In this document: positions 1-64,000 of the stretch, in pieces
How the letters are laid out: the number at the start of each line of letters is the position of its first letter
Numbering within the stretch: position 1 is the first letter of the stretch
DNA from: Bradyrhizobium genosp. L
GTDB lineage: Bacteria; Pseudomonadota; Alphaproteobacteria; Rhizobiales; Xanthobacteraceae
Length of the DNA stretch: 64,000 bases
Assembly (NCBI RefSeq): GCF_015624485.1
Contig: NZ_CP061378.1
Coordinates: forward strand, 2,976,001 to 3,040,000
Reading direction: 5' to 3'
The notes under the pieces: model-generated
What the model saw: the letters and a program-made list of their open reading frames with translations, nothing else
What the model was told of the DNA's origin: nothing
The model's database searches: none
Position numbers and translations under genes: made by a program

Positions 1-133
1 CGGTGACTCGGCACCACCACGCGGGATACCCCCATCGAACAAAGTTGCTCCGCGTCGTCGATGTCGCGATCGCATTGAACAGACCTGCACAGGCGAAGGC
101 TGCGGCGAGCAGCCAAATGAATGTCGTGTGCAT
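1..133 (-). CDS. DoxX-like membrane protein, N-terminal part (cut by window edge)
   Basis: The minus strand reads an ATG at 133 followed by a hydrophobic first helix (WLLAAAFACAGLFNAIA) and the motif NFVRWGYPAWW, which is typical of short DoxX-like four-helix membrane proteins. About 44 residues are inside the window and the frame stays open to the edge. It starts 3 bases after the stop codon of the upstream epimerase gene, so the two are very likely co-transcribed. Members of this family are small inner-membrane proteins often placed beside oxidoreductases; the exact role is not known. Only the N-terminus is available, so the family call rests on one motif and one helix. Confidence 0.7.
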   Translation of the reverse strand, partial: MHTTFIWLLAAAFACAGLFNAIATSTTRSNFVRWGYPAWWCRVT

Positions 134-136
134 GGC

Positions 137-1027
137 TTAAGCAACCGCCAGGGCATATGCGCGCAATTCGTCGATGATCGATGCCCGCCGGGGCTTCCAG
201 CCGAGTTCGCGCTTTGCCTTCTCGCCCGAGATGATCTGATCGGAGGCGATCGCATCGGCAAAGCCCCAGAGGACCTTGCGCGCCTCGTCGAGCGGCCATG
301 CCGCTACCCGACCCCCGGCACCGCCTAACTCGCTTGCTGCGCGTGCGATCTCGATGAGCCGCGGCGGCGAACCGTGCGCGCCATTGAAGACGGATCCCGC
401 CGGTGCCCGTTCGAGCGCAAGCGCATAGAGCTCGGCCAGATCGTCGGCATGCACGGTCGACCAGCGATTTTGACCATCACCGACATGAAGCGCCGCGCCA
501 TGTTCCTTGGCCGCTGCGACCATCATCATCGCGGCGCCGCCCCAGTTGCCGTATACCCAGGCAGGCCGGATCACGACCGGATGGACGCCCTCGGCTGCGG
601 CCGCCAGGATCTCGCGTTCCAGCGCCTGGCGCCAGCGGACCATCTCGACCGGGTTGAGGGAAGTGTCCTCGGTCGCCGACGTGTCGCCCGTGGAGCCGTA
701 GACCAAGCTGCCACTGGTATAGATGAAGCGCTTACCCGTTCCGCGCTGCGCTTCGAGGATTGCGCGCGTTGCAATCTCATCGAGCGACGCAGCGTTGTGG
801 TCGTTGGGCGAAGCGGCATGGACGACGGCGTCCACGCCCCGCACCGCCGAGGCCAGGCTCGCCGGGTCGGCAAGCTCACCTCTCTCCACCACGAAGCCCA
901 GGTCCACTAGCTTGGCCGCACTGGCTTCCGACCGGGCAAGCCCTACGACTTCATGACCTCCCTCTTTCAATCGATGCGCTACCGCACCGCCGATCAAGCC
1001 AGTCGCGCCTGTTACCAAAACTCGCAT
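137..1027 (-). CDS. NAD-dependent epimerase/dehydratase (extended SDR)
   Basis: The protein begins MRVLVTGATGLIGGAV, the glycine-rich Rossmann motif (TGATGLIG) expected within the first 20 residues of an extended short-chain dehydrogenase. YTSGSLVYG supplies the usual active-site Ser region, and DLAELYALALERA is typical of the atypical-SDR/NmrA-like epimerase group. At about 296 residues it has normal length. I chose the ATG at 1027 rather than one 27 codons upstream because the Rossmann motif must lie at the N-terminus. It acts in the cytoplasm on a NAD(P)-linked substrate that cannot be named. It probably forms an operon with the DoxX-like gene 3 bases downstream, and lies about 100 bases downstream of a LysR gene transcribed in the same direction. 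Confidence 0.85.
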   Translation of the reverse strand: MRVLVTGATGLIGGAVAHRLKEGGHEVVGLARSEASAAKLVDLGFVVERGELADPASLASAVRGVDAVVHAASPNDHNAASLDEIATRAILEAQRGTGKRFIYTSGSLVYGSTGDTSATEDTSLNPVEMVRWRQALEREILAAAAEGVHPVVIRPAWVYGNWGGAAMMMVAAAKEHGAALHVGDGQNRWSTVHADDLAELYALALERAPAGSVFNGAHGSPPRLIEIARAASELGGAGGRVAAWPLDEARKVLWGFADAIASDQIISGEKAKRELGWKPRRASIIDELRAYALAVA

Positions 1028-1128
1028 GTCGATCACCTCTTCTATTTCGGTGAATCCAACAAAGCGGAACGGCGATGCGGATGGAAATCGCAAGTCCTGA
1101 TGTGGCACTATCGATCAGACTGATGGCG

Positions 1129-2037
1129 TCAAGCCGACGCGGCGATCTTGGTGATGATGCCGCGCATCCAGGCGATTGCCCCATGCGTATCCGCCCGCCG
1201 GTGCCACATCAAATGGAGTGGCCAGGTGGGCAATTCGAGCGGCGGAGCATACACCGTTATTCCAGCTCCGGTATCAGCGAACCTTCGTGCAATCCGGGAG
1301 GCCAGCGTCGCGACCATGTCGGTTCCGGCGATCACGAAAGGTGCGGCCAGAAATTGCGGCAGGCTCAGCACGATGCGCCGTTCGAGGCCGAGATCGGCAA
1401 GCTTTCGATCGACGATCCCGGAACGGTCGCCTTCGGGAGAAACCAGAAGATGCGGCGCTGCTGCGAAAGCCTCGATGCTTGGACCACCTGCGAACGCCGG
1501 GTGTCCCTCTCGCACGACGCAGGCAAAACTCTCGAAAAACAGCGGGCTGCTCATGATGCGCGCTGACGTCTCGACGGGGAAACCGATCGCGAGGTTCGCC
1601 TCGCCGCTATCGAGCAGGGTGATAGCTTCATCGCGTCCGAACATCCCGCAGACCCGCACGTTGATGTGGGGGGCATCGACGCTGAGGCGGGCCATGAGTG
1701 GCGGCAACAAGACGAACGCCGCATAGTCGGTCATCGCGAGCGTGACGGTATTGTCGGCCGTCGCGGGATCGAAGCTATCGGCCTGTAGCGCGCTCCGGAG
1801 GAGCCGGAGCGCGTCCGAGACGGGACCAGCAAGGTCATGGGCGCGGGGTGTCGGCTGCATGCCTGAAGGCGTTCGCACGAATAGCTCATCCCCAAGAAGC
1901 TCTCGCAAGCGCGTGAGTGCTCCGCTCATCGCCGACTGGCTGAGGCCGATCCGCGATCCGGCGCGCGTCACGTGACGCTCCGCGTACAGCGCATCAAAGG
2001 CCTTCATCAAGTTGAGGTCGAAGCCAGCTATATCCAT
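1129..2037 (-). CDS. LysR-family transcriptional regulator
   Basis: The N-terminal winged helix-turn-helix is clear: the start (DLNLMKAFDALYAERHVTRAG) and the recognition helix (LSQSAMSGALTRLRELLGDELF) are typical of the NodD/PcpR-like LysR branch. The rest is the co-inducer-binding domain, with a conserved VTLAMTDYAAFVLLP start at about residue 85. Length is about 302 residues, as expected. The ATG at 2037 gives the common MDIAGFDLNL start; another ATG at 2049 adds four residues, and neither has a strong ribosome site. It is transcribed towards the epimerase/DoxX pair and may control it. LysR proteins usually act on a divergent neighbour, but here the upstream side holds only a gene remnant. 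Confidence 0.85.
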   Translation of the reverse strand: MDIAGFDLNLMKAFDALYAERHVTRAGSRIGLSQSAMSGALTRLRELLGDELFVRTPSGMQPTPRAHDLAGPVSDALRLLRSALQADSFDPATADNTVTLAMTDYAAFVLLPPLMARLSVDAPHINVRVCGMFGRDEAITLLDSGEANLAIGFPVETSARIMSSPLFFESFACVVREGHPAFAGGPSIEAFAAAPHLLVSPEGDRSGIVDRKLADLGLERRIVLSLPQFLAAPFVIAGTDMVATLASRIARRFADTGAGITVYAPPLELPTWPLHLMWHRRADTHGAIAWMRGIITKIAASA

Positions 2038-2200
2038 GTGGCCGATCATAAGGGGATGCGCTCAACGGGGATAGCGGCCATGCGTCGAGCGTACACCCCG
2101 GTTGGGCTGGATCCGATCCATCGAGGATCGCGCTCCGGCAAGTCATTCACCACTTGGCGGTCCGCGCTTACCCAACACGCGGAAGCCGCCGCTCCGCGGC

Positions 2201-2485
2201 CTACGACGCTGCGTCCGTTCGCAGCGCGCGCACCGCAGCTCTGATCATCGCGACGATTTCGACCCCGGCGTTGCTGTCCTCCGGCTGGCGCCACGCGCTC
2301 TGGATTGCGACGACCACCTGCTCGGTCGGATTGACGAAGATGATCTGGCCGAAGATGCCGTTCGCCGAAAAGGCACCGTTGTTGATGCCGCCGGGCAAGG
2401 GCGGTACCGCCCACCAGTGGTATGAATACCCCCTCGCTTTGTCGAGACGGCGCCAGATCGGCTGCGTGGTTGCAAAGCAAATCAA
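2201..2485 (-). pseudogene. Remnant of a serine hydrolase (beta-lactamase family, class C fold), C-terminal part only
   Basis: The minus-strand frame contains GYSYHWW followed by GIFGQIIFVNPTEQVVV and a short final helix. This matches the last two strands and C-terminal helix of the class C beta-lactamase/6-aminohexanoate-dimer-hydrolase family, which usually has about 400 residues. The N-terminal domain with the SxxK nucleophile and the Tyr motif is absent: upstream codons in the same frame do not resemble the family and no start with a ribosome site is found. I read it as the tail of a decayed gene rather than a working protein. It lies between a LysR gene and the end of the liv operon. Confidence 0.6.
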
Positions 2486-2711
2486 GTTGGTTTGACGTGG
2501 TCTTGTCCCGCTGACATGCTGACGGCCGACCGTAGCGGAGACATACCCCCGTCAGGGGATGTGCGTCGCTTCGCCAGTCCGTTTATTCTCCGGAAGCGGA
2601 CATCGAACTGCTGGCATTTATAGCTACAAGTTCTGGTGTGTTTGGATGATGCGAGGCACCAACCCTACTTTGCATGGGGTTGTTTTGCTGCTTTTTAGTC
2701 CAGCTCTTGGT

Positions 2712-3425
2712 CTAATGCCCGCCGAGATAGGCCGCGATCAGTTTTGGGTCGTGGATCAGGGTGTCGGCGGGCCCTGACTGGATGATCTCGCCGGTCTCCA
2801 GCACGTAGCCGTAATCGGCGGTCTCGAGCGCGGCGCGCGCGTTCTGCTCGACCAGCAGCACCGACACGCCGAGGCTGCGCAGCGAAGCGATGGTGCGGAA
2901 GATCTCGCGGACGATCAGCGGTGCAAGCCCGAGGCTCGGTTCATCGAGCACCAGGAGCTTCGGCTTCGCCATCAGCGCGCGGCCGAGCGCCAGCATCTGC
3001 CGCTCGCCGCCCGATAGGGTGCCGGCCGCCTGCTTGCTGCGCTCCCTTAATCGCGGAAAGCGATCGAATACGTCGTCGAGGCATTTTCGCGTCGCCGAGC
3101 GGTCGCGCAGGCTGTAGGTGCCGAGCAGGAGGTTGTCGGCGACCGACATGTCGGCGAACAGTTCGCGCTTCTCGGGCACCAGACAGAGGCCGCGTTCGAC
3201 GCGGCCCTCGACGTCGATCTTCGCCAGGTCGTTGCCCTGGAAGATCATCCGTCCGGTGGATCGGAGCAGGCCGATCGCCGCCATCAGCAGGGTGGTCTTG
3301 CCGGCGCCGTTCGGGCCGATCACGGTGACGATCTGTCCCTGCTCGACCGACAGCGAGACGTTGCGGACGGCCTCGACCTTGCCGTAGGCGACAGATACAT
3401 TCTCGATCGAGAGCATCTGCGTCAC
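2712..3425 (-). CDS. livF: Branched-chain-type ABC transporter ATPase LivF
   Basis: This is a 237-residue ATP-binding subunit of a Liv/HAAT uptake system. Walker A is GPNGAGKT, the ABC signature is LSGGERQ, and Walker B is LLVLDEPSLGLAP, the sequence typical of LivF rather than LivG. The start is a GTG at 3425 overlapping the TGA of the upstream livMG fusion gene (GTGA), so translation is probably coupled; an ATG three codons further in is an alternative. It is the last gene of a four-gene transporter operon reading right to left (binding protein, livH, livMG, livF). The substrate is unknown; Liv-type systems in soil alphaproteobacteria also carry aromatic acids, amides and other carboxylates. 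Confidence 0.93.
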   Translation of the reverse strand: MTQMLSIENVSVAYGKVEAVRNVSLSVEQGQIVTVIGPNGAGKTTLLMAAIGLLRSTGRMIFQGNDLAKIDVEGRVERGLCLVPEKRELFADMSVADNLLLGTYSLRDRSATRKCLDDVFDRFPRLRERSKQAAGTLSGGERQMLALGRALMAKPKLLVLDEPSLGLAPLIVREIFRTIASLRSLGVSVLLVEQNARAALETADYGYVLETGEIIQSGPADTLIHDPKLIAAYLGGH

Positions 3426-5191
3426 GCGACACCTCCGAGATAGGCTTCCTGCACGCGGACGTCGCTGCGGATCGCCGCCGGGCCGCCCTCGCAGAGCTTT
3501 GAGCCGAAATCGAGCACCACGATGCGATCGACCAGCGACATCACGAACTCCATGTCGTGCTCGACCAGCAGCATGGTCAGATGATCCGCGCGCAGCGAGC
3601 GTAACAGCTCGGCGAGCTTCAGCTTCTCCTGGCGGCGCAGGCCGGCTGCCGGCTCGTCGAGCACCAGCAGCGTCGGATCGGCGGCGAGGGCGCGGGCGAT
3701 TTCGAGCACGCGCTGGCTGCCGAGCGGCAGATTGCCGGCGAGCTCGAACGGCTTGTCAGCGAGACCGACCCGTTCGAGCTGCTGCAAGGCCTCGTAACGC
3801 GCGCTCGCTTCCTCCGCCTGGTTCAACCGCAGCGCGCCGGCGAGCAGGCCGGTCCCGGTGCGCGCATAGGTGCCGAGCAAGACGTTGTCGAGCAGCGTCA
3901 TGCGCGGGCGCAGTTTGACATGCTGGAAGGTACGGGAGATGCCGGACCGGGCGATGCGGAACTGCCGGTCGTGGGTGATCGACCGTCCCGCGAATTTGAT
4001 CTCGCCGCCGTTGGCGCGGAGCGCGCCGGTGAGCAGGTTGAACATCGTGGTCTTGCCGGCGCCGTTCGGCCCGATCAGGCCGAGGATCTCGCCGGAGCGC
4101 ACCTCGAAGCTGACATTGTTGACGGCGACCAGCCCGCCAAATCGCCGTTGCGCGCCGCTGACCTTGAGCAGCAGCGTGCCTGGCGCCGGCTGCTCGCGGC
4201 GCGGCAGGGGGGCGGCCGGTTCGGGCCGGGATGATTTCAGGTCCGGCAGGAGGCCGGCGACGAACGGCACGATGCCCTGCCGCGCCCGCTGCAGAAACAG
4301 GATGAACAGCGCCGAGAACGCGACGACCTCGAGTTGGCCCGAGGCGCCCTTGGCGATCAGCGGCAGGTAGTCCTGCACGGAATTCTTCAACAGCGTGACG
4401 ATCGCGGCCCCGACCACGCCGCCGAGCACGCTGCCGGCGCCGCCGACCATCGCCATCATCAGATATTCGATGCCCATGCTGGCATCGAACGGCCCCGGGC
4501 TGACGAAGCGGCCGAGATGGGCGTAGAGCCATCCGGACAGCGCGCCGAGGAAGGCGGCGATGACGAAGGTCACAAGCTTGATCTGGAACGCGCTGATGCC
4601 GAGGCTCTCGACCAGCGTATTGCCGCCGCGCAACGCCCGCATCGCGCGGCCGATGCGGGAGTCCAACAGGTTGTAGCAGACCAGAAGGACGGCGCCGACG
4701 ATGGCCCAGATCAGGAAGTAGATCTGCCAGCTCTCGACCAGGGCGATCGGGCCGATCGAGATCGGCGGAAGGCCGGAAACGCCGTTGTGCTCGCCGAGCC
4801 CCTCGATGTTGCCGAACAGGAATGCGATCGCCAGTCCCCACGCCACCGTGCTCAACGACAGGAAGTGCCCCTGCAGGCGCAGCGTGATGAGGCCGAGGAT
4901 CGCCGCAACGCTGCAGGTCAGGAGAACGGCGAGCACTAATCCCAACCACGGCGAATAGCCGTGCACCGCGGTGACCCACGCCGTGGCGTAGGCCGCGATG
5001 CCGACGAAGGCGGCCTGGCCGAACGACACGATGCCGCCGACCCCGGTCAACAACGCAAGCCCGATCGCCGCGAGTGCGTAGATGCCGATATAGTTCATCA
5101 GCGTGATGCTGAATGGATTCAGCACCGCCGGCGCAGCGACGAGGCAGGCGACGACCGCTGCGATGACGAGACGGATCTGCGTCGGGCTCAT
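3422..5191 (-). CDS. LivM-LivG fusion: ABC permease fused to ATPase
   Basis: A single 589-residue chain holds a LivM permease (residues about 1-305, many hydrophobic helices, with the LivM motif SFGQAAFVGIAAY near residue 56) joined by a Pro/Arg-rich linker (about 310-340) to a LivG ATPase. Walker A is GPNGAGKT at 374-381, the Q-loop region is ISRTFQHVKL, and the Walker B region is LLVLDEPAAGL. The true start is the ATG at 5191, whose ATGA overlaps the livH stop; the same frame is open for 800 bases further upstream, but that stretch is antiphase to livH. Such permease-ATPase fusions occur in Liv systems of Bradyrhizobium-like bacteria. One chain would therefore supply one membrane and one nucleotide-binding subunit. 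Confidence 0.93.
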   Translation of the reverse strand: MSPTQIRLVIAAVVACLVAAPAVLNPFSITLMNYIGIYALAAIGLALLTGVGGIVSFGQAAFVGIAAYATAWVTAVHGYSPWLGLVLAVLLTCSVAAILGLITLRLQGHFLSLSTVAWGLAIAFLFGNIEGLGEHNGVSGLPPISIGPIALVESWQIYFLIWAIVGAVLLVCYNLLDSRIGRAMRALRGGNTLVESLGISAFQIKLVTFVIAAFLGALSGWLYAHLGRFVSPGPFDASMGIEYLMMAMVGGAGSVLGGVVGAAIVTLLKNSVQDYLPLIAKGASGQLEVVAFSALFILFLQRARQGIVPFVAGLLPDLKSSRPEPAAPLPRREQPAPGTLLLKVSGAQRRFGGLVAVNNVSFEVRSGEILGLIGPNGAGKTTMFNLLTGALRANGGEIKFAGRSITHDRQFRIARSGISRTFQHVKLRPRMTLLDNVLLGTYARTGTGLLAGALRLNQAEEASARYEALQQLERVGLADKPFELAGNLPLGSQRVLEIARALAADPTLLVLDEPAAGLRRQEKLKLAELLRSLRADHLTMLLVEHDMEFVMSLVDRIVVLDFGSKLCEGGPAAIRSDVRVQEAYLGGVA

Positions 5192-6231
5192 TCCTCGACT
5201 TCCTCTTCGGAATGCTGCGAGGCGAGCGACCGCCAGAGCAGGACGGGGATCAGCAGCGAGAACACGATGACGTCCTTCAGCGTGCTGCTCTGGAACGAGG
5301 CGAAGCTTTCGAGAATGCCGACGCCGAATGCGCCAAGCGCTGCGCCCGGATAGCTGGTCATGCCGCCGATGATGGCGCCGACGAAGGCCTTCAGCCCGAT
5401 CAGGAAGCCGGAATCGTAGAAGATGGTGTTGACCGGCGCGATCAGGATGCCGGAGACGCCCGCCATCAGCGATCCCAAGAGATAGGCGATGGTGCCGGCG
5501 CGCGCCGGCCTGATCCCCATTAGCCGCGCACCGGTCCGGTTGAAGGCTGTCGCGCGCAGCGCCTTGCCGAGCAGCGTGAAATCGAAGAACACCAGCAGCA
5601 GGCCGCTGAAAACCAGTGCCGCGACGAGGATCAGCACCGTCTGCCCGGACACCTGGACGCCCGCGATCTCGATCCCGAGCGAGGTCAGCGGCTCGGTCCT
5701 GACGCCCTCCGGCCCGAAGAACAAAAGGCCAAGGCCGACCAGCGCAAAGTGGAGCGCGACGGAGACCGTGAGCAGCAGCAGCACCGAGGCATCCGCGATC
5801 GGGCGGAACACGATCCGGTCGAGCAGCGGCGCGACCGGCATGATCAGGAGCAGCGCCAGCACGATCCTGGCCGGCGCCGGCGGATTGAAGCGCATCGTCA
5901 GCCAGACGATTCCGACCACGATCAAGGGAAGCACGAGATAGCCGAGGATTGCTTTCGGTACCGAGCGTAGCTCGCCGGCGCGGGCGAGCGAACCCACCTC
6001 CATGACGCAGGCCATGCACGCCAGCACGACCACCAGTCCGACCGTTCCCGGAAGCTGCCGGGCGTCGAGCGCCGCCAGCGTCAACGCGGTGAAGGCCGCG
6101 ATGTCGCCGAACGGAATGAAGATCACCCGCGTGACGGTGAAGATCAGCACGGTGCCGATCGCGACCAGCGCGTAGATCGCCCCGGTCCCGATTCCGTCGA
6201 TCGCAAGGATCGCTGCGATGTCTGCCGTCAT
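5188..6231 (-). CDS. livH: Branched-chain-type ABC transporter permease LivH
   Basis: The protein has 347 residues with about eight to nine hydrophobic segments and the LivH-typical N-terminus (DGIGTGAIYALVAIGTVLIF). A second conserved block near the C-terminus (FLIGLKAFVGAIIGGMTSYPGAALG) is the EAA-like loop that docks with the ATPases. It is somewhat longer than the usual 290-300 residues because of an extended middle region. Its last codon overlaps the start of the livM-livG fusion. It lies 22 bases after the binding-protein gene in the same operon and forms half of the transmembrane channel. Confidence 0.92.
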   Translation of the reverse strand: MTADIAAILAIDGIGTGAIYALVAIGTVLIFTVTRVIFIPFGDIAAFTALTLAALDARQLPGTVGLVVVLACMACVMEVGSLARAGELRSVPKAILGYLVLPLIVVGIVWLTMRFNPPAPARIVLALLLIMPVAPLLDRIVFRPIADASVLLLLTVSVALHFALVGLGLLFFGPEGVRTEPLTSLGIEIAGVQVSGQTVLILVAALVFSGLLLVFFDFTLLGKALRATAFNRTGARLMGIRPARAGTIAYLLGSLMAGVSGILIAPVNTIFYDSGFLIGLKAFVGAIIGGMTSYPGAALGAFGVGILESFASFQSSTLKDVIVFSLLIPVLLWRSLASQHSEEEVEE

Positions 6232-6253
6232 GGTCTCGGCCGTTCTTCGTTGC

Positions 6254-7402
6254 TCAGGGCTCGTAGGTCCAGGCGCCGTTGGTCAGGCGCACGATCACCA
6301 GCGCACGTTCGTCGACGCCGTGATAGGCACCCGCCTTGAAGTTGTAGATGGCGTGGACGCCGGCCAGTTCCCTCGTGTTGAGGATCTCGTCGCGCAGCGC
6401 CTTGTGGAATTCGGCCGTGCCGGGTTTTGCTGTCTTCAGCGCGCGCTCCGCCGCCGTGGTGAAGACCCGCCAGCCGTCAAACGAATAGGCCGAGAAGCCG
6501 TCCGTCGTTGGCATGTTGTTGGCCTTCTGATAGGCGTCGCGGAATTCGAGCGCGAGCTTCTTGGCGAAATGGTTGTCCGGCAGTTGCTCGGCGACGATGA
6601 CCGGACCGGCGGAGACCTGGATGCCCTCCGCGGCCTTGCCGCCGACGCGCACGAAATCAGGATTGACCAGCGCCACCGTGCCGTAGGTCTTGCCCTTGAA
6701 GCCACGGTCGGCGAGCGCCAGCAGCGGCAGGGCGCCCTGCGTACCCGACCCGCCGTCGAGGACGGCATCGGGACGAGTCGCAAGCACCTTGAGGATCTGG
6801 CCGGTCACCGAGGTGTCGACGCGCGCATAGCGCTCGTTGGTCAGCACCTTGATGCCTTCATTGGCCTCGGCCGCCTTGGCGCCGTTGTAGACCAGATCGC
6901 CCCAGGCGTCGGAGAAGCCGATATAGCCGATGTTCTTCATCCCATCGCGCTTCATGCGGTCGGCGACGACCTTGACCAGCAGCGAGGCGGGCTGCGGAAT
7001 GCAGACGCCCCATTGGTCGGCTGGGTCCGGCTGTCCGGTGATCGGGGAGACGGCGATCATCGGCACTTTCAGCTCGGTCGCGACCGCAATCATCGCGATG
7101 GTCGAGGGCGCGGTCGCGGTGCCGATTAGGAGATCGACCTTCTCCTCCTCGATCAGCTTGCGTGCGGCGCGGCTTGCGGCGGACGGGTCTGAGCCGTCAT
7201 CGAGCTGGATCAGCTTGATCTTCTCGCCATTGACTTCTCCCTTGTAGGCGAGCGCGGCCTGGATACCGCGGCCATAGGGGATGCCGATCGAGGCGCCGGG
7301 GCCGCTGAGCGAGGTCACGAATCCGACCACGATGTCGGCTTGCGCGTTCGAAGCCGCAATCAGGCCTGCCAAGAGTGCAGTCAAACTCAAGATCTTGCGC
7401 AT
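6254..7402 (-). CDS. ABC transporter substrate-binding protein, Liv/HAAT family
   Basis: It is a 382-residue periplasmic binding protein with a Sec signal peptide (MRKILSLTALLAGLIAASNAQA, cleavage after AQA at about residue 22) and the family-typical mature start DIVVGFVTSLSGP. It is the first gene of the livH-livMG-livF operon. It is clearly paralogous to the product of the gene at 12783-13940: both have LSGP, GEK, IQLDDGSDP and ARKL(I/V)E in the first 80 mature residues and similar YGVDER-type ends. Having two closely related receptors for one membrane unit suggests that related ligands are captured by each. The ligand is not identifiable from sequence. Confidence 0.92.
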   Translation of the reverse strand: MRKILSLTALLAGLIAASNAQADIVVGFVTSLSGPGASIGIPYGRGIQAALAYKGEVNGEKIKLIQLDDGSDPSAASRAARKLIEEEKVDLLIGTATAPSTIAMIAVATELKVPMIAVSPITGQPDPADQWGVCIPQPASLLVKVVADRMKRDGMKNIGYIGFSDAWGDLVYNGAKAAEANEGIKVLTNERYARVDTSVTGQILKVLATRPDAVLDGGSGTQGALPLLALADRGFKGKTYGTVALVNPDFVRVGGKAAEGIQVSAGPVIVAEQLPDNHFAKKLALEFRDAYQKANNMPTTDGFSAYSFDGWRVFTTAAERALKTAKPGTAEFHKALRDEILNTRELAGVHAIYNFKAGAYHGVDERALVIVRLTNGAWTYEP

Positions 7403-7483
7403 TGCATTCCCCTTGGTTGAAAACAGCCGCTACCTGAGCGAGATGTCAGTATGGATCGGGATATGACCGACGGGAGTTGTGAA

Positions 7484-8308
7484 ATGACCGCTAGCAATCG
7501 AGGCTCCGGCGTCGAGCGCCGCTTCGTCGCGACCCGACTCGGCCGCATCCACGTCGCGATGGCGGGAACAGGATTTCCGGTTCTGCTGTTGCACCAGACG
7601 CCGCGCTCGTGGGACGAGTACCGCGACGTGCTGCCGCTGCTCGGCCGCGATTTCCGCGCGATTGCGATGGACACGCTGGGCTTTGGGGATTCCGACCGGC
7701 CGACAGGCGAGCCATCGATCGAATTGTGGGCGCAAGGTGCGCTCGCGCTGCTCGATGCGTTGGAGCTGCCGCGCGCTGCGATCGTTGGCCATCACACCGG
7801 CGCTGCGATCGCGGTGGAGATCGCCGCGGCGGCGCCGGCGCGGGTCGGTGCGCTGGTGCTCTCGGCCTGTCCTTTCGTCGATGCTGACAGGCGCGCCAGG
7901 CATGCGAACATGCGGGTGATCGACGACGTCGAGACGCGCGGTGACGGCGCCCATCTCACCGAGCTGTGGGCGCGGCGGCAGCCGTTCTATCCGGCCGACA
8001 ATGCAGATCTGCTGCGGCGTTTCATGATCGACGCCCTGCGGGCTGGCGAGATGGCAGCGGAAGGCCACCGGGTGGTGAATCGCTATCGGATGGAGGATCG
8101 TCTGGGACACGTCAGGTGCCCCACGCTGGTCATCGCGCCGACCGACGATCCGCACGCTCATCCGGCGGCTCCGAAGGTTGCTGGAGCCATCGGCGGCAGT
8201 GTCCTGCACGAGCTCTCAGGAGGCATGGTGCCGCTTCCCGATCAGATGCCGGAGGTCTTTGCCGGCCTGGTGCGCGATTTCGTGGCTGTCCACGTTGCCA
8301 AATCCTGA
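7484..8308 (+). CDS. Alpha/beta-hydrolase-fold protein with non-canonical active site
   Basis: The fold is clear: an oxyanion strand VLLLHQTPRSW, the strand IAMDTLGFGDSDRP, and the nucleophile-elbow position VGHHTGA at residues about 101-107. The elbow G-x-Nu-x-G, however, reads G-H-H-T-G, so His replaces the Ser/Asp/Cys nucleophile. The C-terminal segment that normally carries the catalytic His (GGH) reads GGMVPL. The acid position (IAPTDDP) is kept. I chose the ATG at 7484 because GGGAG lies seven bases upstream; ATGs at 7451 and 7463 are alternatives. It is divergent from the liv operon and leads, after a 386-base gap, to the racemase/thiolase genes. Its catalytic ability is doubtful, or it uses an unusual mechanism. 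Confidence 0.85.
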   Translation: MTASNRGSGVERRFVATRLGRIHVAMAGTGFPVLLLHQTPRSWDEYRDVLPLLGRDFRAIAMDTLGFGDSDRPTGEPSIELWAQGALALLDALELPRAAIVGHHTGAAIAVEIAAAAPARVGALVLSACPFVDADRRARHANMRVIDDVETRGDGAHLTELWARRQPFYPADNADLLRRFMIDALRAGEMAAEGHRVVNRYRMEDRLGHVRCPTLVIAPTDDPHAHPAAPKVAGAIGGSVLHELSGGMVPLPDQMPEVFAGLVRDFVAVHVAKS

Positions 8309-8446
8309 AGGGGCGTGCGCGATCGCAGCGAACGCCGGGCCGCGCGTCGTACCTGCTGTTCCGAGCTCGATGATCTCAGCCACGGTCGAGGAACCCTAAG
8401 CAACGCAACGATCGGCGCGCGCCCGCACCAGCGTCGATGCCTGTCA

Positions 8447-8467
8447 ATTATTTAAAGCCTAAAGTAT
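8447..8467. promoter_or_regulatory. Candidate MarR-like operator, copy 1
   Basis: The segment carries TTTA, a five-base spacer, and TAAAGTAT. The complementary strand of the site at 15861-15880 ends in the same TAAAGTAT half, preceded by TTTA and a four-base spacer. Both lie in AT-rich islands before catabolic genes, which points to one regulator serving both promoters. TTTA-N4/5-TAAA near-palindromes are the kind of site bound by MarR-type regulators of aromatic acid genes; the regulator itself is not in the window. Confidence 0.4.
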
Positions 8468-8636
8468 TTTGCGACGGAACGTCAATACGTCAACTCTACG
8501 GTTCTTGGAAAAGTTTGCGTCGGCGCGGACGGCCGCGAAGGCAGGATTCGCCGGTGCAAATGCGAACGGCATCAGCTGCTCGTCGTTTCGGCAAGCCGGC
8601 GAAGTCACGCGCTGCGTGCGCGGCGGCGTCGCTGAA

Positions 8637-8646
8637 TTGACGTCAA
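8637..8646. promoter_or_regulatory. Palindrome TTGACGTCAA upstream of the racemase-like gene
   Basis: This is a perfect 10-base palindrome 48 bases before the GTG start at 8695. The half-site ACGTCAA occurs twice more as a direct repeat at 8479-8485 and 8488-8494. It is a candidate operator, or it may overlap the promoter. Confidence 0.35.
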
Positions 8647-8694
8647 AATTATTTTGTGCTTGAAATATTTCCGCCGGTGAACAGGATATCCGCT

Positions 8695-9495
8695 GTGCGC
8701 GTCTTCTGGCAGAGCTTCGTCGACCAGACCACGAGCGCGCCCTATATGGCGCGGCTCGCAGCTTACCTGAACGAGATCGCAGCGCCCGGCACCAGCGTTC
8801 ATGTCGAGGGCATCACGCCCGCCGATCGCGACTTCGGGCGGTTGAGCGAATTTCGTTGCGCGATCCAGGCCGTCGATAACGGGCTCGAAGCCGAGGGCTG
8901 CGGCTTCGACGCCTATGTCATGGGCCACTTCCAGGATCCGGGACTGTACGAATTGCGCTCGGCGCTGAGGATTCCCGTCATCGGAGTCGGCGAGGCGACG
9001 CTGCTCGCGGCATCGCAGCTTGGCCGCCGCTTCGGCCTCGTCACGATCGATTCTGCGTTCGAGGTTTGGCACTACGAGCAGGCCGAACGCTACGGTATCG
9101 GTAGTCGCGTGGTGCATGTCACCGGCATGGGCTGCCGTCCCGAGGATTTCAGCGCCGCATTCGCCGGCGATGCCGAGGCGAAAGCGCGCATGTTGCGCGA
9201 CTTCGCGGCGTGCGCGCAGCCGCTGCTCGATCGCGGCGCCGATGTCGTGATTCCCGCAGGCGTGTTGCCGGGTCTTTTGATCGCGAGTGAGCATGGCTTC
9301 AAGATCGGCCATGCGCCCGTGGTCAACTGCGCGGCGGTCGCGCTGAAGAGTGCCGAGATGTGGGTGCAGCTGCAGCGGCTCAACGGCACCGAGCCGAGCC
9401 GCGGGCCGAGCTTCGCGCTCGCCAACGAGCGCGCCCGCCAGGATTTTCGTGCGCTGGTGGCGCGCACGCAAAGCACCGAACCCAAGCTCCGTTGA
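8695..9495 (+). CDS. Asp/Glu/hydantoin racemase-superfamily protein
   Basis: This 266-residue protein has the family-typical start MRVFWQSFVDQ and the internal blocks GHFQDPGLYELR and VIPAGVLPGLL, which align with the two catalytic loops of Asp/Glu and hydantoin racemases. In active racemases each loop supplies a Cys; here the first is His and the second is absent, so a standard two-base Cys/Cys racemization is not expected. I chose the GTG at 8695 because AGGAT lies seven bases upstream and the resulting N-terminus matches the family; upstream GTGs at 8656 and 8677 are weaker. The next gene starts 2 bases after its stop. It may be an isomerase or decarboxylase-like member of the superfamily. 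Confidence 0.8.
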   Translation: MRVFWQSFVDQTTSAPYMARLAAYLNEIAAPGTSVHVEGITPADRDFGRLSEFRCAIQAVDNGLEAEGCGFDAYVMGHFQDPGLYELRSALRIPVIGVGEATLLAASQLGRRFGLVTIDSAFEVWHYEQAERYGIGSRVVHVTGMGCRPEDFSAAFAGDAEAKARMLRDFAACAQPLLDRGADVVIPAGVLPGLLIASEHGFKIGHAPVVNCAAVALKSAEMWVQLQRLNGTEPSRGPSFALANERARQDFRALVARTQSTEPKLR

Positions 9496-9497
9496 GG

Positions 9498-10697
9498 ATG
9501 CAGGAACCCGGCCGTCAGATGCAGAACTCGATCCGCACACCTTATGACCGGGTGGTGATGGCCGTTCCCGTAACGATCCCCTATGTGCGCTACTCGATCG
9601 AGAGCGCGCAATGGTGGATCGGCCGCGCCCTGAAGTCGCTGGTTGATGGCGCCGGCATCGCGCCGCGCGATATCGACGGCTTCTGCGTGTCGAGCTTCAC
9701 GGCCGGGCTCGACAGCGGGATCGGTCTCACCCAGCATTTCGGCCTGTGCGTGCGCTGGATCGACACCATCCCGCTTGGCGGCGCCAGCGCGATTGCCGCG
9801 CTGCGCCGGGCCGCGCGGGCGGTGCAGGCCGGTGACGCCCGCATCGTGGCCTGCGTCGCCGGTGACACCAACCACGTCGATTCGTTCCGCGCCACGCTGG
9901 AGAATTTCTCGCGCTTCAACCAGGACGCCGTCTATCCCTATGGCGCCGGTGGCGCCAATGCGAGCTTTGCGCTGATCGCGCGCAACTACATGCGGAGCTT
10001 CGGCGCGACGCGCGAAGACTTCGGCAAGATCGCGGTGGCCCAGCGCGCCAATGCGCGGCGCAATCCCAACGCGCTGATGAAGGCGCCGCTGTCCATCGAG
10101 CAATACATGGCGGCGCGGCCGATTGCCGATCCGATCCATCTGTTTGACTGCGTGATGCCCTGCGCCGGCGCGGAGGCGTTCCTGGTGATGGCCGAGGATG
10201 TCGCGGCGTCGCTCGATCTGCAGGCGGTGAAAATCCTCGCCACGATCGAGCGCCACAACGCGTTCGGCGACGATCCCGTCCAGGTGCGCGGCGGCTGGGC
10301 GATGGATGTCGACGAGCTCTACGCGATGGCCGGCGTCAAGCCCGACGATCTCGATTTCGTCGAGACCTATGACGATTATCCCGTGATCTCGATGATGCAG
10401 TTCGAGGACCTCGGCTTCTGCCGCAAGGGCGAGGGCCCGGACTTCGTGCGGCAGCATGACCTGACGATCGACGGTTCGTTTCCGCACAACACCTCCGGCG
10501 GCCAGTTGTCGGTCGGGCAGGCCGGCGCCGGCGGCGCCTATCTCGGGGTGACCGAGGCGATGCGCCAGGTGCTCGGCATCGCCGGTCCGACCCAGGTCAA
10601 GGACGCGCGCATCGGCCTGGCGTCGGGCTTTGGCATGATCAACTATGATCGTGGCCTCGCCTCGGGCGCGGCGATCCTCGCGGGACCAGGCGCATGA
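9498..10697 (+). CDS. SCP2-type thiolase-fold protein (non-condensing type)
   Basis: The protein has about 399 residues and the thiolase fold of the SCP2/lipid-transfer branch, including DGFCVSSF, GDARIVACVAGDT, DFVETYDDYPV and the C-terminal block HNTSGGQLSVGQAGAGGAY. The loop that normally presents the nucleophilic Cys reads IPLGGASA, without Cys, as in many members that partner with DUF35 proteins and act in CoA-ester aldol or retro-aldol chemistry. The following gene begins with exactly such a DUF35 domain and overlaps this stop codon by ATGA. The ATG at 9498 follows the previous stop by two bases; an ATG at 9519 is also possible. A role in side-chain shortening of an acyl-CoA is inferred from the family and the two acyl-CoA ligases nearby. 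Confidence 0.85.
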   Translation: MQEPGRQMQNSIRTPYDRVVMAVPVTIPYVRYSIESAQWWIGRALKSLVDGAGIAPRDIDGFCVSSFTAGLDSGIGLTQHFGLCVRWIDTIPLGGASAIAALRRAARAVQAGDARIVACVAGDTNHVDSFRATLENFSRFNQDAVYPYGAGGANASFALIARNYMRSFGATREDFGKIAVAQRANARRNPNALMKAPLSIEQYMAARPIADPIHLFDCVMPCAGAEAFLVMAEDVAASLDLQAVKILATIERHNAFGDDPVQVRGGWAMDVDELYAMAGVKPDDLDFVETYDDYPVISMMQFEDLGFCRKGEGPDFVRQHDLTIDGSFPHNTSGGQLSVGQAGAGGAYLGVTEAMRQVLGIAGPTQVKDARIGLASGFGMINYDRGLASGAAILAGPGA

Positions 10698-11935
10698 CCG
10701 AGCCGATCGCAAAACCGCGCCGCAAGAACCCGCTGACCCGGACCCGGCTGCCGACGTCGCCGCCGCGTCCGCGCAGCCGCACGTCGCTTGGTCTGACGCG
10801 CGCGGCTGCCGAAGGCCGCTTCATGCTGCAGCGTTGCGGCGCCTGCGGCGCCTTCTGCTATCCGGCGCGCGATGCATGCCCGTCCTGCCTGTCCGCCGAT
10901 CTCGCTTTCACGGATGCGCCGCGGCGCGGCACGCTGCTGAGCGAGACCACGCTGCACGTCCCGGCGGACGTGCATTTTCGCGAGCGCGCGCCATGGCGCG
11001 TCGGCCTGGTCGCGATGGATTGCGGACCGCGGCTGGTGACGCATTTGCATGCGGATTGCGAAGAGGGCCGGCCGGTCACGATGTCGTTTCAGCTCGACAA
11101 GAGCGGGCAGGCCGTGGCCTTCGCACGTCCCGAACGGGAGACCCCTGGCATGACCGACGACAGGCAGTGGCGGGAGATGACCGCCGATCCGAAATTCCGC
11201 CGCGTTCTGGTGACCAACGGACGAAGCATCGTCGGCCAGGAAGTGGTGGGGGCGCTGAGGGCGGCCGGCGCATCGATCGTGTTCGTCGGCGTCGCCGAGC
11301 CGTGGAAGCCGTTCCGCGGCGAGGAGGCGTTGCGCGCGCTCGACGGCGTCGAGATCGTGCCGCTCGATGTCGGCGACGAGAAATCGGCCAAGGACCTTGC
11401 CGCCGATATCGGCGGCAAGGTCGATATCCTCGTCAACACGTCAGAGCACATTCGCGCCGGCGGGCTGCTCGATCGGCCTGGCACCAGCGTCGTGCGTGAC
11501 GAGATCGATCAGAGCTATCTCGGCTTCGTGCACTTGGCGCAGGCGTTCGGACCGGCGATGCGGATGCGCGGCGCCGACGGCGTCAACAGCGCCGCCGCCT
11601 GGGTCAACATCCTGTCGGTCTATGCGCTGGCGAACTGGCCGGCCTTCGGCGCTTATTCGGCCTCGCAGGCCGCAGCTCTCTCGCTGTCGCACAGTCTGCG
11701 CGCGGAGTTGCGGCCGGGCGGCGTCAAGGTGGTGAACCTGTTCACCGGTCCGCTCGACACCGAGTGGTTCCAGACCGTGCCGCCACCGAAGGTCGCGCCA
11801 CGCGTGGTCGCGAACGCCATCGTGTCGGCGCTCAAGCGCGGGCTCGAGGACGTCTTCGTCGGCGATGTCGCCGAGGAGATCCGTCAGCGCCTGGCCGCCA
11901 ATCCCAAGGCGGTCGAACGAGAGCTAGGGGCATAG
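10694..11935 (+). CDS. DUF35 zinc-ribbon/OB-fold protein fused to a short-chain dehydrogenase
   Basis: The first ~145 residues form a DUF35 (ChsH2-like) unit: a zinc ribbon with C48, C51, C62 and C65, then an OB-fold (LLSETTLHVPADV). From about residue 168 a Rossmann SDR domain follows. The glycine motif is degenerate (VTNGRSIVGQEVV), there is a Ser region NILSVYA, and the catalytic YxxxK reads Y321-S-A-S-Q325, with Gln replacing the essential Lys. The 413-residue fusion overlaps the thiolase gene by ATGA, so thiolase and DUF35 unit are probably made as partners. The SDR half may bind nucleotide or protein without normal redox activity. Separate DUF35 and SDR genes next to thiolases are common; the fused form is less usual. 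Confidence 0.87.
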   Translation: MTEPIAKPRRKNPLTRTRLPTSPPRPRSRTSLGLTRAAAEGRFMLQRCGACGAFCYPARDACPSCLSADLAFTDAPRRGTLLSETTLHVPADVHFRERAPWRVGLVAMDCGPRLVTHLHADCEEGRPVTMSFQLDKSGQAVAFARPERETPGMTDDRQWREMTADPKFRRVLVTNGRSIVGQEVVGALRAAGASIVFVGVAEPWKPFRGEEALRALDGVEIVPLDVGDEKSAKDLAADIGGKVDILVNTSEHIRAGGLLDRPGTSVVRDEIDQSYLGFVHLAQAFGPAMRMRGADGVNSAAAWVNILSVYALANWPAFGAYSASQAAALSLSHSLRAELRPGGVKVVNLFTGPLDTEWFQTVPPPKVAPRVVANAIVSALKRGLEDVFVGDVAEEIRQRLAANPKAVERELGA

Positions 11936-11965
11936 CCGAATCGAGAAAGAGCGGGAGAAAGCGCA

Positions 11966-12754
11966 ATGGACAGCAACAGTCTCATGCAATTTGCCGGCGC
12001 GGTCGCATCGGGCGCGGTGCGTGTCGTCGACCTGACCTTCACGCTCAGTCCGGACTTTCCCGTCATCGTGCTGCCGCCCGAGTTCGGCCAGGCAGCTCCG
12101 GTGCGGATCCAGAAGATATCGCAATACGATGCCGCCGGCCCCGCCTGGTACTGGAACAATTTGACCTTCGGCGAGCACACCGGCACGCATTTCGATGCGC
12201 CGATCCACTGGTTCACCGGCAAGGACCTGCCGAACAATTCGGTCGACACGTTGCCGGTGCGCGACATGATCGCACCGGCCTGCGTGATCGATTGCTCGAC
12301 GGAGGCCGCAAAGGATTCCGACTTCCTGCTGACGATTCCGGTCGTCGAGGCCTGGGAAAAGACGCACGGACGAATTCCGCCGCGGCACTGGGTCTTGCTG
12401 CGCACCGACTGGTCGAAGAAGGGCTGGCGCGACTACGCCAATCTGAAGGACGACGGCGCGCATACGCCGGGGCCGGGGCCCGAGGTGATGCGGTGGCTGG
12501 TCGATGAGCGCGGCATCATCGGGCTCGGCACCGAGACGATCGGCACTGATGCGGGGCAGGCGGGGCATCTCGATCCACCCTATCCGGCGCATCATTTCCT
12601 GCACGGCGGCGGGCGCTACGGCCTGCAATGCCTGTGCAATCTCGACCAGCTGCCGCCGACCGGCGCGGTGATCTTCGCCGCGCCGCTGAAAATCCAGAAC
12701 GGCTCGGGCAGCCCGCTGCGCGTGCTTGCGCTGGCGCCGGCAGGGCAGGGTTAG
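11966..12754 (+). CDS. Cyclase-family metal-dependent hydrolase (kynurenine formamidase-like)
   Basis: This 262-residue protein belongs to the cyclase/KynB-like family. The metal-binding signature HTGTHFDAPIHW lies at about residues 72-83, followed by GLGTETIGTDAG and a C-terminal HHFLHGGGRYGLQ block with further His ligands. A GGGAG ribosome site precedes the ATG. Relatives hydrolyse amides such as N-formylkynurenine, isatin or cyclic imides, in the cytoplasm, with Zn or Mn. It follows the DUF35-SDR gene by 30 bases and precedes a binding-protein gene by 28 bases, so it belongs to the same operon. Kynurenine formamidase itself is unlikely because no tryptophan pathway gene is nearby. Confidence 0.87.
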   Translation: MDSNSLMQFAGAVASGAVRVVDLTFTLSPDFPVIVLPPEFGQAAPVRIQKISQYDAAGPAWYWNNLTFGEHTGTHFDAPIHWFTGKDLPNNSVDTLPVRDMIAPACVIDCSTEAAKDSDFLLTIPVVEAWEKTHGRIPPRHWVLLRTDWSKKGWRDYANLKDDGAHTPGPGPEVMRWLVDERGIIGLGTETIGTDAGQAGHLDPPYPAHHFLHGGGRYGLQCLCNLDQLPPTGAVIFAAPLKIQNGSGSPLRVLALAPAGQG

Positions 12755-12782
12755 CGCCGTTGCGTCCACATCGAGCGAGTTC

Positions 12783-13940
12783 ATGAACAAGAAAAAGACT
12801 TTGTTGGTCGGCGCCGCGCTGCTGCTCGCCGTCGTGGCACCGGCACACGCTGAAATCCTCGTTGGATTCGTGACCGGCTTGAGCGGTCCGGTGTCCTCGA
12901 TCGGCGTGCCGAACGCCAAGGGACTGGCGGCGGGCCAGGCCTATATCGGAGATGTCGATGGCGAAAAGGTCCGCGTCATCCAGCTCGACGACGGCTCCGA
13001 CCCTGCGGCATCGACGCGCAACGCGCGCAAGCTGGTCGAGCAGGAGAAGGTCGACTTCCTGATCGGAACGTCGGGCGCGCCGCAGACGCTGGCCATGGCC
13101 ACGGTCGCGGTCGAGATGAAGGTGCCGATGGTGGCGATCTCGCCGATCGCGCAGGTCGCGGCAGGCGAGGGTGGGCCTTGGGTGGTGCAGACGCCGCAGC
13201 CGACATCGCTGCTGGTGCAAGGCATCGTCGACCACATGAAGGGCCGCGGCGTGAAGACCGTGGCGTTCATCGGCTTCTCCGATGCCTTCGGCGATCTCAT
13301 GTATAACTCGCTGGTGCAAGGCGCCGAGAAGACCGGGATCAAGGTGGTCGCCAATGAACGCTATGCGCGTTCCGACAATTCGGTGACGGCGCAGGTGCTG
13401 CGCGCGATGTCCTCACACCCCGATGCGATCATGTTGGGCGGCACCGGTACGCCCGGCGCGCTACCCGTGATCGCGCTGTCCGAGCGCGGCTACAAGGGGC
13501 CGCTCTACGGCAATCACGGCATGATCAGCGCCGATTTCCTGCGGCTCGCCGGCAAGTCGGCGGAGGGCATCATCTGCCCGACCGGACCGGTGACGGCGGC
13601 CGAGCAGCTTCCCGAGAGCAATCCGATCCGCAAGGTCGCACTGGCGTTCCGCGCAGCCTATGAAAAGGCCAATGGCGAGCCGCCGGCCGATGCGTTCTCG
13701 CCCTATGCGTTCGATGGCTGGCTGGTGTTCATCGATGCGGCGAGGCGCGCCAAGGCGACCGGTGCGGCGCCGGGCACGCCGGCGTTCCGCAACGCGCTGC
13801 GCGAGGCGTTGTTCACGACCAAGGACGTGATCGGCACCCACGGCATCTACACCTACACGCCGGCCGATCGCTACGGCGTCGACGAGCGCGCGCGGATTCT
13901 GGTGCAGATCGAGAACGGCAAGTACAAGCTATTGCCATAG
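12783..13940 (+). CDS. ABC transporter substrate-binding protein, Liv/HAAT family (second receptor)
   Basis: The mature protein starts EILVGFVTGLSGP after a signal peptide ending APAHA at about residue 23; the full chain has 385 residues. It is closely related along its length to the binding protein at 6254-7402 (shared IQLDDGSDP, ARKLVEQEKVDFLIG and YGVDERA blocks). It has no permease or ATPase genes of its own, so it most likely delivers to the livH/livMG/livF unit of the divergent operon. I chose the ATG at 12783 because it places the signal peptide at the N-terminus. It ends the operon that starts with the racemase-like gene. Confidence 0.9.
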   Translation: MNKKKTLLVGAALLLAVVAPAHAEILVGFVTGLSGPVSSIGVPNAKGLAAGQAYIGDVDGEKVRVIQLDDGSDPAASTRNARKLVEQEKVDFLIGTSGAPQTLAMATVAVEMKVPMVAISPIAQVAAGEGGPWVVQTPQPTSLLVQGIVDHMKGRGVKTVAFIGFSDAFGDLMYNSLVQGAEKTGIKVVANERYARSDNSVTAQVLRAMSSHPDAIMLGGTGTPGALPVIALSERGYKGPLYGNHGMISADFLRLAGKSAEGIICPTGPVTAAEQLPESNPIRKVALAFRAAYEKANGEPPADAFSPYAFDGWLVFIDAARRAKATGAAPGTPAFRNALREALFTTKDVIGTHGIYTYTPADRYGVDERARILVQIENGKYKLLP

Positions 13941-13987
13941 CGCACGACAGGTTTTGGGCGAGTCGCATCGCCGAGGCTTCAGTTTTA

Positions 13988-14104
13988 CCTCTCCCCTCCG
14001 GGGAGAGGTCGGCGCGCAGCGCCGGGTGAGGGCTCTTGCTCTCTCGATAGACCGTAACCCTCACCCGATTTGCTGCGCAAATCGACCTCTCCCAAGGGAG
14101 AGGT
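13988..14104. repeat. Pair of inverted REP-like elements (BIME-type)
   Basis: Two related ~46-base units face each other: 13988-14032 and 14058-14104. Each contains an inner hairpin (CTCTCC...GGAGAG), a second GC or ATTTG palindrome (GATTTGCTGCGCAAATC in unit 2), and the shared end CCCTCACCCG in opposite orientation. Units ending CCCTCACCC...CCTCTCCC are a common intergenic repeat in bradyrhizobial genomes as I recall them. It sits between two convergent genes, where its hairpins could also stop transcription from both sides. Confidence 0.7.
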
Positions 14105-14145
14105 GAACCGTCGTCGCGGTTCCAGCCGAACCCGATCTTTCCCAC

Positions 14146-15768
14146 TCAGGCGTGGCGCAGCTTGGCTTTCAGCGCGCGCATGTCGATCGCGGTGTTGGCG
14201 GCAACCGCTGCGGCCGCCAGCGTCTTGATTTCGCCGCGGGCGAGCTTGCGCGTCGATGACAATGGCAGCTCGCCGACGATCGCGACATAGCCCGGCACCT
14301 TGTGATAGGCGAGACGCTCGGCGCAGGCCCTGACGATCGATGTCGCGAGCGCATCGGCGTCGTCGACATCAGCATTCGATACGATGAAGGCGAAAACTTC
14401 CTCGCCCCTGATATCGTCTGGAACGGGCGTGACCGCGCAACTGCCGATGCGCGTGTCCATGTAAAGCGCGCTTTCGACCTCGAGCACGCCGATGTTCTCG
14501 CCGCTGCGCCGCACGATGGTCTTCTTGCGGTCGAAGAAATACATCAGGCCGTCCGGATCGGCGAACACCAGGTCTCCGGTGTGGAACCAGCCGTCCTGCC
14601 AGGCGGCCTCGGTGGCCGCTTCATCCTTCAGGTAGCCGCTGAAGAAGCCGGCGCGCGGCGCGTCGCCTTTGGCGCGGACCAGGAGCTCGCCGGGTCTGCC
14701 GAGTGCCACATCGGCGCCCTGATCGTCGACGAGGCGATACTCCATCCCCTCGGACGGTCGGCCGACGCAGCGCGCGCCGAAGCCGGCCGGCTCTTTCGCG
14801 GTGGTCGTTGCTGCGGCCCCTCCGGTCTCGGTCATCGCCCAGGCTTCGACGATCGGGATGCGGTAGCGCTCCTCGAAAGTGGCGCGGTGGCGGACATCGA
14901 CACCGGGTGCAAAGGCAAAGCGCACGCGATGCTGGCGTTCGACCTCGGTCGCCGGCAGTTGCAGCAGGATGGCCGGGATGACGCCGAGACAATGCACGAC
15001 GGTTGCGCCGCTGTCGGCGACGCACTGCCACCAGCGGTTGGCGTGAAAACGGTCGAGCGGCACCACGGCGCCGCCGAGCACCATCATGCCGACCGCGCTG
15101 CAGCCCAGCGCGTTCATGTGGAACATCGGCAGCGGCGTCAGATTGATTTCGCGATCCGCCTGCAGCGTGGCGACGCCGCCTTGTGCGAGATACCAGTCGG
15201 CGACTTGCAGGAAATAGCGGTTCGAGAGCATGCAGCCCTTCGGCTTGCCGGTGCTGCCTGACGTGAACAGCAGCGCGCATTCGCCGTCGAAGTCGGGATC
15301 CTGGGTCGTGACCACGCTCGCGCATGAGGGAATGCGACCGTCGGTATCGATCAGCCTCGCGCGCCCGAGCGTCGCATCCCTGGTCACGTTGATACGATCC
15401 GGCGTCGCCACCAGCAGGTCGGCTTCCGACAGTTCGAGCTGGAACGACAGCTCGTCCGGCCGGACGTCCGGGTTGATCGGCACGATCGACACCCCGAGCG
15501 CGTTGAGCGCCAGCCAATGCAGGAAGAACACCGGGCGGTTTTCCAGCAGCAGGGCCACCCGCGCGCCGCGGCCATAGCCGGCCGCCGCGTATTCCGCACG
15601 AAGGCGATCGACCTCCGTCTCGAACGCCCCATATGCGATTTCGAATCCGTCGGGCGCGTAACTCAGTTTTGCGCTTGCCGGCGCAAGCAGGAACGGGGCG
15701 TCCGGACGCCGTGCGGCCGCCGCCATGAAGGCATCGGAGGGCGATCGATAGGGAAACTCACGGCGCAT
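14146..15768 (-). CDS. Acyl-CoA ligase (AMP-forming, ANL superfamily)
   Basis: The 540-residue chain has the ANL P-loop motif LLFTSGSTGKPKG, the A5 motif EAWAMTETGG, the A7 motif WFHTGDLVFADPDG, the hinge DRKKTIVRRSGENI and a C-terminal lid ending with the A10 region STRKLARGEIKT, where the catalytic Lys is expected. It activates a carboxylic acid to an acyl-AMP and then an acyl-CoA. Its closest style is the CaiC/fatty-acyl ligase group; the exact acid is unknown. It is divergent from a second ligase gene at 15898, with an operator-like near-palindrome between them. It would feed CoA esters to the thiolase/DUF35 operon. Confidence 0.88.
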   Translation of the reverse strand: MRREFPYRSPSDAFMAAAARRPDAPFLLAPASAKLSYAPDGFEIAYGAFETEVDRLRAEYAAAGYGRGARVALLLENRPVFFLHWLALNALGVSIVPINPDVRPDELSFQLELSEADLLVATPDRINVTRDATLGRARLIDTDGRIPSCASVVTTQDPDFDGECALLFTSGSTGKPKGCMLSNRYFLQVADWYLAQGGVATLQADREINLTPLPMFHMNALGCSAVGMMVLGGAVVPLDRFHANRWWQCVADSGATVVHCLGVIPAILLQLPATEVERQHRVRFAFAPGVDVRHRATFEERYRIPIVEAWAMTETGGAAATTTAKEPAGFGARCVGRPSEGMEYRLVDDQGADVALGRPGELLVRAKGDAPRAGFFSGYLKDEAATEAAWQDGWFHTGDLVFADPDGLMYFFDRKKTIVRRSGENIGVLEVESALYMDTRIGSCAVTPVPDDIRGEEVFAFIVSNADVDDADALATSIVRACAERLAYHKVPGYVAIVGELPLSSTRKLARGEIKTLAAAAVAANTAIDMRALKAKLRHA

Positions 15769-15860
15769 TGCGGGCAGTGCTCCTGTTGATGCCTCCGGCC
15801 CTTCACCGGATCGCGGCCGGAACCCGCACGCAGCCCTTGCCGCAGCGGTGGCTTTGGTGA

Positions 15861-15880
15861 ATACTTTAAGTCTAAACTAT
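15861..15880. promoter_or_regulatory. Candidate MarR-like operator, copy 2
   Basis: The 20-base segment ATACTTTAAGTCTAAACTAT is an imperfect palindrome of the form ATA-N-TTTA-N4-TAAA-N-TAT with 14 symmetric positions. It lies between the divergent acyl-CoA ligase genes and shares the TTTA...TAAAGTAT half with the site at 8447-8467. A shared regulator for the whole island is inferred. Confidence 0.45.
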
Positions 15881-15897
15881 CTCGCTGACCAGCCGTG

Positions 15898-17562
15898 ATG
15901 TTGGCGTGGGTGATGCGGTGGGTGGAGGTGCGTGTGCAGGCAGGTGAGGGCAATGCCGCCGGGCAGCCGCCGGGGCAGGCAATCTGGCCGCAGGCAGCAG
16001 AGCGTTTCCCGCCGGCGGACCGGATTCTCTCGACGGTCTTGATGCGGCAGGCCGCGCGATATGGCGACCGCACGCTCTTCATCTGCGGTGCGACACGATG
16101 GAGCTACGCCGATGCGGCCAGGATTGCCGCCGTATCGGCAGCGCGGCTGATGCGAGCGGGGATCTGCGCCGGCGACCGCGTCGCGCTGATGTGCTCGAAC
16201 CGGCCGGAATTTCTCGAAATCTATCTCGGCTGCGCCTGGATGGGGGCGATCAGCGTGCCGATCAACACGGCGCTGCGCGGAATTCAGCTCAGCCACATCC
16301 TGCGCAACGCGAGGCCGAAGCTGCTGGTCATCGACCTGGCTTGCAGGCTGACCCTGGCAACGCTGGAGAGCGATGTCGCGCCGCCCGACCTGATCTGGAC
16401 GATGGGAGGCGGCGCCTTGCCGCCCGCGCCGGAGTTGGCTGCGCCTGCGGAGGAAGCGCCGCCGGCGCAAGTCAGGCCCGGCGACACGGTCGCGATTCTC
16501 TACACGTCAGGCACCACGGGGCCTTCCAAGGGCGTGTGCTGTCCGCAAGCGCAGATGTTCTGGTGGGGCGTCTATTCGGCGCGTGCGCTCGGCATCGTCG
16601 AGGGCGACGTCCTGTTCACGACGTTGCCGCTGTTCCACACCAATGCGCTGAACGCGTTCTACCAGGCGCTGCTGAACGGCTGCACATATGTGCTCGAGCC
16701 GAAATTCTCCGCGTCGGGCTTCTGGGCCGCGGCGCGGCGGCATCAGGCGACGGTCGGCTATCTGCTCGGCGCGATGGCGGTGATGCTGCTGGCACAACCG
16801 CCGTCCGAAGACGACAGAGCCCATCGCCTGCGCGTCGCGCTCGGTGGCGGCGTTCCCGGCCAGTTTCACGGTCCGTTTCTGACGCGCTTCGGCGTGCCGC
16901 TGCTCGACGGCTACGGTTCGACCGAGACCAATTTCGTGTTCGCGAGTAGCATTCCATCCGATCGGCCCGGCACCATGGGCCGTCTTGCCGAGGGCGTGGA
17001 AGCCTGCATCGTCGATCCCGACGACGCGGTGCTGCCGGACGGCGAAGCCGGCGAATTGCTGCTGCGCGCGCGCGAGCCGTTTGCGTTTGCGACGGGATAT
17101 TTCGGCATGCCCGACAAGACCGTCGAGGCCTGGCGGAATCTCTGGTTCCACAGCGGCGATCGCGTCGTGCGCGACGCCGACGGCCATTACCGCTTTGTCG
17201 ACCGAATGAAGGATTCGATCCGTCGCCGCGGCGAGAATGTTTCGTCCTGGGAGGTCGAGCAGGTGCTGCTGAGGCATCCGGCGATCGCGACATGCGCCAT
17301 CTATCCGCTGCCATCCGAGCTCGGCGAGGACGAGGTTGCAGCGGCCATCCAGCTCGAACCAGGACATATGCTCGATGCCATCGACGTGGTCAGGCATTGC
17401 GAGGGGCAGATGGCTTATTTCGCGATCCCGCGCTTTGTCCGGATCGTCACCGATCTGCCGCTCACCGAGAACGGCAAGATCAAGAAGGTCGCGCTGCGCG
17501 AGGCCGGGAGGACGGCCGACACCTGGGACCGCGATGCTGCGGGATACAAACTGCGGCGCTAG
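15898..17562 (+). CDS. Acyl-CoA ligase (AMP-forming), second copy, CaiC-like
   Basis: This is an ANL-superfamily ligase of about 554 residues. The P-loop is ILYTSGTTGPSKGV, the A5 motif is DGYGSTETNF, the A7 region is WFHSGDRVVRDADG, the hinge is DRMKDSIRRRGENVSSWEVE, and A10 is LTENGKIKK with the catalytic Lys. It resembles crotonobetaine/carnitine-CoA ligases and related aryl or alicyclic acid ligases. It differs clearly in sequence from the divergent ligase at 14146-15768, so they probably activate different acids, or a substrate and an intermediate. The start is uncertain: GTG 15895, ATG 15898 and ATG 15913 all lack a strong ribosome site. Confidence 0.87.
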   Translation: MLAWVMRWVEVRVQAGEGNAAGQPPGQAIWPQAAERFPPADRILSTVLMRQAARYGDRTLFICGATRWSYADAARIAAVSAARLMRAGICAGDRVALMCSNRPEFLEIYLGCAWMGAISVPINTALRGIQLSHILRNARPKLLVIDLACRLTLATLESDVAPPDLIWTMGGGALPPAPELAAPAEEAPPAQVRPGDTVAILYTSGTTGPSKGVCCPQAQMFWWGVYSARALGIVEGDVLFTTLPLFHTNALNAFYQALLNGCTYVLEPKFSASGFWAAARRHQATVGYLLGAMAVMLLAQPPSEDDRAHRLRVALGGGVPGQFHGPFLTRFGVPLLDGYGSTETNFVFASSIPSDRPGTMGRLAEGVEACIVDPDDAVLPDGEAGELLLRAREPFAFATGYFGMPDKTVEAWRNLWFHSGDRVVRDADGHYRFVDRMKDSIRRRGENVSSWEVEQVLLRHPAIATCAIYPLPSELGEDEVAAAIQLEPGHMLDAIDVVRHCEGQMAYFAIPRFVRIVTDLPLTENGKIKKVALREAGRTADTWDRDAAGYKLRR

Positions 17563-17690
17563 GAGCTGCCAAGCATGGTCGCGGAGCGTCGTGCTGTACC
17601 AACTAATTTTTAAAGAAGCACAGCCGCGCAATTTCGCGTTGTTACCTTGAGCTGCTGCGAATAGTTGGGTTGCCGAACGATCAGCAGCCG

Positions 17691-18656
17691 TCAGCGCAGG
17701 TTCGCGCGGAGCTCGCGCACGCCTCGTCCCAGGCGTTCGCGCAACAGCGTTCGCAACGTTGCTCCATCGACGTAGCCGACCTCGGCGGCAATGGCGTCGA
17801 GGTCGAGGCCGCTGCCGTGGAGCAGCGATTGCGCGCGTTCGACCCGGAGATCCTGGAAGTAGGACAGCGGCGACTTGCCCAGCACCGCTTCGCAGCGGCG
17901 TTGCAAGGTGCGCGCGCTCGTCGCCAATGCGTCGGCAGCGTCCTGTAGCGAGAAGCCGTCCTTGAGATGGTCGCGTGCCCACCGCTCGAAACGCTGAATG
18001 AGCGGATCGGCCTGGGCGAGATGGTTTGGAATGATGAAGGTGGCTTGTGAGGAACGCAGGTCGGCGAGCAGATAACGCGAAACAACGGCCGCGAGTTCGG
18101 GGCTGGCGCGGCGGATCAGCCACAATGCGAGATCGAGATGTCCCATCGCGGCGCCCGCCGTGGCGCCCACATCCGACGGCACCAGCATCCGGGTCTCATC
18201 GAGCCGGACACGCGGGTAGCGTTGCCGAAACAGCGGTGCGAGCCACCACGTCGTCGTCGCGTCCTGATGATCAAGCAGGCCGGTCTCAGCCACAACGAAC
18301 GAGCCGATGCAGGAAGCACCGATATGGGCGCCTCCCGCGTGCCACTTCTGCAATTCCGCCTTGGCCTGGATGACGTCCCGTCGTTCGAGCGCGGGGACCA
18401 GCTGCTCGGGCCTCGCCGTACTCAGCGCCGGCACGACGACCCAATCGGGCTTCAACTCCGGCGTGATGGCTTGCACCGGGATCGTCAGTCCCTGACCGGA
18501 CCGGACCCGTCGCCGCACGCCCACGACGGAAACATCGAAGCGGAGTGTTCCGCCCATTTGCAGGGTGGAAAATTTGTGGGCGAGCGAGAACGCATCGAGC
18601 ATCACGGTGAGCCCGGTGTCCCACAATCCTTCCAAAGCAAGTATCGCGATGCGCAT
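17691..18656 (-). CDS. GlxA-type AraC-family regulator with DJ-1/PfpI domain
   Basis: Residues 1-170 form a DJ-1/PfpI-like (glutamine amidotransferase-type) domain with the elbow IGASCIGSF, placing Cys at residue 116. Residues about 215-315 form the AraC double helix-turn-helix, including FSLQDAADALATSARTLQRRCEAVLG and LDAIAAEVGYVDGATLRTLLRERLG. The length of 321 is normal for GlxA/FtrA-type regulators, which sense small nitrogen or carnitine-like compounds. It is convergent with the second acyl-CoA ligase and divergent from the small gene at 18914, one of which is the likely target. Confidence 0.9.
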   Translation of the reverse strand: MRIAILALEGLWDTGLTVMLDAFSLAHKFSTLQMGGTLRFDVSVVGVRRRVRSGQGLTIPVQAITPELKPDWVVVPALSTARPEQLVPALERRDVIQAKAELQKWHAGGAHIGASCIGSFVVAETGLLDHQDATTTWWLAPLFRQRYPRVRLDETRMLVPSDVGATAGAAMGHLDLALWLIRRASPELAAVVSRYLLADLRSSQATFIIPNHLAQADPLIQRFERWARDHLKDGFSLQDAADALATSARTLQRRCEAVLGKSPLSYFQDLRVERAQSLLHGSGLDLDAIAAEVGYVDGATLRTLLRERLGRGVRELRANLR

Positions 18657-18913
18657 GGCGTAAATGGCTTCAAAGTTGTCGGATACGACAATACAAGATC
18701 GGAGATGGTTAGGCTATCTCCGTTCGCGCAGCACATCGGTGCCGCTGCTCAGCGATACCGCCATATCATTGATAGTTCAATGAACTTACGGAAAGTCGAG
18801 CTTTGTCATATGGCGTGAATGACACCAAAAATGTCGTTTCCGCCCTGTCACATCAGCTCGATGGGCCACGGGCAGATGTCTGCGTCAACCAAGTCAATCC
18901 AAGGAGAATACGC

Positions 18914-19207
18914 ATGAAAGTCTTCGCTATCGGATCGTTTGCCAAGCCGATCACCGACGAACAGAGGCAGGAGATCATGCCGAAGGAAGTCCCGAACACG
19001 CTCAGGCTCTACCTCGACGGCAAGATCGAACAGTTCTGGTTTCGCGACGACAGGCCCGGCGTGGTCTTCCTCATGAACGCCGACTCGGTCGAGCAGGCGA
19101 CGGCAGCCGTCAATGCGTTGCCGCTCGCAAACGGCGGCTTCCTGAAGTTCGACATGATCCCGGTCGGCCCGCTCAAGCCGCTCGGCTTGTTGATCCAGGG
19201 CAAGTAA
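18914..19207 (+). CDS. Small ferredoxin-like-fold protein (muconolactone isomerase/YCII-like)
   Basis: The protein has 97 residues, starting MKVFAIGSFAKPIT and ending PLKPLGLLIQGK, with a central FWFRDDRPGVVFLMNADSVEQA. The alternation of strands and helices and the size fit the dimeric alpha/beta-barrel fold shared by muconolactone isomerases, YCII proteins and similar small enzymes or binding proteins. AAGGAG seven bases before the ATG at 18914 fixes the start. It is followed by a strong hairpin and by convergent genes. Function is unknown; it may act on a product of the neighbouring catabolic pathways. Confidence 0.7.
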   Translation: MKVFAIGSFAKPITDEQRQEIMPKEVPNTLRLYLDGKIEQFWFRDDRPGVVFLMNADSVEQATAAVNALPLANGGFLKFDMIPVGPLKPLGLLIQGK

Positions 19208-19244
19208 ACGCGGGAGGCAACGTCCGTTAAACCCCCATCCTCAT

Positions 19245-19267
19245 CGGTGGCGCCGCAGGCGCCACCG
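19245..19267. terminator. Strong hairpin between convergent genes
   Basis: A perfect 10-base stem (CGGTGGCGCC / GGCGCCACCG) with a GCA loop lies 38 bases after the stop at 19207 and 34 bases from the convergent stop at 19301. No T-tract follows on either strand, so it may act as a weak or factor-assisted bidirectional terminator or as an RNA 3'-end stabiliser. Confidence 0.5.
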
Positions 19268-19300
19268 GCAGTCGTCGTTCGGCGTTGCGTCGCACCGCGC

Positions 19301-19723
19301 CTATCGCGCGGACCTCATCGTTATGTCGAAGATCTTGCCGTTCATAAGCAAGGCGATCTCGCTCGCGGGCAGCGGCTTCTGACATTCGGACAATGGATTG
19401 AGCCAGAAATTCGAGTTGGGCAACATTTCGAACAGACTGCGCGCGGCAGCGCCAAGGCACACCTCAGGCTCCCTTATATAGTCGTAGATGCGCTTCTTTG
19501 AGGTAAAGGCGGGGTGCCATTTCATGTTCTGGAAATCGACTGTTGCGACATTGATCTGTTCCTGAAATTTAAGCGAACGGCGGCGTCCAGGTTTCATCGG
19601 TGCTTCCGGCGTCAGAATGTAGATCTCCGTCTCGAGCAGCGCGTGATAGAACGCGGGAACGATGTTGGCGTCCTTGCCGGCGGCTTGCATCAGGGCTTCG
19701 AGGCTGTTTTCCGGTTCGAACAT
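19301..19723 (-). CDS. SseB-family protein
   Basis: This 140-residue protein resembles the SseB N-terminal domain family, with FEPENSLEALMQAAGKD at the start, FYHALLETEIYILTPE and MKWHPAFTSKKRIYDYI in the middle, and NPLSECQKPLPASEIALLMNG near the end. Many bacterial members are short single-domain proteins of unknown role; some relate to secretion or enhanced serine sensitivity. I chose the ATG at 19723 because AGGAG lies seven bases upstream. It lies about 40 bases downstream of the stop end of the sigma-54 activator gene, in the same direction, so it may be co-transcribed with it. I do not see a link to the monooxygenase chemistry. Confidence 0.75.
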   Translation of the reverse strand: MFEPENSLEALMQAAGKDANIVPAFYHALLETEIYILTPEAPMKPGRRRSLKFQEQINVATVDFQNMKWHPAFTSKKRIYDYIREPEVCLGAAARSLFEMLPNSNFWLNPLSECQKPLPASEIALLMNGKIFDITMRSAR

Positions 19724-19762
19724 GCTGACACTCCTAATTCCATGCGACAAAGCCGGATCGTG

Positions 19763-21640
19763 CTAGTCCTGCTTGCTGCGAAGGGCGCGGTAGATCGTAT
19801 TGCGCGACACGCCGAGGCGGCGCGCGGTCTTGCTGATGTTGTTGCCAGTTTCCGCATACGCGCTCAGCACATGCGAGCGCTGTAGCTCATGCAGGTTGGC
19901 CTTGAGCGCGCCCGCACCGATCGCCCTGCCAGGCAGGCGCTCGCCGCCCGAATGTGCAAGGACCGTCTCGACCGATGTCTCGTCGATCAGATCTCCCGGC
20001 TCGGCCAGGGACAATCGGGAAAGAACGTTGCGCAGCTCGCGGATGTTTCCGCCCCAATCCAGCTCCGCCAAACTATCGATCGCGCCTTCCGTCAAATCCA
20101 TCAAGGGATCGATCTTGTGGATCAAATGCCGCGCAATCTCGGCAAAATCGGAACGTTCACGCAAAGGCGGCAGCGTCACCTCCAGGGTGTTCAGACGGAA
20201 CAGCAGGTCGGATCGGAACCGGCCTCTTGCAATCGAGTCGTCGAGATTGGCATTGGTGGCGGAGACCAGGAGAACGTCGACCTGGCGCTTGGTGCCGCCG
20301 ACCGGACGGACGGTCCAATCATCCAGAAAGCGCAGCAGCACGGCTTGCAGCGTCACCGGCATGTCGCCGATCTCGTCGAGGAAGAGCGTGCCGCCATCCG
20401 CCTCCTTGAACAGCCCCGCAGCGCCGCCCTTCTTGGCTCCCGTGAAAGCGCCCTCGGCATAGCCGAAGAGCTCCGCCTCGATCAGGCTGTCGGGAAGCGC
20501 TGCGCAATTGACCGGGACGAAGGCGCCGGCCCGTCCGCTGGCGGCATGGGCATGGCGGGCGAGTTGCTCCTTGCCGGTGCCGGTTTCGCCGCGGATCAGG
20601 ATCGGCATCTTGCGGAGTGCTGCGGTTCCGACCCGCTGCACCACGGCCGCGATCGCCGGATCGGCGGAGACGAACGGTGTGGAGGCCTTCGGCGTCGGCA
20701 GCCGGGGCCGCGAGATGGCTTGCATCATCGAAAACTGCCGCGCGTTCTCGATCGTCGCAACGAACTGGCTGCCGACCTCGTCCTCAAGGCGCTGGCGCTC
20801 CTTACGCCGGCCTTCATCGACAAAGGCGCTGAATTTCGTACGGAACACATCGGCGAAGCGCCGGCCGGGCGAGGCCGGCAGGCCATGCAGCAGAACGCTT
20901 GCGGCCCTGTTGGCGGCAAGGATCCTGCCCTCATTGTCGACGGCCAGCAGGCCCGCGCTCAACGTGTGCAGATATTCGCCGCGGTTGTGGAACGCGATCA
21001 GGATGTTGCCGCGGTGATGTTCGCGGAACAGGCCGTTCTCGATCTGGGTTGCGGCCATGGCGACCAGCGCCTGGGTGTGCGCCTGCCGCGACATGCAATC
21101 CGACGACGCATCCAGGATGCCGGCCAGTTCGCCATCGGGCGCGAAGATCGGCGCCGCGATGCAGGTGAGATTGTTGTAGCGGGCGAAAAAGTGGTCACGG
21201 CCATGAACGACGATGGCCCGCTTGAGATACGCCGCGGTGCCAAGGCCGTTGGTGCCGCAAATCGCTTCGGTCCAGACGGTGCCGGGCCGAATGCTCGCGG
21301 CGTTCGAAGCATCGCTGAAGCTCGAGTCCGAGATGATGTCGAGCAGCAGGCCGTCGGCGTTCGCAAAGGCGATCATGAAATTGGAGCCGGCGATCTGCTG
21401 GTGCAACGTGTGCATCTCCGCGAGCGCAAGGCCGCGAATCAACGAACAACGTTGCTGTTCCTGGCGCAACACCGCGGCGCTCACGAACTCGGGCGACGGA
21501 GGCCGCAGAGTATCGAGGCCGAGCGAAATGCATCGCATCCAGCTATCGTAGATATCGGCAGACAGAAGTTCTGCTGGTGGCGCTCCGCGCTGCTCGAGCG
21601 TCATCCAAGCATTGTCCATGCGTCGGCCCGTGGTCAGCAT
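19763..21640 (-). CDS. Sigma-54-dependent activator, AcoR/MimR type (first copy)
   Basis: The 625-residue chain has an N-terminal GAF-like sensory region (about 60-205, with IRPGTVWTEAICGTNGLGTA, typical of AcoR-type activators), a PAS-like linker (about 228-300), an AAA+ domain from about 320 and a Fis-type helix-turn-helix at the end (NNISKTARRLGVSRNTIYRAL). Walker A is GETGTGKE near 352, the sigma-54 contact loop GAFTGA is near 398, and Walker B is GGTLFLDEIGD. The ATG at 21640 has GGGAGGAG upstream. It is divergent from the dehydrogenase/monooxygenase operon, whose promoter has sigma-54 elements, so it is the probable activator and senses the substrate or product. Confidence 0.93.
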   Translation of the reverse strand: MLTTGRRMDNAWMTLEQRGAPPAELLSADIYDSWMRCISLGLDTLRPPSPEFVSAAVLRQEQQRCSLIRGLALAEMHTLHQQIAGSNFMIAFANADGLLLDIISDSSFSDASNAASIRPGTVWTEAICGTNGLGTAAYLKRAIVVHGRDHFFARYNNLTCIAAPIFAPDGELAGILDASSDCMSRQAHTQALVAMAATQIENGLFREHHRGNILIAFHNRGEYLHTLSAGLLAVDNEGRILAANRAASVLLHGLPASPGRRFADVFRTKFSAFVDEGRRKERQRLEDEVGSQFVATIENARQFSMMQAISRPRLPTPKASTPFVSADPAIAAVVQRVGTAALRKMPILIRGETGTGKEQLARHAHAASGRAGAFVPVNCAALPDSLIEAELFGYAEGAFTGAKKGGAAGLFKEADGGTLFLDEIGDMPVTLQAVLLRFLDDWTVRPVGGTKRQVDVLLVSATNANLDDSIARGRFRSDLLFRLNTLEVTLPPLRERSDFAEIARHLIHKIDPLMDLTEGAIDSLAELDWGGNIRELRNVLSRLSLAEPGDLIDETSVETVLAHSGGERLPGRAIGAGALKANLHELQRSHVLSAYAETGNNISKTARRLGVSRNTIYRALRSKQD

Positions 21641-21788
21641 CAATCGCTCCTCCCGGAGTCGCTGCTTGGCGATTTCCTCTTGGTCGTAGCCCGTTTCGGG
21701 TCGTTCTCGCGCCTGGCGCGGTTCTCACGATCATAGATCAAACAACTTAAAATCCAAATTTCCGCTCACGCGCTGTTGCTGCCGTGAA

Positions 21789-21809
21789 ACTGTTCCGTCT
21801 CGGAACAGT
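21789..21809. promoter_or_regulatory. Perfect inverted repeat, candidate enhancer (UAS) for the sigma-54 activator
   Basis: ACTGTTCCG and its exact complement CGGAACAGT flank a TCT spacer. The 21-base palindrome lies about 85 bases upstream of the sigma-54 promoter, the usual distance for binding of an AcoR/NtrC-type activator. No second copy is seen nearby. Confidence 0.65.
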
Positions 21810-21893
21810 CGCGCGCAAAGTCTGCTCCGAGGCGGATCGGCGCGAGCACTCGCGAGATCGCAAGAACAATAGAAAGATCAGATCGTTGTGCGC

Positions 21894-21910
21894 TTGGCAC
21901 AGCCCTTGCT
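21894..21910 (+). promoter_or_regulatory. Sigma-54 (-24/-12) promoter of the monooxygenase operon
   Basis: TTGGCAC-AGCCC-TTGCT matches the -24/-12 consensus (TGGCAC-N5-TTGC) exactly in sequence and spacing. It lies about 70 bases before the ATG of the alcohol dehydrogenase gene, and a transcript would start near 21921. Together with two flanking sigma-54 activators this makes it the main promoter of the adh-mim operon. Confidence 0.88.
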
Positions 21911-21980
21911 GAACTATTCTGCGGGATGGCGATCACGTCAGATCGACAAAACAAAAAATTTTGCCGGGGAGGCTGATTCA

Positions 21981-23024
21981 ATGAAAGCGGCGGTGCTTCA
22001 TGAGTTCGACGAGAAGCTGACGGCGAAGGAGTTCGTCAGATTCGAGGACGTGACCGACCCGAAGATTTCGCGCCCGATGGACGTGATCGTGCGCATCGGC
22101 GGTGCGGGCGTCTGTCGCACCGATCTGCATATTGTCGAAGGCATCTGGCGCAGCAAGGTCGACGTCAAGCTTCCCTACATCATGGGTCACGAGAACGCGG
22201 GCTGGGTCGAGGCGATCGGGCCGGGGGTTGAAGGGGTCAAGGTCGGCGATAGCGTGATCTGCCACCCGCTGGTGACCAGCGGGCATTGCCTTGCATGCCG
22301 GCGCGGCGACGACATGCACGCGCTGGACAGCGCGTTTCCCGGCATCAACGCCAATGGCGGCTATGCGCAATATCTGCTGACCGGACAGCGCTCCCTCATC
22401 AAGCTGCCGAAATCGCTCGCACCGAAGGACGTCGCCCCCTACACCGACGCCGGGCTGACGGCGTATCGCGCCGCCAAAAAGGCATCCCGTCATCTGTTGC
22501 CTGGCGAATATGTCGCGGTGATCGGCGCCGGCGGACTGGGCCATATCGGTATCCAGGTTCTCGCGGCGCTGTGCGCGGCGGAAATCATCGTGATCGATCG
22601 CGCCGAAAAGTCGCTCGAGCTCGCCAAGACGTGCGGCGCGCATCATCTCGTGAAGGCCGACGGCAACGAGGTCGAGGCCGTGCTCGGGTTGACCGGCGGC
22701 CGCGGCGCCGAAGCCGTGATCGACTTCGTCGGTGAGGGCGATGCCATCGCCAAGGGCCTGTCGATGACGGCGAACGGCGGCTCCTACTACATCGTCGGCT
22801 ATGGCGGAAAGATCGATATCCCGACCATCGACATGATCACGTCGGAAAAGACCATCGTCGGCAACCTGGTTGGCACTTACGCCGAGCTGGTCGAGCTGAT
22901 GGCGCTCGCGGATCGCGGCCTCGTCGAACTCCACACAAAGGAATACCGGCTCAGCGAGGCCAATGACGCGCTTCATGATCTGCATCATGGGCGCATTCAC
23001 GGCCGTGCGGTCCTGGTTCCCTAG
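21981..23024 (+). CDS. Zinc-type NAD(P)-dependent alcohol dehydrogenase of the monooxygenase operon
   Basis: This 347-residue medium-chain dehydrogenase has catalytic zinc ligands in GVCRTDLH (Cys) and MGHENAG (His-Glu), and the coenzyme motif GAGGLGHIG. The structural zinc lobe is incomplete: where C-x2-C-x2-C-x7-C is usual, the sequence is S-GHCLACRRGDDMH-A, leaving two of four Cys. The ATG at 21981 has GGGGAGG upstream and follows the sigma-54 promoter; earlier in-frame starts precede the promoter. As first gene of the operon it would oxidise the alcohol made by the diiron monooxygenase. Related adh genes accompany Prm/Mim-type monooxygenases. Confidence 0.92.
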   Translation: MKAAVLHEFDEKLTAKEFVRFEDVTDPKISRPMDVIVRIGGAGVCRTDLHIVEGIWRSKVDVKLPYIMGHENAGWVEAIGPGVEGVKVGDSVICHPLVTSGHCLACRRGDDMHALDSAFPGINANGGYAQYLLTGQRSLIKLPKSLAPKDVAPYTDAGLTAYRAAKKASRHLLPGEYVAVIGAGGLGHIGIQVLAALCAAEIIVIDRAEKSLELAKTCGAHHLVKADGNEVEAVLGLTGGRGAEAVIDFVGEGDAIAKGLSMTANGGSYYIVGYGGKIDIPTIDMITSEKTIVGNLVGTYAELVELMALADRGLVELHTKEYRLSEANDALHDLHHGRIHGRAVLVP

Positions 23025-23027
23025 CTC

Positions 23028-23453
23028 ATGTACCGCGAGATGTTCGCCTTCAGTCCGGATCATCGAACGAGAGTGGCGCGAGTGACAAACGACAGCCCGC
23101 GCGGGCCAGAGCTCACCGCCGAGAAAGCCGCCGAATTGCAGCGCGCTCGCGATCGGATGGTCGCCCGCGACAGGCTGATCGACGAAATGGTCGAGAACAA
23201 CGAGCGGCAGATCAAGAACGAGCACGCGCGCGGTGGTGCCGAAATCGAACTGGCATGCGCCCGGCGCGATGCCGCACGCGTGGACGCGGGAACCGAAGCG
23301 CATGCCGAACTGGGTCGAGCGACCGCACGCCTGGAAATGCTTCGCGAAGAGCATCGGCGGCTCGTGGCCGAACGCGAATGGCTCAACACATCTCTGCTTG
23401 AGATCGACAATGGCCCGTCGTCCGGCGAACACCAACAGTCAGGTCACGCATGA
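23028..23453 (+). CDS. Hypothetical coiled-coil protein
   Basis: This 141-residue protein has a charged, Ala/Arg/Glu-rich helical pattern (AEKAAELQRARDRMVARD, ATARLEMLREEHRRLVAERE) that suggests one long coiled coil between about residues 30 and 125, and no membrane segment. It starts 3 bases after the dehydrogenase stop, and its own stop overlaps the next gene by ATGA, so it is embedded in the operon. I do not recognise a family. A scaffold or assembly role for the monooxygenase is possible but unsupported. The opposite strand is also open here, but position in the operon and the overlap favour this reading. Confidence 0.5.
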   Translation: MYREMFAFSPDHRTRVARVTNDSPRGPELTAEKAAELQRARDRMVARDRLIDEMVENNERQIKNEHARGGAEIELACARRDAARVDAGTEAHAELGRATARLEMLREEHRRLVAEREWLNTSLLEIDNGPSSGEHQQSGHA

Positions 23454-23722
23454 TGGGCAACAGCAAGGTGACGACCATGATGGCATCGAAAGAACAACAG
23501 CGTACGCCGTCTCCGCAATCGGACATGAGCGATGAAGAGAAGTCGAAGGACACCTTCTTCGTTCAGTTGGCCGAAATCACCGAGGCGATGACCGCCGCGC
23601 ACGGCAAGGATTTCGCGATCGGTGCGCTGGTCCTCTCGGCGAAATTCGTCGCCGAAGGCAAGCCCCTGATCAAACGCGCCGACGGAGGCGACAAGACCGT
23701 CGGCGCCGAGAAGCCGAACTGA
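23450..23722 (+). CDS. Hypothetical small acidic protein
   Basis: This 90-residue protein has a polar, Lys/Glu/Ser-rich N-terminus and one likely amphipathic helical segment, FFVQLAEITEAMTAAHGKDFAIGALVLSAKF, then a charged tail. Its ATG overlaps the stop of the preceding coiled-coil gene (ATGA). It lies between the dehydrogenase and the monooxygenase alpha subunit. I do not recognise the family. No signal peptide or membrane helix is obvious. Confidence 0.5.
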   Translation: MMGNSKVTTMMASKEQQRTPSPQSDMSDEEKSKDTFFVQLAEITEAMTAAHGKDFAIGALVLSAKFVAEGKPLIKRADGGDKTVGAEKPN

Positions 23723-23770
23723 CGTGAAACGACGAGCTAGTAGATCAGAAATCCATTTAACGGAATCAAA

Positions 23771-23845
23771 GTGAGTTCTGCGGCCGAGAATTTCAACAAG
23801 GCGATCCAGGCGTTTTTGACCTGGGACCAACGCGCGAAACGCTGA
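23771..23845 (+). CDS. Candidate 24-residue microprotein before the monooxygenase alpha gene
   Basis: A GTG start at 23771 opens a 24-codon frame reading MSSAAENFNKAIQAFLTW and ending DQRAKR, with stop TGA at 23845, 29 bases before the mimA start. A weak ribosome site (CGGAA) lies about seven bases upstream. The sequence would form one amphipathic helix. It could be a leader peptide, a small subunit or chance; the natural composition and the operon position argue for a real product. Confidence 0.35.
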   Translation: MSSAAENFNKAIQAFLTWDQRAKR

Positions 23846-23874
23846 AGACAACGCAACGTTCAAAGGAGCTGGAA

Positions 23875-25545
23875 ATGACTGCAAGTCTGACACTGAACAA
23901 GATCACCGCGCAGAAAGGGATCAGCATCGCTGAAGCGGCCAACCGCGTCGCGGACCTTGGCTGGACGCCAAGCTACGTCCAGGAGGCGATGACCTTCCCG
24001 ACCGACTACAAGATCTCGAAGACGCCGCGTGACCCGATGAAGCAGGTCCTGCGGTCGTATTTCCCGATGCAGGAAGAGAAGGACAATCGCGTCTACGGTG
24101 CGCTCGATGCGGCGCTGCGCGGCGACATGTTCCGCAACGTCGAGCCGCGATGGGTCGAGTGGATGAAGCTGTTCCTGGCGATCATCCCGTTCCCGGAGAT
24201 CTCGGCGGCGCGCTCGATGGCGATGGTCGGGCGGCTGGCACCCGGCGAGGAATTGCGCACCGGATTCACCATGCAGATGGTCGACGAGTTCCGTCACTCG
24301 ACGATCCAGATGAACCTCAAGAAGTGGTACATGGAGAACTATATCGATCCCGCGGGGTTCGATATCACGGAAGCCGCGTTCGGCAAGTGCTATGCGACCA
24401 CGATCGGCCGCCAGTTCGCCGAGGGCTTCCTGACCGGCGACGCCATCACCGCCGCCAACGTCTACCTGACCGTCGTCGCCGAGACGGCGTTCACCAATAC
24501 CTTGTTCGTGGCGATGCCGTCGGAAGCGGCCCGCAACGGCGACTATGCGCTGCCGACCGTATTCCTGTCGGTGCAGTCCGACGAATCCCGTCACATCGGC
24601 AACGGCCACTCGATGCTGATGGCGATGATCAACGATCCGTCGAACCATCAGCTGCTCGAGCGCGACCTCAAATACGCCTTCTGGCAGAACCACGCGATCG
24701 TCGACGCCGCGATCGGGACGTTCATCGAGTACGGCACGACCAACCGCGACAAGAACAAGGAGTCCTATGCCGAGCTCTGGCACCGCTGGATCTACGAGGA
24801 CTATTACCGGACCTACATGCTGCCGCTCGAGAAGTACGGCATCAAGATCCATCACGACGACGTCGCCGCCGCCTGGGATCGCATCGTCAAGAAGAACTAC
24901 GTCCACAAGACCGCGCAATTCTTCACGGTCGGCTGGTCGGTGAACTTCTGGCGCATCGAGGCCCAGACCGAGAAGGACTTCGAGTGGTTCGAGCACAAAT
25001 ATCCGGGCTGGTACGCCGAATTCGGCGACTTCTGGAAGTGGCACGCCAAGCTCAGCGTGCCCGGCGAGACCAACATCCTGTTCAACAGCGAGGTCGGCTA
25101 TGTCTACCCGCACCGCTGCTGGAGCTGCATGGTCCCGTGCCTGATCCGCGAAGACTTCGTCTGCGACGAGGTCGACGGCAAGATCTACACCTACTGCTCC
25201 GAAGGTTGCCGTTGGACCCACAAGGTGGCGTTCGCCGCCGAATACGAGGGTCGGGCGACGCCGGCGATGGGCCGCTTCAGCGGTCGCCGTGAATGGGAAG
25301 ATTGCTATCACGGCTGGGATGTCGCCGACGCGATCAAGGATCTCGGTTTTGTCCGGCCTGACGGCAAGACCATGATCGCGCAGCCGCATCTGCGCTTCGA
25401 CTCCAAGGACATGTGGACGCTCGATCACGTGCGCGGACACACGCTCGGCAGTCCGTTGCGCGGCTTCAGGGCGCTGTCGCCGATCGAGCGCGAGGTCGCG
25501 ACGGCCGAATACCGCAAGGGGTTCAAGATCAATCCCTGCAACTGA
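23875..25545 (+). CDS. mimA: Soluble diiron monooxygenase hydroxylase alpha subunit (Prm/Mim type)
   Basis: This is the catalytic large subunit, 556 residues. The carboxylate-bridged diiron site is complete: E108 (IPFPEIS), E138-F-R-H141, E203 (VAETAFTN) and E237-S-R-H240, in the expected two E...ExxH sets. The sequence is of the propane/acetone/phenol monooxygenase group rather than methane or toluene types. It uses O2 and electrons from the reductase to hydroxylate a small alkane, ketone or phenol. AAAGGAG precedes the ATG. It is followed by a strong hairpin, then the reductase, beta subunit and coupling protein genes, the prmABCD/mimABCD order. The true substrate cannot be read from sequence. 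Confidence 0.95.
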   Translation: MTASLTLNKITAQKGISIAEAANRVADLGWTPSYVQEAMTFPTDYKISKTPRDPMKQVLRSYFPMQEEKDNRVYGALDAALRGDMFRNVEPRWVEWMKLFLAIIPFPEISAARSMAMVGRLAPGEELRTGFTMQMVDEFRHSTIQMNLKKWYMENYIDPAGFDITEAAFGKCYATTIGRQFAEGFLTGDAITAANVYLTVVAETAFTNTLFVAMPSEAARNGDYALPTVFLSVQSDESRHIGNGHSMLMAMINDPSNHQLLERDLKYAFWQNHAIVDAAIGTFIEYGTTNRDKNKESYAELWHRWIYEDYYRTYMLPLEKYGIKIHHDDVAAAWDRIVKKNYVHKTAQFFTVGWSVNFWRIEAQTEKDFEWFEHKYPGWYAEFGDFWKWHAKLSVPGETNILFNSEVGYVYPHRCWSCMVPCLIREDFVCDEVDGKIYTYCSEGCRWTHKVAFAAEYEGRATPAMGRFSGRREWEDCYHGWDVADAIKDLGFVRPDGKTMIAQPHLRFDSKDMWTLDHVRGHTLGSPLRGFRALSPIEREVATAEYRKGFKINPCN

Positions 25546-25555
25546 GCAGCGACGA

Positions 25556-25587
25556 CAGGAGGGGCCGCTTTCCCGCGGCCCCTCCTG
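25556..25587 (+). other. Strong intercistronic stem-loop between mimA and mimB
   Basis: A perfect 13-base stem (CAGGAGGGGCCGC / GCGGCCCCTCCTG) with a TTTCCC loop begins 11 bases after the alpha-subunit stop. No T-run follows, and the downstream genes belong to the same functional unit, so it is more likely an RNA stability or processing element, or an attenuator that raises alpha-subunit mRNA, than a full terminator. Confidence 0.65.
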
Positions 25588-25651
25588 CCGGACCGGCAAG
25601 AGCGTTTGCCGGATCGATCTATTCAATGGCCGTGACGACAAGGCGGGGATA

Positions 25652-26692
25652 ATGGCGGACGTGCGGATTCACAAGGTTCGTTTCGAGCCGGTGGGCATCG
25701 AGATGGAAGTCGAAGAGGGCGAGACCGTCCTTGACGCGGCGTTCCGGCAGGGCATCTCGCTGATGCACGGCTGCAAGGAAGGCCAGTGCGGCAGCTGCAA
25801 ATCGAAGCTGGTCGACGGCGATGTCGAGCTGCTGAAATATTCGACCTTCGCCTTGCCGGATTACGAGAGCGAGACCGGCCACGTCCTGCTGTGCCGGACC
25901 CATGTCTACAGCGATATCAGCGTCGAGCTGCTCAATTACGACGAAGACCTGCTCAGCCGCTCGATCGCGGTCAAGGCATTTGCCGGCCGCGTGGCGGGGA
26001 TCACGGCGTTGACAGCCGACATCCGGTTGCTGGAGATCGAGATCGAAAGGCCGATGAAATTCTGGGCCGGCCAGTACGTCGATCTGACCCTCCAGGATGG
26101 CTCCATCACCCGCGCCTTCTCGATGGCGAACCCGCCAGGCGAGGGCGCCAATCTTCGCTTCATCATCAAGAAATATCCGAACGGGGCATTTTCGTCCCAG
26201 CTCGACGGGAAATTGGCCGTCGGCGATGCGGTGATCGCGAAGGGGCCGTATGGCACCTGCTTCCGGCGCGAGGAACGAGCTGGCCCGATGCTGCTGATCG
26301 GCGGCGGTTCAGGAATGTCGCCGCTGTGGTCGATCCTGGCCGATCACATCGGCAGCGGCGAGCAAAGGCCGGTGCGGTTCTTCTACGGTGCCCGAACGCG
26401 CGCCGACCTGTTCTACCTCGACGAGCTCGCAGCCATCGCCGCGCGGCTCGACGATTTCAAGTTCGTGCCGGCGCTGTCGCACGCGGAACCAAACGACAGC
26501 TGGGACGGCGAGACCGGGCTGATCCACGAGGTCGTGCTGCGCCATCTACGCGAGGAAAAACTGAGCGGCGCCATCGACGCCTACGCGTGCGGGCCGACGC
26601 CAATGATCGACGCCGTCTTGCCCGTTCTGCAAATGAACGGCGTCGAGCCGGACCACATCTACTTCGACAAGTTTACGCCGGCGGTGCGATGA
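25652..26692 (+). CDS. mimB: Monooxygenase reductase (2Fe-2S, FAD, NADH)
   Basis: This 346-residue reductase has three modules. The plant-type ferredoxin has C41, C46, C49 and C81. The FAD-binding barrel carries R154-A-F-S-MANPP. The NAD(P)H domain has the GGGSGMSP motif near 217-224 and an end CGPTPMID. It passes electrons from NADH to the diiron hydroxylase. It follows the alpha-subunit gene after a hairpin and precedes the beta-subunit gene by about 50 bases, the usual order in Prm/Mim operons. Length and motifs are all normal. Confidence 0.95.
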   Translation: MADVRIHKVRFEPVGIEMEVEEGETVLDAAFRQGISLMHGCKEGQCGSCKSKLVDGDVELLKYSTFALPDYESETGHVLLCRTHVYSDISVELLNYDEDLLSRSIAVKAFAGRVAGITALTADIRLLEIEIERPMKFWAGQYVDLTLQDGSITRAFSMANPPGEGANLRFIIKKYPNGAFSSQLDGKLAVGDAVIAKGPYGTCFRREERAGPMLLIGGGSGMSPLWSILADHIGSGEQRPVRFFYGARTRADLFYLDELAAIAARLDDFKFVPALSHAEPNDSWDGETGLIHEVVLRHLREEKLSGAIDAYACGPTPMIDAVLPVLQMNGVEPDHIYFDKFTPAVR

Positions 26693-26741
26693 CGGCGTTG
26701 AAAAGTTCGTCGCAGAACAGAATGGCAAAAGGGAGTGAGCA

Positions 26742-27848
26742 ATGAGCGCACAAACGAGCAGAGCAGCAGCGGCGACCAAGCCCGCAGCAGTTGTCAAGTC
26801 CGGAGCGGCGGGAGCCGCAGTGTTTCCGGGCTCCGACAGCCGCAAATACAACTACTTCGAACCCAAGGGCCGCAAGGCGACCCACTACGAGGACATGACG
26901 GTCGACGTTCAACCGGATCCGGAGCGCTATCTGCTGCAGGACTGGATCATCTCGTTTCCGGACGGAACGCCGACCTATTCGAAGGATTGGACGGCGGCCA
27001 AGAGCTCGAATTGGCACAAATTCCGCGCCGTCGACCAGGAATGGGAGCGCACGCACTACCAGCGCCAGTCGACGATTTGCGGCATGGTGCAAAACACCAT
27101 CGAGAACGGCCGGAAGTCGGGCGCGCCGACCCGCTTCGACCCCGCCTGGGTGAAGATCCTGCAGAACCATCTCGGCGCCTACAAGCACGCCGAGTTCGGT
27201 CTCGGCACCTCGACCATGCAGGCGCAGCGTTACGGTTACACCCAGATGGTCAACAATGCGATCCTGACCAACTCGTCCTACAAGCTCCGCTTCGCGCAGG
27301 ACGTCACGCTCTATCTGAGCGAAATCGGGCTCGACCTTCCCGGCTTCGACACTGCCGCCGGCAAGCAGCACTGGCTGGACGATCCGGTCTGGCAAGGCGT
27401 CCGCAAGTCGGTCGAATCGGTGATGGGTTCAAACGACTACCTCGAGCAGTATTTCGCGACCAACGTGGTGTTCGAGCCGCTGGTCGGCGAGTTGTTCCGC
27501 TCCGGCTTCCTGATGCAGGCGGCCTCTGCGCAGAACGATTTCATCACTCCGGCGGTCGTCTCCGCCGCGGAGGCCGACTATGAGCGCAACCTCGCCAACA
27601 CGGTCGAGTTGTTCCACATCCTCGGCACCGATCCTACCTACGCGACGCAGAACCTTGCGCTGTTCAACAAGTGGCTGGCCAAACACGGCGACCTCGCGCT
27701 CGATGCCGCCAATCATTTGCAGCCGGTCTGGTCGCAGCCGCGCGTCAAGGTCGCGGCATTCGCCGACGCCATGGCGCACGCGAAAAACCGCATCAAGGGC
27801 ATCGCCGCCGAGCTCGGCCTGACGGTTCCGGCAAATCTCGCGTCGTAA
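26742..27848 (+). CDS. mimC: Monooxygenase hydroxylase beta subunit
   Basis: The 368-residue protein is the non-catalytic hydroxylase subunit of soluble diiron monooxygenases. Conserved blocks include KGRKATHYEDMTVDVQ near the N-terminus, WERTHYQRQSTICG, and FVPEPL-like VVFEPLVGELFRSGF. The first ~35 residues are Ala/Lys-rich and look disordered. A GGGAGTGAG ribosome site precedes the ATG. It packs against the alpha subunit in the alpha2beta2 hydroxylase. It lies between the reductase gene and the coupling-protein gene. Confidence 0.94.
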   Translation: MSAQTSRAAAATKPAAVVKSGAAGAAVFPGSDSRKYNYFEPKGRKATHYEDMTVDVQPDPERYLLQDWIISFPDGTPTYSKDWTAAKSSNWHKFRAVDQEWERTHYQRQSTICGMVQNTIENGRKSGAPTRFDPAWVKILQNHLGAYKHAEFGLGTSTMQAQRYGYTQMVNNAILTNSSYKLRFAQDVTLYLSEIGLDLPGFDTAAGKQHWLDDPVWQGVRKSVESVMGSNDYLEQYFATNVVFEPLVGELFRSGFLMQAASAQNDFITPAVVSAAEADYERNLANTVELFHILGTDPTYATQNLALFNKWLAKHGDLALDAANHLQPVWSQPRVKVAAFADAMAHAKNRIKGIAAELGLTVPANLAS

Positions 27849-27888
27849 TCAATATCGTTTCACCTCTTCAATCCTTCAGGAGATCGAC

Positions 27889-28245
27889 ATGCTGCACGAG
27901 ACTGACAACATCTTCAAATCGATGAAAGACATCACCTTCGAGGACACGGTGTCGCATCAATGCGGTGTCACCATGAACGACAGCGTCGAGGCGCGCGCGA
28001 TCGCCGAGGTCATGAGTCGGCATGACCATATCAAGGTGACCTACATGCCCGCGATGATCCGCATCGACGGCGACGGCAAGATGGAATTCAAGATGGACGA
28101 GATTTCGGAGGAACTCGGCCGGGTGATGACCCCGCATCTCTTCGAGATATCGACCTCGACGCACTACGGCCGCATGGTCATGACGGACGACAACACCGTC
28201 ATGCTGTTCGGCGACATGAACGAGATGATGAAATACATCGTCTGA
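27889..28245 (+). CDS. mimD: Monooxygenase coupling/effector protein (MmoB/DmpM family)
   Basis: This 118-residue cofactor-free protein belongs to the MmoB/DmpM family, with NDSVEARAIAEVMSRHDHIKVTYMPAMIRIDG and the conserved end TDDNTVMLFGDMNEMM. It binds the hydroxylase and tunes O2 activation and substrate access. The ATG is preceded by CAGGAGATCG. It is the fourth member of the standard four-component set and precedes the accessory genes. Confidence 0.94.
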   Translation: MLHETDNIFKSMKDITFEDTVSHQCGVTMNDSVEARAIAEVMSRHDHIKVTYMPAMIRIDGDGKMEFKMDEISEELGRVMTPHLFEISTSTHYGRMVMTDDNTVMLFGDMNEMMKYIV

Positions 28246-28267
28246 CGGCGGCCTGCGACCTGGTCCT

Positions 28268-28286
28268 GGCCGGCGCGAAGCCGGCC
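28268..28286 (+). other. Short hairpin after mimD
   Basis: A 7-base perfect stem (GGCCGGC / GCCGGCC) with a GCGAA loop lies between the coupling-protein gene and the amidohydrolase gene. No T-tract follows. It may mark a processing point between structural and accessory genes. Confidence 0.4.
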
Positions 28287-28355
28287 GGGCCGATCCAACG
28301 ACATCAATCACGCGCCTCATAACAGGACGCATCCAGCGGGATCCGGAGAAACGCC

Positions 28356-29399
28356 ATGTACAGGACAGCCAAGGGTGAAGAGATTTTCGTCATCGATGGA
28401 CATACGCATTTCTGGGACGGAAGCCCGGCGAACCAGAAGAATATCCACGGCAAGCAATTCATCGAATGTTTCTACGCGTATCACTCGAACCTGAGCCCGC
28501 CAGCGGAGAAATGGGAGAAGGAGAAGTTCGAGAAGTACGATGCCAAGACGATGTTCGACGATTTGTTCGTCGCCGGCTACGACGACATGGCGATCCTGCA
28601 GCCGACCTATCTCACCGATTTTTACAAGAATGGCTTCAACACCACCGAGCGGAACTCGGCGATGAAGAAGAGCCATCCAGACCGCTTCATCCTCAACGGC
28701 GCCTTTGATCCGCGGGACGGCACCAAGGGCCTCGAGGATCTGCACGCGCTGTCCGAGAAACACAAGCTCAAGGGCGTCAAGCTCTATACCGCCGAATGGC
28801 GCGGCGAGTCCAAAGGCTACAAGCTCACCGACAAGGCGTCCTATCAGTATCTCGAGGCGGCGCAGAAGCTCGGCATCAAGAATATCCACGTCCACAAGGG
28901 CCCGACGATCATCCCGCTGAACCGGGATGCGTTCGACGTCGCCGACATCGACGATGTCGCGACCTCGTTCCAGGACCTGAACTTCATCGTCGAGCATTGC
29001 GGCCTGCCGCGGCTTGACGATTTCTGCTGGATCGCGACCCAGGAAACCAACGTCTACGCCGGCCTCGCTGTTGCGTTGCCCTTCATCCATTCCCGGCCGG
29101 GGTACTTCGCCCACGTGATATCAGAACTGCTGTTCTGGGTCGGGCCGGACAAGATCCTTTACGGCAGCGACTACGGCATCTGGACCCCAAAATGGCTGAT
29201 CGACAAGTTCATGGCCTTCGAAATTCCCGCCGACGTCACCAAGGAGACCGGCTCGGTGCTGTCGATGGAGGCCAAGACAAAAATTCTCGGCCTCAACGCG
29301 GCTCGTATCTATGGCATCGATGTCGAAGCGCAGAAGAAGAAGATCCGGGCCGGCGGTGGTTACGCCCATCTGCCTGAAGCCGTGCACGCGCCGCGGTGA
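28356..29399 (+). CDS. Amidohydrolase-family (Amidohydro_2) accessory protein of the monooxygenase operon
   Basis: The 347-residue TIM-barrel protein starts with a metal-binding motif DGHTHFWDG (H16, H18), followed by conserved HVHKGPTI, FIVEHCGLPRLDD and ILYGSDYGIW, the last giving the catalytic Asp. It is of the PF04909 group that includes decarboxylases and hydrolases. A homologue commonly follows prmABCD/mimABCD genes. Its role is not established: it might process a pathway product or help metal loading of the hydroxylase. CGGAGAAACGCC precedes the ATG, and its stop overlaps the next gene's GTG. Confidence 0.88.
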   Translation: MYRTAKGEEIFVIDGHTHFWDGSPANQKNIHGKQFIECFYAYHSNLSPPAEKWEKEKFEKYDAKTMFDDLFVAGYDDMAILQPTYLTDFYKNGFNTTERNSAMKKSHPDRFILNGAFDPRDGTKGLEDLHALSEKHKLKGVKLYTAEWRGESKGYKLTDKASYQYLEAAQKLGIKNIHVHKGPTIIPLNRDAFDVADIDDVATSFQDLNFIVEHCGLPRLDDFCWIATQETNVYAGLAVALPFIHSRPGYFAHVISELLFWVGPDKILYGSDYGIWTPKWLIDKFMAFEIPADVTKETGSVLSMEAKTKILGLNAARIYGIDVEAQKKKIRAGGGYAHLPEAVHAPR

Positions 29400-30193
29400 C
29401 AGCCATGAATGGTGCCGTTGACGAGGCGATGCGGCCGGAAGGCCGTTCGTGCGACGACAAGCGGGCCCAGATCTGGGCCTGCCTGCAGGGCGTGATGGAT
29501 CCGGAGCTCGACGAGTCCGTTACCGAGCTGAATTTCGTGACCAGGGCCGATGTGGACTCGACGGACCGTGTCCACATCGAGTTCCGCTTGCCGACCTATT
29601 GGTGCGCGGCCAACTTCTCTTTCCTGATGGCGGATGACATGCGCCAGGCGATCAGCGCGCTGGACTGGGTCAAGGGCGTCAGGGTGGTGCTGGGCGAGCA
29701 CATGTATGCCGACAAGATCAATGCCGGCCTTGCAAAAGGGTGGTCCTTTCAGGAGACGTTCGGCGCCGAGGCCGACGGCAGTCTGGATGATTTACGTCGG
29801 ACGTTTCTCGTCAAGGCGTTCCAGCGCCGGCAGGTCGCGCTGCTCGCTCACCTCATTGCGCTCGGGCAATCTGCGGCGGGGATCGTAAGCCTGACGCTGA
29901 CCGAGCTTGGTCGCCTGCCGCTCGACGATGCTGGTGAGAGGCTGCGGCAGCGTTATCTCGAACGACGTGCCGTCGCAGGCCCGGCGGCAGGCGATGCGCC
30001 TGCTTTTGTCGATGCGGCCGGGGCGCGGCTGAAAGCCGACGGCCTTGCGGGTTATGTGTCGGGTCTGCGGCGCGTCGGCATCAACGCCGAATTCAATGGC
30101 GCGCTGTGCCGCGGTCTGCTCGCCGCACGGTTCGACCTCGAAACGCCATTCGTCCCGAAATCGAAGACAATGCCGGCCTCGCCGGGCACATAG
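29396..30193 (+). CDS. MIP18/DUF59 iron-sulfur-assembly-like protein
   Basis: Residues about 22-105 form the DUF59/MIP18 domain, with VMDPELDESVTELNFV and a single conserved Cys in the block RLPTYWCAANF. The remaining ~160 residues are a helical extension not found in simple SufT-type proteins. The GTG start overlaps the preceding stop (GTGA); an ATG at 29405 is an alternative. DUF59 proteins help Fe-S or other metal-cofactor assembly and occur in several multi-component monooxygenase operons. Here it may mature the reductase 2Fe-2S cluster or the diiron centre. Total length is 265 residues. Confidence 0.85.
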   Translation: MTAMNGAVDEAMRPEGRSCDDKRAQIWACLQGVMDPELDESVTELNFVTRADVDSTDRVHIEFRLPTYWCAANFSFLMADDMRQAISALDWVKGVRVVLGEHMYADKINAGLAKGWSFQETFGAEADGSLDDLRRTFLVKAFQRRQVALLAHLIALGQSAAGIVSLTLTELGRLPLDDAGERLRQRYLERRAVAGPAAGDAPAFVDAAGARLKADGLAGYVSGLRRVGINAEFNGALCRGLLAARFDLETPFVPKSKTMPASPGT

Positions 30194-30271
30194 CAGGTGC
30201 TGTGATGCGGATGTGCAGCAAGAGAACGAGTCCAGACCAGACGACCTCAAGCCAAAGTTCGGGGACATAAA

Positions 30272-31900
30272 ATGCCGAAGATCATGCTGCACGATGAAGC
30301 GGCGCGGGCCGCGCTGGGCAGGGGCGTTGCCAAGCTCGCCAAGGCGGTGAGGGGTACGCTTGGTCCAAAGGGCATGAACGCAATCATGGACCGGCCGATC
30401 GGCACGCCGATCGTGTCGCGCGACGGCGTCAGCATCGCCAGCGAGATCGAGCTGGAATGCCCGTTTGAGAACATGGGTGCGCAGGTGCTGCGCGAAGTCT
30501 CGGCGCGGACCAATGAGGTGGCGGGAGACGGGACCACCACGGCCACCGTGCTTGCCGATGTCCTTGTGCAGGACGGCCTGAAATGTCTTGCGGCCGGCGC
30601 CAACCCGGTCGAACTGGTCGAAGGGCTGGAACTGGCCGTCACCGAGACCATCGCCGCGCTCAGGCGTTCGGCGAGGCCGCTGCAGGGCGCTGCTGGTCTA
30701 CGTGCCGTGGCGAGCATTGCCGCCAATGACGCCGCGCTTGGCGACATGGTGGCCGAAGCCTTCGAACGCGCTGGCAATCATGGGATCGTCGCGGTGGAAT
30801 ATGGCAGCACGGTCGAGACGACGTTGGAGATCGTTGAAGGCATGGCCTTCGATCGCGGCTATCTCTCGCATCACATGGTGACCGATGTCGAGAAGATGCA
30901 GGTGGTGCTCGACAATCCGTTCATCCTCATGACCGATATCAAGATCCAGACCGGAGAGCAGTTGGCCGGTGTGATCTCGCTGATCGAGAGGAGCGGCAGG
31001 CCGTTGCTGATCATCGCCGAAGAGGTGGCGCCGCCGGTCATCATGCAATTGCTGGCGCGCCGGGAACGAGGCGGCTTCAAGGTCGCCGCGATCCATCCGC
31101 CGGAATTCGGCCATTGGCGCAAGGCAATGCTCGAGGACATCGCGATCACGACCGGTGGCCGTGTCATCTCGGTTGATCTAGGCGGAAGGCTCGAAAAGGC
31201 CGAGCTAAACGACCTCGGGTCGGCGCGCCAGGTGCGCATTTCCGCCTCGAAGACCCTGATCACAGCGGGCGGAGGCGATCAAAAGAACATCGCCGCGCGA
31301 CGCGAGCAAGTGCTGCGCCAATACGAGGCCGCGCCTGAAAATATCGAGCGGGATAAATTCCAGGAGCGAATCGCGAAGCTGTCCGGCGGGACGGCGATGA
31401 TCCTCGCCGGCGGCGCCACGCCGGTTGAACAGAAGCGCCGAACCCAGCTGATCGAGGATGCGATCAATGCGACCCGCGCGGCGATCGAAGAGGGCATCGT
31501 GCCGGGCGGCGGGCTGGCCCTGCTCAGGACGGCCGGGAAACTCGATGAGCTGATCGGCCGTCTGGACGGCAGCACCAGGCAGGGCGCCGAGCTGCTGCAG
31601 GGCGCGCTCAGTCGGCCGCTGTTCTACATTGCCAGCAACGCCGGCCTGAACGGTGAGGCGGAGGTTACGAAAATTGCCAAGGCCCGGAATGGCCATGGCC
31701 TCGACGCGCGCAATGGCGCGGCAGTCGATCTTGTCGAAGCTGGCATCATCGACCCGGTCAAGGTCTGCTACAGCGCGGTTCGCAATGCGGCATCAGTGGC
31801 CGGTCTGATCCTGACGACGCAGACATTGATCGCCAAGAAGTCGGATGATTACGATCCGACCGCCGGGCCCGCGCGAGGCGGCGGTGCCGAGCTGCTTTGA
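30272..31900 (+). CDS. Dedicated GroEL-type chaperonin (MimG-like)
   Basis: The 542-residue protein is a group I chaperonin, with LGPKGMNAIMD, the ATPase motif GDGTTTATVLADVL and the C-terminal equatorial block EEGIVPGGGLALLR. It diverges from housekeeping GroEL, especially in the apical domain, and it ends GPARGGGAELL without the Gly-Gly-Met tail. No groES gene is adjacent, so it would borrow the housekeeping co-chaperonin or work alone. In mycobacterial mim operons a GroEL-like protein (MimG) is needed for productive folding of the oxygenase alpha subunit; the same role is inferred here from position. Confidence 0.93.
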   Translation: MPKIMLHDEAARAALGRGVAKLAKAVRGTLGPKGMNAIMDRPIGTPIVSRDGVSIASEIELECPFENMGAQVLREVSARTNEVAGDGTTTATVLADVLVQDGLKCLAAGANPVELVEGLELAVTETIAALRRSARPLQGAAGLRAVASIAANDAALGDMVAEAFERAGNHGIVAVEYGSTVETTLEIVEGMAFDRGYLSHHMVTDVEKMQVVLDNPFILMTDIKIQTGEQLAGVISLIERSGRPLLIIAEEVAPPVIMQLLARRERGGFKVAAIHPPEFGHWRKAMLEDIAITTGGRVISVDLGGRLEKAELNDLGSARQVRISASKTLITAGGGDQKNIAARREQVLRQYEAAPENIERDKFQERIAKLSGGTAMILAGGATPVEQKRRTQLIEDAINATRAAIEEGIVPGGGLALLRTAGKLDELIGRLDGSTRQGAELLQGALSRPLFYIASNAGLNGEAEVTKIAKARNGHGLDARNGAAVDLVEAGIIDPVKVCYSAVRNAASVAGLILTTQTLIAKKSDDYDPTAGPARGGGAELL

Positions 31901-31937
31901 TCAGTGGCGCAGCTTCGGTGGTTGACGCGCTCGCGGC

Positions 31938-33878
31938 TCACTCAGGCTTCTTTTGCCCGAGTGCGCGATAGATCGTGTTTCTCGAGACGCCGAGACGTCG
32001 CGCCGTTTCGCTGATGTTGCCGGCGGTCTCGGCATACACCACGAGGATTCGGGCCCGATGCACGTCGTGGAGCGATCCGGCCTCTGCTTCCGGGTGTTGG
32101 GCGGCGATATCCACCCGGCGCGTCTCGCTCAGAGTGCCATCCGCAGCGCCAAGGGTGAAGCGCGCCAGCACATTGCGAAGCTCGCGGATGTTGCCAGGCC
32201 AGGGACGCGTGGCGAGCTGCGCGATCTCTGCCGGCGCGATTTCGCAGCTGGGATCGATGGCATCGAGCAGATGGCGAACGATGACGTCGAAGTCGCTGCG
32301 ATCGCGGAGTCTCGGCAGCGTCACCTCGAGCGTGTTGAGCCGATAGAGGAGATCGGATCGGAACCTGCCCTCGGCGATCGCCTTGTCGAGCCGGGCGTTG
32401 GTCGCGGAGACCAGAAAGACATCGACCTTCGATCTGACGCCACCGACCGGGCGCACGGTCCAGTCGTCGAGCAGCCGCAGCAGCACGGCCTGCAACGCGA
32501 CCGGCATGTCACCGATCTCGTCCAGGAACAATGTGCCTCCGTCAGCCTCCTTGACCAGTCCGATCGCGCCGCCGCGCCGCGCTCCGGTGAATGCACCCTC
32601 GGCGTAACCGAACAATTCGGTCTCGATCAGGCTCTCGGGCAAGGCTGCACAATTGACAGGAACGAATGCGCCGGTCCGCCCGCTCGCCATGTGGGCGTGG
32701 CGGGCGAGCTGTTCCTTGCCGGTCCCGGTCTCGCCTCGGATAAGGATCGGCATCTTGCGCGCTGCCGCGGTTTCGATCTGACGGACGATGGCTCGCACAG
32801 CCGGATCGCGGGCAACGAATCCGGTGGCTGTGCCCTGGGCGGCGCGTGGAAGCGACCGGGTTTCCGGCTTCGAATCGTTTCGAACGGACGATGAACTCGC
32901 GGTCTCGCGGTGTTCAAGCTCGGATTTGGACCTCTGAACGTCCCGATGCGTGACCAGCTGGCGTCGTCTTGCATGCAGCACCACGATGGCGCCGATGCCG
33001 GAGCGTTCGTTCTCGACGAAGTTGAAGCTGGCGTTTGGAAGCAGCTCCTTCAATCGGCTTGGCCACTCATCGAACGGAATGCTCTTCAAGAAGCGGGTTG
33101 GCACGTCGTCGCGAGCACCGCGGTGGTCATGCCGGATCGCGTTGAGGGCGCGCTCCGAGGCGTGAAGGATCGTGCCGCGACGGTCGAGCACGATACATTC
33201 GTCATTCGACCATTGCGCTCTCTTGGCCAGAAATCTGCACAGCAACTCTTCATGTTCCTGTCGGATCGATTGCGCCAGGACGCTCTCCACGTGATGGCCG
33301 ACCGCGACCGCCAAAGCGAGGCTTTGCGGATTGAAGGTGCTTGCGGGGCCCGAGATGTCCACCACGCCAAGCAATTCGCCATCGCTGGGATCGTGAACCG
33401 GAACGGCAGCGCAGGTCCACCGCTGCACCTCCGAGCAGAAATGCTCCGCCCCGCGAATCTGGACCGGTTTCGATTCCGCGATCGCGGCGCCAATTGCGTT
33501 GGTGCCGATATCGGCCTCGCTCCAGCGTCCTCCGTGTTCGAGGTGAACCGCGCGGCCGGCGTCGATGACCCTGTCGTCGCCTTGCGTGTCGATGATCAGC
33601 CCGCTGGGATCGGTGAGGATCATGATCGAATTCGCATCGCGCAGGAACGTCTTGGAGTTCTCGAGAGCGCACCGGGCGGCGTGACGAAGCGAAGCATGCT
33701 TGGAGCGACGGCGAAACAGCTCGGCGTCGGCGACAAGCGGCGCCCGCGCCCGGTCGACTGTAACGTGGTGATTTCTGGATCTCTGCCACGACGCAGCGAC
33801 CGACGATCTCAAATCGGACGACAACGCTCCGCGCTCGACGAACTTCTCCCACGCCGCGAGCACTTCTCGTTGGTCCAT
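31938..33878 (-). CDS. Sigma-54-dependent activator, AcoR type (second copy)
   Basis: The 646-residue chain is organised like the activator at 19763-21640: a GAF-like N-terminal region with DIGTNAIGAAIAE, a variable linker, an AAA+ domain with GETGTGKE, GAFTGA and GGTLFLDEIGD, and a Fis-type end ISETARRLGVSRNTIYRAL. The AAA+ domains of the two are nearly identical over long stretches, while the sensory halves differ, which suggests duplication with a changed inducer. The ATG at 33878 has GGAGGAG upstream. It is convergent with the operon and flanks its far end, so the locus is bracketed by two activators. Confidence 0.93.
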   Translation of the reverse strand: MDQREVLAAWEKFVERGALSSDLRSSVAASWQRSRNHHVTVDRARAPLVADAELFRRRSKHASLRHAARCALENSKTFLRDANSIMILTDPSGLIIDTQGDDRVIDAGRAVHLEHGGRWSEADIGTNAIGAAIAESKPVQIRGAEHFCSEVQRWTCAAVPVHDPSDGELLGVVDISGPASTFNPQSLALAVAVGHHVESVLAQSIRQEHEELLCRFLAKRAQWSNDECIVLDRRGTILHASERALNAIRHDHRGARDDVPTRFLKSIPFDEWPSRLKELLPNASFNFVENERSGIGAIVVLHARRRQLVTHRDVQRSKSELEHRETASSSSVRNDSKPETRSLPRAAQGTATGFVARDPAVRAIVRQIETAAARKMPILIRGETGTGKEQLARHAHMASGRTGAFVPVNCAALPESLIETELFGYAEGAFTGARRGGAIGLVKEADGGTLFLDEIGDMPVALQAVLLRLLDDWTVRPVGGVRSKVDVFLVSATNARLDKAIAEGRFRSDLLYRLNTLEVTLPRLRDRSDFDVIVRHLLDAIDPSCEIAPAEIAQLATRPWPGNIRELRNVLARFTLGAADGTLSETRRVDIAAQHPEAEAGSLHDVHRARILVVYAETAGNISETARRLGVSRNTIYRALGQKKPE

Positions 33879-34624
33879 CCTGGCTCCTCCGAGGTCAAAG
33901 CCCACAACGCCCGCTCATAACGGGCCTTGTGATCAACCATCTGCATGTGGGGGATTACCTGTCGCGACTGCCAGTCTGATCACGCAAGGTCGCAACGACA
34001 GAACTCGCCAGGCCGCCGGATCGCTGCCCGCATCGAATTCCATGCTGCCGCACCCGCCGTGAAAACAGCCGCGCCGCCCGACCAAGCAACCCCTTCAGCG
34101 TCCCGCTTCCCTGATGTCCCGGGCATCTTTCTTGCTCGAGCCCGGTGACGAAATCACCCTATACGTTTTGAATGGTTCTAGCAAAGGTAGCGATCTAAAA
34201 CCTCGCGAGGAACCGGCAGGGCCGGCTTCAACTTCCACTCCTCTGGATCGATCCTTTTGCCGAGGGGCCGCCGCGGCCCGAATTGATCGAGAATCCGCAA
34301 GCAAGGGCTCAGTGCAGCGCAGCATCCAGGAAATGCGCGCGCGATAACCACCTGGCAGCAGTTGGCCGTCGAGGCCGGCCCTGAGGCGGAGTCCTCTCCG
34401 GGCGCACCTCCGCGACCAGATTTCGAGGCAGTGGAGACGGCGTGCGCTGACGCGCAGTCTCATTGTCGAAGGTAGGACCTTCACGACTTCTTCGGACATC
34501 CGTGTAGCGTCGCACATCCGATGAAATCGAGTAGTTCTTGCGGAATGAGTTGATTGCGCATCAGCGGCTCGAACCGTGACACATGCATATTTGCAGGCGA
34601 TTGACACACTGCTCATCCAGAGTT
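33879..34624. other. 746-base region without a recognisable gene
   Basis: Short open frames exist on both strands, but none has a ribosome site or resembles a known family. Composition falls to more AT-rich sequence near 34145-34200 and again after 34540. I read it as the upstream region of the activator on the left and of the ornithine-cyclodeaminase-like gene on the right, perhaps with decayed sequence between. Confidence 0.5.
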
Positions 34625-34638
34625 TATGTATAGACATA
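34625..34638. promoter_or_regulatory. HutC operator, site A
   Basis: TATGTATAGACATA has arms TATGT/ACATA around ATAG. Read on the minus strand its core TGTCTATACATA is identical to sites B (40053-40066) and C (44932-44945). It ends 17 bases before the ATG at 34656, where a bound GntR-type repressor would block transcription or translation start. Confidence 0.75.
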
Positions 34639-34655
34639 TTTCGGGAGCGTTCGGT

Positions 34656-35657
34656 ATGCCGCCAATCTACATCGCCTACCTCAACCGGCTCGACATCGAA
34701 GAGCTCAAGATTACCGACGAGGAGATCCTCGCTGCCATCGAAACAAGCCTCGCAGCGCAGGGCAGGGGTGATACGGTCATCGAACCGCGCGTCCACCTCG
34801 AGCCCGGCGCAGCCAACGGCCATTTCAACGTGCTGCGCGGCGCGATCAAGCCGCCGATCGACAGGGCCGGCGTCAAGATCGTCGGCGACTTCGTTGACAA
34901 CTACAAGGTTGGGCTTCACTCGGAGCTGGGCATTCTCGCTCTGTTTGATCCCCGGACGGGCGCGCCGAAGGCGATCATGGACGCAAGCGGCATCACCGAC
35001 ATGCGGACCGGCGCGGTTACCGCCATCGGTGCGAAATACCTTGCGCGCAAGAATTCCAAGGTGCTCGGTCATATCGGGGCGCGGGGCACCGCTTATTGGA
35101 ACGTCCGCCTGCTCGATCATCTCTTTGATTTCGACGAGATCCGCGTGCATTCGCGCCGCGTGGAGAGCCGCAACAGCTTTGCCGACCGGCTGAGCCGAGA
35201 TCTCGGCAAGAAGGTGGTGGCGACGGATGACTGGAAATCCTGCGTCGAGGGAGCCGACATCGTGGTCGAGGCCTCCCGGCTCGACAAGCCGACGCCGATG
35301 CTGAAGACCGAATGGATCAAGCAGGGCGCGTTCGTCGTTCCCTACGGCACCATGAGCGCGATCGAGCTGTCGCTGACCGATCTGATGTCGAAGCTTGTTG
35401 TCGACGACTGGGGCCAGTGCAAGGGCGGCAAGTTCGGCAGCCTGCGCGCCCATGTCGAAGCCGGCAAGCTCTCCGAGAAGACGCTGCATGCCGAGCTTGG
35501 GCAGATCGTCGCCGGCCTCAAGCCCGGCCGTGAAAGCGACGCCGAGACCAATCTGCTCTGGCATCGCGGCCTCTCGCTGTCCGATATCGCGCTCGGACAT
35601 GCGATGCTGGAGAAGGCCGAGCGGATCGGTATCGGCCAGCGCCTGCGCTTCGCCTGA
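34656..35657 (+). CDS. Ornithine cyclodeaminase/mu-crystallin family protein in the hut regulon
   Basis: The 333-residue protein has the family's NAD-binding region (KVLGHIGARGTAYWNVRLL, VHSRRVESRNSFADRL) and the substrate-side Arg/Lys blocks VIEPRVHLEP and VKIVGDFVDNYKVG. The Asp-containing block DIVVEASR is kept. Members are ornithine cyclodeaminases, alanine dehydrogenases, ketimine reductases or ectoine enzymes; the true reaction here is unknown. I chose the ATG at 34656 because an in-frame ATG at 34626 lies inside the operator. Site A directly upstream ties it to histidine or urocanate control. It is followed after 24 bases by a PhnD-like gene. Confidence 0.88.
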   Translation: MPPIYIAYLNRLDIEELKITDEEILAAIETSLAAQGRGDTVIEPRVHLEPGAANGHFNVLRGAIKPPIDRAGVKIVGDFVDNYKVGLHSELGILALFDPRTGAPKAIMDASGITDMRTGAVTAIGAKYLARKNSKVLGHIGARGTAYWNVRLLDHLFDFDEIRVHSRRVESRNSFADRLSRDLGKKVVATDDWKSCVEGADIVVEASRLDKPTPMLKTEWIKQGAFVVPYGTMSAIELSLTDLMSKLVVDDWGQCKGGKFGSLRAHVEAGKLSEKTLHAELGQIVAGLKPGRESDAETNLLWHRGLSLSDIALGHAMLEKAERIGIGQRLRFA

Positions 35658-35680
35658 CCGGGAGGCCGCGGCATCAGGAC

Positions 35681-36493
35681 ATGCGCTGCGTCGCCAATGC
35701 ACGGATGTACTCGGTCAATCCGCCGGCGGCCGCTGCATGGAAAGAGCTGTTCGGCTGGCTCGCGCAGGCAAGCGGCGTCGATCTCGAAATCCTCGATCAC
35801 GCCTTTCCGCTTCCGCTGGCGGACCTGTGGTCGCGTCCCGATCTCGCCTGTGCTTTCATGTGCGGCTTTCCGTTCATGCTGGCGACGCAGCGGCCGCGGC
35901 CGGTCGCGGCGCCGGTGCCGGCCAAGGCGCCGATTGCCGGGCGGCCGGTCTACGCCACCTGTCTCGTGGTCCGGGCGGACGCGAATTTCCAGACCATCGA
36001 GGATACGTTCGGCGGACGCGTCGGCTACACCGTCGCGGACTCGCATTCCGGCTACAACGCATTGCGGCATCATTTGCTGCCGTATTTTCAACAAAACGGG
36101 GCAAAGCTCTATCGCGAGAGCATCGGGCCGTTGACGACGCCGCGGCGCGTCATCGAGGCGGTGCTGGCCGGCGACGTCGACGTCGGCCCGCTCGACGGCT
36201 ACGCGCTCGACCTGATGCTGCGCCATCAGCCTGGTCTCGGGTCGCAGATCAGGGTGGTTGCCGTCACCAATCCGGCGCCGATCCCGTTCCTGGTCGCCTC
36301 TCCCGGTTGCCCGGACGAGATCATTGCCCGCCTGCAGGCAACTCTTGCGACGTTTGCCACTGCACCGGCGTGTGCGCATCTTCGTGAACGGCTTTGCCTC
36401 GAAGCGTTCGCTTCCGTCGTGCTTGAAGACTATGACCTGATGCTGCGGTGGGACACCGAGGCGCGCGCGGCCGGATATCCTGAGCCGGCCTGA
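35681..36493 (+). CDS. PhnD-like periplasmic-binding-fold protein without signal peptide
   Basis: This 270-residue protein has the phosphonate/phosphite-type (PhnD, PBP type 2) fold: ARMYSVNPPAAAAWKELFGWLA at the start, then DSHSGYNALRHHLLPYF, AGDVDVGPLDGYALDLM and NPAPIPFLVASP. The N-terminus begins directly with the first strand and has no signal peptide, so it is probably cytoplasmic or uses an unannotated upstream start; the space upstream is only 23 bases. No permease or ATPase genes follow. Its 3' end overlaps the convergent hutD gene by 64 bases. It is likely co-transcribed with the cyclodeaminase-like gene under HutC. Confidence 0.82.
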   Translation: MRCVANARMYSVNPPAAAAWKELFGWLAQASGVDLEILDHAFPLPLADLWSRPDLACAFMCGFPFMLATQRPRPVAAPVPAKAPIAGRPVYATCLVVRADANFQTIEDTFGGRVGYTVADSHSGYNALRHHLLPYFQQNGAKLYRESIGPLTTPRRVIEAVLAGDVDVGPLDGYALDLMLRHQPGLGSQIRVVAVTNPAPIPFLVASPGCPDEIIARLQATLATFATAPACAHLRERLCLEAFASVVLEDYDLMLRWDTEARAAGYPEPA

Positions 36494-37080
36494 GAGCGGC
36501 ATTCGCGCAGCAGCACGAGATAGCATTTCGCAGTTGGCGTTGGCGCGATCCAGAATGCGGCGTCGCCTGTGCGCGTCAGCAGCGCGGCATCGCCTTCGGT
36601 CAGGTTCATGCTGTCTTGCAGGAAAGACAGTTCGAGCGTGCCGGAGCAGGCCACGGCGAGCGCGACGTCGCCGTCATCAAAGCCGCAACGTTGCGGCTCT
36701 CGAATACGCAACAGCCGATGCGCGAACCGGCCGCGTCGGGTCATGACATTCAGGTCGGTGATTGCACCGGCCGTGAGCCGGGCCGAAGTCGGCGTGTCAC
36801 CCGCAAAGCTGATCGGACTCGAGTCGCTGTCGAGTACGATCGGCGCGGCATCTCCGATAGTGAGCGCCAATTTGCTTCCAGCGACCACTGCAAGCGTACG
36901 GTCGATGCCGGCAAATTCGGAGAAGGGGCCATCGGAGGCAACGCGTGCCATGCTGATGCGCCAGTCGAAATTGTCCAGCGACGCACCTGATGGCGCGACG
37001 GCGATCTCCGTGGTCGAGCCGCCGCCGTTCTTCCAGGCCGTGCTCCGGCAGTCGCTGGCGCGAATGATCCTCACGGCCAA
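36430..37080 (-). CDS. hutD: HutD family protein
   Basis: The 216-residue protein has the HutD signature near its start (CRSTAWKNGGGSTTEIAVAP) and the double cupin-like fold blocks WRISMARVASDGPFSEFAGIDRTL and GDTPTSARLTAGAITDLNVM. HutD is a conserved accessory of histidine catabolism, proposed in Pseudomonas to limit pathway flux; its molecular activity is not known. The start appears to be TTG at 37080 directly after the hutU stop, or GTG at 37074, so translation is coupled. It is the last gene of hutI-hutU-hutD. Confidence 0.9.
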   Translation of the reverse strand: MAVRIIRASDCRSTAWKNGGGSTTEIAVAPSGASLDNFDWRISMARVASDGPFSEFAGIDRTLAVVAGSKLALTIGDAAPIVLDSDSSPISFAGDTPTSARLTAGAITDLNVMTRRGRFAHRLLRIREPQRCGFDDGDVALAVACSGTLELSFLQDSMNLTEGDAALLTRTGDAAFWIAPTPTAKCYLVLLRECRSQAGSGYPAARASVSHRSIRS

Positions 37081-38751
37081 CTATCGTCCATCGAGGCTCG
37101 GCAGGTCGAGCTTGTTGGCCCGCGCGGATTCGATCGCGAGCTCGTAGCCGGCGTCGGCATGCCGCATCACGCCGCTGGCCGGATCGTTCCACAGCACCCG
37201 CTCGATGCGCCGCGCCGCTTCCGGCGTTCCGTCGCAGACGATGACCATGCCGGCGTGCTGCGAGTAGCCGATGCCGACGCCGCCGCCATGATGCAGCGAC
37301 ACCCAGGTCGCGCCGCCGGCGCAGTTCAAGAGCGCATTCAGCATCGGCCAGTCCGAGACCGCGTCCGATCCGTCGCGCATCGCTTCGGTCTCGCGGTTGG
37401 GTGAGGCGACCGATCCGGAATCGAGATGATCGCGTCCGATCACGATCGGCGCCTTCAATTCACCGCGGGCGACCATCTCGTTGAAGGCCAGTCCGAGCCG
37501 ATGCCGGTCGCCGAGGCCGACCCAGCAGATCCGCGCCGGCAGGCCCTGGAACGCGATGCGCTGCCGCGCCATGTCGAGCCAGTGATGCAGCGAGGCGTCG
37601 TTCGGCATCAGCTCCTTCACCTTGGCATCGGTGCGGTAGATGTCTTCGGGGTCGCCGGACAGCGCGGCCCAGCGGAACGGGCCGATGCCGCGGCAGAACA
37701 GCGGCCTGATATAGGCCGGCACGAAGCCTGGGAAATCGAAGGCGTCCTTGACGCCTTCCTCGAGCGCCATCTGGCGAATGTTGTTGCCGTAGTCGACGAC
37801 CGGGATTCCCATGCGGTGGAAGTCGAGCATGGCGCGGACATGCTCGGCCATCGAGGCGCGCGCGGCGCGGTCGACGGCCTTCGGATCGCTCTCGCGGCGC
37901 GACTGCCACTCGTTGATGGTCCAGCCCTTGGGCAGGTAGCCGTTGACCGGATCATGCGCCGAGGTCTGGTCGGTCACGGCGTCGGGCTTGATTCCGCGGC
38001 GGACCAGTTCGGGGAAGATGTCTGCTGCGTTGCCGAGCAGGCCGACCGAGACCGGCTTGCCGGTCTTGCCGGCTTCCGCGATGATCGCGAGCGCCTCGTC
38101 GAGATCCTTGGCCTGGCGATCGAGATAGCGCGTGCGCATCCGCATTTCGATGCGCGAAGGCTGGCATTCGACGGCAAGGCAGGAGGCGCCCGCCATCACG
38201 GCGGCTAGCGGTTGCGCGCCGCCCATGCCGCCCAGCCCCGCCGTGAGAATCCATTTGCCGGCAAGGCTGCCGCCATAGTGACGGCGTCCGAGCTCGGCAA
38301 AGGTCTCGTAGGTCCCTTGGACGATACCCTGACTGCCGATGTAGATCCAGGAGCCGGCCGTCATCTGGCCGTACATCATCAGGCCCTTGCGATCGAGCAG
38401 GTTGAAATGCTCCCACGTCGCCCAGTGCGGCACAAGGTTGGAGTTCGCGATCAGCACGCGGGGTGCGTCGGCATGGGTGCGGAACACGCCGACCGGCTTG
38501 CCGGACTGCACCGCGAGGGTCTCATCGCCCTCAAGGCGGCGCAGCGTCGAGACGATCCGGTCGAAACTCTCCCAGTCGCGCGCCGCGCGTCCGATGCCGC
38601 CATAGACCACGAGCTCGCCGGGCTTCTCGGCAACATCGGGGTCGAGGTTGTTCATCAGCATGCGCAACGGCGCTTCCGTCAGCCAGCTCTTCGCCGAAAG
38701 CTCCGGGCCGCGGGGCGCGCGAACAACGCGTGCATTGTCGATACGGGTCAT
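37081..38751 (-). CDS. hutU: Urocanate hydratase HutU
   Basis: The 556-residue enzyme adds water to urocanate to give imidazolone-propionate, using tightly bound NAD+. It has the canonical marks: [58 protein letters not shown] and the urocanase signature [17 protein letters not shown] chose the ATG at 38751 to give the family start [18 protein letters not shown]; the frame is open further upstream into hutI but without homology. It lies 34 bases after hutI and abuts hutD. A second, divergent paralogue is at 57451-59109. Confidence 0.96.
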
Positions 38752-38785
38752 GGCAACAGGTCCAGCGATGGTGGGAGCAGAGAGG

Positions 38786-40000
38786 TCATGTGGTCCGGCC
38801 TCGCCAGACCCGTGCGTGCAGCGGATTGAAGCCGATCCGGTACACCAGTTCGGCGGGGCGTTCGATATCCCAGATCGCGAGGTCGCAGCGTTTGCCGGCC
38901 TCGAGGCTGCCGATCTCATCGAACAGGCCAAGGGCGCGCGCGGCCTCGCGCGTCACCGCCGCCAGGCATTCATCCACGGTGAGGCGGAACAGCGTCGCGC
39001 CCATATTCATGGTCAGCAGCAGCGAGGTCAGCGGCGACGAGCCGGGATTGCTGTCGGTGGCGAGCGCAATCGGAACATGGTGCTTGCGCATCGATGCGAT
39101 CGGGGGCGCCTGCTTCTCGCGCAGGAAATAGTAGGCGCCCGGCAGCACCACCGCGACGGTGCCGGCGACTGCCATCGCCGCGATGCCGGTCTCATCGGCA
39201 TATTCGAGATGATCGGCCGACAAGGCGCCGAACCGCGCGGCCAGTGCCGCGCCGCCGAGATTCGAGAGCTGGTCGGCGTGGAGCTTGACCGGAAGATTGC
39301 AGTCGCGGGCCCGGGCGAAGACCCGCGCGGTTTCCTCGACCGAGAAGGCGATGCTCTCGCAGAATGCGTCGACGGCGTCGACCAGGCCTTCGGCGGCAAG
39401 GCGCGGGATCATGTCGCAGACGTCGGCGATGTAGCCTTTGGAATCGCCGGCGCGCTCGGGCGGCAGCGCGTGGGCGCCGAGGAAGGAGGTCCGCACCGTG
39501 ATCGGATTGTTACGCGCGAGTTGCCGCGCCGCGCGGAGCTGGCGGCGCTCGGTCGCGAGCTCGAGGCCATAACCTGACTTGATCTCAAGGGTGGTCACGC
39601 CCTCTGCAATCAGCGCGTCGAGACGCCGCTGCGCGCCCGACACGAGTTCGTCCTCGCTGGCCGCGCGCGTCGCCCTGACCGTGGAGACGATTCCACCACC
39701 GCGCTGCGCGATCTCCTCATAGCTTGCGCCGGCCAGCCGCAGCTCGAATTCCTCGGCGCGATTGCCGCCATAGACGAGATGGGTATGGCAGTCGACCAGG
39801 CCCGGCGTGATCCAGCGTCCTCCGCAATCGGTCCACTCGGCCGCACCAAGCCCGGTCGGCGCGTCCGTCTTCGGACCGGCATAAACGATCACGCCGTCCT
39901 TCGCGGCGATCAAGCCGTCGTCGATGACGCCGACGCCCTCGCGCTGTGGGGCCAGGGTGGCGAGCCGACAGCTATGCCAGACATGATCGGCGACACTCAT
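38786..40000 (-). CDS. hutI: Imidazolonepropionase HutI
   Basis: The 404-residue amidohydrolase opens the imidazolone ring to N-formimino-L-glutamate. Metal motifs are [10 protein letters not shown] near residue 65, the His in SFLGAHALP and KLHADQLSN, and the Asp in ALATDSNPG. The ATG at 40000 gives the usual start ([14 protein letters not shown]); a GTG at 40042 is possible but close to the operator. It is first in hutI-hutU-hutD and divergent from hutF, with HutC operator B between them. Confidence 0.95.
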
Positions 40001-40052
40001 GACCAATGGAAACCCGCTATCCTTTGCGTCGGCACTTGGCACGGAAACGCCA

Positions 40053-40066
40053 TTTGTCTATACATA
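40053..40066. promoter_or_regulatory. HutC operator, site B
   Basis: TTTGTCTATACATA shares the 12-base core TGTCTATACATA exactly with sites A and C. It lies between the divergent hutI and hutF genes, 50 bases from each start, so one bound repressor dimer could silence both directions. Confidence 0.8.
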
Positions 40067-40117
40067 TTACATCGCCGACGCGCGCTGTCCAGCTTCTCGT
40101 TGACGCCGGAGACCAGA

Positions 40118-41476
40118 TTGCCCCAGTTGCATTTCAAGCAAGCGCTGCTGCCTGACGGATGGTCACGTGACGTGCTGATATCGATCGCGGCAGGACGGAT
40201 CGCAAACGTTCAGACCGGCGTCGCTGCAACCGGTGCAGACGAACGGCACGCGATCGGAGTTCCGGGCCTGCCCAATCTTCACAGCCACGGCTTTCAGCGC
40301 GGGATGGCGGGCCTGACCGAGCGACGCGGCGCTTCATCCGACAGCTTCTGGACCTGGCGCGACCTGATGTATCGCTTTGTCACCCGCATGACGCCCGAGG
40401 ACGTCGAGGCGATCACGGCCCAGGCCTATGTCGAGATGCTTGAGGCCGGGTTCACGCGGGTCGGCGAATTCCACTACATCCATCACACCGCCGCGGGCGC
40501 ACCCTATGCCGACATCGCGGAGCTCGCCGGACGCGTTGTCGCGGCAGCACAAGCCAGCGGCATCGGCCTGACGCTGCTGCCGGTGTTCTACGCCCATGCA
40601 GGATTTGGCGGCCGCGCACCGGACGACGGGCAGCGGCGCTTCGTCAACGACGTCGACCGGTTCGCGCAATTGATGGAGGCGTCGCGGCGCGTGGTGGCCG
40701 GATGTGACGGCGGATTGGTCGGCGTCGCGCCCCACTCGCTGCGTGCGGTCACGCCTGAGGAACTCACGGCTATCCTGCCGCTCGCGCAAGGTAGCCCCAT
40801 CCACATCCATGTCGCCGAGCAGACCAGGGAGGTCGAGGACTGCCTTGCCTGGAGCGGCCAGCGGCCGGTGCAATGGCTGCTCGATCATGCGGCGGTCGAC
40901 CGCCGCTGGTGTCTGGTCCATGCCACCCACATGACCGATGACGAGGGCCGCGCGATGGCGGCGACCGGCGCGGTCGCGGGGCTCTGTCCGGTGACGGAAG
41001 CCAATCTCGGCGACGGCACTTTCAATGCGCCGGTGTTCTGCGGCGCCGGCGGTCGATTCGGCGTAGGCACCGACTCAAACGTGCTGATCGCCGCGGCAGA
41101 TGAGCTGCGTCAGCTGGAATATTCGCAGCGTCTCGCGCTGCGGGCGCGCAATGTCATGACGTCGGCGCGGAGCCCCTCGACCGGACGCGCGCTGTTCGAT
41201 GCCGCGCTTGCTGGAGGTGCCCAGGCCCTCGGTGTCGCCGGCGGCCTCGCTGCGGGCGTTGCGGCCGACATTGTCAGCCTCGATGCCGACAGTCCGGCGC
41301 AGGCCGGTCGGTCGGATGACGCCGTTCTCGACGGCTGGATTTTCGCCAGCGCCCGTTCTGCTGTGGACTGCGTCTGGACATCCGGGCGCAAGGTTGTGAC
41401 AAACGGCAGACACCATCATGGGGAATCGGTCGCGGCCGACTTCCGCCGCACCTTGCAGGGGTTGCTCGCCGGATGA
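40118..41476 (+). CDS. hutF: Formimidoylglutamate deiminase HutF
   Basis: The 452-residue amidohydrolase converts N-formimino-L-glutamate to N-formyl-L-glutamate and ammonia. It has the metal motif LPNLHSHGFQRGMAG, HVAEQTREVEDC, LVHATHMT, and the Asp in GVGTDSNVLI. No suitable ATG exists; the TTG at 40118 has GGAG six bases upstream and gives the normal HutF length. Its stop overlaps hutC by ATGA. Its presence shows the five-step (formylglutamate) branch; the last enzyme, HutG, is not in the window. Confidence 0.95.
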   Translation: MPQLHFKQALLPDGWSRDVLISIAAGRIANVQTGVAATGADERHAIGVPGLPNLHSHGFQRGMAGLTERRGASSDSFWTWRDLMYRFVTRMTPEDVEAITAQAYVEMLEAGFTRVGEFHYIHHTAAGAPYADIAELAGRVVAAAQASGIGLTLLPVFYAHAGFGGRAPDDGQRRFVNDVDRFAQLMEASRRVVAGCDGGLVGVAPHSLRAVTPEELTAILPLAQGSPIHIHVAEQTREVEDCLAWSGQRPVQWLLDHAAVDRRWCLVHATHMTDDEGRAMAATGAVAGLCPVTEANLGDGTFNAPVFCGAGGRFGVGTDSNVLIAAADELRQLEYSQRLALRARNVMTSARSPSTGRALFDAALAGGAQALGVAGGLAAGVAADIVSLDADSPAQAGRSDDAVLDGWIFASARSAVDCVWTSGRKVVTNGRHHHGESVAADFRRTLQGLLAG

Positions 41477-42207
41477 AGGCCAGATCGAAACGGGACGCCG
41501 GCGGCGTCGCGCTCTATCAGCGGATCCGCAGCGACATCGAGGGCCGGATCGTGTCGGGCGAGTGGCCGCCGGGCCATCGCCTGCCGTTCGAACACGAGCT
41601 GATGGACACCTATTCCTGCGCGCGGATGACCGTGAACAAGGTGCTGTCGGGGCTTGCGGCCACCGGCTTGGTCGAACGCCGGCGCCGTGCCGGAAGTTTT
41701 GTGTCGCGGCCGAAAGTCCATTCGGCAGTGCTGCAAATTCCTGACCTGAAGGCGGAAGTCGAGAAGCGGGGGGAGCGCTACGGCTATACGCTGCTGCAAC
41801 GGCACAAACGTATCGCCACGCGCGACGACAAAGCGCGGCTTGATCTCGCGCCGCGCACGCCGGTCTTGGCGCTGCGCTGCCGGCATGAAGCCGCCAAGCA
41901 GCCGTTTGCGCTCGAAGACCGCATCCTCAATCTGGACGCGGTTCCGGAAGCCGCGGAGCAGGATTTCTCGGTCGTGTCGCCGAGCACCTGGCTGGTCGAC
42001 CACGTGCCGTGGACCGAGGCGGAGCATCGCATCTCGGCCGGCAATGCTGACAGCACGATGGCCGCGGAACTCAACATCGCGGAGGGCGCCGCCTGCCTGA
42101 TCATCGAACGCCGCACCTGGCGGAACGGCGAGCCGATTACGTCGGTCCGCCTGGTTCATCCGGGCCCGCTCTACGATTTGATCGCCCGCTTCACGCCGAG
42201 CGGCTAG
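41473..42207 (+). CDS. hutC: HutC, GntR-family histidine-utilisation repressor
   Basis: This 244-residue regulator has an N-terminal GntR winged helix (ALYQRIRSDIEGRIVSGEWPPGHRLPFEHEL, with MTVNKVLSGLAATGLVERRRRAGSFV) and a C-terminal UTRA effector domain (ALEDRILNLDAVPE, IIERRTWRNGEPITSVRLVHPG). HutC releases DNA when it binds urocanate. It overlaps hutF, so repressor and pathway are made together (autoregulation through site B). Sites A, B and C in this window define its probable regulon. It is convergent with the transporter genes, with one base between stops. Confidence 0.95.
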   Translation: MKARSKRDAGGVALYQRIRSDIEGRIVSGEWPPGHRLPFEHELMDTYSCARMTVNKVLSGLAATGLVERRRRAGSFVSRPKVHSAVLQIPDLKAEVEKRGERYGYTLLQRHKRIATRDDKARLDLAPRTPVLALRCRHEAAKQPFALEDRILNLDAVPEAAEQDFSVVSPSTWLVDHVPWTEAEHRISAGNADSTMAAELNIAEGAACLIIERRTWRNGEPITSVRLVHPGPLYDLIARFTPSG

Positions 42208-42208
42208 A

Positions 42209-43249
42209 TCATTTGGCTTTCGCGGCATCGACGAACTGGTTGGTCCACAGATCATTCTCGGACGCCTTGGCGTCGAACTCCTTGCCGAAATTGGTGCCGA
42301 CCTCCTTGGCGAAGGTCAGCGCATTCTGCATGCTTTCGACATCGATCTTGCCGCCCTCGGCGACGCCGCTGCTCATCGACTTGAGCGCGGCTGTGATCGC
42401 CTGCGGGTCTGCCTTGGCGAAGAATTGCTTCTGGATCGCAGCGGCGGTGTCGTCAGGCTTGCTGATCACCGCGGCGCTTGCCTGCTGCATGGCCTTTGCC
42501 GTCTTGGTGATGAGGTCGGCCGTCGCCGGGCTGATCGGCTTCTTGGCGACCAGCACGAGATAAGGCTGTTTGGCGAGCAGCGGGAATTCGTCACCGAGCG
42601 AAACCAGCACGGCGCCGGTGCCGGCCTTCTCAGCCAGGTATCCTTCCGGTGGCGACAGCATAAAGGCGTCGATCCGCTTTGCTTCGAGCGCTGCCTGGAT
42701 CGCAGTCGGATTGCCGACCTGCGCGACCTTGAGGTCGTTCTTCGGATCGAGGCCACCCTTGCCGGCAAGCCAGCGCGCTGCGATTTCCTGCGCGCCGGCC
42801 AGCGCGGTGGCGCCGACCAGAGTGCCTTTCATGACCGCAAGCCGCTTCGCGAGCGGATCATTCGTCTTCACGCCAGTGCGTTCCAGCAGTGCAGTCGAGA
42901 CGACGAGCTGCACCGTGACCTTCGACATCAACGAATAGACGATCTCGAACGGCTGGCCCTTCGCCGCGGCGCGCAGCATCGAATCGGGGCCGACCGCCGC
43001 GAGATCAATGTCGCCGGCATCGAGCGCGGCCAGCGCCGAAGGATCACCACCGGGCAGCGCGACGATGTTCGCGGTCAGTCCCTGCGGCTTGAATGTGTCC
43101 AGCGCCCGCGCCGACCAGATCGGCAGGAAACTCAGGGTCGGCGCGCCAAGCCCGATCCGCACCGTTTGCTGGGCCTTGGCCACGCCCGGCAGCACCAGAA
43201 GTGCCGCTCCGACGACAACGATCCTTGCCAGCACCATCACCGCACGCAT
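42209..43249 (-). CDS. ABC transporter substrate-binding protein, SsuA/NMT1 type
   Basis: The 346-residue protein has a signal peptide (VVVGAALLVLPGVAKA, cleavage near residue 23) and the NMT1/SsuA-type mature start QQTVRIGLGAPTLSFLPIW, followed by LDAGDIDLAAVGPDS. This family captures sulfonates, nitrate, taurine, thiamine precursors and similar small compounds. It is the last gene of an ATPase-permease-receptor operon whose promoter has HutC site C, so histidine, urocanate or a related imidazole is a likely ligand by context. The ATG at 43249 places the signal peptide at the start. Confidence 0.9.
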   Translation of the reverse strand: MRAVMVLARIVVVGAALLVLPGVAKAQQTVRIGLGAPTLSFLPIWSARALDTFKPQGLTANIVALPGGDPSALAALDAGDIDLAAVGPDSMLRAAAKGQPFEIVYSLMSKVTVQLVVSTALLERTGVKTNDPLAKRLAVMKGTLVGATALAGAQEIAARWLAGKGGLDPKNDLKVAQVGNPTAIQAALEAKRIDAFMLSPPEGYLAEKAGTGAVLVSLGDEFPLLAKQPYLVLVAKKPISPATADLITKTAKAMQQASAAVISKPDDTAAAIQKQFFAKADPQAITAALKSMSSGVAEGGKIDVESMQNALTFAKEVGTNFGKEFDAKASENDLWTNQFVDAAKAK

Positions 43250-43265
43250 GACTGTCTCCGTCTGT

Positions 43266-44123
43266 TCAGATGTCGATCGGACCGGCGCCCGACAACGAGC
43301 GCCAGCGCAACAGCCGGCGTTCGAGCCGTCCAGCAAGGAAGTTGGCAACGCCGACGAAGGCGAGCAGGATGACGATGCCTGCGAAGACGCCGGCAGGGTC
43401 ATAGGTCGACGACGCTTCATGAATGAACAGGCCGAGCCCCTGCGCCGACGAGGTGAATTCGCCGACGATCACGCCGATCACGCTGTAGGGGATCGCAAGC
43501 CGCATGCCCAGCATCACGAACGGAGCGGCCGCCGGCAGGAAGACGTGATAGGTCAGCTGACGCTGGTTTGCGCCCATGATCCGCGTCAGATTGACCAGCT
43601 CGCGATCGACGCTGCGCACGCCGGCGAACACGTTGTAGAATACCAGGAAGAACACCATGATCGACGCCAGCGCGATCTTCGATCCGATGCCGATCCCGAA
43701 CCAGATGATGAACAGCGGCGCCAGCGCAATCTTCGGGATGCCGTAGAACGCCATCACATAGGGCTCGAAAATCCGGGCCAGCTGCGGCGAGCGGCCGAGC
43801 GCGTAGCCGCCCAACACGCCACCGGCGACGCCGATCACATAGCCCAGCACCAGCTCCTGGCCGGTGGTCCACAGATGCGGATAGATTTCGCCCGATGCGA
43901 ACAGCTCGTAAAGCCGCTCCACGACGGCCGTCGGCTTGCTGACATAGATCTCCTTGATCAGCCGGCCGGAGGCCCATTGCCAGAACAGCAGCAAGGCAAG
44001 CCCCGGCAGCAGCTTCAGAAGCCATTGCAGCGGTTTTGCTGCGCGCGCGGCGAGGGAGCGACGCGACACCGCGCTGCCGGAGGCGTCATAGGTCATCTCG
44101 GTCATCGGCTTGCTCTCGGTCAA
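43266..44123 (-). CDS. ABC transporter permease, SsuC/TauC type
   Basis: The 285-residue membrane protein has about six hydrophobic helices and the BPD_transp_1 EAA loop VNLTRIMGANQRQLTYHVFLPAAAPFVMLGMR. The N-terminus carries a polar 30-residue stretch before the first helix. It overlaps the ATPase gene by four bases (ATGA) and is followed 16 bases later by the receptor gene. It forms the homodimeric channel of the HutC-controlled uptake system. Confidence 0.92.
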   Translation of the reverse strand: MTESKPMTEMTYDASGSAVSRRSLAARAAKPLQWLLKLLPGLALLLFWQWASGRLIKEIYVSKPTAVVERLYELFASGEIYPHLWTTGQELVLGYVIGVAGGVLGGYALGRSPQLARIFEPYVMAFYGIPKIALAPLFIIWFGIGIGSKIALASIMVFFLVFYNVFAGVRSVDRELVNLTRIMGANQRQLTYHVFLPAAAPFVMLGMRLAIPYSVIGVIVGEFTSSAQGLGLFIHEASSTYDPAGVFAGIVILLAFVGVANFLAGRLERRLLRWRSLSGAGPIDI

Positions 44124-44911
44124 TGAACGCGCCCGATATCGATCTGCGAACGGAACTCGGTCCAGACCGCGTCATAGGCCGCCTCGAAGCCCGGATTGCG
44201 GAACGGCTCGAACATGTTGCGCGGTCGCGGCAGGTCGATCGGGATGTTGGCGAGCAGCCGCGATGGCCGTTGGCTCAGCACCACGACATGGTCGGCGAGC
44301 AGGACGGCCTCGGTTATGTCGTGGGTGACGAAGACGACGGTGGCGCCGGCTTCCATCGACAGGGTCTGCAGATCGCTCTGCATCACCATGCGGGTTTGGG
44401 CGTCGAGGGCGCCGAACGGCTCATCCATCAGGATGATGTCGGGCCGGTAGACCAGCGTGCGTGCGATCGAGCCGCGCTTCTGCATGCCGCCGGATAGCTG
44501 GTTTGGGAAATGCTGCTCGAAACCGTTCAGGCCGACGGCGTCCAGCGCGTTCGCGACCCGCTGTTTTCGTTCGTCGGCCCCAACGCCGCGAAGCAGCAGC
44601 GGAAGCTCGACGTTCTCGGCCAGCGTCTTCCAGGGAAACAGCTGCGCCTGCTGCGGCACGAAGCCGACTTCGGTGTTGATGGTCGTGACCTTCCGTCCGC
44701 GGTGATGAACCGCGCCGCGGGTCGGCAGCAACAGACCCGCCGCCATCTGCAGCAGCGTGCTCTTGCCGCATCCGCTCGGGCCGATCACCGCGACGAACTT
44801 GCCGCGGTCGACCTCGAAGCTGATGCCGTCGAGCACACGGATATTGGCCTTGGTACCGGGCGCAGGAAAATCCTGGCCGATCCCGTCGAAGGCAAGTAGG
44901 CGGTCGTTCAT
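44120..44911 (-). CDS. ABC transporter ATPase, SsuB/TauB type
   Basis: The 263-residue ATPase has Walker A GPSGCGKST, the Q-loop FVPQQAQLFPWKT, signature LSGGMQKRGSIART, Walker B IILMDEPFGALD, and the switch His in VTHDITEA. I chose the ATG at 44911 because GAGGAG lies seven bases upstream; earlier in-frame starts precede the operator. It is the first gene of the transporter operon, 21 bases downstream of HutC site C. The signature has Met-Gln-Lys instead of the common Met-Xaa-Gln-Arg, a minor change. Confidence 0.93.
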   Translation of the reverse strand: MNDRLLAFDGIGQDFPAPGTKANIRVLDGISFEVDRGKFVAVIGPSGCGKSTLLQMAAGLLLPTRGAVHHRGRKVTTINTEVGFVPQQAQLFPWKTLAENVELPLLLRGVGADERKQRVANALDAVGLNGFEQHFPNQLSGGMQKRGSIARTLVYRPDIILMDEPFGALDAQTRMVMQSDLQTLSMEAGATVVFVTHDITEAVLLADHVVVLSQRPSRLLANIPIDLPRPRNMFEPFRNPGFEAAYDAVWTEFRSQIDIGRVH

Positions 44912-44931
44912 GCCGGCACTCCTCGTCCGAA

Positions 44932-44945
44932 CATGTCTATACATA
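44932..44945. promoter_or_regulatory. HutC operator, site C
   Basis: CATGTCTATACATA shares the 12-base core TGTCTATACATA with sites A and B. It lies just upstream of the SsuB-type ATPase gene. It is also in the 284-base gap that precedes the hydantoinase gene at 45196, but 250 bases away, so control of that gene is less certain. Confidence 0.8.
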
Positions 44946-45195
44946 ATCGAAGCCGCCGGAACGGGCAAGCCGGGATCGCTGCAGAGATTTTAGCCGTTGT
45001 TGCCCAACGCCTGATCAAGCCTTGCCGGGCGAGGACGTGGAATAAATCACCGCCCTTTGGGTGCGACCCATTTGGTTTTTCCTATCGGCAGCTTCAGCCG
45101 ATCCGGATTGGGCGCGTCAGCGACCTTCGTCTAACGTTGCCTCACCTCACAGCAGCGTCTCGGCCACGACCGCAGACAATCAATGAAGAGAAACG

Positions 45196-46548
45196 ATGGC
45201 TGACCAGGTTTTTGCAGGCACGATTGTTCTTCCCGACCGCGTGATCGACAATGGCTACGTCCTTATCGGCGACGGCAAGGTTCAGGCGGTCGGCGCGGGT
45301 GCTGCGCCGTCCGGCGAGAAGCACGGCGGTGCCGGTTTCCTCGTGCTGCCCGGCGCCATCGATGCGCAGGTGCACAGCCGCAGCCAACTCGGGCAGGAAG
45401 ATTTCATCTGGTCGACGCGCAGCGCCGCGGCCGGCGGCGTCACCACGATCGTCGACATGCCCTATGACGACAATTGCCTGATCGCGACTGCAGAGCGGTT
45501 TCGCACCAAAGTGAAGGAAGCCGGCGCACAGGCGCGCGTCGACTTCGCGCTCTATGCCACGATCGATCCGACCGAGGGCGCGGCGCGAGTGGACGAACTG
45601 GTCGATGCCGGCGCCGCGGCCTTCAAGTTCTCGACGTTCGGGACGCATCCGACGCGTTTTCCACGGATTTCGCCGCAATTGCTTTATGCGTGCTTCGGCA
45701 AGGTCGGAAAGCGCGGCCTGATCGCCGGCATCCATAATGAGAACGACGAGATGGTGCGGGCATTCATGGCCGAGGTCGAGGCCAGCGGGGTCACCGACTA
45801 CACCGCGCATGGCCTGTCGCGGCCTCCGGTGACGGAGGCGCTCGCGACCGCGGAGGTCTACGAGCTCGGCGCCGCGGCCGGCTGTCCCGTGCACATCGTG
45901 CATTGCTCGATCGGGCGCGGCTATGAGCTCGCTGCGGCCTACCGCGCGCAAGGACATGGTGCGACGATCGAGGCCTGCGTGCACTATCTCACGCTCGACG
46001 AGGAGAACGATGTCCGCCGGCTCGGCGGCAAGGCCAAGATCAATCCACCGCTGCGTCCCCGCAAGGAGGTCGAAGCGCTCTGGCATCATCTGGCCGCCGG
46101 CAATGTCACGATCGTCTCGACCGATCACGTCAGTTGGTCGGAAGACCGCAAGACCGATCCGAACATGCTGAAGAATGCGTCGGGGATTCCCGGGCTCGAG
46201 GCGCTCTACGGCCTGCTGCTGAAGGGGCTCGACCAGCGCGGCCTGCCGCTGACCCATGCCGCGCGGCTGCTCGCACTCAATCCCGCGGCCTTGTTCCGGA
46301 TCACGCATGTCAAGGGCGCGCTCGAGATCGGCCGCGATGCGGACATCGTGCTGATGCGGCGCGATCCCCATCGTTACAGCGCAGCCGCCAGCGGCAACAA
46401 TTTCGTGTCGTGGAGCCCCTATGAGGGGATCGAGCTGCCATTCCGCGTCATCGAGAGCTATGTTCGCGGTGAATGTGTCGCGGCTGATGGGGAGGTGCTT
46501 GCCAAGCCCGGCAGCGGCCGCTTTGTCAGTCCATTGCGTGCGCACTGA
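45196..46548 (+). CDS. Hydantoinase/dihydropyrimidinase-family amidohydrolase with altered metal motif
   Basis: The 450-residue protein is of the cyclic-amidohydrolase family. The carboxylated-Lys region is FKFSTFGTH, later His ligands are in GIHNENDE and VHIVHCS, and the catalytic Asp is in STDHVSW. The first motif, normally D-x-H-x-H, reads D56-A-Q-V-H60, so Gln replaces the first metal His. In the inferred pathway it would open hydantoin-5-propionate to N-carbamoyl-L-glutamate. It is followed after 12 bases by an N-carbamoyl-amino-acid hydrolase gene. A GAAGAGAAACG site precedes the ATG. Dihydropyrimidinase or allantoinase activity is an alternative. Confidence 0.85.
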   Translation: MADQVFAGTIVLPDRVIDNGYVLIGDGKVQAVGAGAAPSGEKHGGAGFLVLPGAIDAQVHSRSQLGQEDFIWSTRSAAAGGVTTIVDMPYDDNCLIATAERFRTKVKEAGAQARVDFALYATIDPTEGAARVDELVDAGAAAFKFSTFGTHPTRFPRISPQLLYACFGKVGKRGLIAGIHNENDEMVRAFMAEVEASGVTDYTAHGLSRPPVTEALATAEVYELGAAAGCPVHIVHCSIGRGYELAAAYRAQGHGATIEACVHYLTLDEENDVRRLGGKAKINPPLRPRKEVEALWHHLAAGNVTIVSTDHVSWSEDRKTDPNMLKNASGIPGLEALYGLLLKGLDQRGLPLTHAARLLALNPAALFRITHVKGALEIGRDADIVLMRRDPHRYSAAASGNNFVSWSPYEGIELPFRVIESYVRGECVAADGEVLAKPGSGRFVSPLRAH

Positions 46549-46560
46549 CGGACAGGATCG

Positions 46561-47829
46561 GTGACGAAATCCAATCTTCCGCTCGATGCCGGCCGCCTGT
46601 GGTCCGACATCATGGCGCTGGCTGACATCACCGATCCGGCGCGCCCCTATACGCGCCGCTCGTTCACGCAGCGATTCCTGGATGGTCGCGCCTGGCTTAC
46701 GCAGCGTTTCGCCGAAGCCGGCCTGACGACCCGGATCGATACTGCCGGCAATCTGATCGGGCGGATCGAGGGGCGCAATCCCGCGCTCGGCGTGATCGCG
46801 GTGGGTTCGCACAGCGATACCGTGCCGTCAGGCGGTCGCTTCGACGGCATTGCGGGCGTGGCGACCGGCCTGGAAATCGCTCGTGCGCTGCGCGAGTCCG
46901 GCACGCGATTGGATCACACGCTCGAGATCATCGATTTTCTCGCCGAGGAGCCTAGCGAATACGGCCTGTCCTGCGTCGGCAGCCGCGGTATGACGGGCTC
47001 GCTCGACGACAAGATGCTCGATCTGGCCGAGCCTGGCGGCGAGAAGCTGCGGGACGCGCTGCGGCGGGTCGGCGGCGATCCGGATCGGTTGCCGGAGGCG
47101 CGGCGCAGCGACATCAGCGCCTTCCTCGAGCTGCATATCGAGCAGGGCATTGTGCTCGAATCGCAATCGCTCGACATCGGTGTGGTGTCGTCGATCGTCG
47201 GCATCCGCCGTCTCGAGATCATCTTCGAGGGCGAGGCGGACCATGCCGGAACCACGCCGCTGCACTTGCGCCACGACGCGCTGGTGGCGGCTGCCGCCAC
47301 GGTCGGCATCGTGTGCCGGGTCGCAGAGCAGCTCGACGGCGAAGGCGCGGACTATTTCGTCGCGACGGTCGGCATCCTTGGGGTCGAACCATCGGCATCG
47401 AACATCGTGCCTGGCCGCTGCCGTCTCGTCATCGATGCGCGCACCACCAATTCTGCACTAACGACACGTTTCATCACGGCCCTCGATCGCGAAAGCGAAG
47501 CGGCCGCGAGCGCGGCGCGGGTTCGGCGTAGCGCGTTCACCACGCTCTCCGACGGACCGCCGGTCGCTTGCGATCCGGCCTTGCAGGCCTTGCTGCGCGA
47601 CGCTGCGCGCGATCTTGGCCTCAGCCAGACCGACCTTCCGAGCGGTGCGGGCCATGATGCCGCCTTCATGAGCCGCATCTGCCGCTCGACGATGGTGTTC
47701 GTGCCGTGCCGGGCCGGCAAAAGCCATGCGCCGGAGGAGTGGGCGGAACAGGACGCGGTCGCGGCGGGCGCCGCGGTGATCCTTCAGGCGGTGAAGGCGC
47801 TCGATCAGTCGCTGCAACCAGGCCGGTAG
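46561..47829 (+). CDS. N-carbamoyl-L-amino-acid hydrolase / allantoate amidohydrolase family (M20)
   Basis: The 422-residue dinuclear metal hydrolase has ligands in GSHSDTV, GGRFDGIAG, LAEEPSEYG, LELHIEQG and the C-terminal KSHAPEE, with GAGHDAAFM nearby; all are intact. It belongs to the HyuC/AllC group, which cleaves a carbamoyl group from N-carbamoyl amino acids or allantoate, giving the amino acid, CO2 and ammonia. Beside a hydantoinase the best guess is N-carbamoyl-L-glutamate. The start is GTG at 46561. It is convergent with the double-LysR regulator gene, 12 bases apart. Confidence 0.88.
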   Translation: MTKSNLPLDAGRLWSDIMALADITDPARPYTRRSFTQRFLDGRAWLTQRFAEAGLTTRIDTAGNLIGRIEGRNPALGVIAVGSHSDTVPSGGRFDGIAGVATGLEIARALRESGTRLDHTLEIIDFLAEEPSEYGLSCVGSRGMTGSLDDKMLDLAEPGGEKLRDALRRVGGDPDRLPEARRSDISAFLELHIEQGIVLESQSLDIGVVSSIVGIRRLEIIFEGEADHAGTTPLHLRHDALVAAAATVGIVCRVAEQLDGEGADYFVATVGILGVEPSASNIVPGRCRLVIDARTTNSALTTRFITALDRESEAAASAARVRRSAFTTLSDGPPVACDPALQALLRDAARDLGLSQTDLPSGAGHDAAFMSRICRSTMVFVPCRAGKSHAPEEWAEQDAVAAGAAVILQAVKALDQSLQPGR

Positions 47830-47841
47830 GTTGCCGGCGGC

Positions 47842-49692
47842 CTAATCGGCGCCGCCCGACTCGGACAATTTTCGTCGCAGGATATTGACGAGGCCGCGTT
47901 CCGGCTCGCTCAGGGTCCGCTCTCCGGAATAGATCACGTAGAGCCGCCGTGCGATCGTCGGCTCGATGATCGGATGCGCGACGAGGTCGCCACCTTCGAT
48001 CTCCCGCGCCACCGCGGAGGCGGGAAGCACCGTGCAGAGAGGCAGGCGCGCCAGCAGCGACACCGCCATCGGCAGCGCGTCGATCTCCATGACGGGCTGG
48101 ATCTTCAGGTCTCGCTCGGAGGCGGCGTTCTCCAGCAACTGGCGCAGGCCAAAGCGGTTGGTCGGCAGCGCGAGTTTGAGCTGGGCCAGATCGGCAAGGC
48201 GCACGGGGCCGCTGGGCAGCAGCCGGTGCGATCGGTGCGCGATGGCGGCGAGGCCTTCCGACGAGCCGAGCGGTAGCCGCGGCATGTGCGGCAGCGTCGT
48301 CTCGACGATCGCGACGCCGACGAGGCCGCGGATCACCCAGTCTTGCAGGGTGCCGTTGGGTGCCTCCTGAAACACCAGCTTCAGCGCCGGATAGCGCGCG
48401 CGGATTTCGATGGTGGCATCGGCAATGCGATTGACCAGGAAGCCGTGCTGGTTAACCGACGGCAGGATGCCGACCACGATTCGCCGCCCCTGCGACAGCG
48501 TCGCGCCGTCGTCGTTCGCCGACAGCCGGCGAAAGCCCGCTTCGATCAGAGCAGCGAAGCGCGCAAAGCGATTGCCCTTGATGGTGGGAACGACGCCGTC
48601 GCCCTTGCGTTCGAACAGCGCGCCGCCGAGCGAGTTTTCGAGCTTGTGCAGCTGTTCGCTCAGTGCAGGCTGGCTGATATTGGCGCCCCGCGCGGCGGCG
48701 GAGACGCGGCGGACGCGGTGGATCAGATTGAAATAATGCATCTGGCGCAGGCTGACGACCGGCCGTTCAGGGCGCCCCGGCCGCTCAGTGGCGAGCGCGG
48801 CCTTCAGGTGCCGCACGAACAGGTTGGTCGCAGCATTTGGCTCGGAAGACCGTGCCACCAGCTCCATGGTCAAGCCATGCTCCGGATTGACCAGCACGAC
48901 GTTGGAAAGCCCGAGCCGGGGTGACATCAGGCTGCGCGGTACAAAGATGGCGGCATCGGCGTAGTCGTCGAGGGTGCGCGGCAGGTCGCCCGGATGATCG
49001 TTGAGAAAGCGCACGCCGGTCATCTTGTGCCGGCTGAAATAGCGATCGGCCTGCTCGACAAGAGGCGCCGCGAGCATCGGCACGACGATCCGGCCGGACA
49101 GCAATTCTGCGGCATCGGGAGGTTTGCGTGTGGTGGCGGGCAGGCGGAGTGCAAAGACCCAGGGGTCGGAGAGAAGCACCGTTTCCTGCCTCGATTTGCG
49201 GTAGCCGGCCTCGCCGAGGCCTATCGTGACGTGGCTCCGGTCGACCCCGCCCCAGTCGTCGGCGAGCGTCGTGACGTGCGGAAAATCCCTCTCGTCCTTC
49301 CATTGCGGGTCGACGAACACGTCCGGCCGCTCGGCCGCAATCTTGTCGATGGCCTGGCGGAGCGCCCGGCTGACGCCGCCGATCGTGAAGGTCAGGTTGA
49401 TGTCGACGATGAGATGCCGCAGCCTGGCTTCGGCCGACGTCGCGACGTGGCGGCGCGCGAACATTTCGGCGACCAGCAGCGGCTCGGCGGCGCGCATCAG
49501 GGCCCGGGCCGCCTCGGTCGGATAGAGTGTGTTGTTGGAGCGTCTGAACAGGCTGACGCCGAGATCCTCGCCAAGCGCCTTCAAGGTCGTGCTCAGCGTT
49601 GAAACGGCGATGTCGAGTTCGTCGGCCGCGCGCGCCAAGCTCGTGGCCCTGCAGGTCGTCACGAAATAGGCGAGGGTGCGCAGTTCAACCAT
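47842..49692 (-). CDS. Tandem double LysR-family regulator (two full LysR proteins in one chain)
   Basis: One 616-residue frame encodes two complete LysR units. Unit 1 has a winged HTH at residues 1-62 (MVELRTLAYFVTTC, LDIAVSTLSTTLKALGEDLG) and an effector domain at about 90-300. Unit 2 has an HTH at about 313-374 (VSLRQMHYFNLIHRV, ISQPALSEQLHKLENSLGG) and an effector domain at about 395-610. No stop or frameshift lies at the junction (RPGRPERPVVSLRQ). The ATG at 49692 has AAGAGG upstream; the longer open frame beyond it is antiphase to ubiD. It is divergent from the long ubiD-to-TPR operon and convergent with the hydantoinase pair, and probably regulates both. Confidence 0.9.
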   Translation of the reverse strand: MVELRTLAYFVTTCRATSLARAADELDIAVSTLSTTLKALGEDLGVSLFRRSNNTLYPTEAARALMRAAEPLLVAEMFARRHVATSAEARLRHLIVDINLTFTIGGVSRALRQAIDKIAAERPDVFVDPQWKDERDFPHVTTLADDWGGVDRSHVTIGLGEAGYRKSRQETVLLSDPWVFALRLPATTRKPPDAAELLSGRIVVPMLAAPLVEQADRYFSRHKMTGVRFLNDHPGDLPRTLDDYADAAIFVPRSLMSPRLGLSNVVLVNPEHGLTMELVARSSEPNAATNLFVRHLKAALATERPGRPERPVVSLRQMHYFNLIHRVRRVSAAARGANISQPALSEQLHKLENSLGGALFERKGDGVVPTIKGNRFARFAALIEAGFRRLSANDDGATLSQGRRIVVGILPSVNQHGFLVNRIADATIEIRARYPALKLVFQEAPNGTLQDWVIRGLVGVAIVETTLPHMPRLPLGSSEGLAAIAHRSHRLLPSGPVRLADLAQLKLALPTNRFGLRQLLENAASERDLKIQPVMEIDALPMAVSLLARLPLCTVLPASAVAREIEGGDLVAHPIIEPTIARRLYVIYSGERTLSEPERGLVNILRRKLSESGGAD

Positions 49693-49765
49693 CGGACCTC
49701 TTGTCGCGGCAGCATAGCCACTCGACCGGTCGGCGTCATCCGGCTTTCGATTTTCCCTATGTGCT

Positions 49766-49782
49766 GGTTTAGTCGATAGACC
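49766..49782. promoter_or_regulatory. Candidate operator between the double LysR gene and ubiD
   Basis: GGTTTA-N5-TAGACC is a near-perfect inverted repeat (one mismatch) in an AT-richer stretch of the divergent promoter region, about 75 bases from the regulator start. Its position suits a LysR-type binding site; nothing else supports it. Confidence 0.3.
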
Positions 49783-49851
49783 GATGGACCGCACGGTTCC
49801 GGCCGATATGATCGATCTCGGGATGTCGTCCACTATGGACGCGGGAGCGAG

Positions 49852-51261
49852 ATGGATTTGCGCGCGCAGGACACCGTGAAGCCCGAGGAAGCCGCTTCCA
49901 GGCAGTCGATGCGCGCGTTCTTGTCCGTGCTTGCCGATGCTGGCGACCTCGTCAGCATACCGGACGCGGTCAATCTCGATTACGACCTCGCCGCATGCCT
50001 CGCCGAAGCCGATAGCGGTCCAGCCCTGCGGTTTGTAGATGTCAAAGGCTCGGGCACCTCGACGCTGCCGATCGTCGGCAATCTGCTCAATTCGCTGCCA
50101 CGCTTTGCCCTTGCAATGGGCAGTACCACGCGTGACATGCAGGCCGCACTGATCGCCGCGATCGAGAAGCCGCTGCCGCATCGACTCGTCTCTTCGGCCC
50201 CCAGCCAGGAGCGAATTATCTCCACGCCGTCCTTGCTGGACGAATTGCCCATTCCACGATTCTTCGAGAAGGAAGGCGGTCCTTACATCACCGCTGGCGC
50301 GATCGTTGCCAAGGATCGGGCGAGCGGGCAGACCAATCTCTCGATCGCGCGGCTGATGCCGCTCGGCGGCAACCGCGCCTTCGTCGGCATCGCACCCAAT
50401 CATCACCTCGCGATCCTGGCGCGCGCGGCGCATGCACGCGGTGAGACGCTCGACATCGCGGTGTGCATCGGCAATCACCCGGCGGTGCTGATCGCGGCGT
50501 GCCTCTACCTCGGTCTCGGCGACGATGAACTGCCGATCGCAGGTGCCCTGCTCGGTGAGCCGCTCGAGGTGATCAGCTGCACGCAGTCCGATCTCTTGGT
50601 GCCCGCGCACAGCGAATGCGTGCTGGAGGGGAAGCTGGATGCCGGCGAGCCCTTCGTCGAAGGCCCCGTCAGCGAATTTCACGGTATGTACGAGACCTAC
50701 GGCGCCGGCATCGTCGCGACGTTTTCGCGACTGACGCGGCGGCACGACGCGACCTTCCAGGTCATCCTGCCCGGTTATCACCCGGAGCACTGCCTGCTTG
50801 GCGGTGTCGCGATCGCGGCCGGGTTGCGCCGCGTGGTGCGCAATGCGGTACCGTCGGTATACGAAGTCGCGGTCGGCGTTGGCGGCGCCGGGCGGCTGCA
50901 TGCCGTGGTAGCGCTGAGCACACCGCGCCCGGGCGAAGCCCGCAAGGCCATGTTCGCCATCTGGGCGGCCGTCAATTTGATCAAGCAGGTGATCATCGTC
51001 GACGACGACATCGATCCCTGGAATCCGATCGAGGTCGAACGGGCCTGCGCGACGCGCTCGCAGCCGGATCGCGATCATGTGGTGATACCGGGCGTTCGCG
51101 CCGACCGTTCCGAGCCGCTCGAACAAGGCGGCACCATTACCAAGCTCGGCATCGACGCAACGCGCAGAGCAGGCGACCGTGAGGACTGGGATCTGGCACG
51201 GCCGCCGGCGGCGGCGCTTGCACGCGCCCGAGATATCCTCAGCAGGCACAAGCTCATCTAG
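49852..51261 (+). CDS. UbiD-family prenyl-FMN-dependent (de)carboxylase
   Basis: The 469-residue protein has UbiD hallmarks: TNLSIARLMPLGGNRAFVGIAPNHH (prFMN and metal-binding Arg region), the catalytic Glu region GPVSEFHGMYETYG, and a C-terminal oligomerisation part. UbiD enzymes reversibly decarboxylate acrylic, aromatic or heteroaromatic acids. A matching UbiX gene lies 8 kb downstream in the same operon. The substrate is unknown; an imidazole- or thioimidazole-acrylate is possible from context. GGGAGCGAG precedes the ATG. It is the first gene of the operon. Confidence 0.9.
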   Translation: MDLRAQDTVKPEEAASRQSMRAFLSVLADAGDLVSIPDAVNLDYDLAACLAEADSGPALRFVDVKGSGTSTLPIVGNLLNSLPRFALAMGSTTRDMQAALIAAIEKPLPHRLVSSAPSQERIISTPSLLDELPIPRFFEKEGGPYITAGAIVAKDRASGQTNLSIARLMPLGGNRAFVGIAPNHHLAILARAAHARGETLDIAVCIGNHPAVLIAACLYLGLGDDELPIAGALLGEPLEVISCTQSDLLVPAHSECVLEGKLDAGEPFVEGPVSEFHGMYETYGAGIVATFSRLTRRHDATFQVILPGYHPEHCLLGGVAIAAGLRRVVRNAVPSVYEVAVGVGGAGRLHAVVALSTPRPGEARKAMFAIWAAVNLIKQVIIVDDDIDPWNPIEVERACATRSQPDRDHVVIPGVRADRSEPLEQGGTITKLGIDATRRAGDREDWDLARPPAAALARARDILSRHKLI

Positions 51262-51299
51262 GGATGGCAACGATCAACTCTCACTTCGCGGAGAAAGTC

Positions 51300-52487
51300 A
51301 TGTTGATACTGAACCTCAGGCCGTCGGCGCTCGGTGCAAAGAGCGTGTCGCGCCTGGCTTGCCTGATCTTCCTCGCCACCATCGCCGCGGCACCAGCCGC
51401 CCACGCCGATATCAAGATCGGATTCCAGGTGCCGTTGACCGGACCTGCGGCAACCGATGGCAAATCCGCCCAGATCGCCGGCGAGATGGCGGTCGAGGAC
51501 ATCAACGCGGCCGGTGGCGTGCTCGGACAGAAATTGCAACTCGTCACCTATGACGACCAGGCCAAGTCGGATCAGGCCATCTTCACCGCGAACAAGCTGA
51601 TCGGCGAAGACGGCGTCAAGCTCGTGGTCAACGGCAGTTATTCGGCGTCGGGCCGCGCCGCGGCGCCGGTGTTCCAGAAGGCCGGAGTCGTGATGATCTC
51701 GGCCTATGGCGTGCATCCCGATATCACGCGCGCGGGCGACTACATGTTCCGCCTGGTGCATCTTGGGCCGCCGCAGGGTGCGGCCACCGCGCTCTATATC
51801 GGCAAGACGCTCGGGCTGAAGAAGGTCTCGACCATCACCATGGACAACGACTATGGCCAGGCGACGATGGACGGCTTCCTCGAGGCGGCGCCGAAATACA
51901 GCGTCGAGGTCGTCAACAAATACAGCTACTCTTTGAAGGACCGCCAGTTCGGTTCGATCGTGGCGAGCGTCAAGCGCGATAACCCCGACGGGATCTACGC
52001 AACAGGCTATTTCTTCACCGGAGGCCCGCTGGTGGCCCAGCTTCGCGCCGCCGGCATCACCGTGCCGATCGTCGGCTCGCAGGCCTTCGATTCCGAGAAA
52101 TTCATCGAGATCGCGGGGCCTGCGGCGGAAGGCACCTACATCATCGACAGCTTCGATCGCGACCGTAAGGACGAGGCGCTGCAGAAGTTCTTCGCCGGGT
52201 TCAAGCAGCGTGCCGGCTACGCGCCCGAGGGCGTCGCCGCCATCACCTATTCGGCGGTGATGCTGATGGCCGACGGCATCAAGCGCGCCAACAGCGCCGA
52301 GCCCGACAAGGTGCGCGCCGCGCTGGCCGCCACCAAGGATTTTCCGCTGCTCGAAGGCAACATGAACGGCTTCAACAGCCTGCACGAGATGATCATGCCG
52401 ATCCAGGTCAATGCGATCAAGGACGGCAAGTTCAAGCCTGCCGGCAGCATCACCGATCTGAACGCATTCGCGCCACCCGAGAAGTGA
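51300..52487 (+). CDS. livK: ABC transporter substrate-binding protein, Liv family
   Basis: The 395-residue precursor has a signal peptide ending APAAHA near residue 37 and the LivJ/K-like mature start DIKIGFQVPLTGPAATDGKSAQIAGEMAVEDINAAGG (shown here only as a family block; key residues are GFQVPLTGP and AVEDINAAGG). I chose the ATG at 51300 because GGAG lies six bases upstream; an ATG at 51264 is possible. It follows ubiD by under 40 bases and leads livH, livM, livG and livF. The ligand is expected to be the substrate of this catabolic operon. Confidence 0.92.
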   Translation: MLILNLRPSALGAKSVSRLACLIFLATIAAAPAAHADIKIGFQVPLTGPAATDGKSAQIAGEMAVEDINAAGGVLGQKLQLVTYDDQAKSDQAIFTANKLIGEDGVKLVVNGSYSASGRAAAPVFQKAGVVMISAYGVHPDITRAGDYMFRLVHLGPPQGAATALYIGKTLGLKKVSTITMDNDYGQATMDGFLEAAPKYSVEVVNKYSYSLKDRQFGSIVASVKRDNPDGIYATGYFFTGGPLVAQLRAAGITVPIVGSQAFDSEKFIEIAGPAAEGTYIIDSFDRDRKDEALQKFFAGFKQRAGYAPEGVAAITYSAVMLMADGIKRANSAEPDKVRAALAATKDFPLLEGNMNGFNSLHEMIMPIQVNAIKDGKFKPAGSITDLNAFAPPEK

Positions 52488-52542
52488 TGGTGGCGGGGCG
52501 CGCGGGCCGGGGGTTCGCGCTCCCACCAGGAGGACAAATCCG

Positions 52543-53412
52543 GTGTATTACATCGATCTGGCCGTGACCGGCGTCAGCTTCGGCTGCATGTACGCCATGA
52601 TGTCGGTCGGCCTGACCTTGGTGTACGGCCTGCTGCGGATTCTGCATGTGGCGCATGCCGCGGTGTTCGCACTGGGCGCCTACATCACCGTCCTCGCGGC
52701 CAACGCGACCGGCAGCATCGCGCTCGGCTTCGTCGCCGCTGTTCTCCTCACGCCATTGTTCGGAATGGCGATCTATCGTCTGCTGTATGAGCCGCTGCTG
52801 AAATATCGGCCGGACGTGCCGATGATCGCCTCGGTCGGGCTGCTGGTGCTGACGCAGGACGCCTTCCGCATCCTGTTCGGGGAGCAGGGGGTGACCTTTC
52901 GTCAGAATGCGCTCTCGTTCACGACGTTCGATATCCACGGCGTCACCATCAGCGCGGTGCAGATCGCGCTCATTGTGACCGCGGCGGTGGTGTTTGTCGG
53001 ATTGCACGTCTTCACGACCCGGACCCGGATCGGTCTCGGCTGGCGCGCGACGGTGTCGAAGCCGAACATAGCGGCGAGCTTCGGCATCGATCCGATCAAG
53101 GTTCGCTATCTCAATTTCGCGATCGGCTCGGCGCTTGCCGCCGTCGCCGGTGGACTGGTCGCGCTGCTCAATAATCTCGTCGATCCCGCCATCGGCTTCG
53201 TCGTCAGCTACAAGGCGCTCGCCATCATCGTGCTGGGCGGGCTCGGCAGCGTGCGCGGCACGCTGGTGGCAAGCCTCGTGCTCGGCCTTGTCGAAGCTTA
53301 CGGCACGATCTTCATCGGTGCCTGGCTCGACCGCGATGCGATCGCTTTCCTCGCGCTCATCATCCTGCTGATGATCCGGCCGCAGGGCTTTACGGGGGCG
53401 CGTGCGGCATGA
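52543..53412 (+). CDS. livH: Branched-chain-type ABC transporter permease LivH
   Basis: The 289-residue membrane protein has eight hydrophobic segments, a LivH-type N-terminus (VTGVSFGCMYAMMSVGLTLVYGLLRILHVAHAAVF in outline) and the EAA-like loop SYKALAIIVLGGLGSVRGTLVASL. GTG at 52543 follows an AGGAGG site. It overlaps livM by ATGA. It forms half of the channel of the second Liv transporter in the window. Confidence 0.92.
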   Translation: MYYIDLAVTGVSFGCMYAMMSVGLTLVYGLLRILHVAHAAVFALGAYITVLAANATGSIALGFVAAVLLTPLFGMAIYRLLYEPLLKYRPDVPMIASVGLLVLTQDAFRILFGEQGVTFRQNALSFTTFDIHGVTISAVQIALIVTAAVVFVGLHVFTTRTRIGLGWRATVSKPNIAASFGIDPIKVRYLNFAIGSALAAVAGGLVALLNNLVDPAIGFVVSYKALAIIVLGGLGSVRGTLVASLVLGLVEAYGTIFIGAWLDRDAIAFLALIILLMIRPQGFTGARAA

Positions 53413-54257
53413 GCGCCTATACGATCAGCATCGTCTCGATCATCGGCATCAACGTGATCCTGGCCACCAGCCTCAACATGATCTCAGGCTTTTGCGGTCA
53501 GATCAGCCTCGGTCACGGCGCATTCTTTGGTGCCGGCGCCTACGCGGCAGCGTTGGCCATGGTCGCGACCGCGAGTGTTCCGCTAGCGCTGCTGGCGGGC
53601 GCGGTCGCCGGCAGTGCGCTCGGCATCCTGGTCGGCTTCGCCTCGCTGCGGGTGCGCAGCGATTTCCTCGCCGTCTCGACCATCGGCGTCAACTTCCTGT
53701 TCGTCGGCTTTGTGCGCAAGCAGTCGTGGCTCGGCGGTGAGATGGGCATCAGCGGCATTCCTGCGACCGGGTTTGGCGCGTACGGCAACATGATCATGAT
53801 CCTGGCGCTGGCTTGCGCCACCGTTGCCTTCAGCCTCTATGTCAGCCGTTCCTGGATGGGATTCGCATTCCGCGCCGTTGGAGAGGACGAGCACGCGGCG
53901 GCGACGCTCGGGATCAGCGCTGGCGCCTACAAGCTTGCGGCGTTCGGGATCGGGACGGCGCTCGCGGGTCTCGCCGGCGCGCTCTACACTTTCTTCACCC
54001 AGTTCATCACGGTCGACGCATTCGACTTCATCCTGTCGGTGATGCTGATGGCCATGGTCGTGATCGGCGGCATCGGTTCGACCTGGGGCGTCGTCGCTGC
54101 CGCGATCGGGCTGACGCTACTGCCGGAGGCGATTCGGTTCGTCAACGACTACCGGCTGCTGGTGTTCGGCGGGATGCTGGTGCTGGTAATTCGCCTCGCG
54201 CCCGGCGGCCTCGCCGCGGTGGTCCACAGTCTCTTTGCTCGGGTGAGGAAGGCATGA
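53409..54257 (+). CDS. livM: Branched-chain-type ABC transporter permease LivM
   Basis: The 282-residue permease has LivM features: ATSLNMISGFCGQISLGHGAFFG near the N-terminus, the EDEHAAATLGISAGAYKLAAF cytoplasmic block, and FDFILSVMLMAMVVIGGIGSTWG near the C-terminus. Both ends overlap neighbours by ATGA (livH and livG), so the membrane and ATPase subunits are translationally coupled. In contrast to the first Liv system of the window, LivM here is not fused to LivG. Confidence 0.92.
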   Translation: MSAYTISIVSIIGINVILATSLNMISGFCGQISLGHGAFFGAGAYAAALAMVATASVPLALLAGAVAGSALGILVGFASLRVRSDFLAVSTIGVNFLFVGFVRKQSWLGGEMGISGIPATGFGAYGNMIMILALACATVAFSLYVSRSWMGFAFRAVGEDEHAAATLGISAGAYKLAAFGIGTALAGLAGALYTFFTQFITVDAFDFILSVMLMAMVVIGGIGSTWGVVAAAIGLTLLPEAIRFVNDYRLLVFGGMLVLVIRLAPGGLAAVVHSLFARVRKA

Positions 54258-55021
54258 GCGCGGTCCTCGAGCTCGCTGACGTGGCGGTCCGGTTCGGCGG
54301 CGTGCAGGCCGTTGGCGGCGTGACGTGCGCGGTGGCTACCGGCGATTTCGTCGGTCTGATCGGACCGAACGGCGCCGGCAAGACCACGCTGATCCGCATC
54401 ATCGCCGGGCTGCTGCGGCCGGATCGCGGCAAGGTGATGCTTGCCGGTTCCGACGTGACAAGCGATCCGACATCGACGCGGGTTCGGGCCGGCCTGGCGC
54501 TGACCCATCAGATCGTCCGTCCGTTCCGCGAGATGACCGTGCTCGACAACGTCATCCTGGCCGCGGGGATCGGCTATACCTCGGGACCACTGCGCGCGTT
54601 GTTGCATGTCAGCCGGCAACGCGAGGCCGAGCGTGCTGCGGAGATTCTCGGCGCGGTCGGGTTGGCGGGCACCGAGCGCAGGCTGGCCGGCGAGCTTCCG
54701 CTCGGACAGCTCAAGCGGCTCGAACTGGCGCGGGCGCTTGCCGTCGATCCCAAGGTGGTGCTGCTCGACGAGCCGCTTGCGGGCCTCAACCATACGGAGG
54801 CGTCAAAACAGGTCGAGACCATATCCGAGGTGCATCGGCGCGGTGTTACCGTCGTCCTCGTCGAGCACAATCTCGAGGAAGTCATGCGGGTGTGCCGCCG
54901 CCTCATCGTGCTGAACAATGGGATGGTGATCGGCGACGGTGAGCCACGCGAAGTGATGGTCGATCCTGCGGTCCAGGACGCCTATGTCGGAAGCGGAATG
55001 GTGACGCATGCTGACGCTTGA
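54254..55021 (+). CDS. livG: Branched-chain-type ABC transporter ATPase LivG
   Basis: The 255-residue ATPase has Walker A GPNGAGKTT, the Q-loop region LALTHQIVRPF, the signature position LPLGQLKRLELARAL (Leu-Gly-Gln, variant of LSxGQ) and Walker B VVLLDEPLAGL. The ATG at 54254 overlaps the livM stop; its own end overlaps livF by 14 bases. It pairs with LivF to power uptake. Confidence 0.92.
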   Translation: MSAVLELADVAVRFGGVQAVGGVTCAVATGDFVGLIGPNGAGKTTLIRIIAGLLRPDRGKVMLAGSDVTSDPTSTRVRAGLALTHQIVRPFREMTVLDNVILAAGIGYTSGPLRALLHVSRQREAERAAEILGAVGLAGTERRLAGELPLGQLKRLELARALAVDPKVVLLDEPLAGLNHTEASKQVETISEVHRRGVTVVLVEHNLEEVMRVCRRLIVLNNGMVIGDGEPREVMVDPAVQDAYVGSGMVTHADA

Positions 55022-55727
55022 TCATTTGAGCTGCGGCTACGGCGCCGTGGAAGCGGTGCGCGACGTCAGCCTCGACGTCCCCGCCGGCTCGATCTTTGCG
55101 CTGCTCGGACCGAATGGTGCGGGCAAGAGTTCGACGATCATGGCGATCATGGGCCATGTCGACATCCACGCCGGCCGCATCCACTTTGACGGCAACGACA
55201 TCACGCGCCGCCGGGCGGTCAACCGGGTCGATCTCGGCATAGCCGTGGTGCCCGAAGGCCGGCAACTGTTTTCGGACCTGACGGTCGACGAAAATCTGAC
55301 GATCGGCGGCTATGCGCATCCTTATGCGCGTGATGCGGCGAAGCGCGAGCGCGTGTTCTCTTATTTCCCGCGGCTTGCCGAGCGGCGTTCGCAATTGTCG
55401 GGATCGCTGTCGGGCGGCGAGCAGCAGATGCTCGCGATCGGCCGGGCCCTGATGGCCGAGCCGCGTCTGCTGTTGGTCGACGAGCTCTCGCTCGGCCTGA
55501 TGCCGAAGATGGTCGATCTCTGCCTTGGCGCGCTGACGCAGCTCAAACGGGACGGCATGACCGTGGTGCTGGTCGAGCAAAACACCGCGCGAGCGCTCGA
55601 TATCGCCGACAATGTCTGCGTGATGTCGTCGGGGGTGCAGATCTATCAGGGCACCGGGACTGAAGCGAAGGCAGCCGGTTCGCTGTTTGCCACGTTCCTC
55701 GGGATGAAAGAGCCGGGCCGGCCATAA
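55008..55727 (+). CDS. livF: Branched-chain-type ABC transporter ATPase LivF
   Basis: The 239-residue ATPase has Walker A GPNGAGKSS, the LivF-typical VVPEGRQLFSDLTVDENL, the signature LSGGEQQMLAIGRAL and Walker B LLLVDELSLGLMP. In Walker B the Pro that usually follows Asp-Glu is Leu; the catalytic Glu is kept. It starts inside the livG gene. The next gene, DUF917, follows after 33 bases. Confidence 0.92.
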   Translation: MLTLDHLSCGYGAVEAVRDVSLDVPAGSIFALLGPNGAGKSSTIMAIMGHVDIHAGRIHFDGNDITRRRAVNRVDLGIAVVPEGRQLFSDLTVDENLTIGGYAHPYARDAAKRERVFSYFPRLAERRSQLSGSLSGGEQQMLAIGRALMAEPRLLLVDELSLGLMPKMVDLCLGALTQLKRDGMTVVLVEQNTARALDIADNVCVMSSGVQIYQGTGTEAKAAGSLFATFLGMKEPGRP

Positions 55728-55760
55728 GCAATCAACGCGCACAATAAGAAGGAAGAAGAC

Positions 55761-56828
55761 ATGGCACGAATGCTGACAGCGGACGATGTGGAGGCCGGGC
55801 TCGTCGGCGGGTTGTTCCTGTCGGCGGGCGGCAGCGGTCGCAACGCCGTTGCCAAGAACCGCGGGCTTGGCCAGATGGCGCTTGACTATGGCGGCGTGCG
55901 GCTGGTCGGCATCGACGAGCTCGATCCGGATGCGCCTGTGATCACGGCCACCGCGGTCGGCGCACCCGGCTTTGCCAATTGGGCGATCCGCCCGCGCGAC
56001 AGCATCAACGCGGCACGGCGCCTGATCGAGCGATTCGAACGGCCGCCGGTCGGCGTGATCTGCGGTCATGTGCCGGGGTTCAACGCCTGGCTGGTCGCCG
56101 CCGCACTCGGGCTCGATTATGTCGATGCCGCCTCCAATGGGCGCGGTCATCCGACGGTGAAGATGGGCGGCATGGGGCTGGCGTCGCGGCTGGATCTTTC
56201 GATCACGCAGGTCGGCTGCAGCGGCAGCAGAGCGGAGAACAATGAATTTGCCGTCGTCGTCGACGGAGACATCGTCCGCACCTCGAACATGATGCGGCAG
56301 GCGGCGGTGATCAACGGCGGGCTGATCTACGCCGCGCGTGGACCGTTGAGTGCCGGCTACATCAAGGAGAATGGCGCACCGGGCGCCATCACGTTCCAGC
56401 TCGACCTCGGCCGCGCCATGCTGGCAGCGAGTGGCGCCGATCGTATCCGCGCCACCGTCGAGTTCCTCGGTGGCGAGCTGCTGGTCGAAGGCGAGGTCAC
56501 CGAGAACACCGTTGCCTATGGCGGCGGTTTCGATCTCGGCCAGATGAGGGTGCGCGGCAGCGGCGGCGAAGCCGTGCTCGGCGTCTACAACGAGTTCATG
56601 ACCGCCGATTTCGGTGGCAAGCGGGTCGCGACCTTCCCGGACATGATCGGGACGCTCGATCCGAACACCGGCGAGGTGATCTCGATCTCGGAATCGAAGC
56701 CGGGCGCGCATGTCGCCGTCATTGTCGCCCATCGGTCCAAATTCCCGGTCGGCAAGGGTGCGCTCGATCCCGCGGTATTCCCGGAAGTCGAGAAGGCCAT
56801 GGGTGTCGATATGCGTTCATATCTCTGA
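55761..56828 (+). CDS. DUF917 / S-methyl-thiohydantoin desulfurase (S-Me-THD) family protein
   Basis: The 355-residue protein has the full DUF917 (PF06032) pattern: LTADDVEAGLVGGLFLSAGGSG, VDAASNGRGHPTVKMGGMGL, TQVGCSGSRAENNEFAVVV and EVISISESKPGAHVAVIV. This family is now named after an enzyme that removes methanethiol from an S-methyl-thiohydantoin in bacterial breakdown of S-methylated ergothioneine-type compounds; I recall this as established and cannot check it here. The product hydantoin would go to the hydantoinase and carbamoylase at 45196-47829. It is followed closely by a glutathione transferase and a urocanase paralogue, the enzymes expected around such a step. Other DUF917 members may act on other hydantoins. 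Confidence 0.85.
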   Translation: MARMLTADDVEAGLVGGLFLSAGGSGRNAVAKNRGLGQMALDYGGVRLVGIDELDPDAPVITATAVGAPGFANWAIRPRDSINAARRLIERFERPPVGVICGHVPGFNAWLVAAALGLDYVDAASNGRGHPTVKMGGMGLASRLDLSITQVGCSGSRAENNEFAVVVDGDIVRTSNMMRQAAVINGGLIYAARGPLSAGYIKENGAPGAITFQLDLGRAMLAASGADRIRATVEFLGGELLVEGEVTENTVAYGGGFDLGQMRVRGSGGEAVLGVYNEFMTADFGGKRVATFPDMIGTLDPNTGEVISISESKPGAHVAVIVAHRSKFPVGKGALDPAVFPEVEKAMGVDMRSYL

Positions 56829-56842
56829 GTAGGGGGACGATC

Positions 56843-57454
56843 ATGCTGCGTCTGTACGACAGCCGGCTATCGGGAAATGCCTGGAAGGTCCGCATCCTGC
56901 TCACGCAGCTCGGTCTGCCGTTCGAGCGCGTCACGCTCGATCTCGCCAAGGGCGCGACATCAGATCCGGCGTTCCGCGCCAAGAGCCGCTTCGCGCGCGT
57001 GCCGGTGCTCGAGCTCGAGGATGGCCGCACCATCGTCGAGTCCGCTGCCATCATGCTGTATCTCGCCGAAGGAACGCGGTTTCTGCCGGATGATCGCTTC
57101 CTCCGTGCGGAGGTCGCGAGCTGGCTGACCTTCGAACAGGCCGATCTGTTGCGCGCACTGGCATTGCCGCGCTTCTATCGCATGCGTGGCATTGCCGATC
57201 AGATGGCCAGCCGCATCGCCGATTTTCAGGAAGGCGCTTATCCGGCGCTGGCGAAAGCCGATGTCTGGCTGTCATCACATGATTGGCTGGTGGACGGCCG
57301 CTACACCATCGCGGATATCGGCCTGTTCGGTTACGTCTCGATGGCGCATCAGGGCGGCTACGAGATGGAACGATTTCCGGCGATCGCGGCATGGCTCGCG
57401 CGGGTGAAGGCGCAGCCCGGCTGGGTCCCGTTGGTGGAGGAGACAGACGCATGA
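56843..57454 (+). CDS. Glutathione S-transferase family protein
   Basis: The 203-residue protein has the thioredoxin-like N-domain (LYDSRLSGNAWKVRILLTQLGL, then the cis-Pro region RVPVLELEDGRTIVESAAIMLYLAE) and the all-helical C-domain with YTIADIGLFGYV. The active-site Ser is probably S11 or S8 in the first loop (no Cys). It overlaps the urocanase paralogue by ATGA, so the two are made together. It may handle a reactive thio or electrophilic intermediate, such as methanethiol-derived species or the thioimidazolone, but this is inference. Confidence 0.85.
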   Translation: MLRLYDSRLSGNAWKVRILLTQLGLPFERVTLDLAKGATSDPAFRAKSRFARVPVLELEDGRTIVESAAIMLYLAEGTRFLPDDRFLRAEVASWLTFEQADLLRALALPRFYRMRGIADQMASRIADFQEGAYPALAKADVWLSSHDWLVDGRYTIADIGLFGYVSMAHQGGYEMERFPAIAAWLARVKAQPGWVPLVEETDA

Positions 57455-59109
57455 ACATTCCCGTACGCCGTGGCAGGGACGTCAAGGCCGGGCGCGGCAC
57501 CGAGCTACGCTGCAAGGGCTGGCGGCAGGAAGCGATCCTGCGCATGCTGGAGAACAATCTGGAGAATGGCGAAGCGCCCGACGATCTCGTGATCTACATG
57601 TCGGTGGCGCGCGCGGCGCGCGACTGGAAGAGTTTTGATCGCATCGTGGCGGCGCTCACCAGCATGCGCGAGGATCAGACCCTCGTCATGCAGTCGGGCA
57701 AGCCGATCGGTGTGTTTCCCGGGCAGGCGACGACACCGCTCGTGATCATGGCGAACGGCAACCTCGTCGGCGGCTGGAGCGACGAGGAGCACGTGCGCAA
57801 GTTCCACGATATGGGCTTGACCATCTACCCGGGCATGACGGCCGCCGCCTGGCAGTACATCGGCAGCCAGGGCATCTTGCAGGGCACCTACGAGACCTTC
57901 ATGGCAGTTGCGCGCCAGCATTTCGGCGGCACGCTGGCCGGCCGGCTGCTGCTGACCTCGGGCTGCGGCGGAATGAGCGGTGCCCAGCCGCTGGCGGGAA
58001 AGCTCGCCGGTGCGTCGACGCTGGTGGTGGAGGTCGATGCGGCGCGGATCGACCGCCGCATCGCCAGCGGCTATTGCGATGCGACGACTGACAATCTCGA
58101 CGAGGCGGTCGCGCGCTGGCTTGCCGCGCGGGATGCGCAGCAGCCATTGGCGCTGGCGCTCTGCGCGAACTCGGCGGTCGTGCTGCCGGAACTGGCCCGG
58201 CGCGGCATCGTGCCCGACATCGTGACGGACCAGACCTACCCGGATCCTTTGAAGGGATACGTGCCCGCTGAATTGTCGGTCGAGCAGGCGCGCGCGATGC
58301 GGCAGGATGATCCCGAGAAATTGATGGCGCTGGCACGGCAGTCGGTCGCCGGCCATCTTCGCGCGATCCTTGGCTTCATGGATCGCGGCGCGATCGCTTT
58401 CGAATACGGCAACAGCTTGCGCGCCGAGGCCCATTCGGCCGGCGTGGAGGATGCGTTCCGGATGGGTTCGTTCGTCGATCTCTACATTCGACCGCTGTTC
58501 TGCCAGGGAATGGGACCGTTCCGCTGGATCGCGCTGTCGGGCGACCCGCAGGACATCTATACGATCGACGAGATGATCCTCGAGACCTTCTCGTCGAACC
58601 ACCCGATCTCGTCCTGGATCAGGCTGGCGCGCGAGCACGTCAAGTTCACCGGCTTGCCTGCCCGCATCGGCTGGCTCGGCTATGGCGAGCGCAGCCGGCT
58701 TGCACTGCTGGTCAACGACGCCGTTGCCAGCGGCAGGATCTCGGCGCCGATCGCCTTCACCCGCGATCACCTCGATTCCGGCTCTGCGGCGCTTCCCTAC
58801 CGGGAGACCGAGAACATGAAAGACGGCTCGGATGCGATCTCGGATTGGCCGCTTCTCAACGCGCTCCTGAACTGCTCCAATGGCGCCGATCTCGTTGCCA
58901 TCCACGGTCTGGGCGGCCGCGGTGTCAGCGCCGGCGTCACGATCGTCGCCGACGGAAATCCGGCCACGGCGGAAAGACTGAAACGCGTGCTCGACGGCGA
59001 TCCCGGCATCGGTGTGTTGCGTCTTGTCGACGCCGGCTATGACATCGCAATCGAGCAGGCGGACCGGTTCGGCCTCTCGGCGACGGTGCCGCCGGGCTTG
59101 TCGGAGTAA
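57451..59109 (+). CDS. Divergent urocanase-family hydratase, candidate S-methyl-thiourocanate hydratase
   Basis: The 552-residue protein aligns along its whole length with HutU ([57 protein letters not shown]) and keeps the NAD-binding block as GCGGMSGAQP. It differs at pocket positions: YGG becomes [12 protein letters not shown] becomes [18 protein letters not shown] becomes GGWSDEEHV, and the urocanase signature [15 protein letters not shown] becomes HGLGGRGVSAG. A true HutU exists at 37081-38751, so this copy likely has another imidazole-acrylate substrate. The DUF917 neighbour makes S-methyl-thiourocanate the best candidate; N-methylurocanate is an alternative. The ATG at 57451 overlaps the GST stop. 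Confidence 0.88.
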   Translation: MNIPVRRGRDVKAGRGTELRCKGWRQEAILRMLENNLENGEAPDDLVIYMSVARAARDWKSFDRIVAALTSMREDQTLVMQSGKPIGVFPGQATTPLVIMANGNLVGGWSDEEHVRKFHDMGLTIYPGMTAAAWQYIGSQGILQGTYETFMAVARQHFGGTLAGRLLLTSGCGGMSGAQPLAGKLAGASTLVVEVDAARIDRRIASGYCDATTDNLDEAVARWLAARDAQQPLALALCANSAVVLPELARRGIVPDIVTDQTYPDPLKGYVPAELSVEQARAMRQDDPEKLMALARQSVAGHLRAILGFMDRGAIAFEYGNSLRAEAHSAGVEDAFRMGSFVDLYIRPLFCQGMGPFRWIALSGDPQDIYTIDEMILETFSSNHPISSWIRLAREHVKFTGLPARIGWLGYGERSRLALLVNDAVASGRISAPIAFTRDHLDSGSAALPYRETENMKDGSDAISDWPLLNALLNCSNGADLVAIHGLGGRGVSAGVTIVADGNPATAERLKRVLDGDPGIGVLRLVDAGYDIAIEQADRFGLSATVPPGLSE

Positions 59110-59124
59110 AGGAGGGCCGCGCCG

Positions 59125-59703
59125 ATGAATGCTAGTGCGCAGCGACGGCTGATCGTCGGCATTTCCGGGGCGTCCGGCGTCGTCTACGGGCTGCGCACGC
59201 TGCAACTGCTCCGCAACTCCGGGATCGAAACCCATCTGGTGATGTCGAAGACTGCGGAGGTGACCTTCGCCCACGAGACCTCAGTCAAGGTCGCCGAGGT
59301 CAAGGCGGCCGCCCACACCGCCTACCGCATCGATGACATGGCCGCGGCGATTGCCAGCGGCGGGTTTCGCACCGCTGGCATGATTGTCGCGCCATGCTCG
59401 ATCCGGTCGATGTCGGAAATCGCGACCGGCGTGACCTCGACCTTGCTGACGCGGGCAGCGGATGTCACGCTCAAGGAACGACGGCGGCTGGTGCTGATGG
59501 TCCGCGAAACGCCGCTGCATGCTGGCCATCTCAGGACGATGGCCGCGCTGTCGGAGATGGGTGCGATCGTCGCGCCGCCGGTGCCGGCGTTCTATACCAA
59601 GCCGCGGTCGCTCGAGGAGATGGTTGACCATACGGTGGGGCGGATGCTGGACCTCTTCGACATAGACATCGGCGGGGTGCCCCGATGGGGCGAAGATCGG
59701 TAA
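59125..59703 (+). CDS. UbiX-family flavin prenyltransferase
   Basis: The 192-residue protein is a UbiX-type flavoprotein, with VGISGASGVVYGLRTLQLL at the N-terminus, MIVAPCSIRSMSEIATGVTSTLLTRAADVTLKERRRLVLMVRETPLH in outline (key: APCS, LTRAADV, RETPLH) and the C-terminal VPAFYTKP. It makes prenylated FMN, the cofactor of UbiD enzymes. It is in the same operon as the UbiD gene at 49852 but separated by the transporter and thio-imidazole genes, so the pair is a true functional set. It starts 15 bases after the urocanase paralogue. Confidence 0.93.
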   Translation: MNASAQRRLIVGISGASGVVYGLRTLQLLRNSGIETHLVMSKTAEVTFAHETSVKVAEVKAAAHTAYRIDDMAAAIASGGFRTAGMIVAPCSIRSMSEIATGVTSTLLTRAADVTLKERRRLVLMVRETPLHAGHLRTMAALSEMGAIVAPPVPAFYTKPRSLEEMVDHTVGRMLDLFDIDIGGVPRWGEDR

Positions 59704-59707
59704 TCTC

Positions 59708-61384
59708 ATGGATCGCTTCAACCTCGGCAGCCACTCGCGAAAAGTATCGACGGCGTCGCCGGACGCGCAGCGCTGGTTCGACGCCGGATTGAACTGGTGC
59801 TTCGCCTTCAACAAGGCGGAAGGCGTCAAATGCTTCAGGAGGGCGCTCGAGTTCGACCCGGACTGCGTCATGGCGCATTGGGGCGTCGCCTATGGCAGCG
59901 GGCCGTTCTACAATCTGACCTGGCGGGATCTCGGCGAGCCGGAGGCGGTTGCGGCGACTGGCACGGCCTACGCCCATATCCAAAGAGCTCGCGAACTGGC
60001 GCATGGTGCAACCGAGCTCGAGAATCGCCTGGTTGAGGCGCAGGCCAGCCGCGTGCAACGACCGCATCCGGTTGCGCCCGAGGAGTACGATCGCTGGGAC
60101 GATGCCTATGCGGCGGAGATGCGTAGCGTCTATCAGCAGCATCCCCACGACAGTGACGTCGTCGCTTTGTACGTCGAGGCCTTGATCACGCGCACCCCGC
60201 GGCGTCTCTGGGATGTTCGTACCGGCGCGCCGGCATCGAACTCTGATGTCGTCGAAGCGCTCGATGCCTGCGAGCGCGGCATCGCACGTGCTCCGAAGCA
60301 TGCTGCGCTGCTGCACCTGCATATCCACATCCTCGAAATGTCCGACGAACCCGAGCGTGCGCTGGCGTCGGCGCAGGCGCTTGGCCCGCTATGCCCGGAT
60401 GCCGGTCATCTCAATCATATGCCCGCGCACGTCTACATGCTGATCGGGGATTACGAGAGCGCGAGGCTCACCAGCGAGAAAGCGATCGTGGCCAATGACA
60501 AGTTCCTGGCCTATGCGGGACCGCTGACCCCGTACACGACAGCCTGCGCGCACGATCTCCTGCTCATGATGCACGCCTCCATGTTCATGGGCCGGTACGG
60601 CGATGCGACCACCGCCGCGGACAAGCTGCGCAGCATGATCACGACGGACGTTCTGCGCGTTGCAGGCCGACCGAAGTTCTCGACGAGCCTCGAGGGCTAT
60701 TACTCGATGACAGCGCACGTGATGGTCCGGTTCGGGCGCTGGCAGGACATCATCGACGCGCCGCTGCCCGGCGATCCAGGCCTCTATCCCGTCTCGACGG
60801 CCATGCTTCACTACGCCAAGGCGGTCGCGCATGCGACACTGAACCAGTTCCCCGAAGCCGAGGCCGAACGTACGCACTTTCATCAGTCGCTCGCGCGCAT
60901 CCCGCCGCAGCGGAAGGTCTTCAACAACAGCGCACGCAGCATCCTGGGCGTGGCTGAGAAGATGCTGGACGGTGAGTTGAACTATCACCAGGGGAACTAT
61001 ACGCGCGCCTTTGAGTGCCTTCGTGAGGCCGTCGTTCGCGACGACAATCTGGAATATGTCGAGCCCTGGGCGTGGATGCATCCACCGCGGCATGCGCTTG
61101 CGGCGCTGTTGGCGGAGCAGGGCCATTTCGCCGAAGCCGAGCAGGTCTATCGCGACGATCTGGGGCTGAGCGGGAAAATCCAACGCTGCGCGCAGCACCC
61201 CGACAATGTCTGGGCGCTGCGTGGTCTGGCTGAATGCCTCGAACACCGCAACGAGACGGTCGAGCTGGCTTCGGTTTCGAGGAAACTGGAAGCCGCGACG
61301 GCGTTGGCAGACGTTCCGATCAATTCGTCCTGCATGTGCCGCACGACCGCCAGCTCGCTGAAGGCGAACCACTGCTGCCATTGA
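59708..61384 (+). CDS. TPR-repeat protein of unknown function with Cys-rich C-terminus
   Basis: The 558-residue protein has helical repeat units throughout, for example FNKAEGVKCFRRALEFDPDC near 30-55, ERGIARAPKHAALLHLHIHILEMSDEPERAL near 190-225 and LAALLAEQGHFAEAEQVYRDDL near 460, which fit tetratricopeptide repeats. The last ~25 residues contain SSCMCRT and end NHCCH, four Cys and a His that could bind metal or form disulfides. There is no signal peptide. It starts 4 bases after the ubiX stop and is the last gene of the operon, convergent with hutH. Its conserved position suggests a link to the pathway, possibly as a scaffold or enzyme; I do not recognise a defined function. Confidence 0.75.
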   Translation: MDRFNLGSHSRKVSTASPDAQRWFDAGLNWCFAFNKAEGVKCFRRALEFDPDCVMAHWGVAYGSGPFYNLTWRDLGEPEAVAATGTAYAHIQRARELAHGATELENRLVEAQASRVQRPHPVAPEEYDRWDDAYAAEMRSVYQQHPHDSDVVALYVEALITRTPRRLWDVRTGAPASNSDVVEALDACERGIARAPKHAALLHLHIHILEMSDEPERALASAQALGPLCPDAGHLNHMPAHVYMLIGDYESARLTSEKAIVANDKFLAYAGPLTPYTTACAHDLLLMMHASMFMGRYGDATTAADKLRSMITTDVLRVAGRPKFSTSLEGYYSMTAHVMVRFGRWQDIIDAPLPGDPGLYPVSTAMLHYAKAVAHATLNQFPEAEAERTHFHQSLARIPPQRKVFNNSARSILGVAEKMLDGELNYHQGNYTRAFECLREAVVRDDNLEYVEPWAWMHPPRHALAALLAEQGHFAEAEQVYRDDLGLSGKIQRCAQHPDNVWALRGLAECLEHRNETVELASVSRKLEAATALADVPINSSCMCRTTASSLKANHCCH

Positions 61385-61415
61385 GCCGCGCCCAAAGGCT
61401 TGCGTGCAGGCGGGA

Positions 61416-62954
61416 TTACGAGAAGATCGCCGGCAGCGGGACCGCCGCACTGGCTGCGATCGTGCCGCTACGCACCATCGCGATAGCCTGCTGAAGATCC
61501 GGGTAGAAGTACCTGTCGTTATCGAGATGGGGAACGTCCTTGCGTACCGTTGCGCGCACCCGCTCGAGCGCCGGGCTGGACGCAAGCGGCGCGTGGAAAT
61601 CGCAGCCCTGGGCTGCCGCTAGCAACTCGATGCCGATCACCGCGACTGCATTCTCGACCATTGGCAGAAGACGCCGCGCACCGTGTGCCGCCATCGAGAC
61701 ATGATCTTCCTGATTGGCTGACGTGGGGATGGAATCTATGCTGGCCGGAAAGGCGCGCTGCTTGTTTTCCGAGACGAGCGCGGCGGCCGTCACCTGAGGA
61801 ATCATGAAGCCGGAATTAAGCCCCGGCTTCGGGGTCAGGAATGCGGGCAGGCCCGATAGAGCGGGGTCAATCAGCATGGCGAGACGGCGCTCGGCGATCG
61901 AGCCAATTTCGCAGATCGCCAATGCGATCATATCTGCGGCGAACGCCACGGGTTCGGCGTGGAAGTTACCTCCCGAAAGCGCCGCGCCATCGTCGGGGAA
62001 GATCACCGGATTGTCGGTGACGGCGTTCGCCTCGGTTGCAAGGGTCAAGGCGGCTTGCCGCAGCAAGTCGAGGACTGCGCCCATCACCTGAGGCTGGCAC
62101 CGGAGGCAATACGGATCCTGGACCCGCTCGTCGCCGACAAGATGCGACGCGCGAATCGCGGATCCCGCCATGAGTGCGCGCAGCGCATTCGCGGTCTCGA
62201 TTTGGCCGACGTGTCGGCGCAGCAGATGGATGCGCGGGTCGAAGGGGGTGTCCGAACCCTTGGCAGCGTCGGTCGAAAGTGCGCCGGTAACAAGTGCGCT
62301 ACGAAATAGGTTCTCGGTTTCGACCAATGCGGCAAGCGCGACGGCCGTCGAGAATTGCGTGCCGTTCAGCAGCGCCAACCCTTCTTTTGGACCGAACTCC
62401 AGTGGGGTAAGCCCGGCGTTGGCCAGGGCCGTCGCCGCCGGAACACGGGCGTCCGCTACGAAGATTTCCCCGATGCCGATCATTGCGGTGGCCAGATGCG
62501 CCAGGGGCGCAAGATCGCCTGAAGCGCCAACGGAACCCTGCGACGGGATCACTGGCGTCAATCCGCGTGCGAGAAGCGCCTCCAGCATAGCCAGGCTCGT
62601 AGGCCTCACTCCCGAGGCGCCCTGAGCAAGGCTGGCGAGCTTGAGTGCCATCATCAAGCGGGTCGTCTCGACCGGAAGGGGCTCGCCGACTCCAGCTGCG
62701 TGTGAAAGGACGAGGTTCTGCTGGAGCTTCTCCAGGTCACCGGCATCGATCCGTTCTCGGGCGAGCTTTCCGAACCCCGTATTGATCCCGTAGACAGGAG
62801 CGCCCTTCGCGACAATGGCTGCGACCGCAGCCGCGCTACGTTCAACGACAGGCAAACAGGCGGGATCGAGGCGAACGCCCGCCCCACGATAGATGCTGCT
62901 CCATTCGCTGGGGAGGACTTGTCCTGGCCGCAGAAGGATGTCGTTCACTTGCAA
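61416..62954 (-). CDS. hutH: Histidine ammonia-lyase HutH
   Basis: The 512-residue lyase has the MIO-forming triad A144-S-G146 in [14 protein letters not shown], the catalytic Tyr in [22 protein letters not shown], the [14 protein letters not shown] block and [11 protein letters not shown]. These match HutH; QDPY-S is usual where QDPY-C stands here. It deaminates L-histidine to trans-urocanate, the substrate of HutU. It is 17 kb from the other hut genes, has no HutC-type operator upstream, and is convergent with the S-methyl-thioimidazole operon. A role on a histidine derivative in that operon is possible but less likely than the classic reaction. Confidence 0.92.
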
Positions 62955-63144
62955 CTCCGTGCCAGCGCAACTGTGCCCGGCCGTGCTCTCCGCCCGATTC
63001 TACCTCGCGATCATCTATGCGACCATAGCGCCGCAAAAGAATGGTGGCTCTTGCGGCTATCGGGAATTCGCGTCGTTGCCGGGCGAGCAAGTTCCGATAC
63101 GCGCTGGCGTTGCGCATCGGTCTTTCCCGGAGACATCGTTCTAT

Positions 63145-63154
63145 TGAACGTTCA
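63145..63154. promoter_or_regulatory. Palindrome TGAACGTTCA
   Basis: A perfect 10-base palindrome in the AT-rich part of the hutH/binding-protein gap. Sites of this form are often bound by TetR-type repressors. No regulator gene is adjacent inside the window. Confidence 0.3.
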
Positions 63155-63357
63155 GTAAAGTGTTTTGCTAAACATCCCCAAGGGCTCGGCTTCCGCCTCT
63201 TACTTCAATCTAGCGGTACGAAAAATCCGCCGAGTGCCGGATCGATGATCAAGCTGGTGGCTAATTCAGAAGGGTTTTCGCTGCACCACGGCGCTGCGTT
63301 GGCAGATGCGAAATTCCCTCCTGGGCTCGTGCGAAAGCTGCTTGACGGCCGCCGAAA

Positions 63358-63393
63358 TTTAGTAATACGTTTAGTCAATAAGAAAAACTAAAC
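63358..63393. promoter_or_regulatory. TTTAGT repeats with inverted partner, candidate operator
   Basis: TTTAGT occurs twice with 12-base phasing (63358 and 63370), and GTTTAGT at 63369-63375 is complemented by ACTAAAC at 63387-63393 across an 11-base spacer. The cluster lies about 170 bases before the binding-protein start and is very AT-rich for this genome. Confidence 0.35.
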
Positions 63394-63564
63394 ATCGCAT
63401 CGAGCTGATGTGTGGGAGGAGCCCGTCCCGTCCGAACAAAGGTTTCGGAGGGAGCTGTCTCGTCTTTCGCCCATCGCTCCTCAACTCGGCTTCAGGTTCT
63501 TGGCGTCGCTCCGGCAGGGAGGACGCAGCGTGGGTTAGATGCATCAACGAGAGAGGAAACGGAC

Positions 63565-64000
63565 ATGCGAAGATTCAAATGGCTAGGCAGCTCTGCGGCG
63601 ACGGCAGTCCTTGGGGCCGCGCTGCTGGGGATATTCGGAGGAGGCGAGGCTGCCGCGCAGGGCAAGCAGCTTACGCTGTGCTGGGCGGCATGGGACCCCG
63701 CCAACGCGCTGGTCGAGCTGGGCAAGGACTTTACCAAGCAATCCGGCATCGAGATGAAATACGAGTTCGTTCCGTGGACGAGCTACGCCGACCGCTTTCT
63801 CAACGAGCTCAACTCCCATGGCAAGCTCTGCGACCTGATCATCGGCGACAGCCAATGGATCGGCGGCGCCGCCGAGAACAAGTGGTACGTCAAGCTCAAC
63901 GACTTCTTCGACAAAGAGAAGATCTCGATGGAAGATTTCGTCCCGGCGACGGTGGTCGGCTATTCGCAATGGCCGAAGAACACGCCGAACTACTGGGCGC
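63565..64000 (+). CDS. Extracellular solute-binding protein family 1, N-terminal part (cut by window edge)
   Basis: The ATG at 63565 has AGAGGA eight bases upstream. The product starts with a signal peptide (MRRFKWLGSSAATAVLGAALL..., cleavage after AAAQ at about residue 33) and a mature region KQLTLCWAAWDPANALVELGKDF, with TSYADRFLNELNS and DLIIGDSQWIG, as in sugar-type family 1 binding proteins. About 145 residues lie in the window and the frame is open at the edge. It is probably the first gene of a further ABC uptake operon, divergent from hutH; the ligand is unknown. Confidence 0.85.
   Translation, partial: MRRFKWLGSSAATAVLGAALLGIFGGGEAAAQGKQLTLCWAAWDPANALVELGKDFTKQSGIEMKYEFVPWTSYADRFLNELNSHGKLCDLIIGDSQWIGGAAENKWYVKLNDFFDKEKISMEDFVPATVVGYSQWPKNTPNYWA

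Follow-up and report, generated by a model that had tools for sequence, protein, structure and literature searches.

A UbiD-family decarboxylase linked to ErtD and ErtE at a candidate S-methyl-thiourocanate degradation locus within a hut cluster

Fungi, soil and animals all contain ergothioneine, a mushroom antioxidant, as well as its methylated form, and what becomes of these compounds in the environment is only partly mapped. In the stretch of DNA analyzed here (64,000 nucleotides, hereafter the window), a set of genes looks able to degrade a methylated relative of ergothioneine to glutamate, with a UbiD-family decarboxylase encoded in the same operon. The question raised by this locus is what the decarboxylase contributes, the UbiD being the new part.

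Organization of the locus

All genes named in the initial annotation of this DNA were recovered in place. A run of forward-strand genes begins with that of the UbiD-family decarboxylase (prFMN type; 49852..51261) and continues with genes for a LivK-type substrate-binding protein (Peripla_BP_6; 51264..52487), LivH-type (52543..53412) and LivM-type (53409..54257) permeases, with 54% and 55% identity, respectively, to annotated branched-chain amino acid ABC permeases of locus L244, and LivG-type (54254..55021) and LivF-type (55008..55727) ATPases, with 53% and 61% identity to annotated ABC ATP-binding proteins of the same locus. These are followed by genes for an S-methyl-thiohydantoin desulfurase (S-Me-THD, initially annotated as DUF917; 55761..56828), a glutathione S-transferase (GST)-like protein with GST_N and GST_C domains (56843..57454), an S-methyl-thiourocanate hydratase that is a urocanase paralogue (57451..59109), a UbiX flavin prenyltransferase scoring above the cut-offs of two general UbiX-family models, TIGR00421 and NF004685 (59125..59703), and a TPR-repeat protein with TPR Pfam matches and no NCBIfam match (59708..61384). 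Because the intergenic gaps from UbiD to TPR measure only -14 to 55 bp, the genes from 49852 to 61384 likely constitute one operon. The single operon originally proposed thus holds for this tight run, with the correction that UbiD is its first gene and that ErtD (hydantoin-5-propionate amidohydrolase; 45196..46548, forward strand) and ErtE (N-carbamoyl-L-glutamate amidohydrolase of the M20 type; 46561..47829, forward strand) form a separate pair. The pair is split from the UbiD operon by a divergent gene for a tandem LysR regulator of about 616 aa (47842..49692, reverse strand, ATG at 49692), which combines two HTH_1 stretches with one LysR_substrate domain. One promoter-like site lies between the LysR and UbiD genes (49785-49812), in promoter and terminator scans whose sites overall were not above those in shuffled sequences.

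A complete hut cluster encloses the entire assembly, in a genome resembling that of Bradyrhizobium. On one side lie the reverse-strand genes for HutD (36430..37080; PF05962, 163 bits), HutU, the true urocanase (37120..38736; TIGR01228, 958 bits, cut-off 375), and HutI (38786..40042; TIGR01224, 464 bits, cut-off 298), and the forward-strand genes for HutF (40118..41476, start codon approximate; TIGR02022, 654 bits, cut-off 413) and the HutC repressor (41473..42207; TIGR02018, 304 bits, cut-off 220); on the other lies the gene for HutH, the histidine ammonia-lyase (61416..62954, reverse strand; TIGR01225, 674 bits, cut-off 539). Three reverse-strand genes for an NMT1/SsuABC-like ABC transporter, none reaching a curated NCBIfam cut-off, are inserted between hutC and ErtD (42209..44968), and homologues of this transporter also adjoin hut at L006-L008. 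The Hut pathway passes through imidazolone-propionate and formimino-glutamate, whereas the ergothioneine-type route uses hydantoin-5-propionate and N-carbamoyl-glutamate instead. Control of the ErtD or UbiD promoters by HutC was rejected: the sole HutC-like site in the window at two or fewer mismatches was found at 40054-40065, between hutI and hutF, and 10 of 100 shuffled sequences also contained such a site.

The predicted core route to glutamate

Families were assigned by comparing bit scores with the curated NCBIfam cut-offs, which four enzymes of the window exceed: the hydratase (NF058531, 956 bits, cut-off 880), the desulfurase (NF058532, 551 bits, cut-off 450), ErtD (NF058538, 744 bits, cut-off 600) and ErtE (NF058540, 589 bits, cut-off 520). 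These assignments support the route that had been outlined from the DNA, in which S-methyl-thiourocanate would be hydrated and lose methanethiol to yield hydantoin-5-propionate, then N-carbamoyl-glutamate and finally glutamate, and they indicate that this route is already known rather than new. Its template is S-methyl-thiourocanate catabolism, to which the names of models NF058531 and NF058532 refer. As in the catabolism of S-methyl-ergothioneine and S-methyl-thiourocanate represented by those models and by PDB entries 8q9u and 8q9v, the chains of which are the nearest solved ones to the 57451 hydratase, the hydratase and desulfurase genes are close to each other in one operon, and ErtD and ErtE are present as well; the window differs in adding UbiD, UbiX, the tandem LysR and TPR, and no HAL-family lyase other than HutH was found in its genome. 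Ergothioneine utilization (ergothionase, NF058530, NF058529, ErtD and ErtE) has ErtD/ErtE and the order of chemistry in common with the window and is combined with the same UbiD clade at L142, L145, L146, L147 and L242 (L147 by similarity only), but the window hydratase and desulfurase fall below the thiol-branch cut-offs (721 bits versus 930 for the thiourocanate hydratase model NF058530 and 283 versus 440 for the thiohydantoin desulfurase model NF058529).

An altered pocket had been proposed for the urocanase paralogue, and it is borne out at the level of the alignment, which comprised 27 S-methyl hydratase, 7 thiourocanate hydratase and 16 urocanase rows, some of them sharing a genome. Residue 407 (window numbering) is Gly in all 27 S-methyl hydratase rows, Ala in all 7 thiourocanate hydratase rows and Cys in all 16 urocanase rows, and 14 further positions part the S-methyl hydratase from the urocanase rows (15 in total). 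The paralogue and HutU are 52% identical and are encoded in the same genome. That the paralogue acts on urocanate only, with the desulfurase in some other role and the locus being a hut variant, is hardly credible: the paralogue does also pass the broad urocanate hydratase model (694 bits, cut-off 375) and the locus does sit within a hut cluster, but the S-methyl-specific cut-off is passed, the pocket residues are altered, and the genuine HutU is encoded 19 kb away.

No ergothionase candidate was detected in the genome, HutH being its sole HAL-family match (one PF00221 match in G000); the same search did detect HAL relatives devoid of the MIO triad in other genomes, such as G464 and G686. Consequently, S-methyl-thiourocanate is probably imported ready-made or made by a non-HAL enzyme.

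The UbiD clade and its genomic companions

The window UbiD contains all three UbiD Pfam domains and retains the Glu/Arg/Glu triad, with R167, E270 and E275 invariant among 17 aligned UbiDs; in addition, His313 aligns with the His of the HmfF EHLLLGG stretch. The best PDB match is HmfF, at 255 bits, against about 108 bits or less for Fdc1-type chains. For the predicted model (pLDDT 88), HmfF is likewise the top fold match (38% identity, TM 0.86), followed by AnInD as the next distinct enzyme (30% identity), with the first Fdc1 chain at rank 50. Sequence and predicted fold thus place the protein nearest to the ring-acid decarboxylase HmfF, and its closest relationship is not with Fdc1, the arylacrylate decarboxylase branch. 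With HmfF and AnInD it has the three domains and the Arg-Glu-Glu triad in common, whereas it belongs to a separate, well-supported clade (tree support 100/100) with its own GIA[PKA]NHHL stretch, seen in an alignment from which L003 and the housekeeping UbiD were omitted because of stops in the extracted stretches. Two clade members were placed by similarity and are on neither tree: L006, truncated to 175 aa where its contig ends, and L147 of genome G324, with an internal stop. According to a passage of one study, the position of a UbiD in the tree is not always predictive of its substrate (PMC7976604). Among the papers listed in searches of the open-licence PMC literature, none dealt with S-methyl-thiourocanate enzymes or with a UbiD in ergothioneine catabolism.

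ErtD and/or ErtE are encoded near UbiD at 20 of 24 loci of this clade, Rhizobiaceae and Thalassospira included, and at none of 20 control loci. The clade count includes L243, with a mere 95-aa ErtE-like piece at 41%, and would rise to 21 if L237, cut at the end of its stretch, were credited with the ErtE of the overlapping L007 from the same genome; L141 and L005, whose contigs are equally long, were counted as one genome. The controls, 20 of the 26 UbiDs from a single genus that matched less strongly, apparently form one orthologous group and hence are not independent, and many of the clade loci are also related. One clade member, L207, adjoins a HAL-like protein and has no Ert gene in its stretch; an ErtD match was obtained in 8 of 385 genomes, and G587, the genome of L207, is not one of them, assuming the same genome sample.

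Of the 146 genomes sampled from the genus, 4 carry a hydratase at 87% identity or more, and precisely these 4 also carry UbiD at 75% or more. In the family sample of 296 genomes, the hydratase was found at E<=1e-200 in eight, five of which (at least 79% identity) also have UbiD at E<=1e-80 and three of which (62-64%) do not. UbiD at the latter threshold was present in 11 genomes of this sample, with ErtD and/or ErtE nearby in 9; in the other two, the contig ends inside UbiD (G368) or is only 8.4 kb long (G149). Phylogenies of ErtD and ErtE, inspected to ask whether the window copies had come with UbiD, did not separate UbiD-linked from unlinked copies.

The remaining genes differ in how regularly they recur. 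The Liv transporter, initially placed outside the pathway, is not an unusual companion: of 24 S-methyl loci, 12 have Liv genes near the hydratase, as do 3 of the 7 thiourocanate loci. GST, present at 17 of the S-methyl and none of the thiourocanate loci, is a recurrent partner of the S-methyl branch. UbiX and TPR had also been considered foreign to the pathway, and with 3 and 4 occurrences, respectively, at the 24 S-methyl loci, they are better described as lineage-specific. A tandem LysR (match of at least 550 aa) occurs at 12 of the 24 UbiD-clade loci, the window included, and at none of the 20 controls. The suggested co-occurrence with UbiD/UbiX was seen for the UbiD clade, in its association with ErtD and/or ErtE, and is weak for UbiX, which is found at 10 of 24 clade loci versus all 20 controls and is absent from 5 of the 8 S-methyl loci with UbiD; moreover, the window UbiX is closer to control UbiX proteins (75-81% identity) than to those of loci with only the UbiD/ErtD/ErtE module (49-65%). 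The genome of the window carries another ubiD-ubiX pair at 6.19 Mb. The operon is thus composed of core genes (hydratase and desulfurase, with ErtD and ErtE encoded apart), recurrent ones (Liv and GST), module-linked ones (UbiD and the tandem LysR) and local ones (UbiX and TPR).

Candidate roles of UbiD

Members of the UbiD clade occur with either branch, at 8 of the 24 loci of the S-methyl type and at 4 of the 7 of the thiol (thiourocanate) type; in the stretches examined, some of them short, UbiD was not seen at the remaining 16 and 3, and an obligatory step in the S-methyl route was accordingly rejected. Conversely, UbiD occurs with ErtD and/or ErtE and with neither hydratase nor desulfurase in the stretch, as far as the stretch extends and with some loci plasmid-borne, at L139, L205, L209, L240, L241, L243 and L246. 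A tandem LysR and UbiX are frequent companions in this arrangement. At L143 and L144 the same arrangement is found in genomes carrying hydratase and desulfurase elsewhere. Genome G464 carries UbiD, UbiX, ErtD and ErtE at L205 and, separately at L206, a thiourocanate cluster with its own ErtD and ErtE and no UbiD in the stretch. An Ert-type desulfurase was not found in the UbiD-containing genomes G014 and G670, the latter in 400 contigs and with ErtD and UbiD on different ones. These distributions speak against an added UbiD step on S-methyl-thiourocanate. UbiD is a genuine partner, but it seems to belong to a separable module that leads into the ErtD/ErtE end shared with the S-methyl route.

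The explanation we favor, with confidence somewhat short of even, is that two catabolic modules sharing their last two enzymes have been combined inside the hut cluster, UbiD acting in parallel to the S-methyl-thiourocanate route. In the first module, S-methyl-thiourocanate would be taken up through Liv, hydrated by the 57451 paralogue, relieved of methanethiol hydrolytically by the 55761 desulfurase, and converted to glutamate by ErtD and then ErtE, the enzymatic functions being those of the curated families. The second would consist of UbiD, with prFMN from UbiX, plus ErtD and ErtE, often with the tandem LysR; here, prFMN-dependent decarboxylation would feed a second carboxylated compound, of the imidazole or hydantoin type, into the ErtD/ErtE end. 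This may be the undescribed entry branch proposed initially, but at the hydantoin/carbamoyl end. If the UbiD clade indeed tracks ErtD/ErtE across genera, this would reveal a second entry to the shared end pathway, and the range of prFMN enzymes would gain a substrate of the imidazole or hydantoin type.

A more general version, which we regard as plausible though doubtful, is that rhizobia and other alphaproteobacteria possess an undescribed, sulfur-independent module built around this dedicated UbiD clade, which would decarboxylate an acid of the imidazole or hydantoin type to a product then opened by ErtD/ErtE, often under tandem-LysR control and in some cases with a HAL-like lyase lacking MIO. 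Such a module would have been joined repeatedly to thiol and S-methyl branches because ErtD/ErtE are common to them.

Alternatively, UbiD could be an on-path or entry step, as initially suggested, decarboxylating a ring- or side-chain-carboxylated (S-methyl)thioimidazole to supply the hydratase substrate. The probable co-transcription of UbiD with the hydratase and desulfurase in the window, in one tight operon, fits a step on an S-methyl substrate too, the presence of UbiD at a third of S-methyl and over half of thiourocanate loci is in line with it, and the lack of an ergothionase leaves room for another source of the hydratase substrate. Considering the loci of either branch where UbiD was not seen, and those where it accompanies ErtD/ErtE alone, we judge this role unlikely.

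Still less probable is that UbiD, in the way that Fdc acts on cinnamate, decarboxylates the acrylate itself, whether (S-methyl)thiourocanate or urocanate, and so yields a vinylimidazole in a side, overflow or detoxification branch. Urocanates are heteroaromatic acrylates, and HAL-family proteins, some of them acrylate-making, are encoded in 8 of the 24 UbiD-clade stretches; the gene is hutH in two of them, the window and L004, whereas L142, L205, L207, L209, L243 and L246 carry other members of the family. However, the nearest solved relative is HmfF rather than an Fdc1-type enzyme, ErtD/ErtE are not needed for a vinyl product, and the HAL-like proteins of L207, L209b, L243 and L246 lack the MIO triad as well as the imidazole-binding His that HutH has in its SHAAG stretch.

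Finally, that UbiD, UbiX and TPR came from some aromatic-acid pathway with no relation to this one, and landed in the operon by chance, is very improbable. The lineage-specific distribution of UbiX and TPR would fit, as would the S-methyl stretches, most of those examined, in which UbiD was not seen, but the linkage of the UbiD clade to ErtD and/or ErtE, absent from the controls, makes a mere passenger unlikely in the case of UbiD, a verdict that applies to UbiD and not to TPR or UbiX.

Gene order of the locus and its core pathway

The genome holding the window is a single contig of 7.40 Mb, and the closest named matches of the window hydratase come from Bradyrhizobium. In gene order, the locus starts with HutD, HutU and HutI on the minus strand, followed by HutF and HutC (plus), an SsuABC/NMT1-like transporter (minus), ErtD and ErtE (45196-46548 and 46561-47829; plus) and, between ErtE and UbiD, a tandem LysR gene (47842-49692; minus) encoding a protein of about 616 aa with two LysR-type HTH domains. 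To its right lies a plus-strand operon with intergenic gaps of -14 to 55 bp, comprising UbiD (49852-51261), LivKHMGF, the desulfurase (55761-56828), GST, the hydratase (57451-59109), UbiX and TPR; HutH (minus) comes last.

The initial annotation proposed a route from S-methyl-thiourocanate through hydration, loss of methanethiol, hydantoin-5-propionate and N-carbamoyl-glutamate to glutamate, and this route holds at the family level, with four NCBIfam cut-offs exceeded and a matching residue signature. The scores are 956 bits for the hydratase (S-methyl-thiourocanate hydratase, cut-off 880), 551 for the desulfurase (S-methyl-thiohydantoin desulfurase, 450), 744 for ErtD (600) and 589 for ErtE (520); window proteins did not reach the cut-offs of the thiol-branch models. 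The solved structures nearest to the hydratase, 8q9v and 8q9u, carry the PDB label urocanate hydratase, although we take them to be the S-methyl-thiourocanate hydratase from Seebeck's laboratory. Fifteen alignment positions, at least 90% uniform within each group, separate the S-methyl hydratases from 16 urocanases; at position 407 the former have Gly and the latter Cys, presumably the active-site Cys410 of Pseudomonas urocanase. Judged from sequence, the core pathway is one already known, of which the window core is a predicted new member.

A UbiD clade associated with ErtD and ErtE

What is new here relative to the known core is a clade of UbiDs that follows ErtD/ErtE, of which no description was found in the open-licence literature among the matches listed. 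Seventeen UbiDs formed a single group (support 100/100) when compared with 20 controls taken from the genus, as did 22 rows against four controls once plasmid-borne members were added (100/100). Of the 24 clade loci, 20 contain ErtD and/or ErtE (ErtD in 15, ErtE in 18, the latter at a threshold of at least 45% over 150 aa) and 12 a tandem LysR matched across 550 aa or more, versus none for either, at the same thresholds, in the 20 control stretches of 20 kb, which are near-orthologues from one genus and count as a single comparison; amidohydrolases of 25-27% occur in seven of these stretches. The clade loci without ErtD/ErtE are L006 and L237, both cut at an end, L151, an 8.4-kb contig with nothing in the 2.9 kb beyond LysR, and L207. 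The tandem LysR proteins of distant clade loci show about 30% identity to that of the window, and in Rhizobium tropici a 95-aa ErtE-like piece (L243, 9714-9959; 41%), perhaps a decayed ErtE, directly precedes UbiD.

Co-occurrence was also seen in genome samples. Within the genus, UbiD (at least 75%) and the hydratase (at least 87%) were found in the identical four of 146 genomes, a fifth having a 64% hydratase and a UbiD of only 35%. In the family sample, eight of 296 genomes have the hydratase; the five at 79% or more also have UbiD, and the three at 62-64% do not. Across the class sample, ErtD exceeded its cut-off in 5 of 385 genomes and UbiD (E<=1e-95) in four, the two occurring together in three, the window's own included; in genome G670 they lie on separate contigs.

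Arg167, Glu270 and Glu275 are invariant across 17 aligned UbiDs (14 clade members and three controls). HmfF is the nearest solved chain to the window UbiD and also the best fold match (38% identity, TM 0.86) of its AlphaFold2 model (mean pLDDT 88), followed in the model comparison by AnInD, an indole-3-carboxylate decarboxylase, with the first Fdc1 chain ranking 50th. An excerpt of PMC7976604 describes a prFMN adduct of HudA, a UbiD, with imidazole and cautions that the place of a UbiD in the family tree is not always a guide to its substrate.

Parsimony favours grouping UbiD with ErtD/ErtE, with the sulfur-removing enzymes as a second module that shares this end. Hydratase and desulfurase genes are absent from the stretches of seven loci that contain UbiD, UbiX and ErtE and/or ErtD: L139, L205, L209, L240 (Allorhizobium ampelinum plasmid pAtS4e), L241 (Ensifer canadensis), L243 (R. 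tropici, ErtE as a fragment only) and L246 (Rhizobium jaguaris). Genome G464 carries L205 and, separately, a thiourocanate cluster (L206) with its own ErtD/ErtE, a MIO-less HAL-like gene and no UbiD within the stretch. No PF06032 protein was found in G670 at E<=1e-5, and the sole one in genome G014, at 102 bits, falls short of the cut-off of 450. In the UbiD tree, contexts with and without the hydratase are interleaved, requiring at least three changes. Against separate modules stand the single operon joining UbiD and the hydratase in the window, the ErtD and ErtE trees, which gave no resolution, the clade member L207, without ErtD/ErtE in its stretch, and the descent of the window UbiX, which is 75-81% identical to those of the controls versus 49-65% to those of the seven loci.

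Since HAL-like proteins are encoded near UbiD in some clade loci, the acid reaching UbiD may derive from a lyase reaction. The family in L207, L209, L243 and L246 (47-90% mutual identity, 21-25% to HutH) has neither the Ala-Ser-Gly triad nor the His found in the SHAAG stretch of HutH; L142 and L205 instead encode a HutH-like protein with both. A gene of the former kind was not found in the window's genome. In both L240 and L205, the UbiD-UbiX pair is adjoined by genes for a PEP mutase/isocitrate lyase family protein (13755-14687 and 9276-10205, respectively; 91% identical between A. ampelinum and G464) and a Dpp-type binding protein (74%), which may point to what the UbiD module acts on.

Recurrent and local neighbours of the hydratase

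Neighbours were counted in 24 distinct S-methyl and seven thiourocanate loci, some in short stretches, so that the counts are lower limits. GST is a recurrent partner of the S-methyl branch, because it occurs in at least 17 of the 24 S-methyl loci versus none of the seven thiourocanate loci. The corresponding minimum counts are 12 and three for Liv genes, eight and four for UbiD, three and none for UbiX, and four and none for TPR. In L244, a molybdopterin S/N-oxide reductase (11650-13980) lies between the hydratase and ErtD; a protein at the matching position in L138 (6847-9195), also found in L009, L010 and L013, may belong to the same family.

Origin of the hydratase substrate

A HAL-family search of the window's whole genome gave no match other than hutH. 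PF00221 matched at E<=1e-10 in 16 of 24 chosen genomes; there was no match in 6 of 18 UbiD-positive genomes (G053, G048, G253, G303, G368 and G324, some fragmented or 89-92% complete), nor in G168 and G207, S-methyl genomes without UbiD. According to an excerpt of PMC13405746, ergothionase resembles HAL but lacks the MIO cofactor; since the same PF00221 search caught MIO-less relatives in other genomes, an ergothionase in the window's genome would probably have been detected. S-methyl-ergothioneine has been measured in mouse urine (PMC8471778, in excerpt). The simplest inference is that S-methyl-thiourocanate would be imported directly via the Liv system. HutH-like proteins without the MIO Ala-Ser-Gly triad, encoded near S-methyl clusters in L244 (18215-19708) and L009 (20321-21599), are candidate S-methyl-ergothioneine TMA-lyases.

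Genomes G368, G253, G303 and G053 (loci L006, L007, L008 and L140) retain hutU, hutI and other hut genes with no HAL-family gene found, an absence limited by the completeness of G303 (89%) and G368 (92%), as if the input were urocanate rather than histidine. In these four loci, an ornithine cyclodeaminase-like gene (protein 87-91% conserved) and a PhnD-like gene directly follow the hydratase. The window carries such a pair at 34626-36493, its PhnD-like protein starting without an obvious signal peptide as judged by eye, and in 3 of 15 listed plasmid matches the matched stretch also bears a hutH annotation. The window region 23875-33905 encodes two Phenol_Hydrox-type diiron monooxygenase subunits, together with a GroEL-like chaperonin and a sigma-54 activator, suggesting an unrelated operon of the propane/phenol monooxygenase type.
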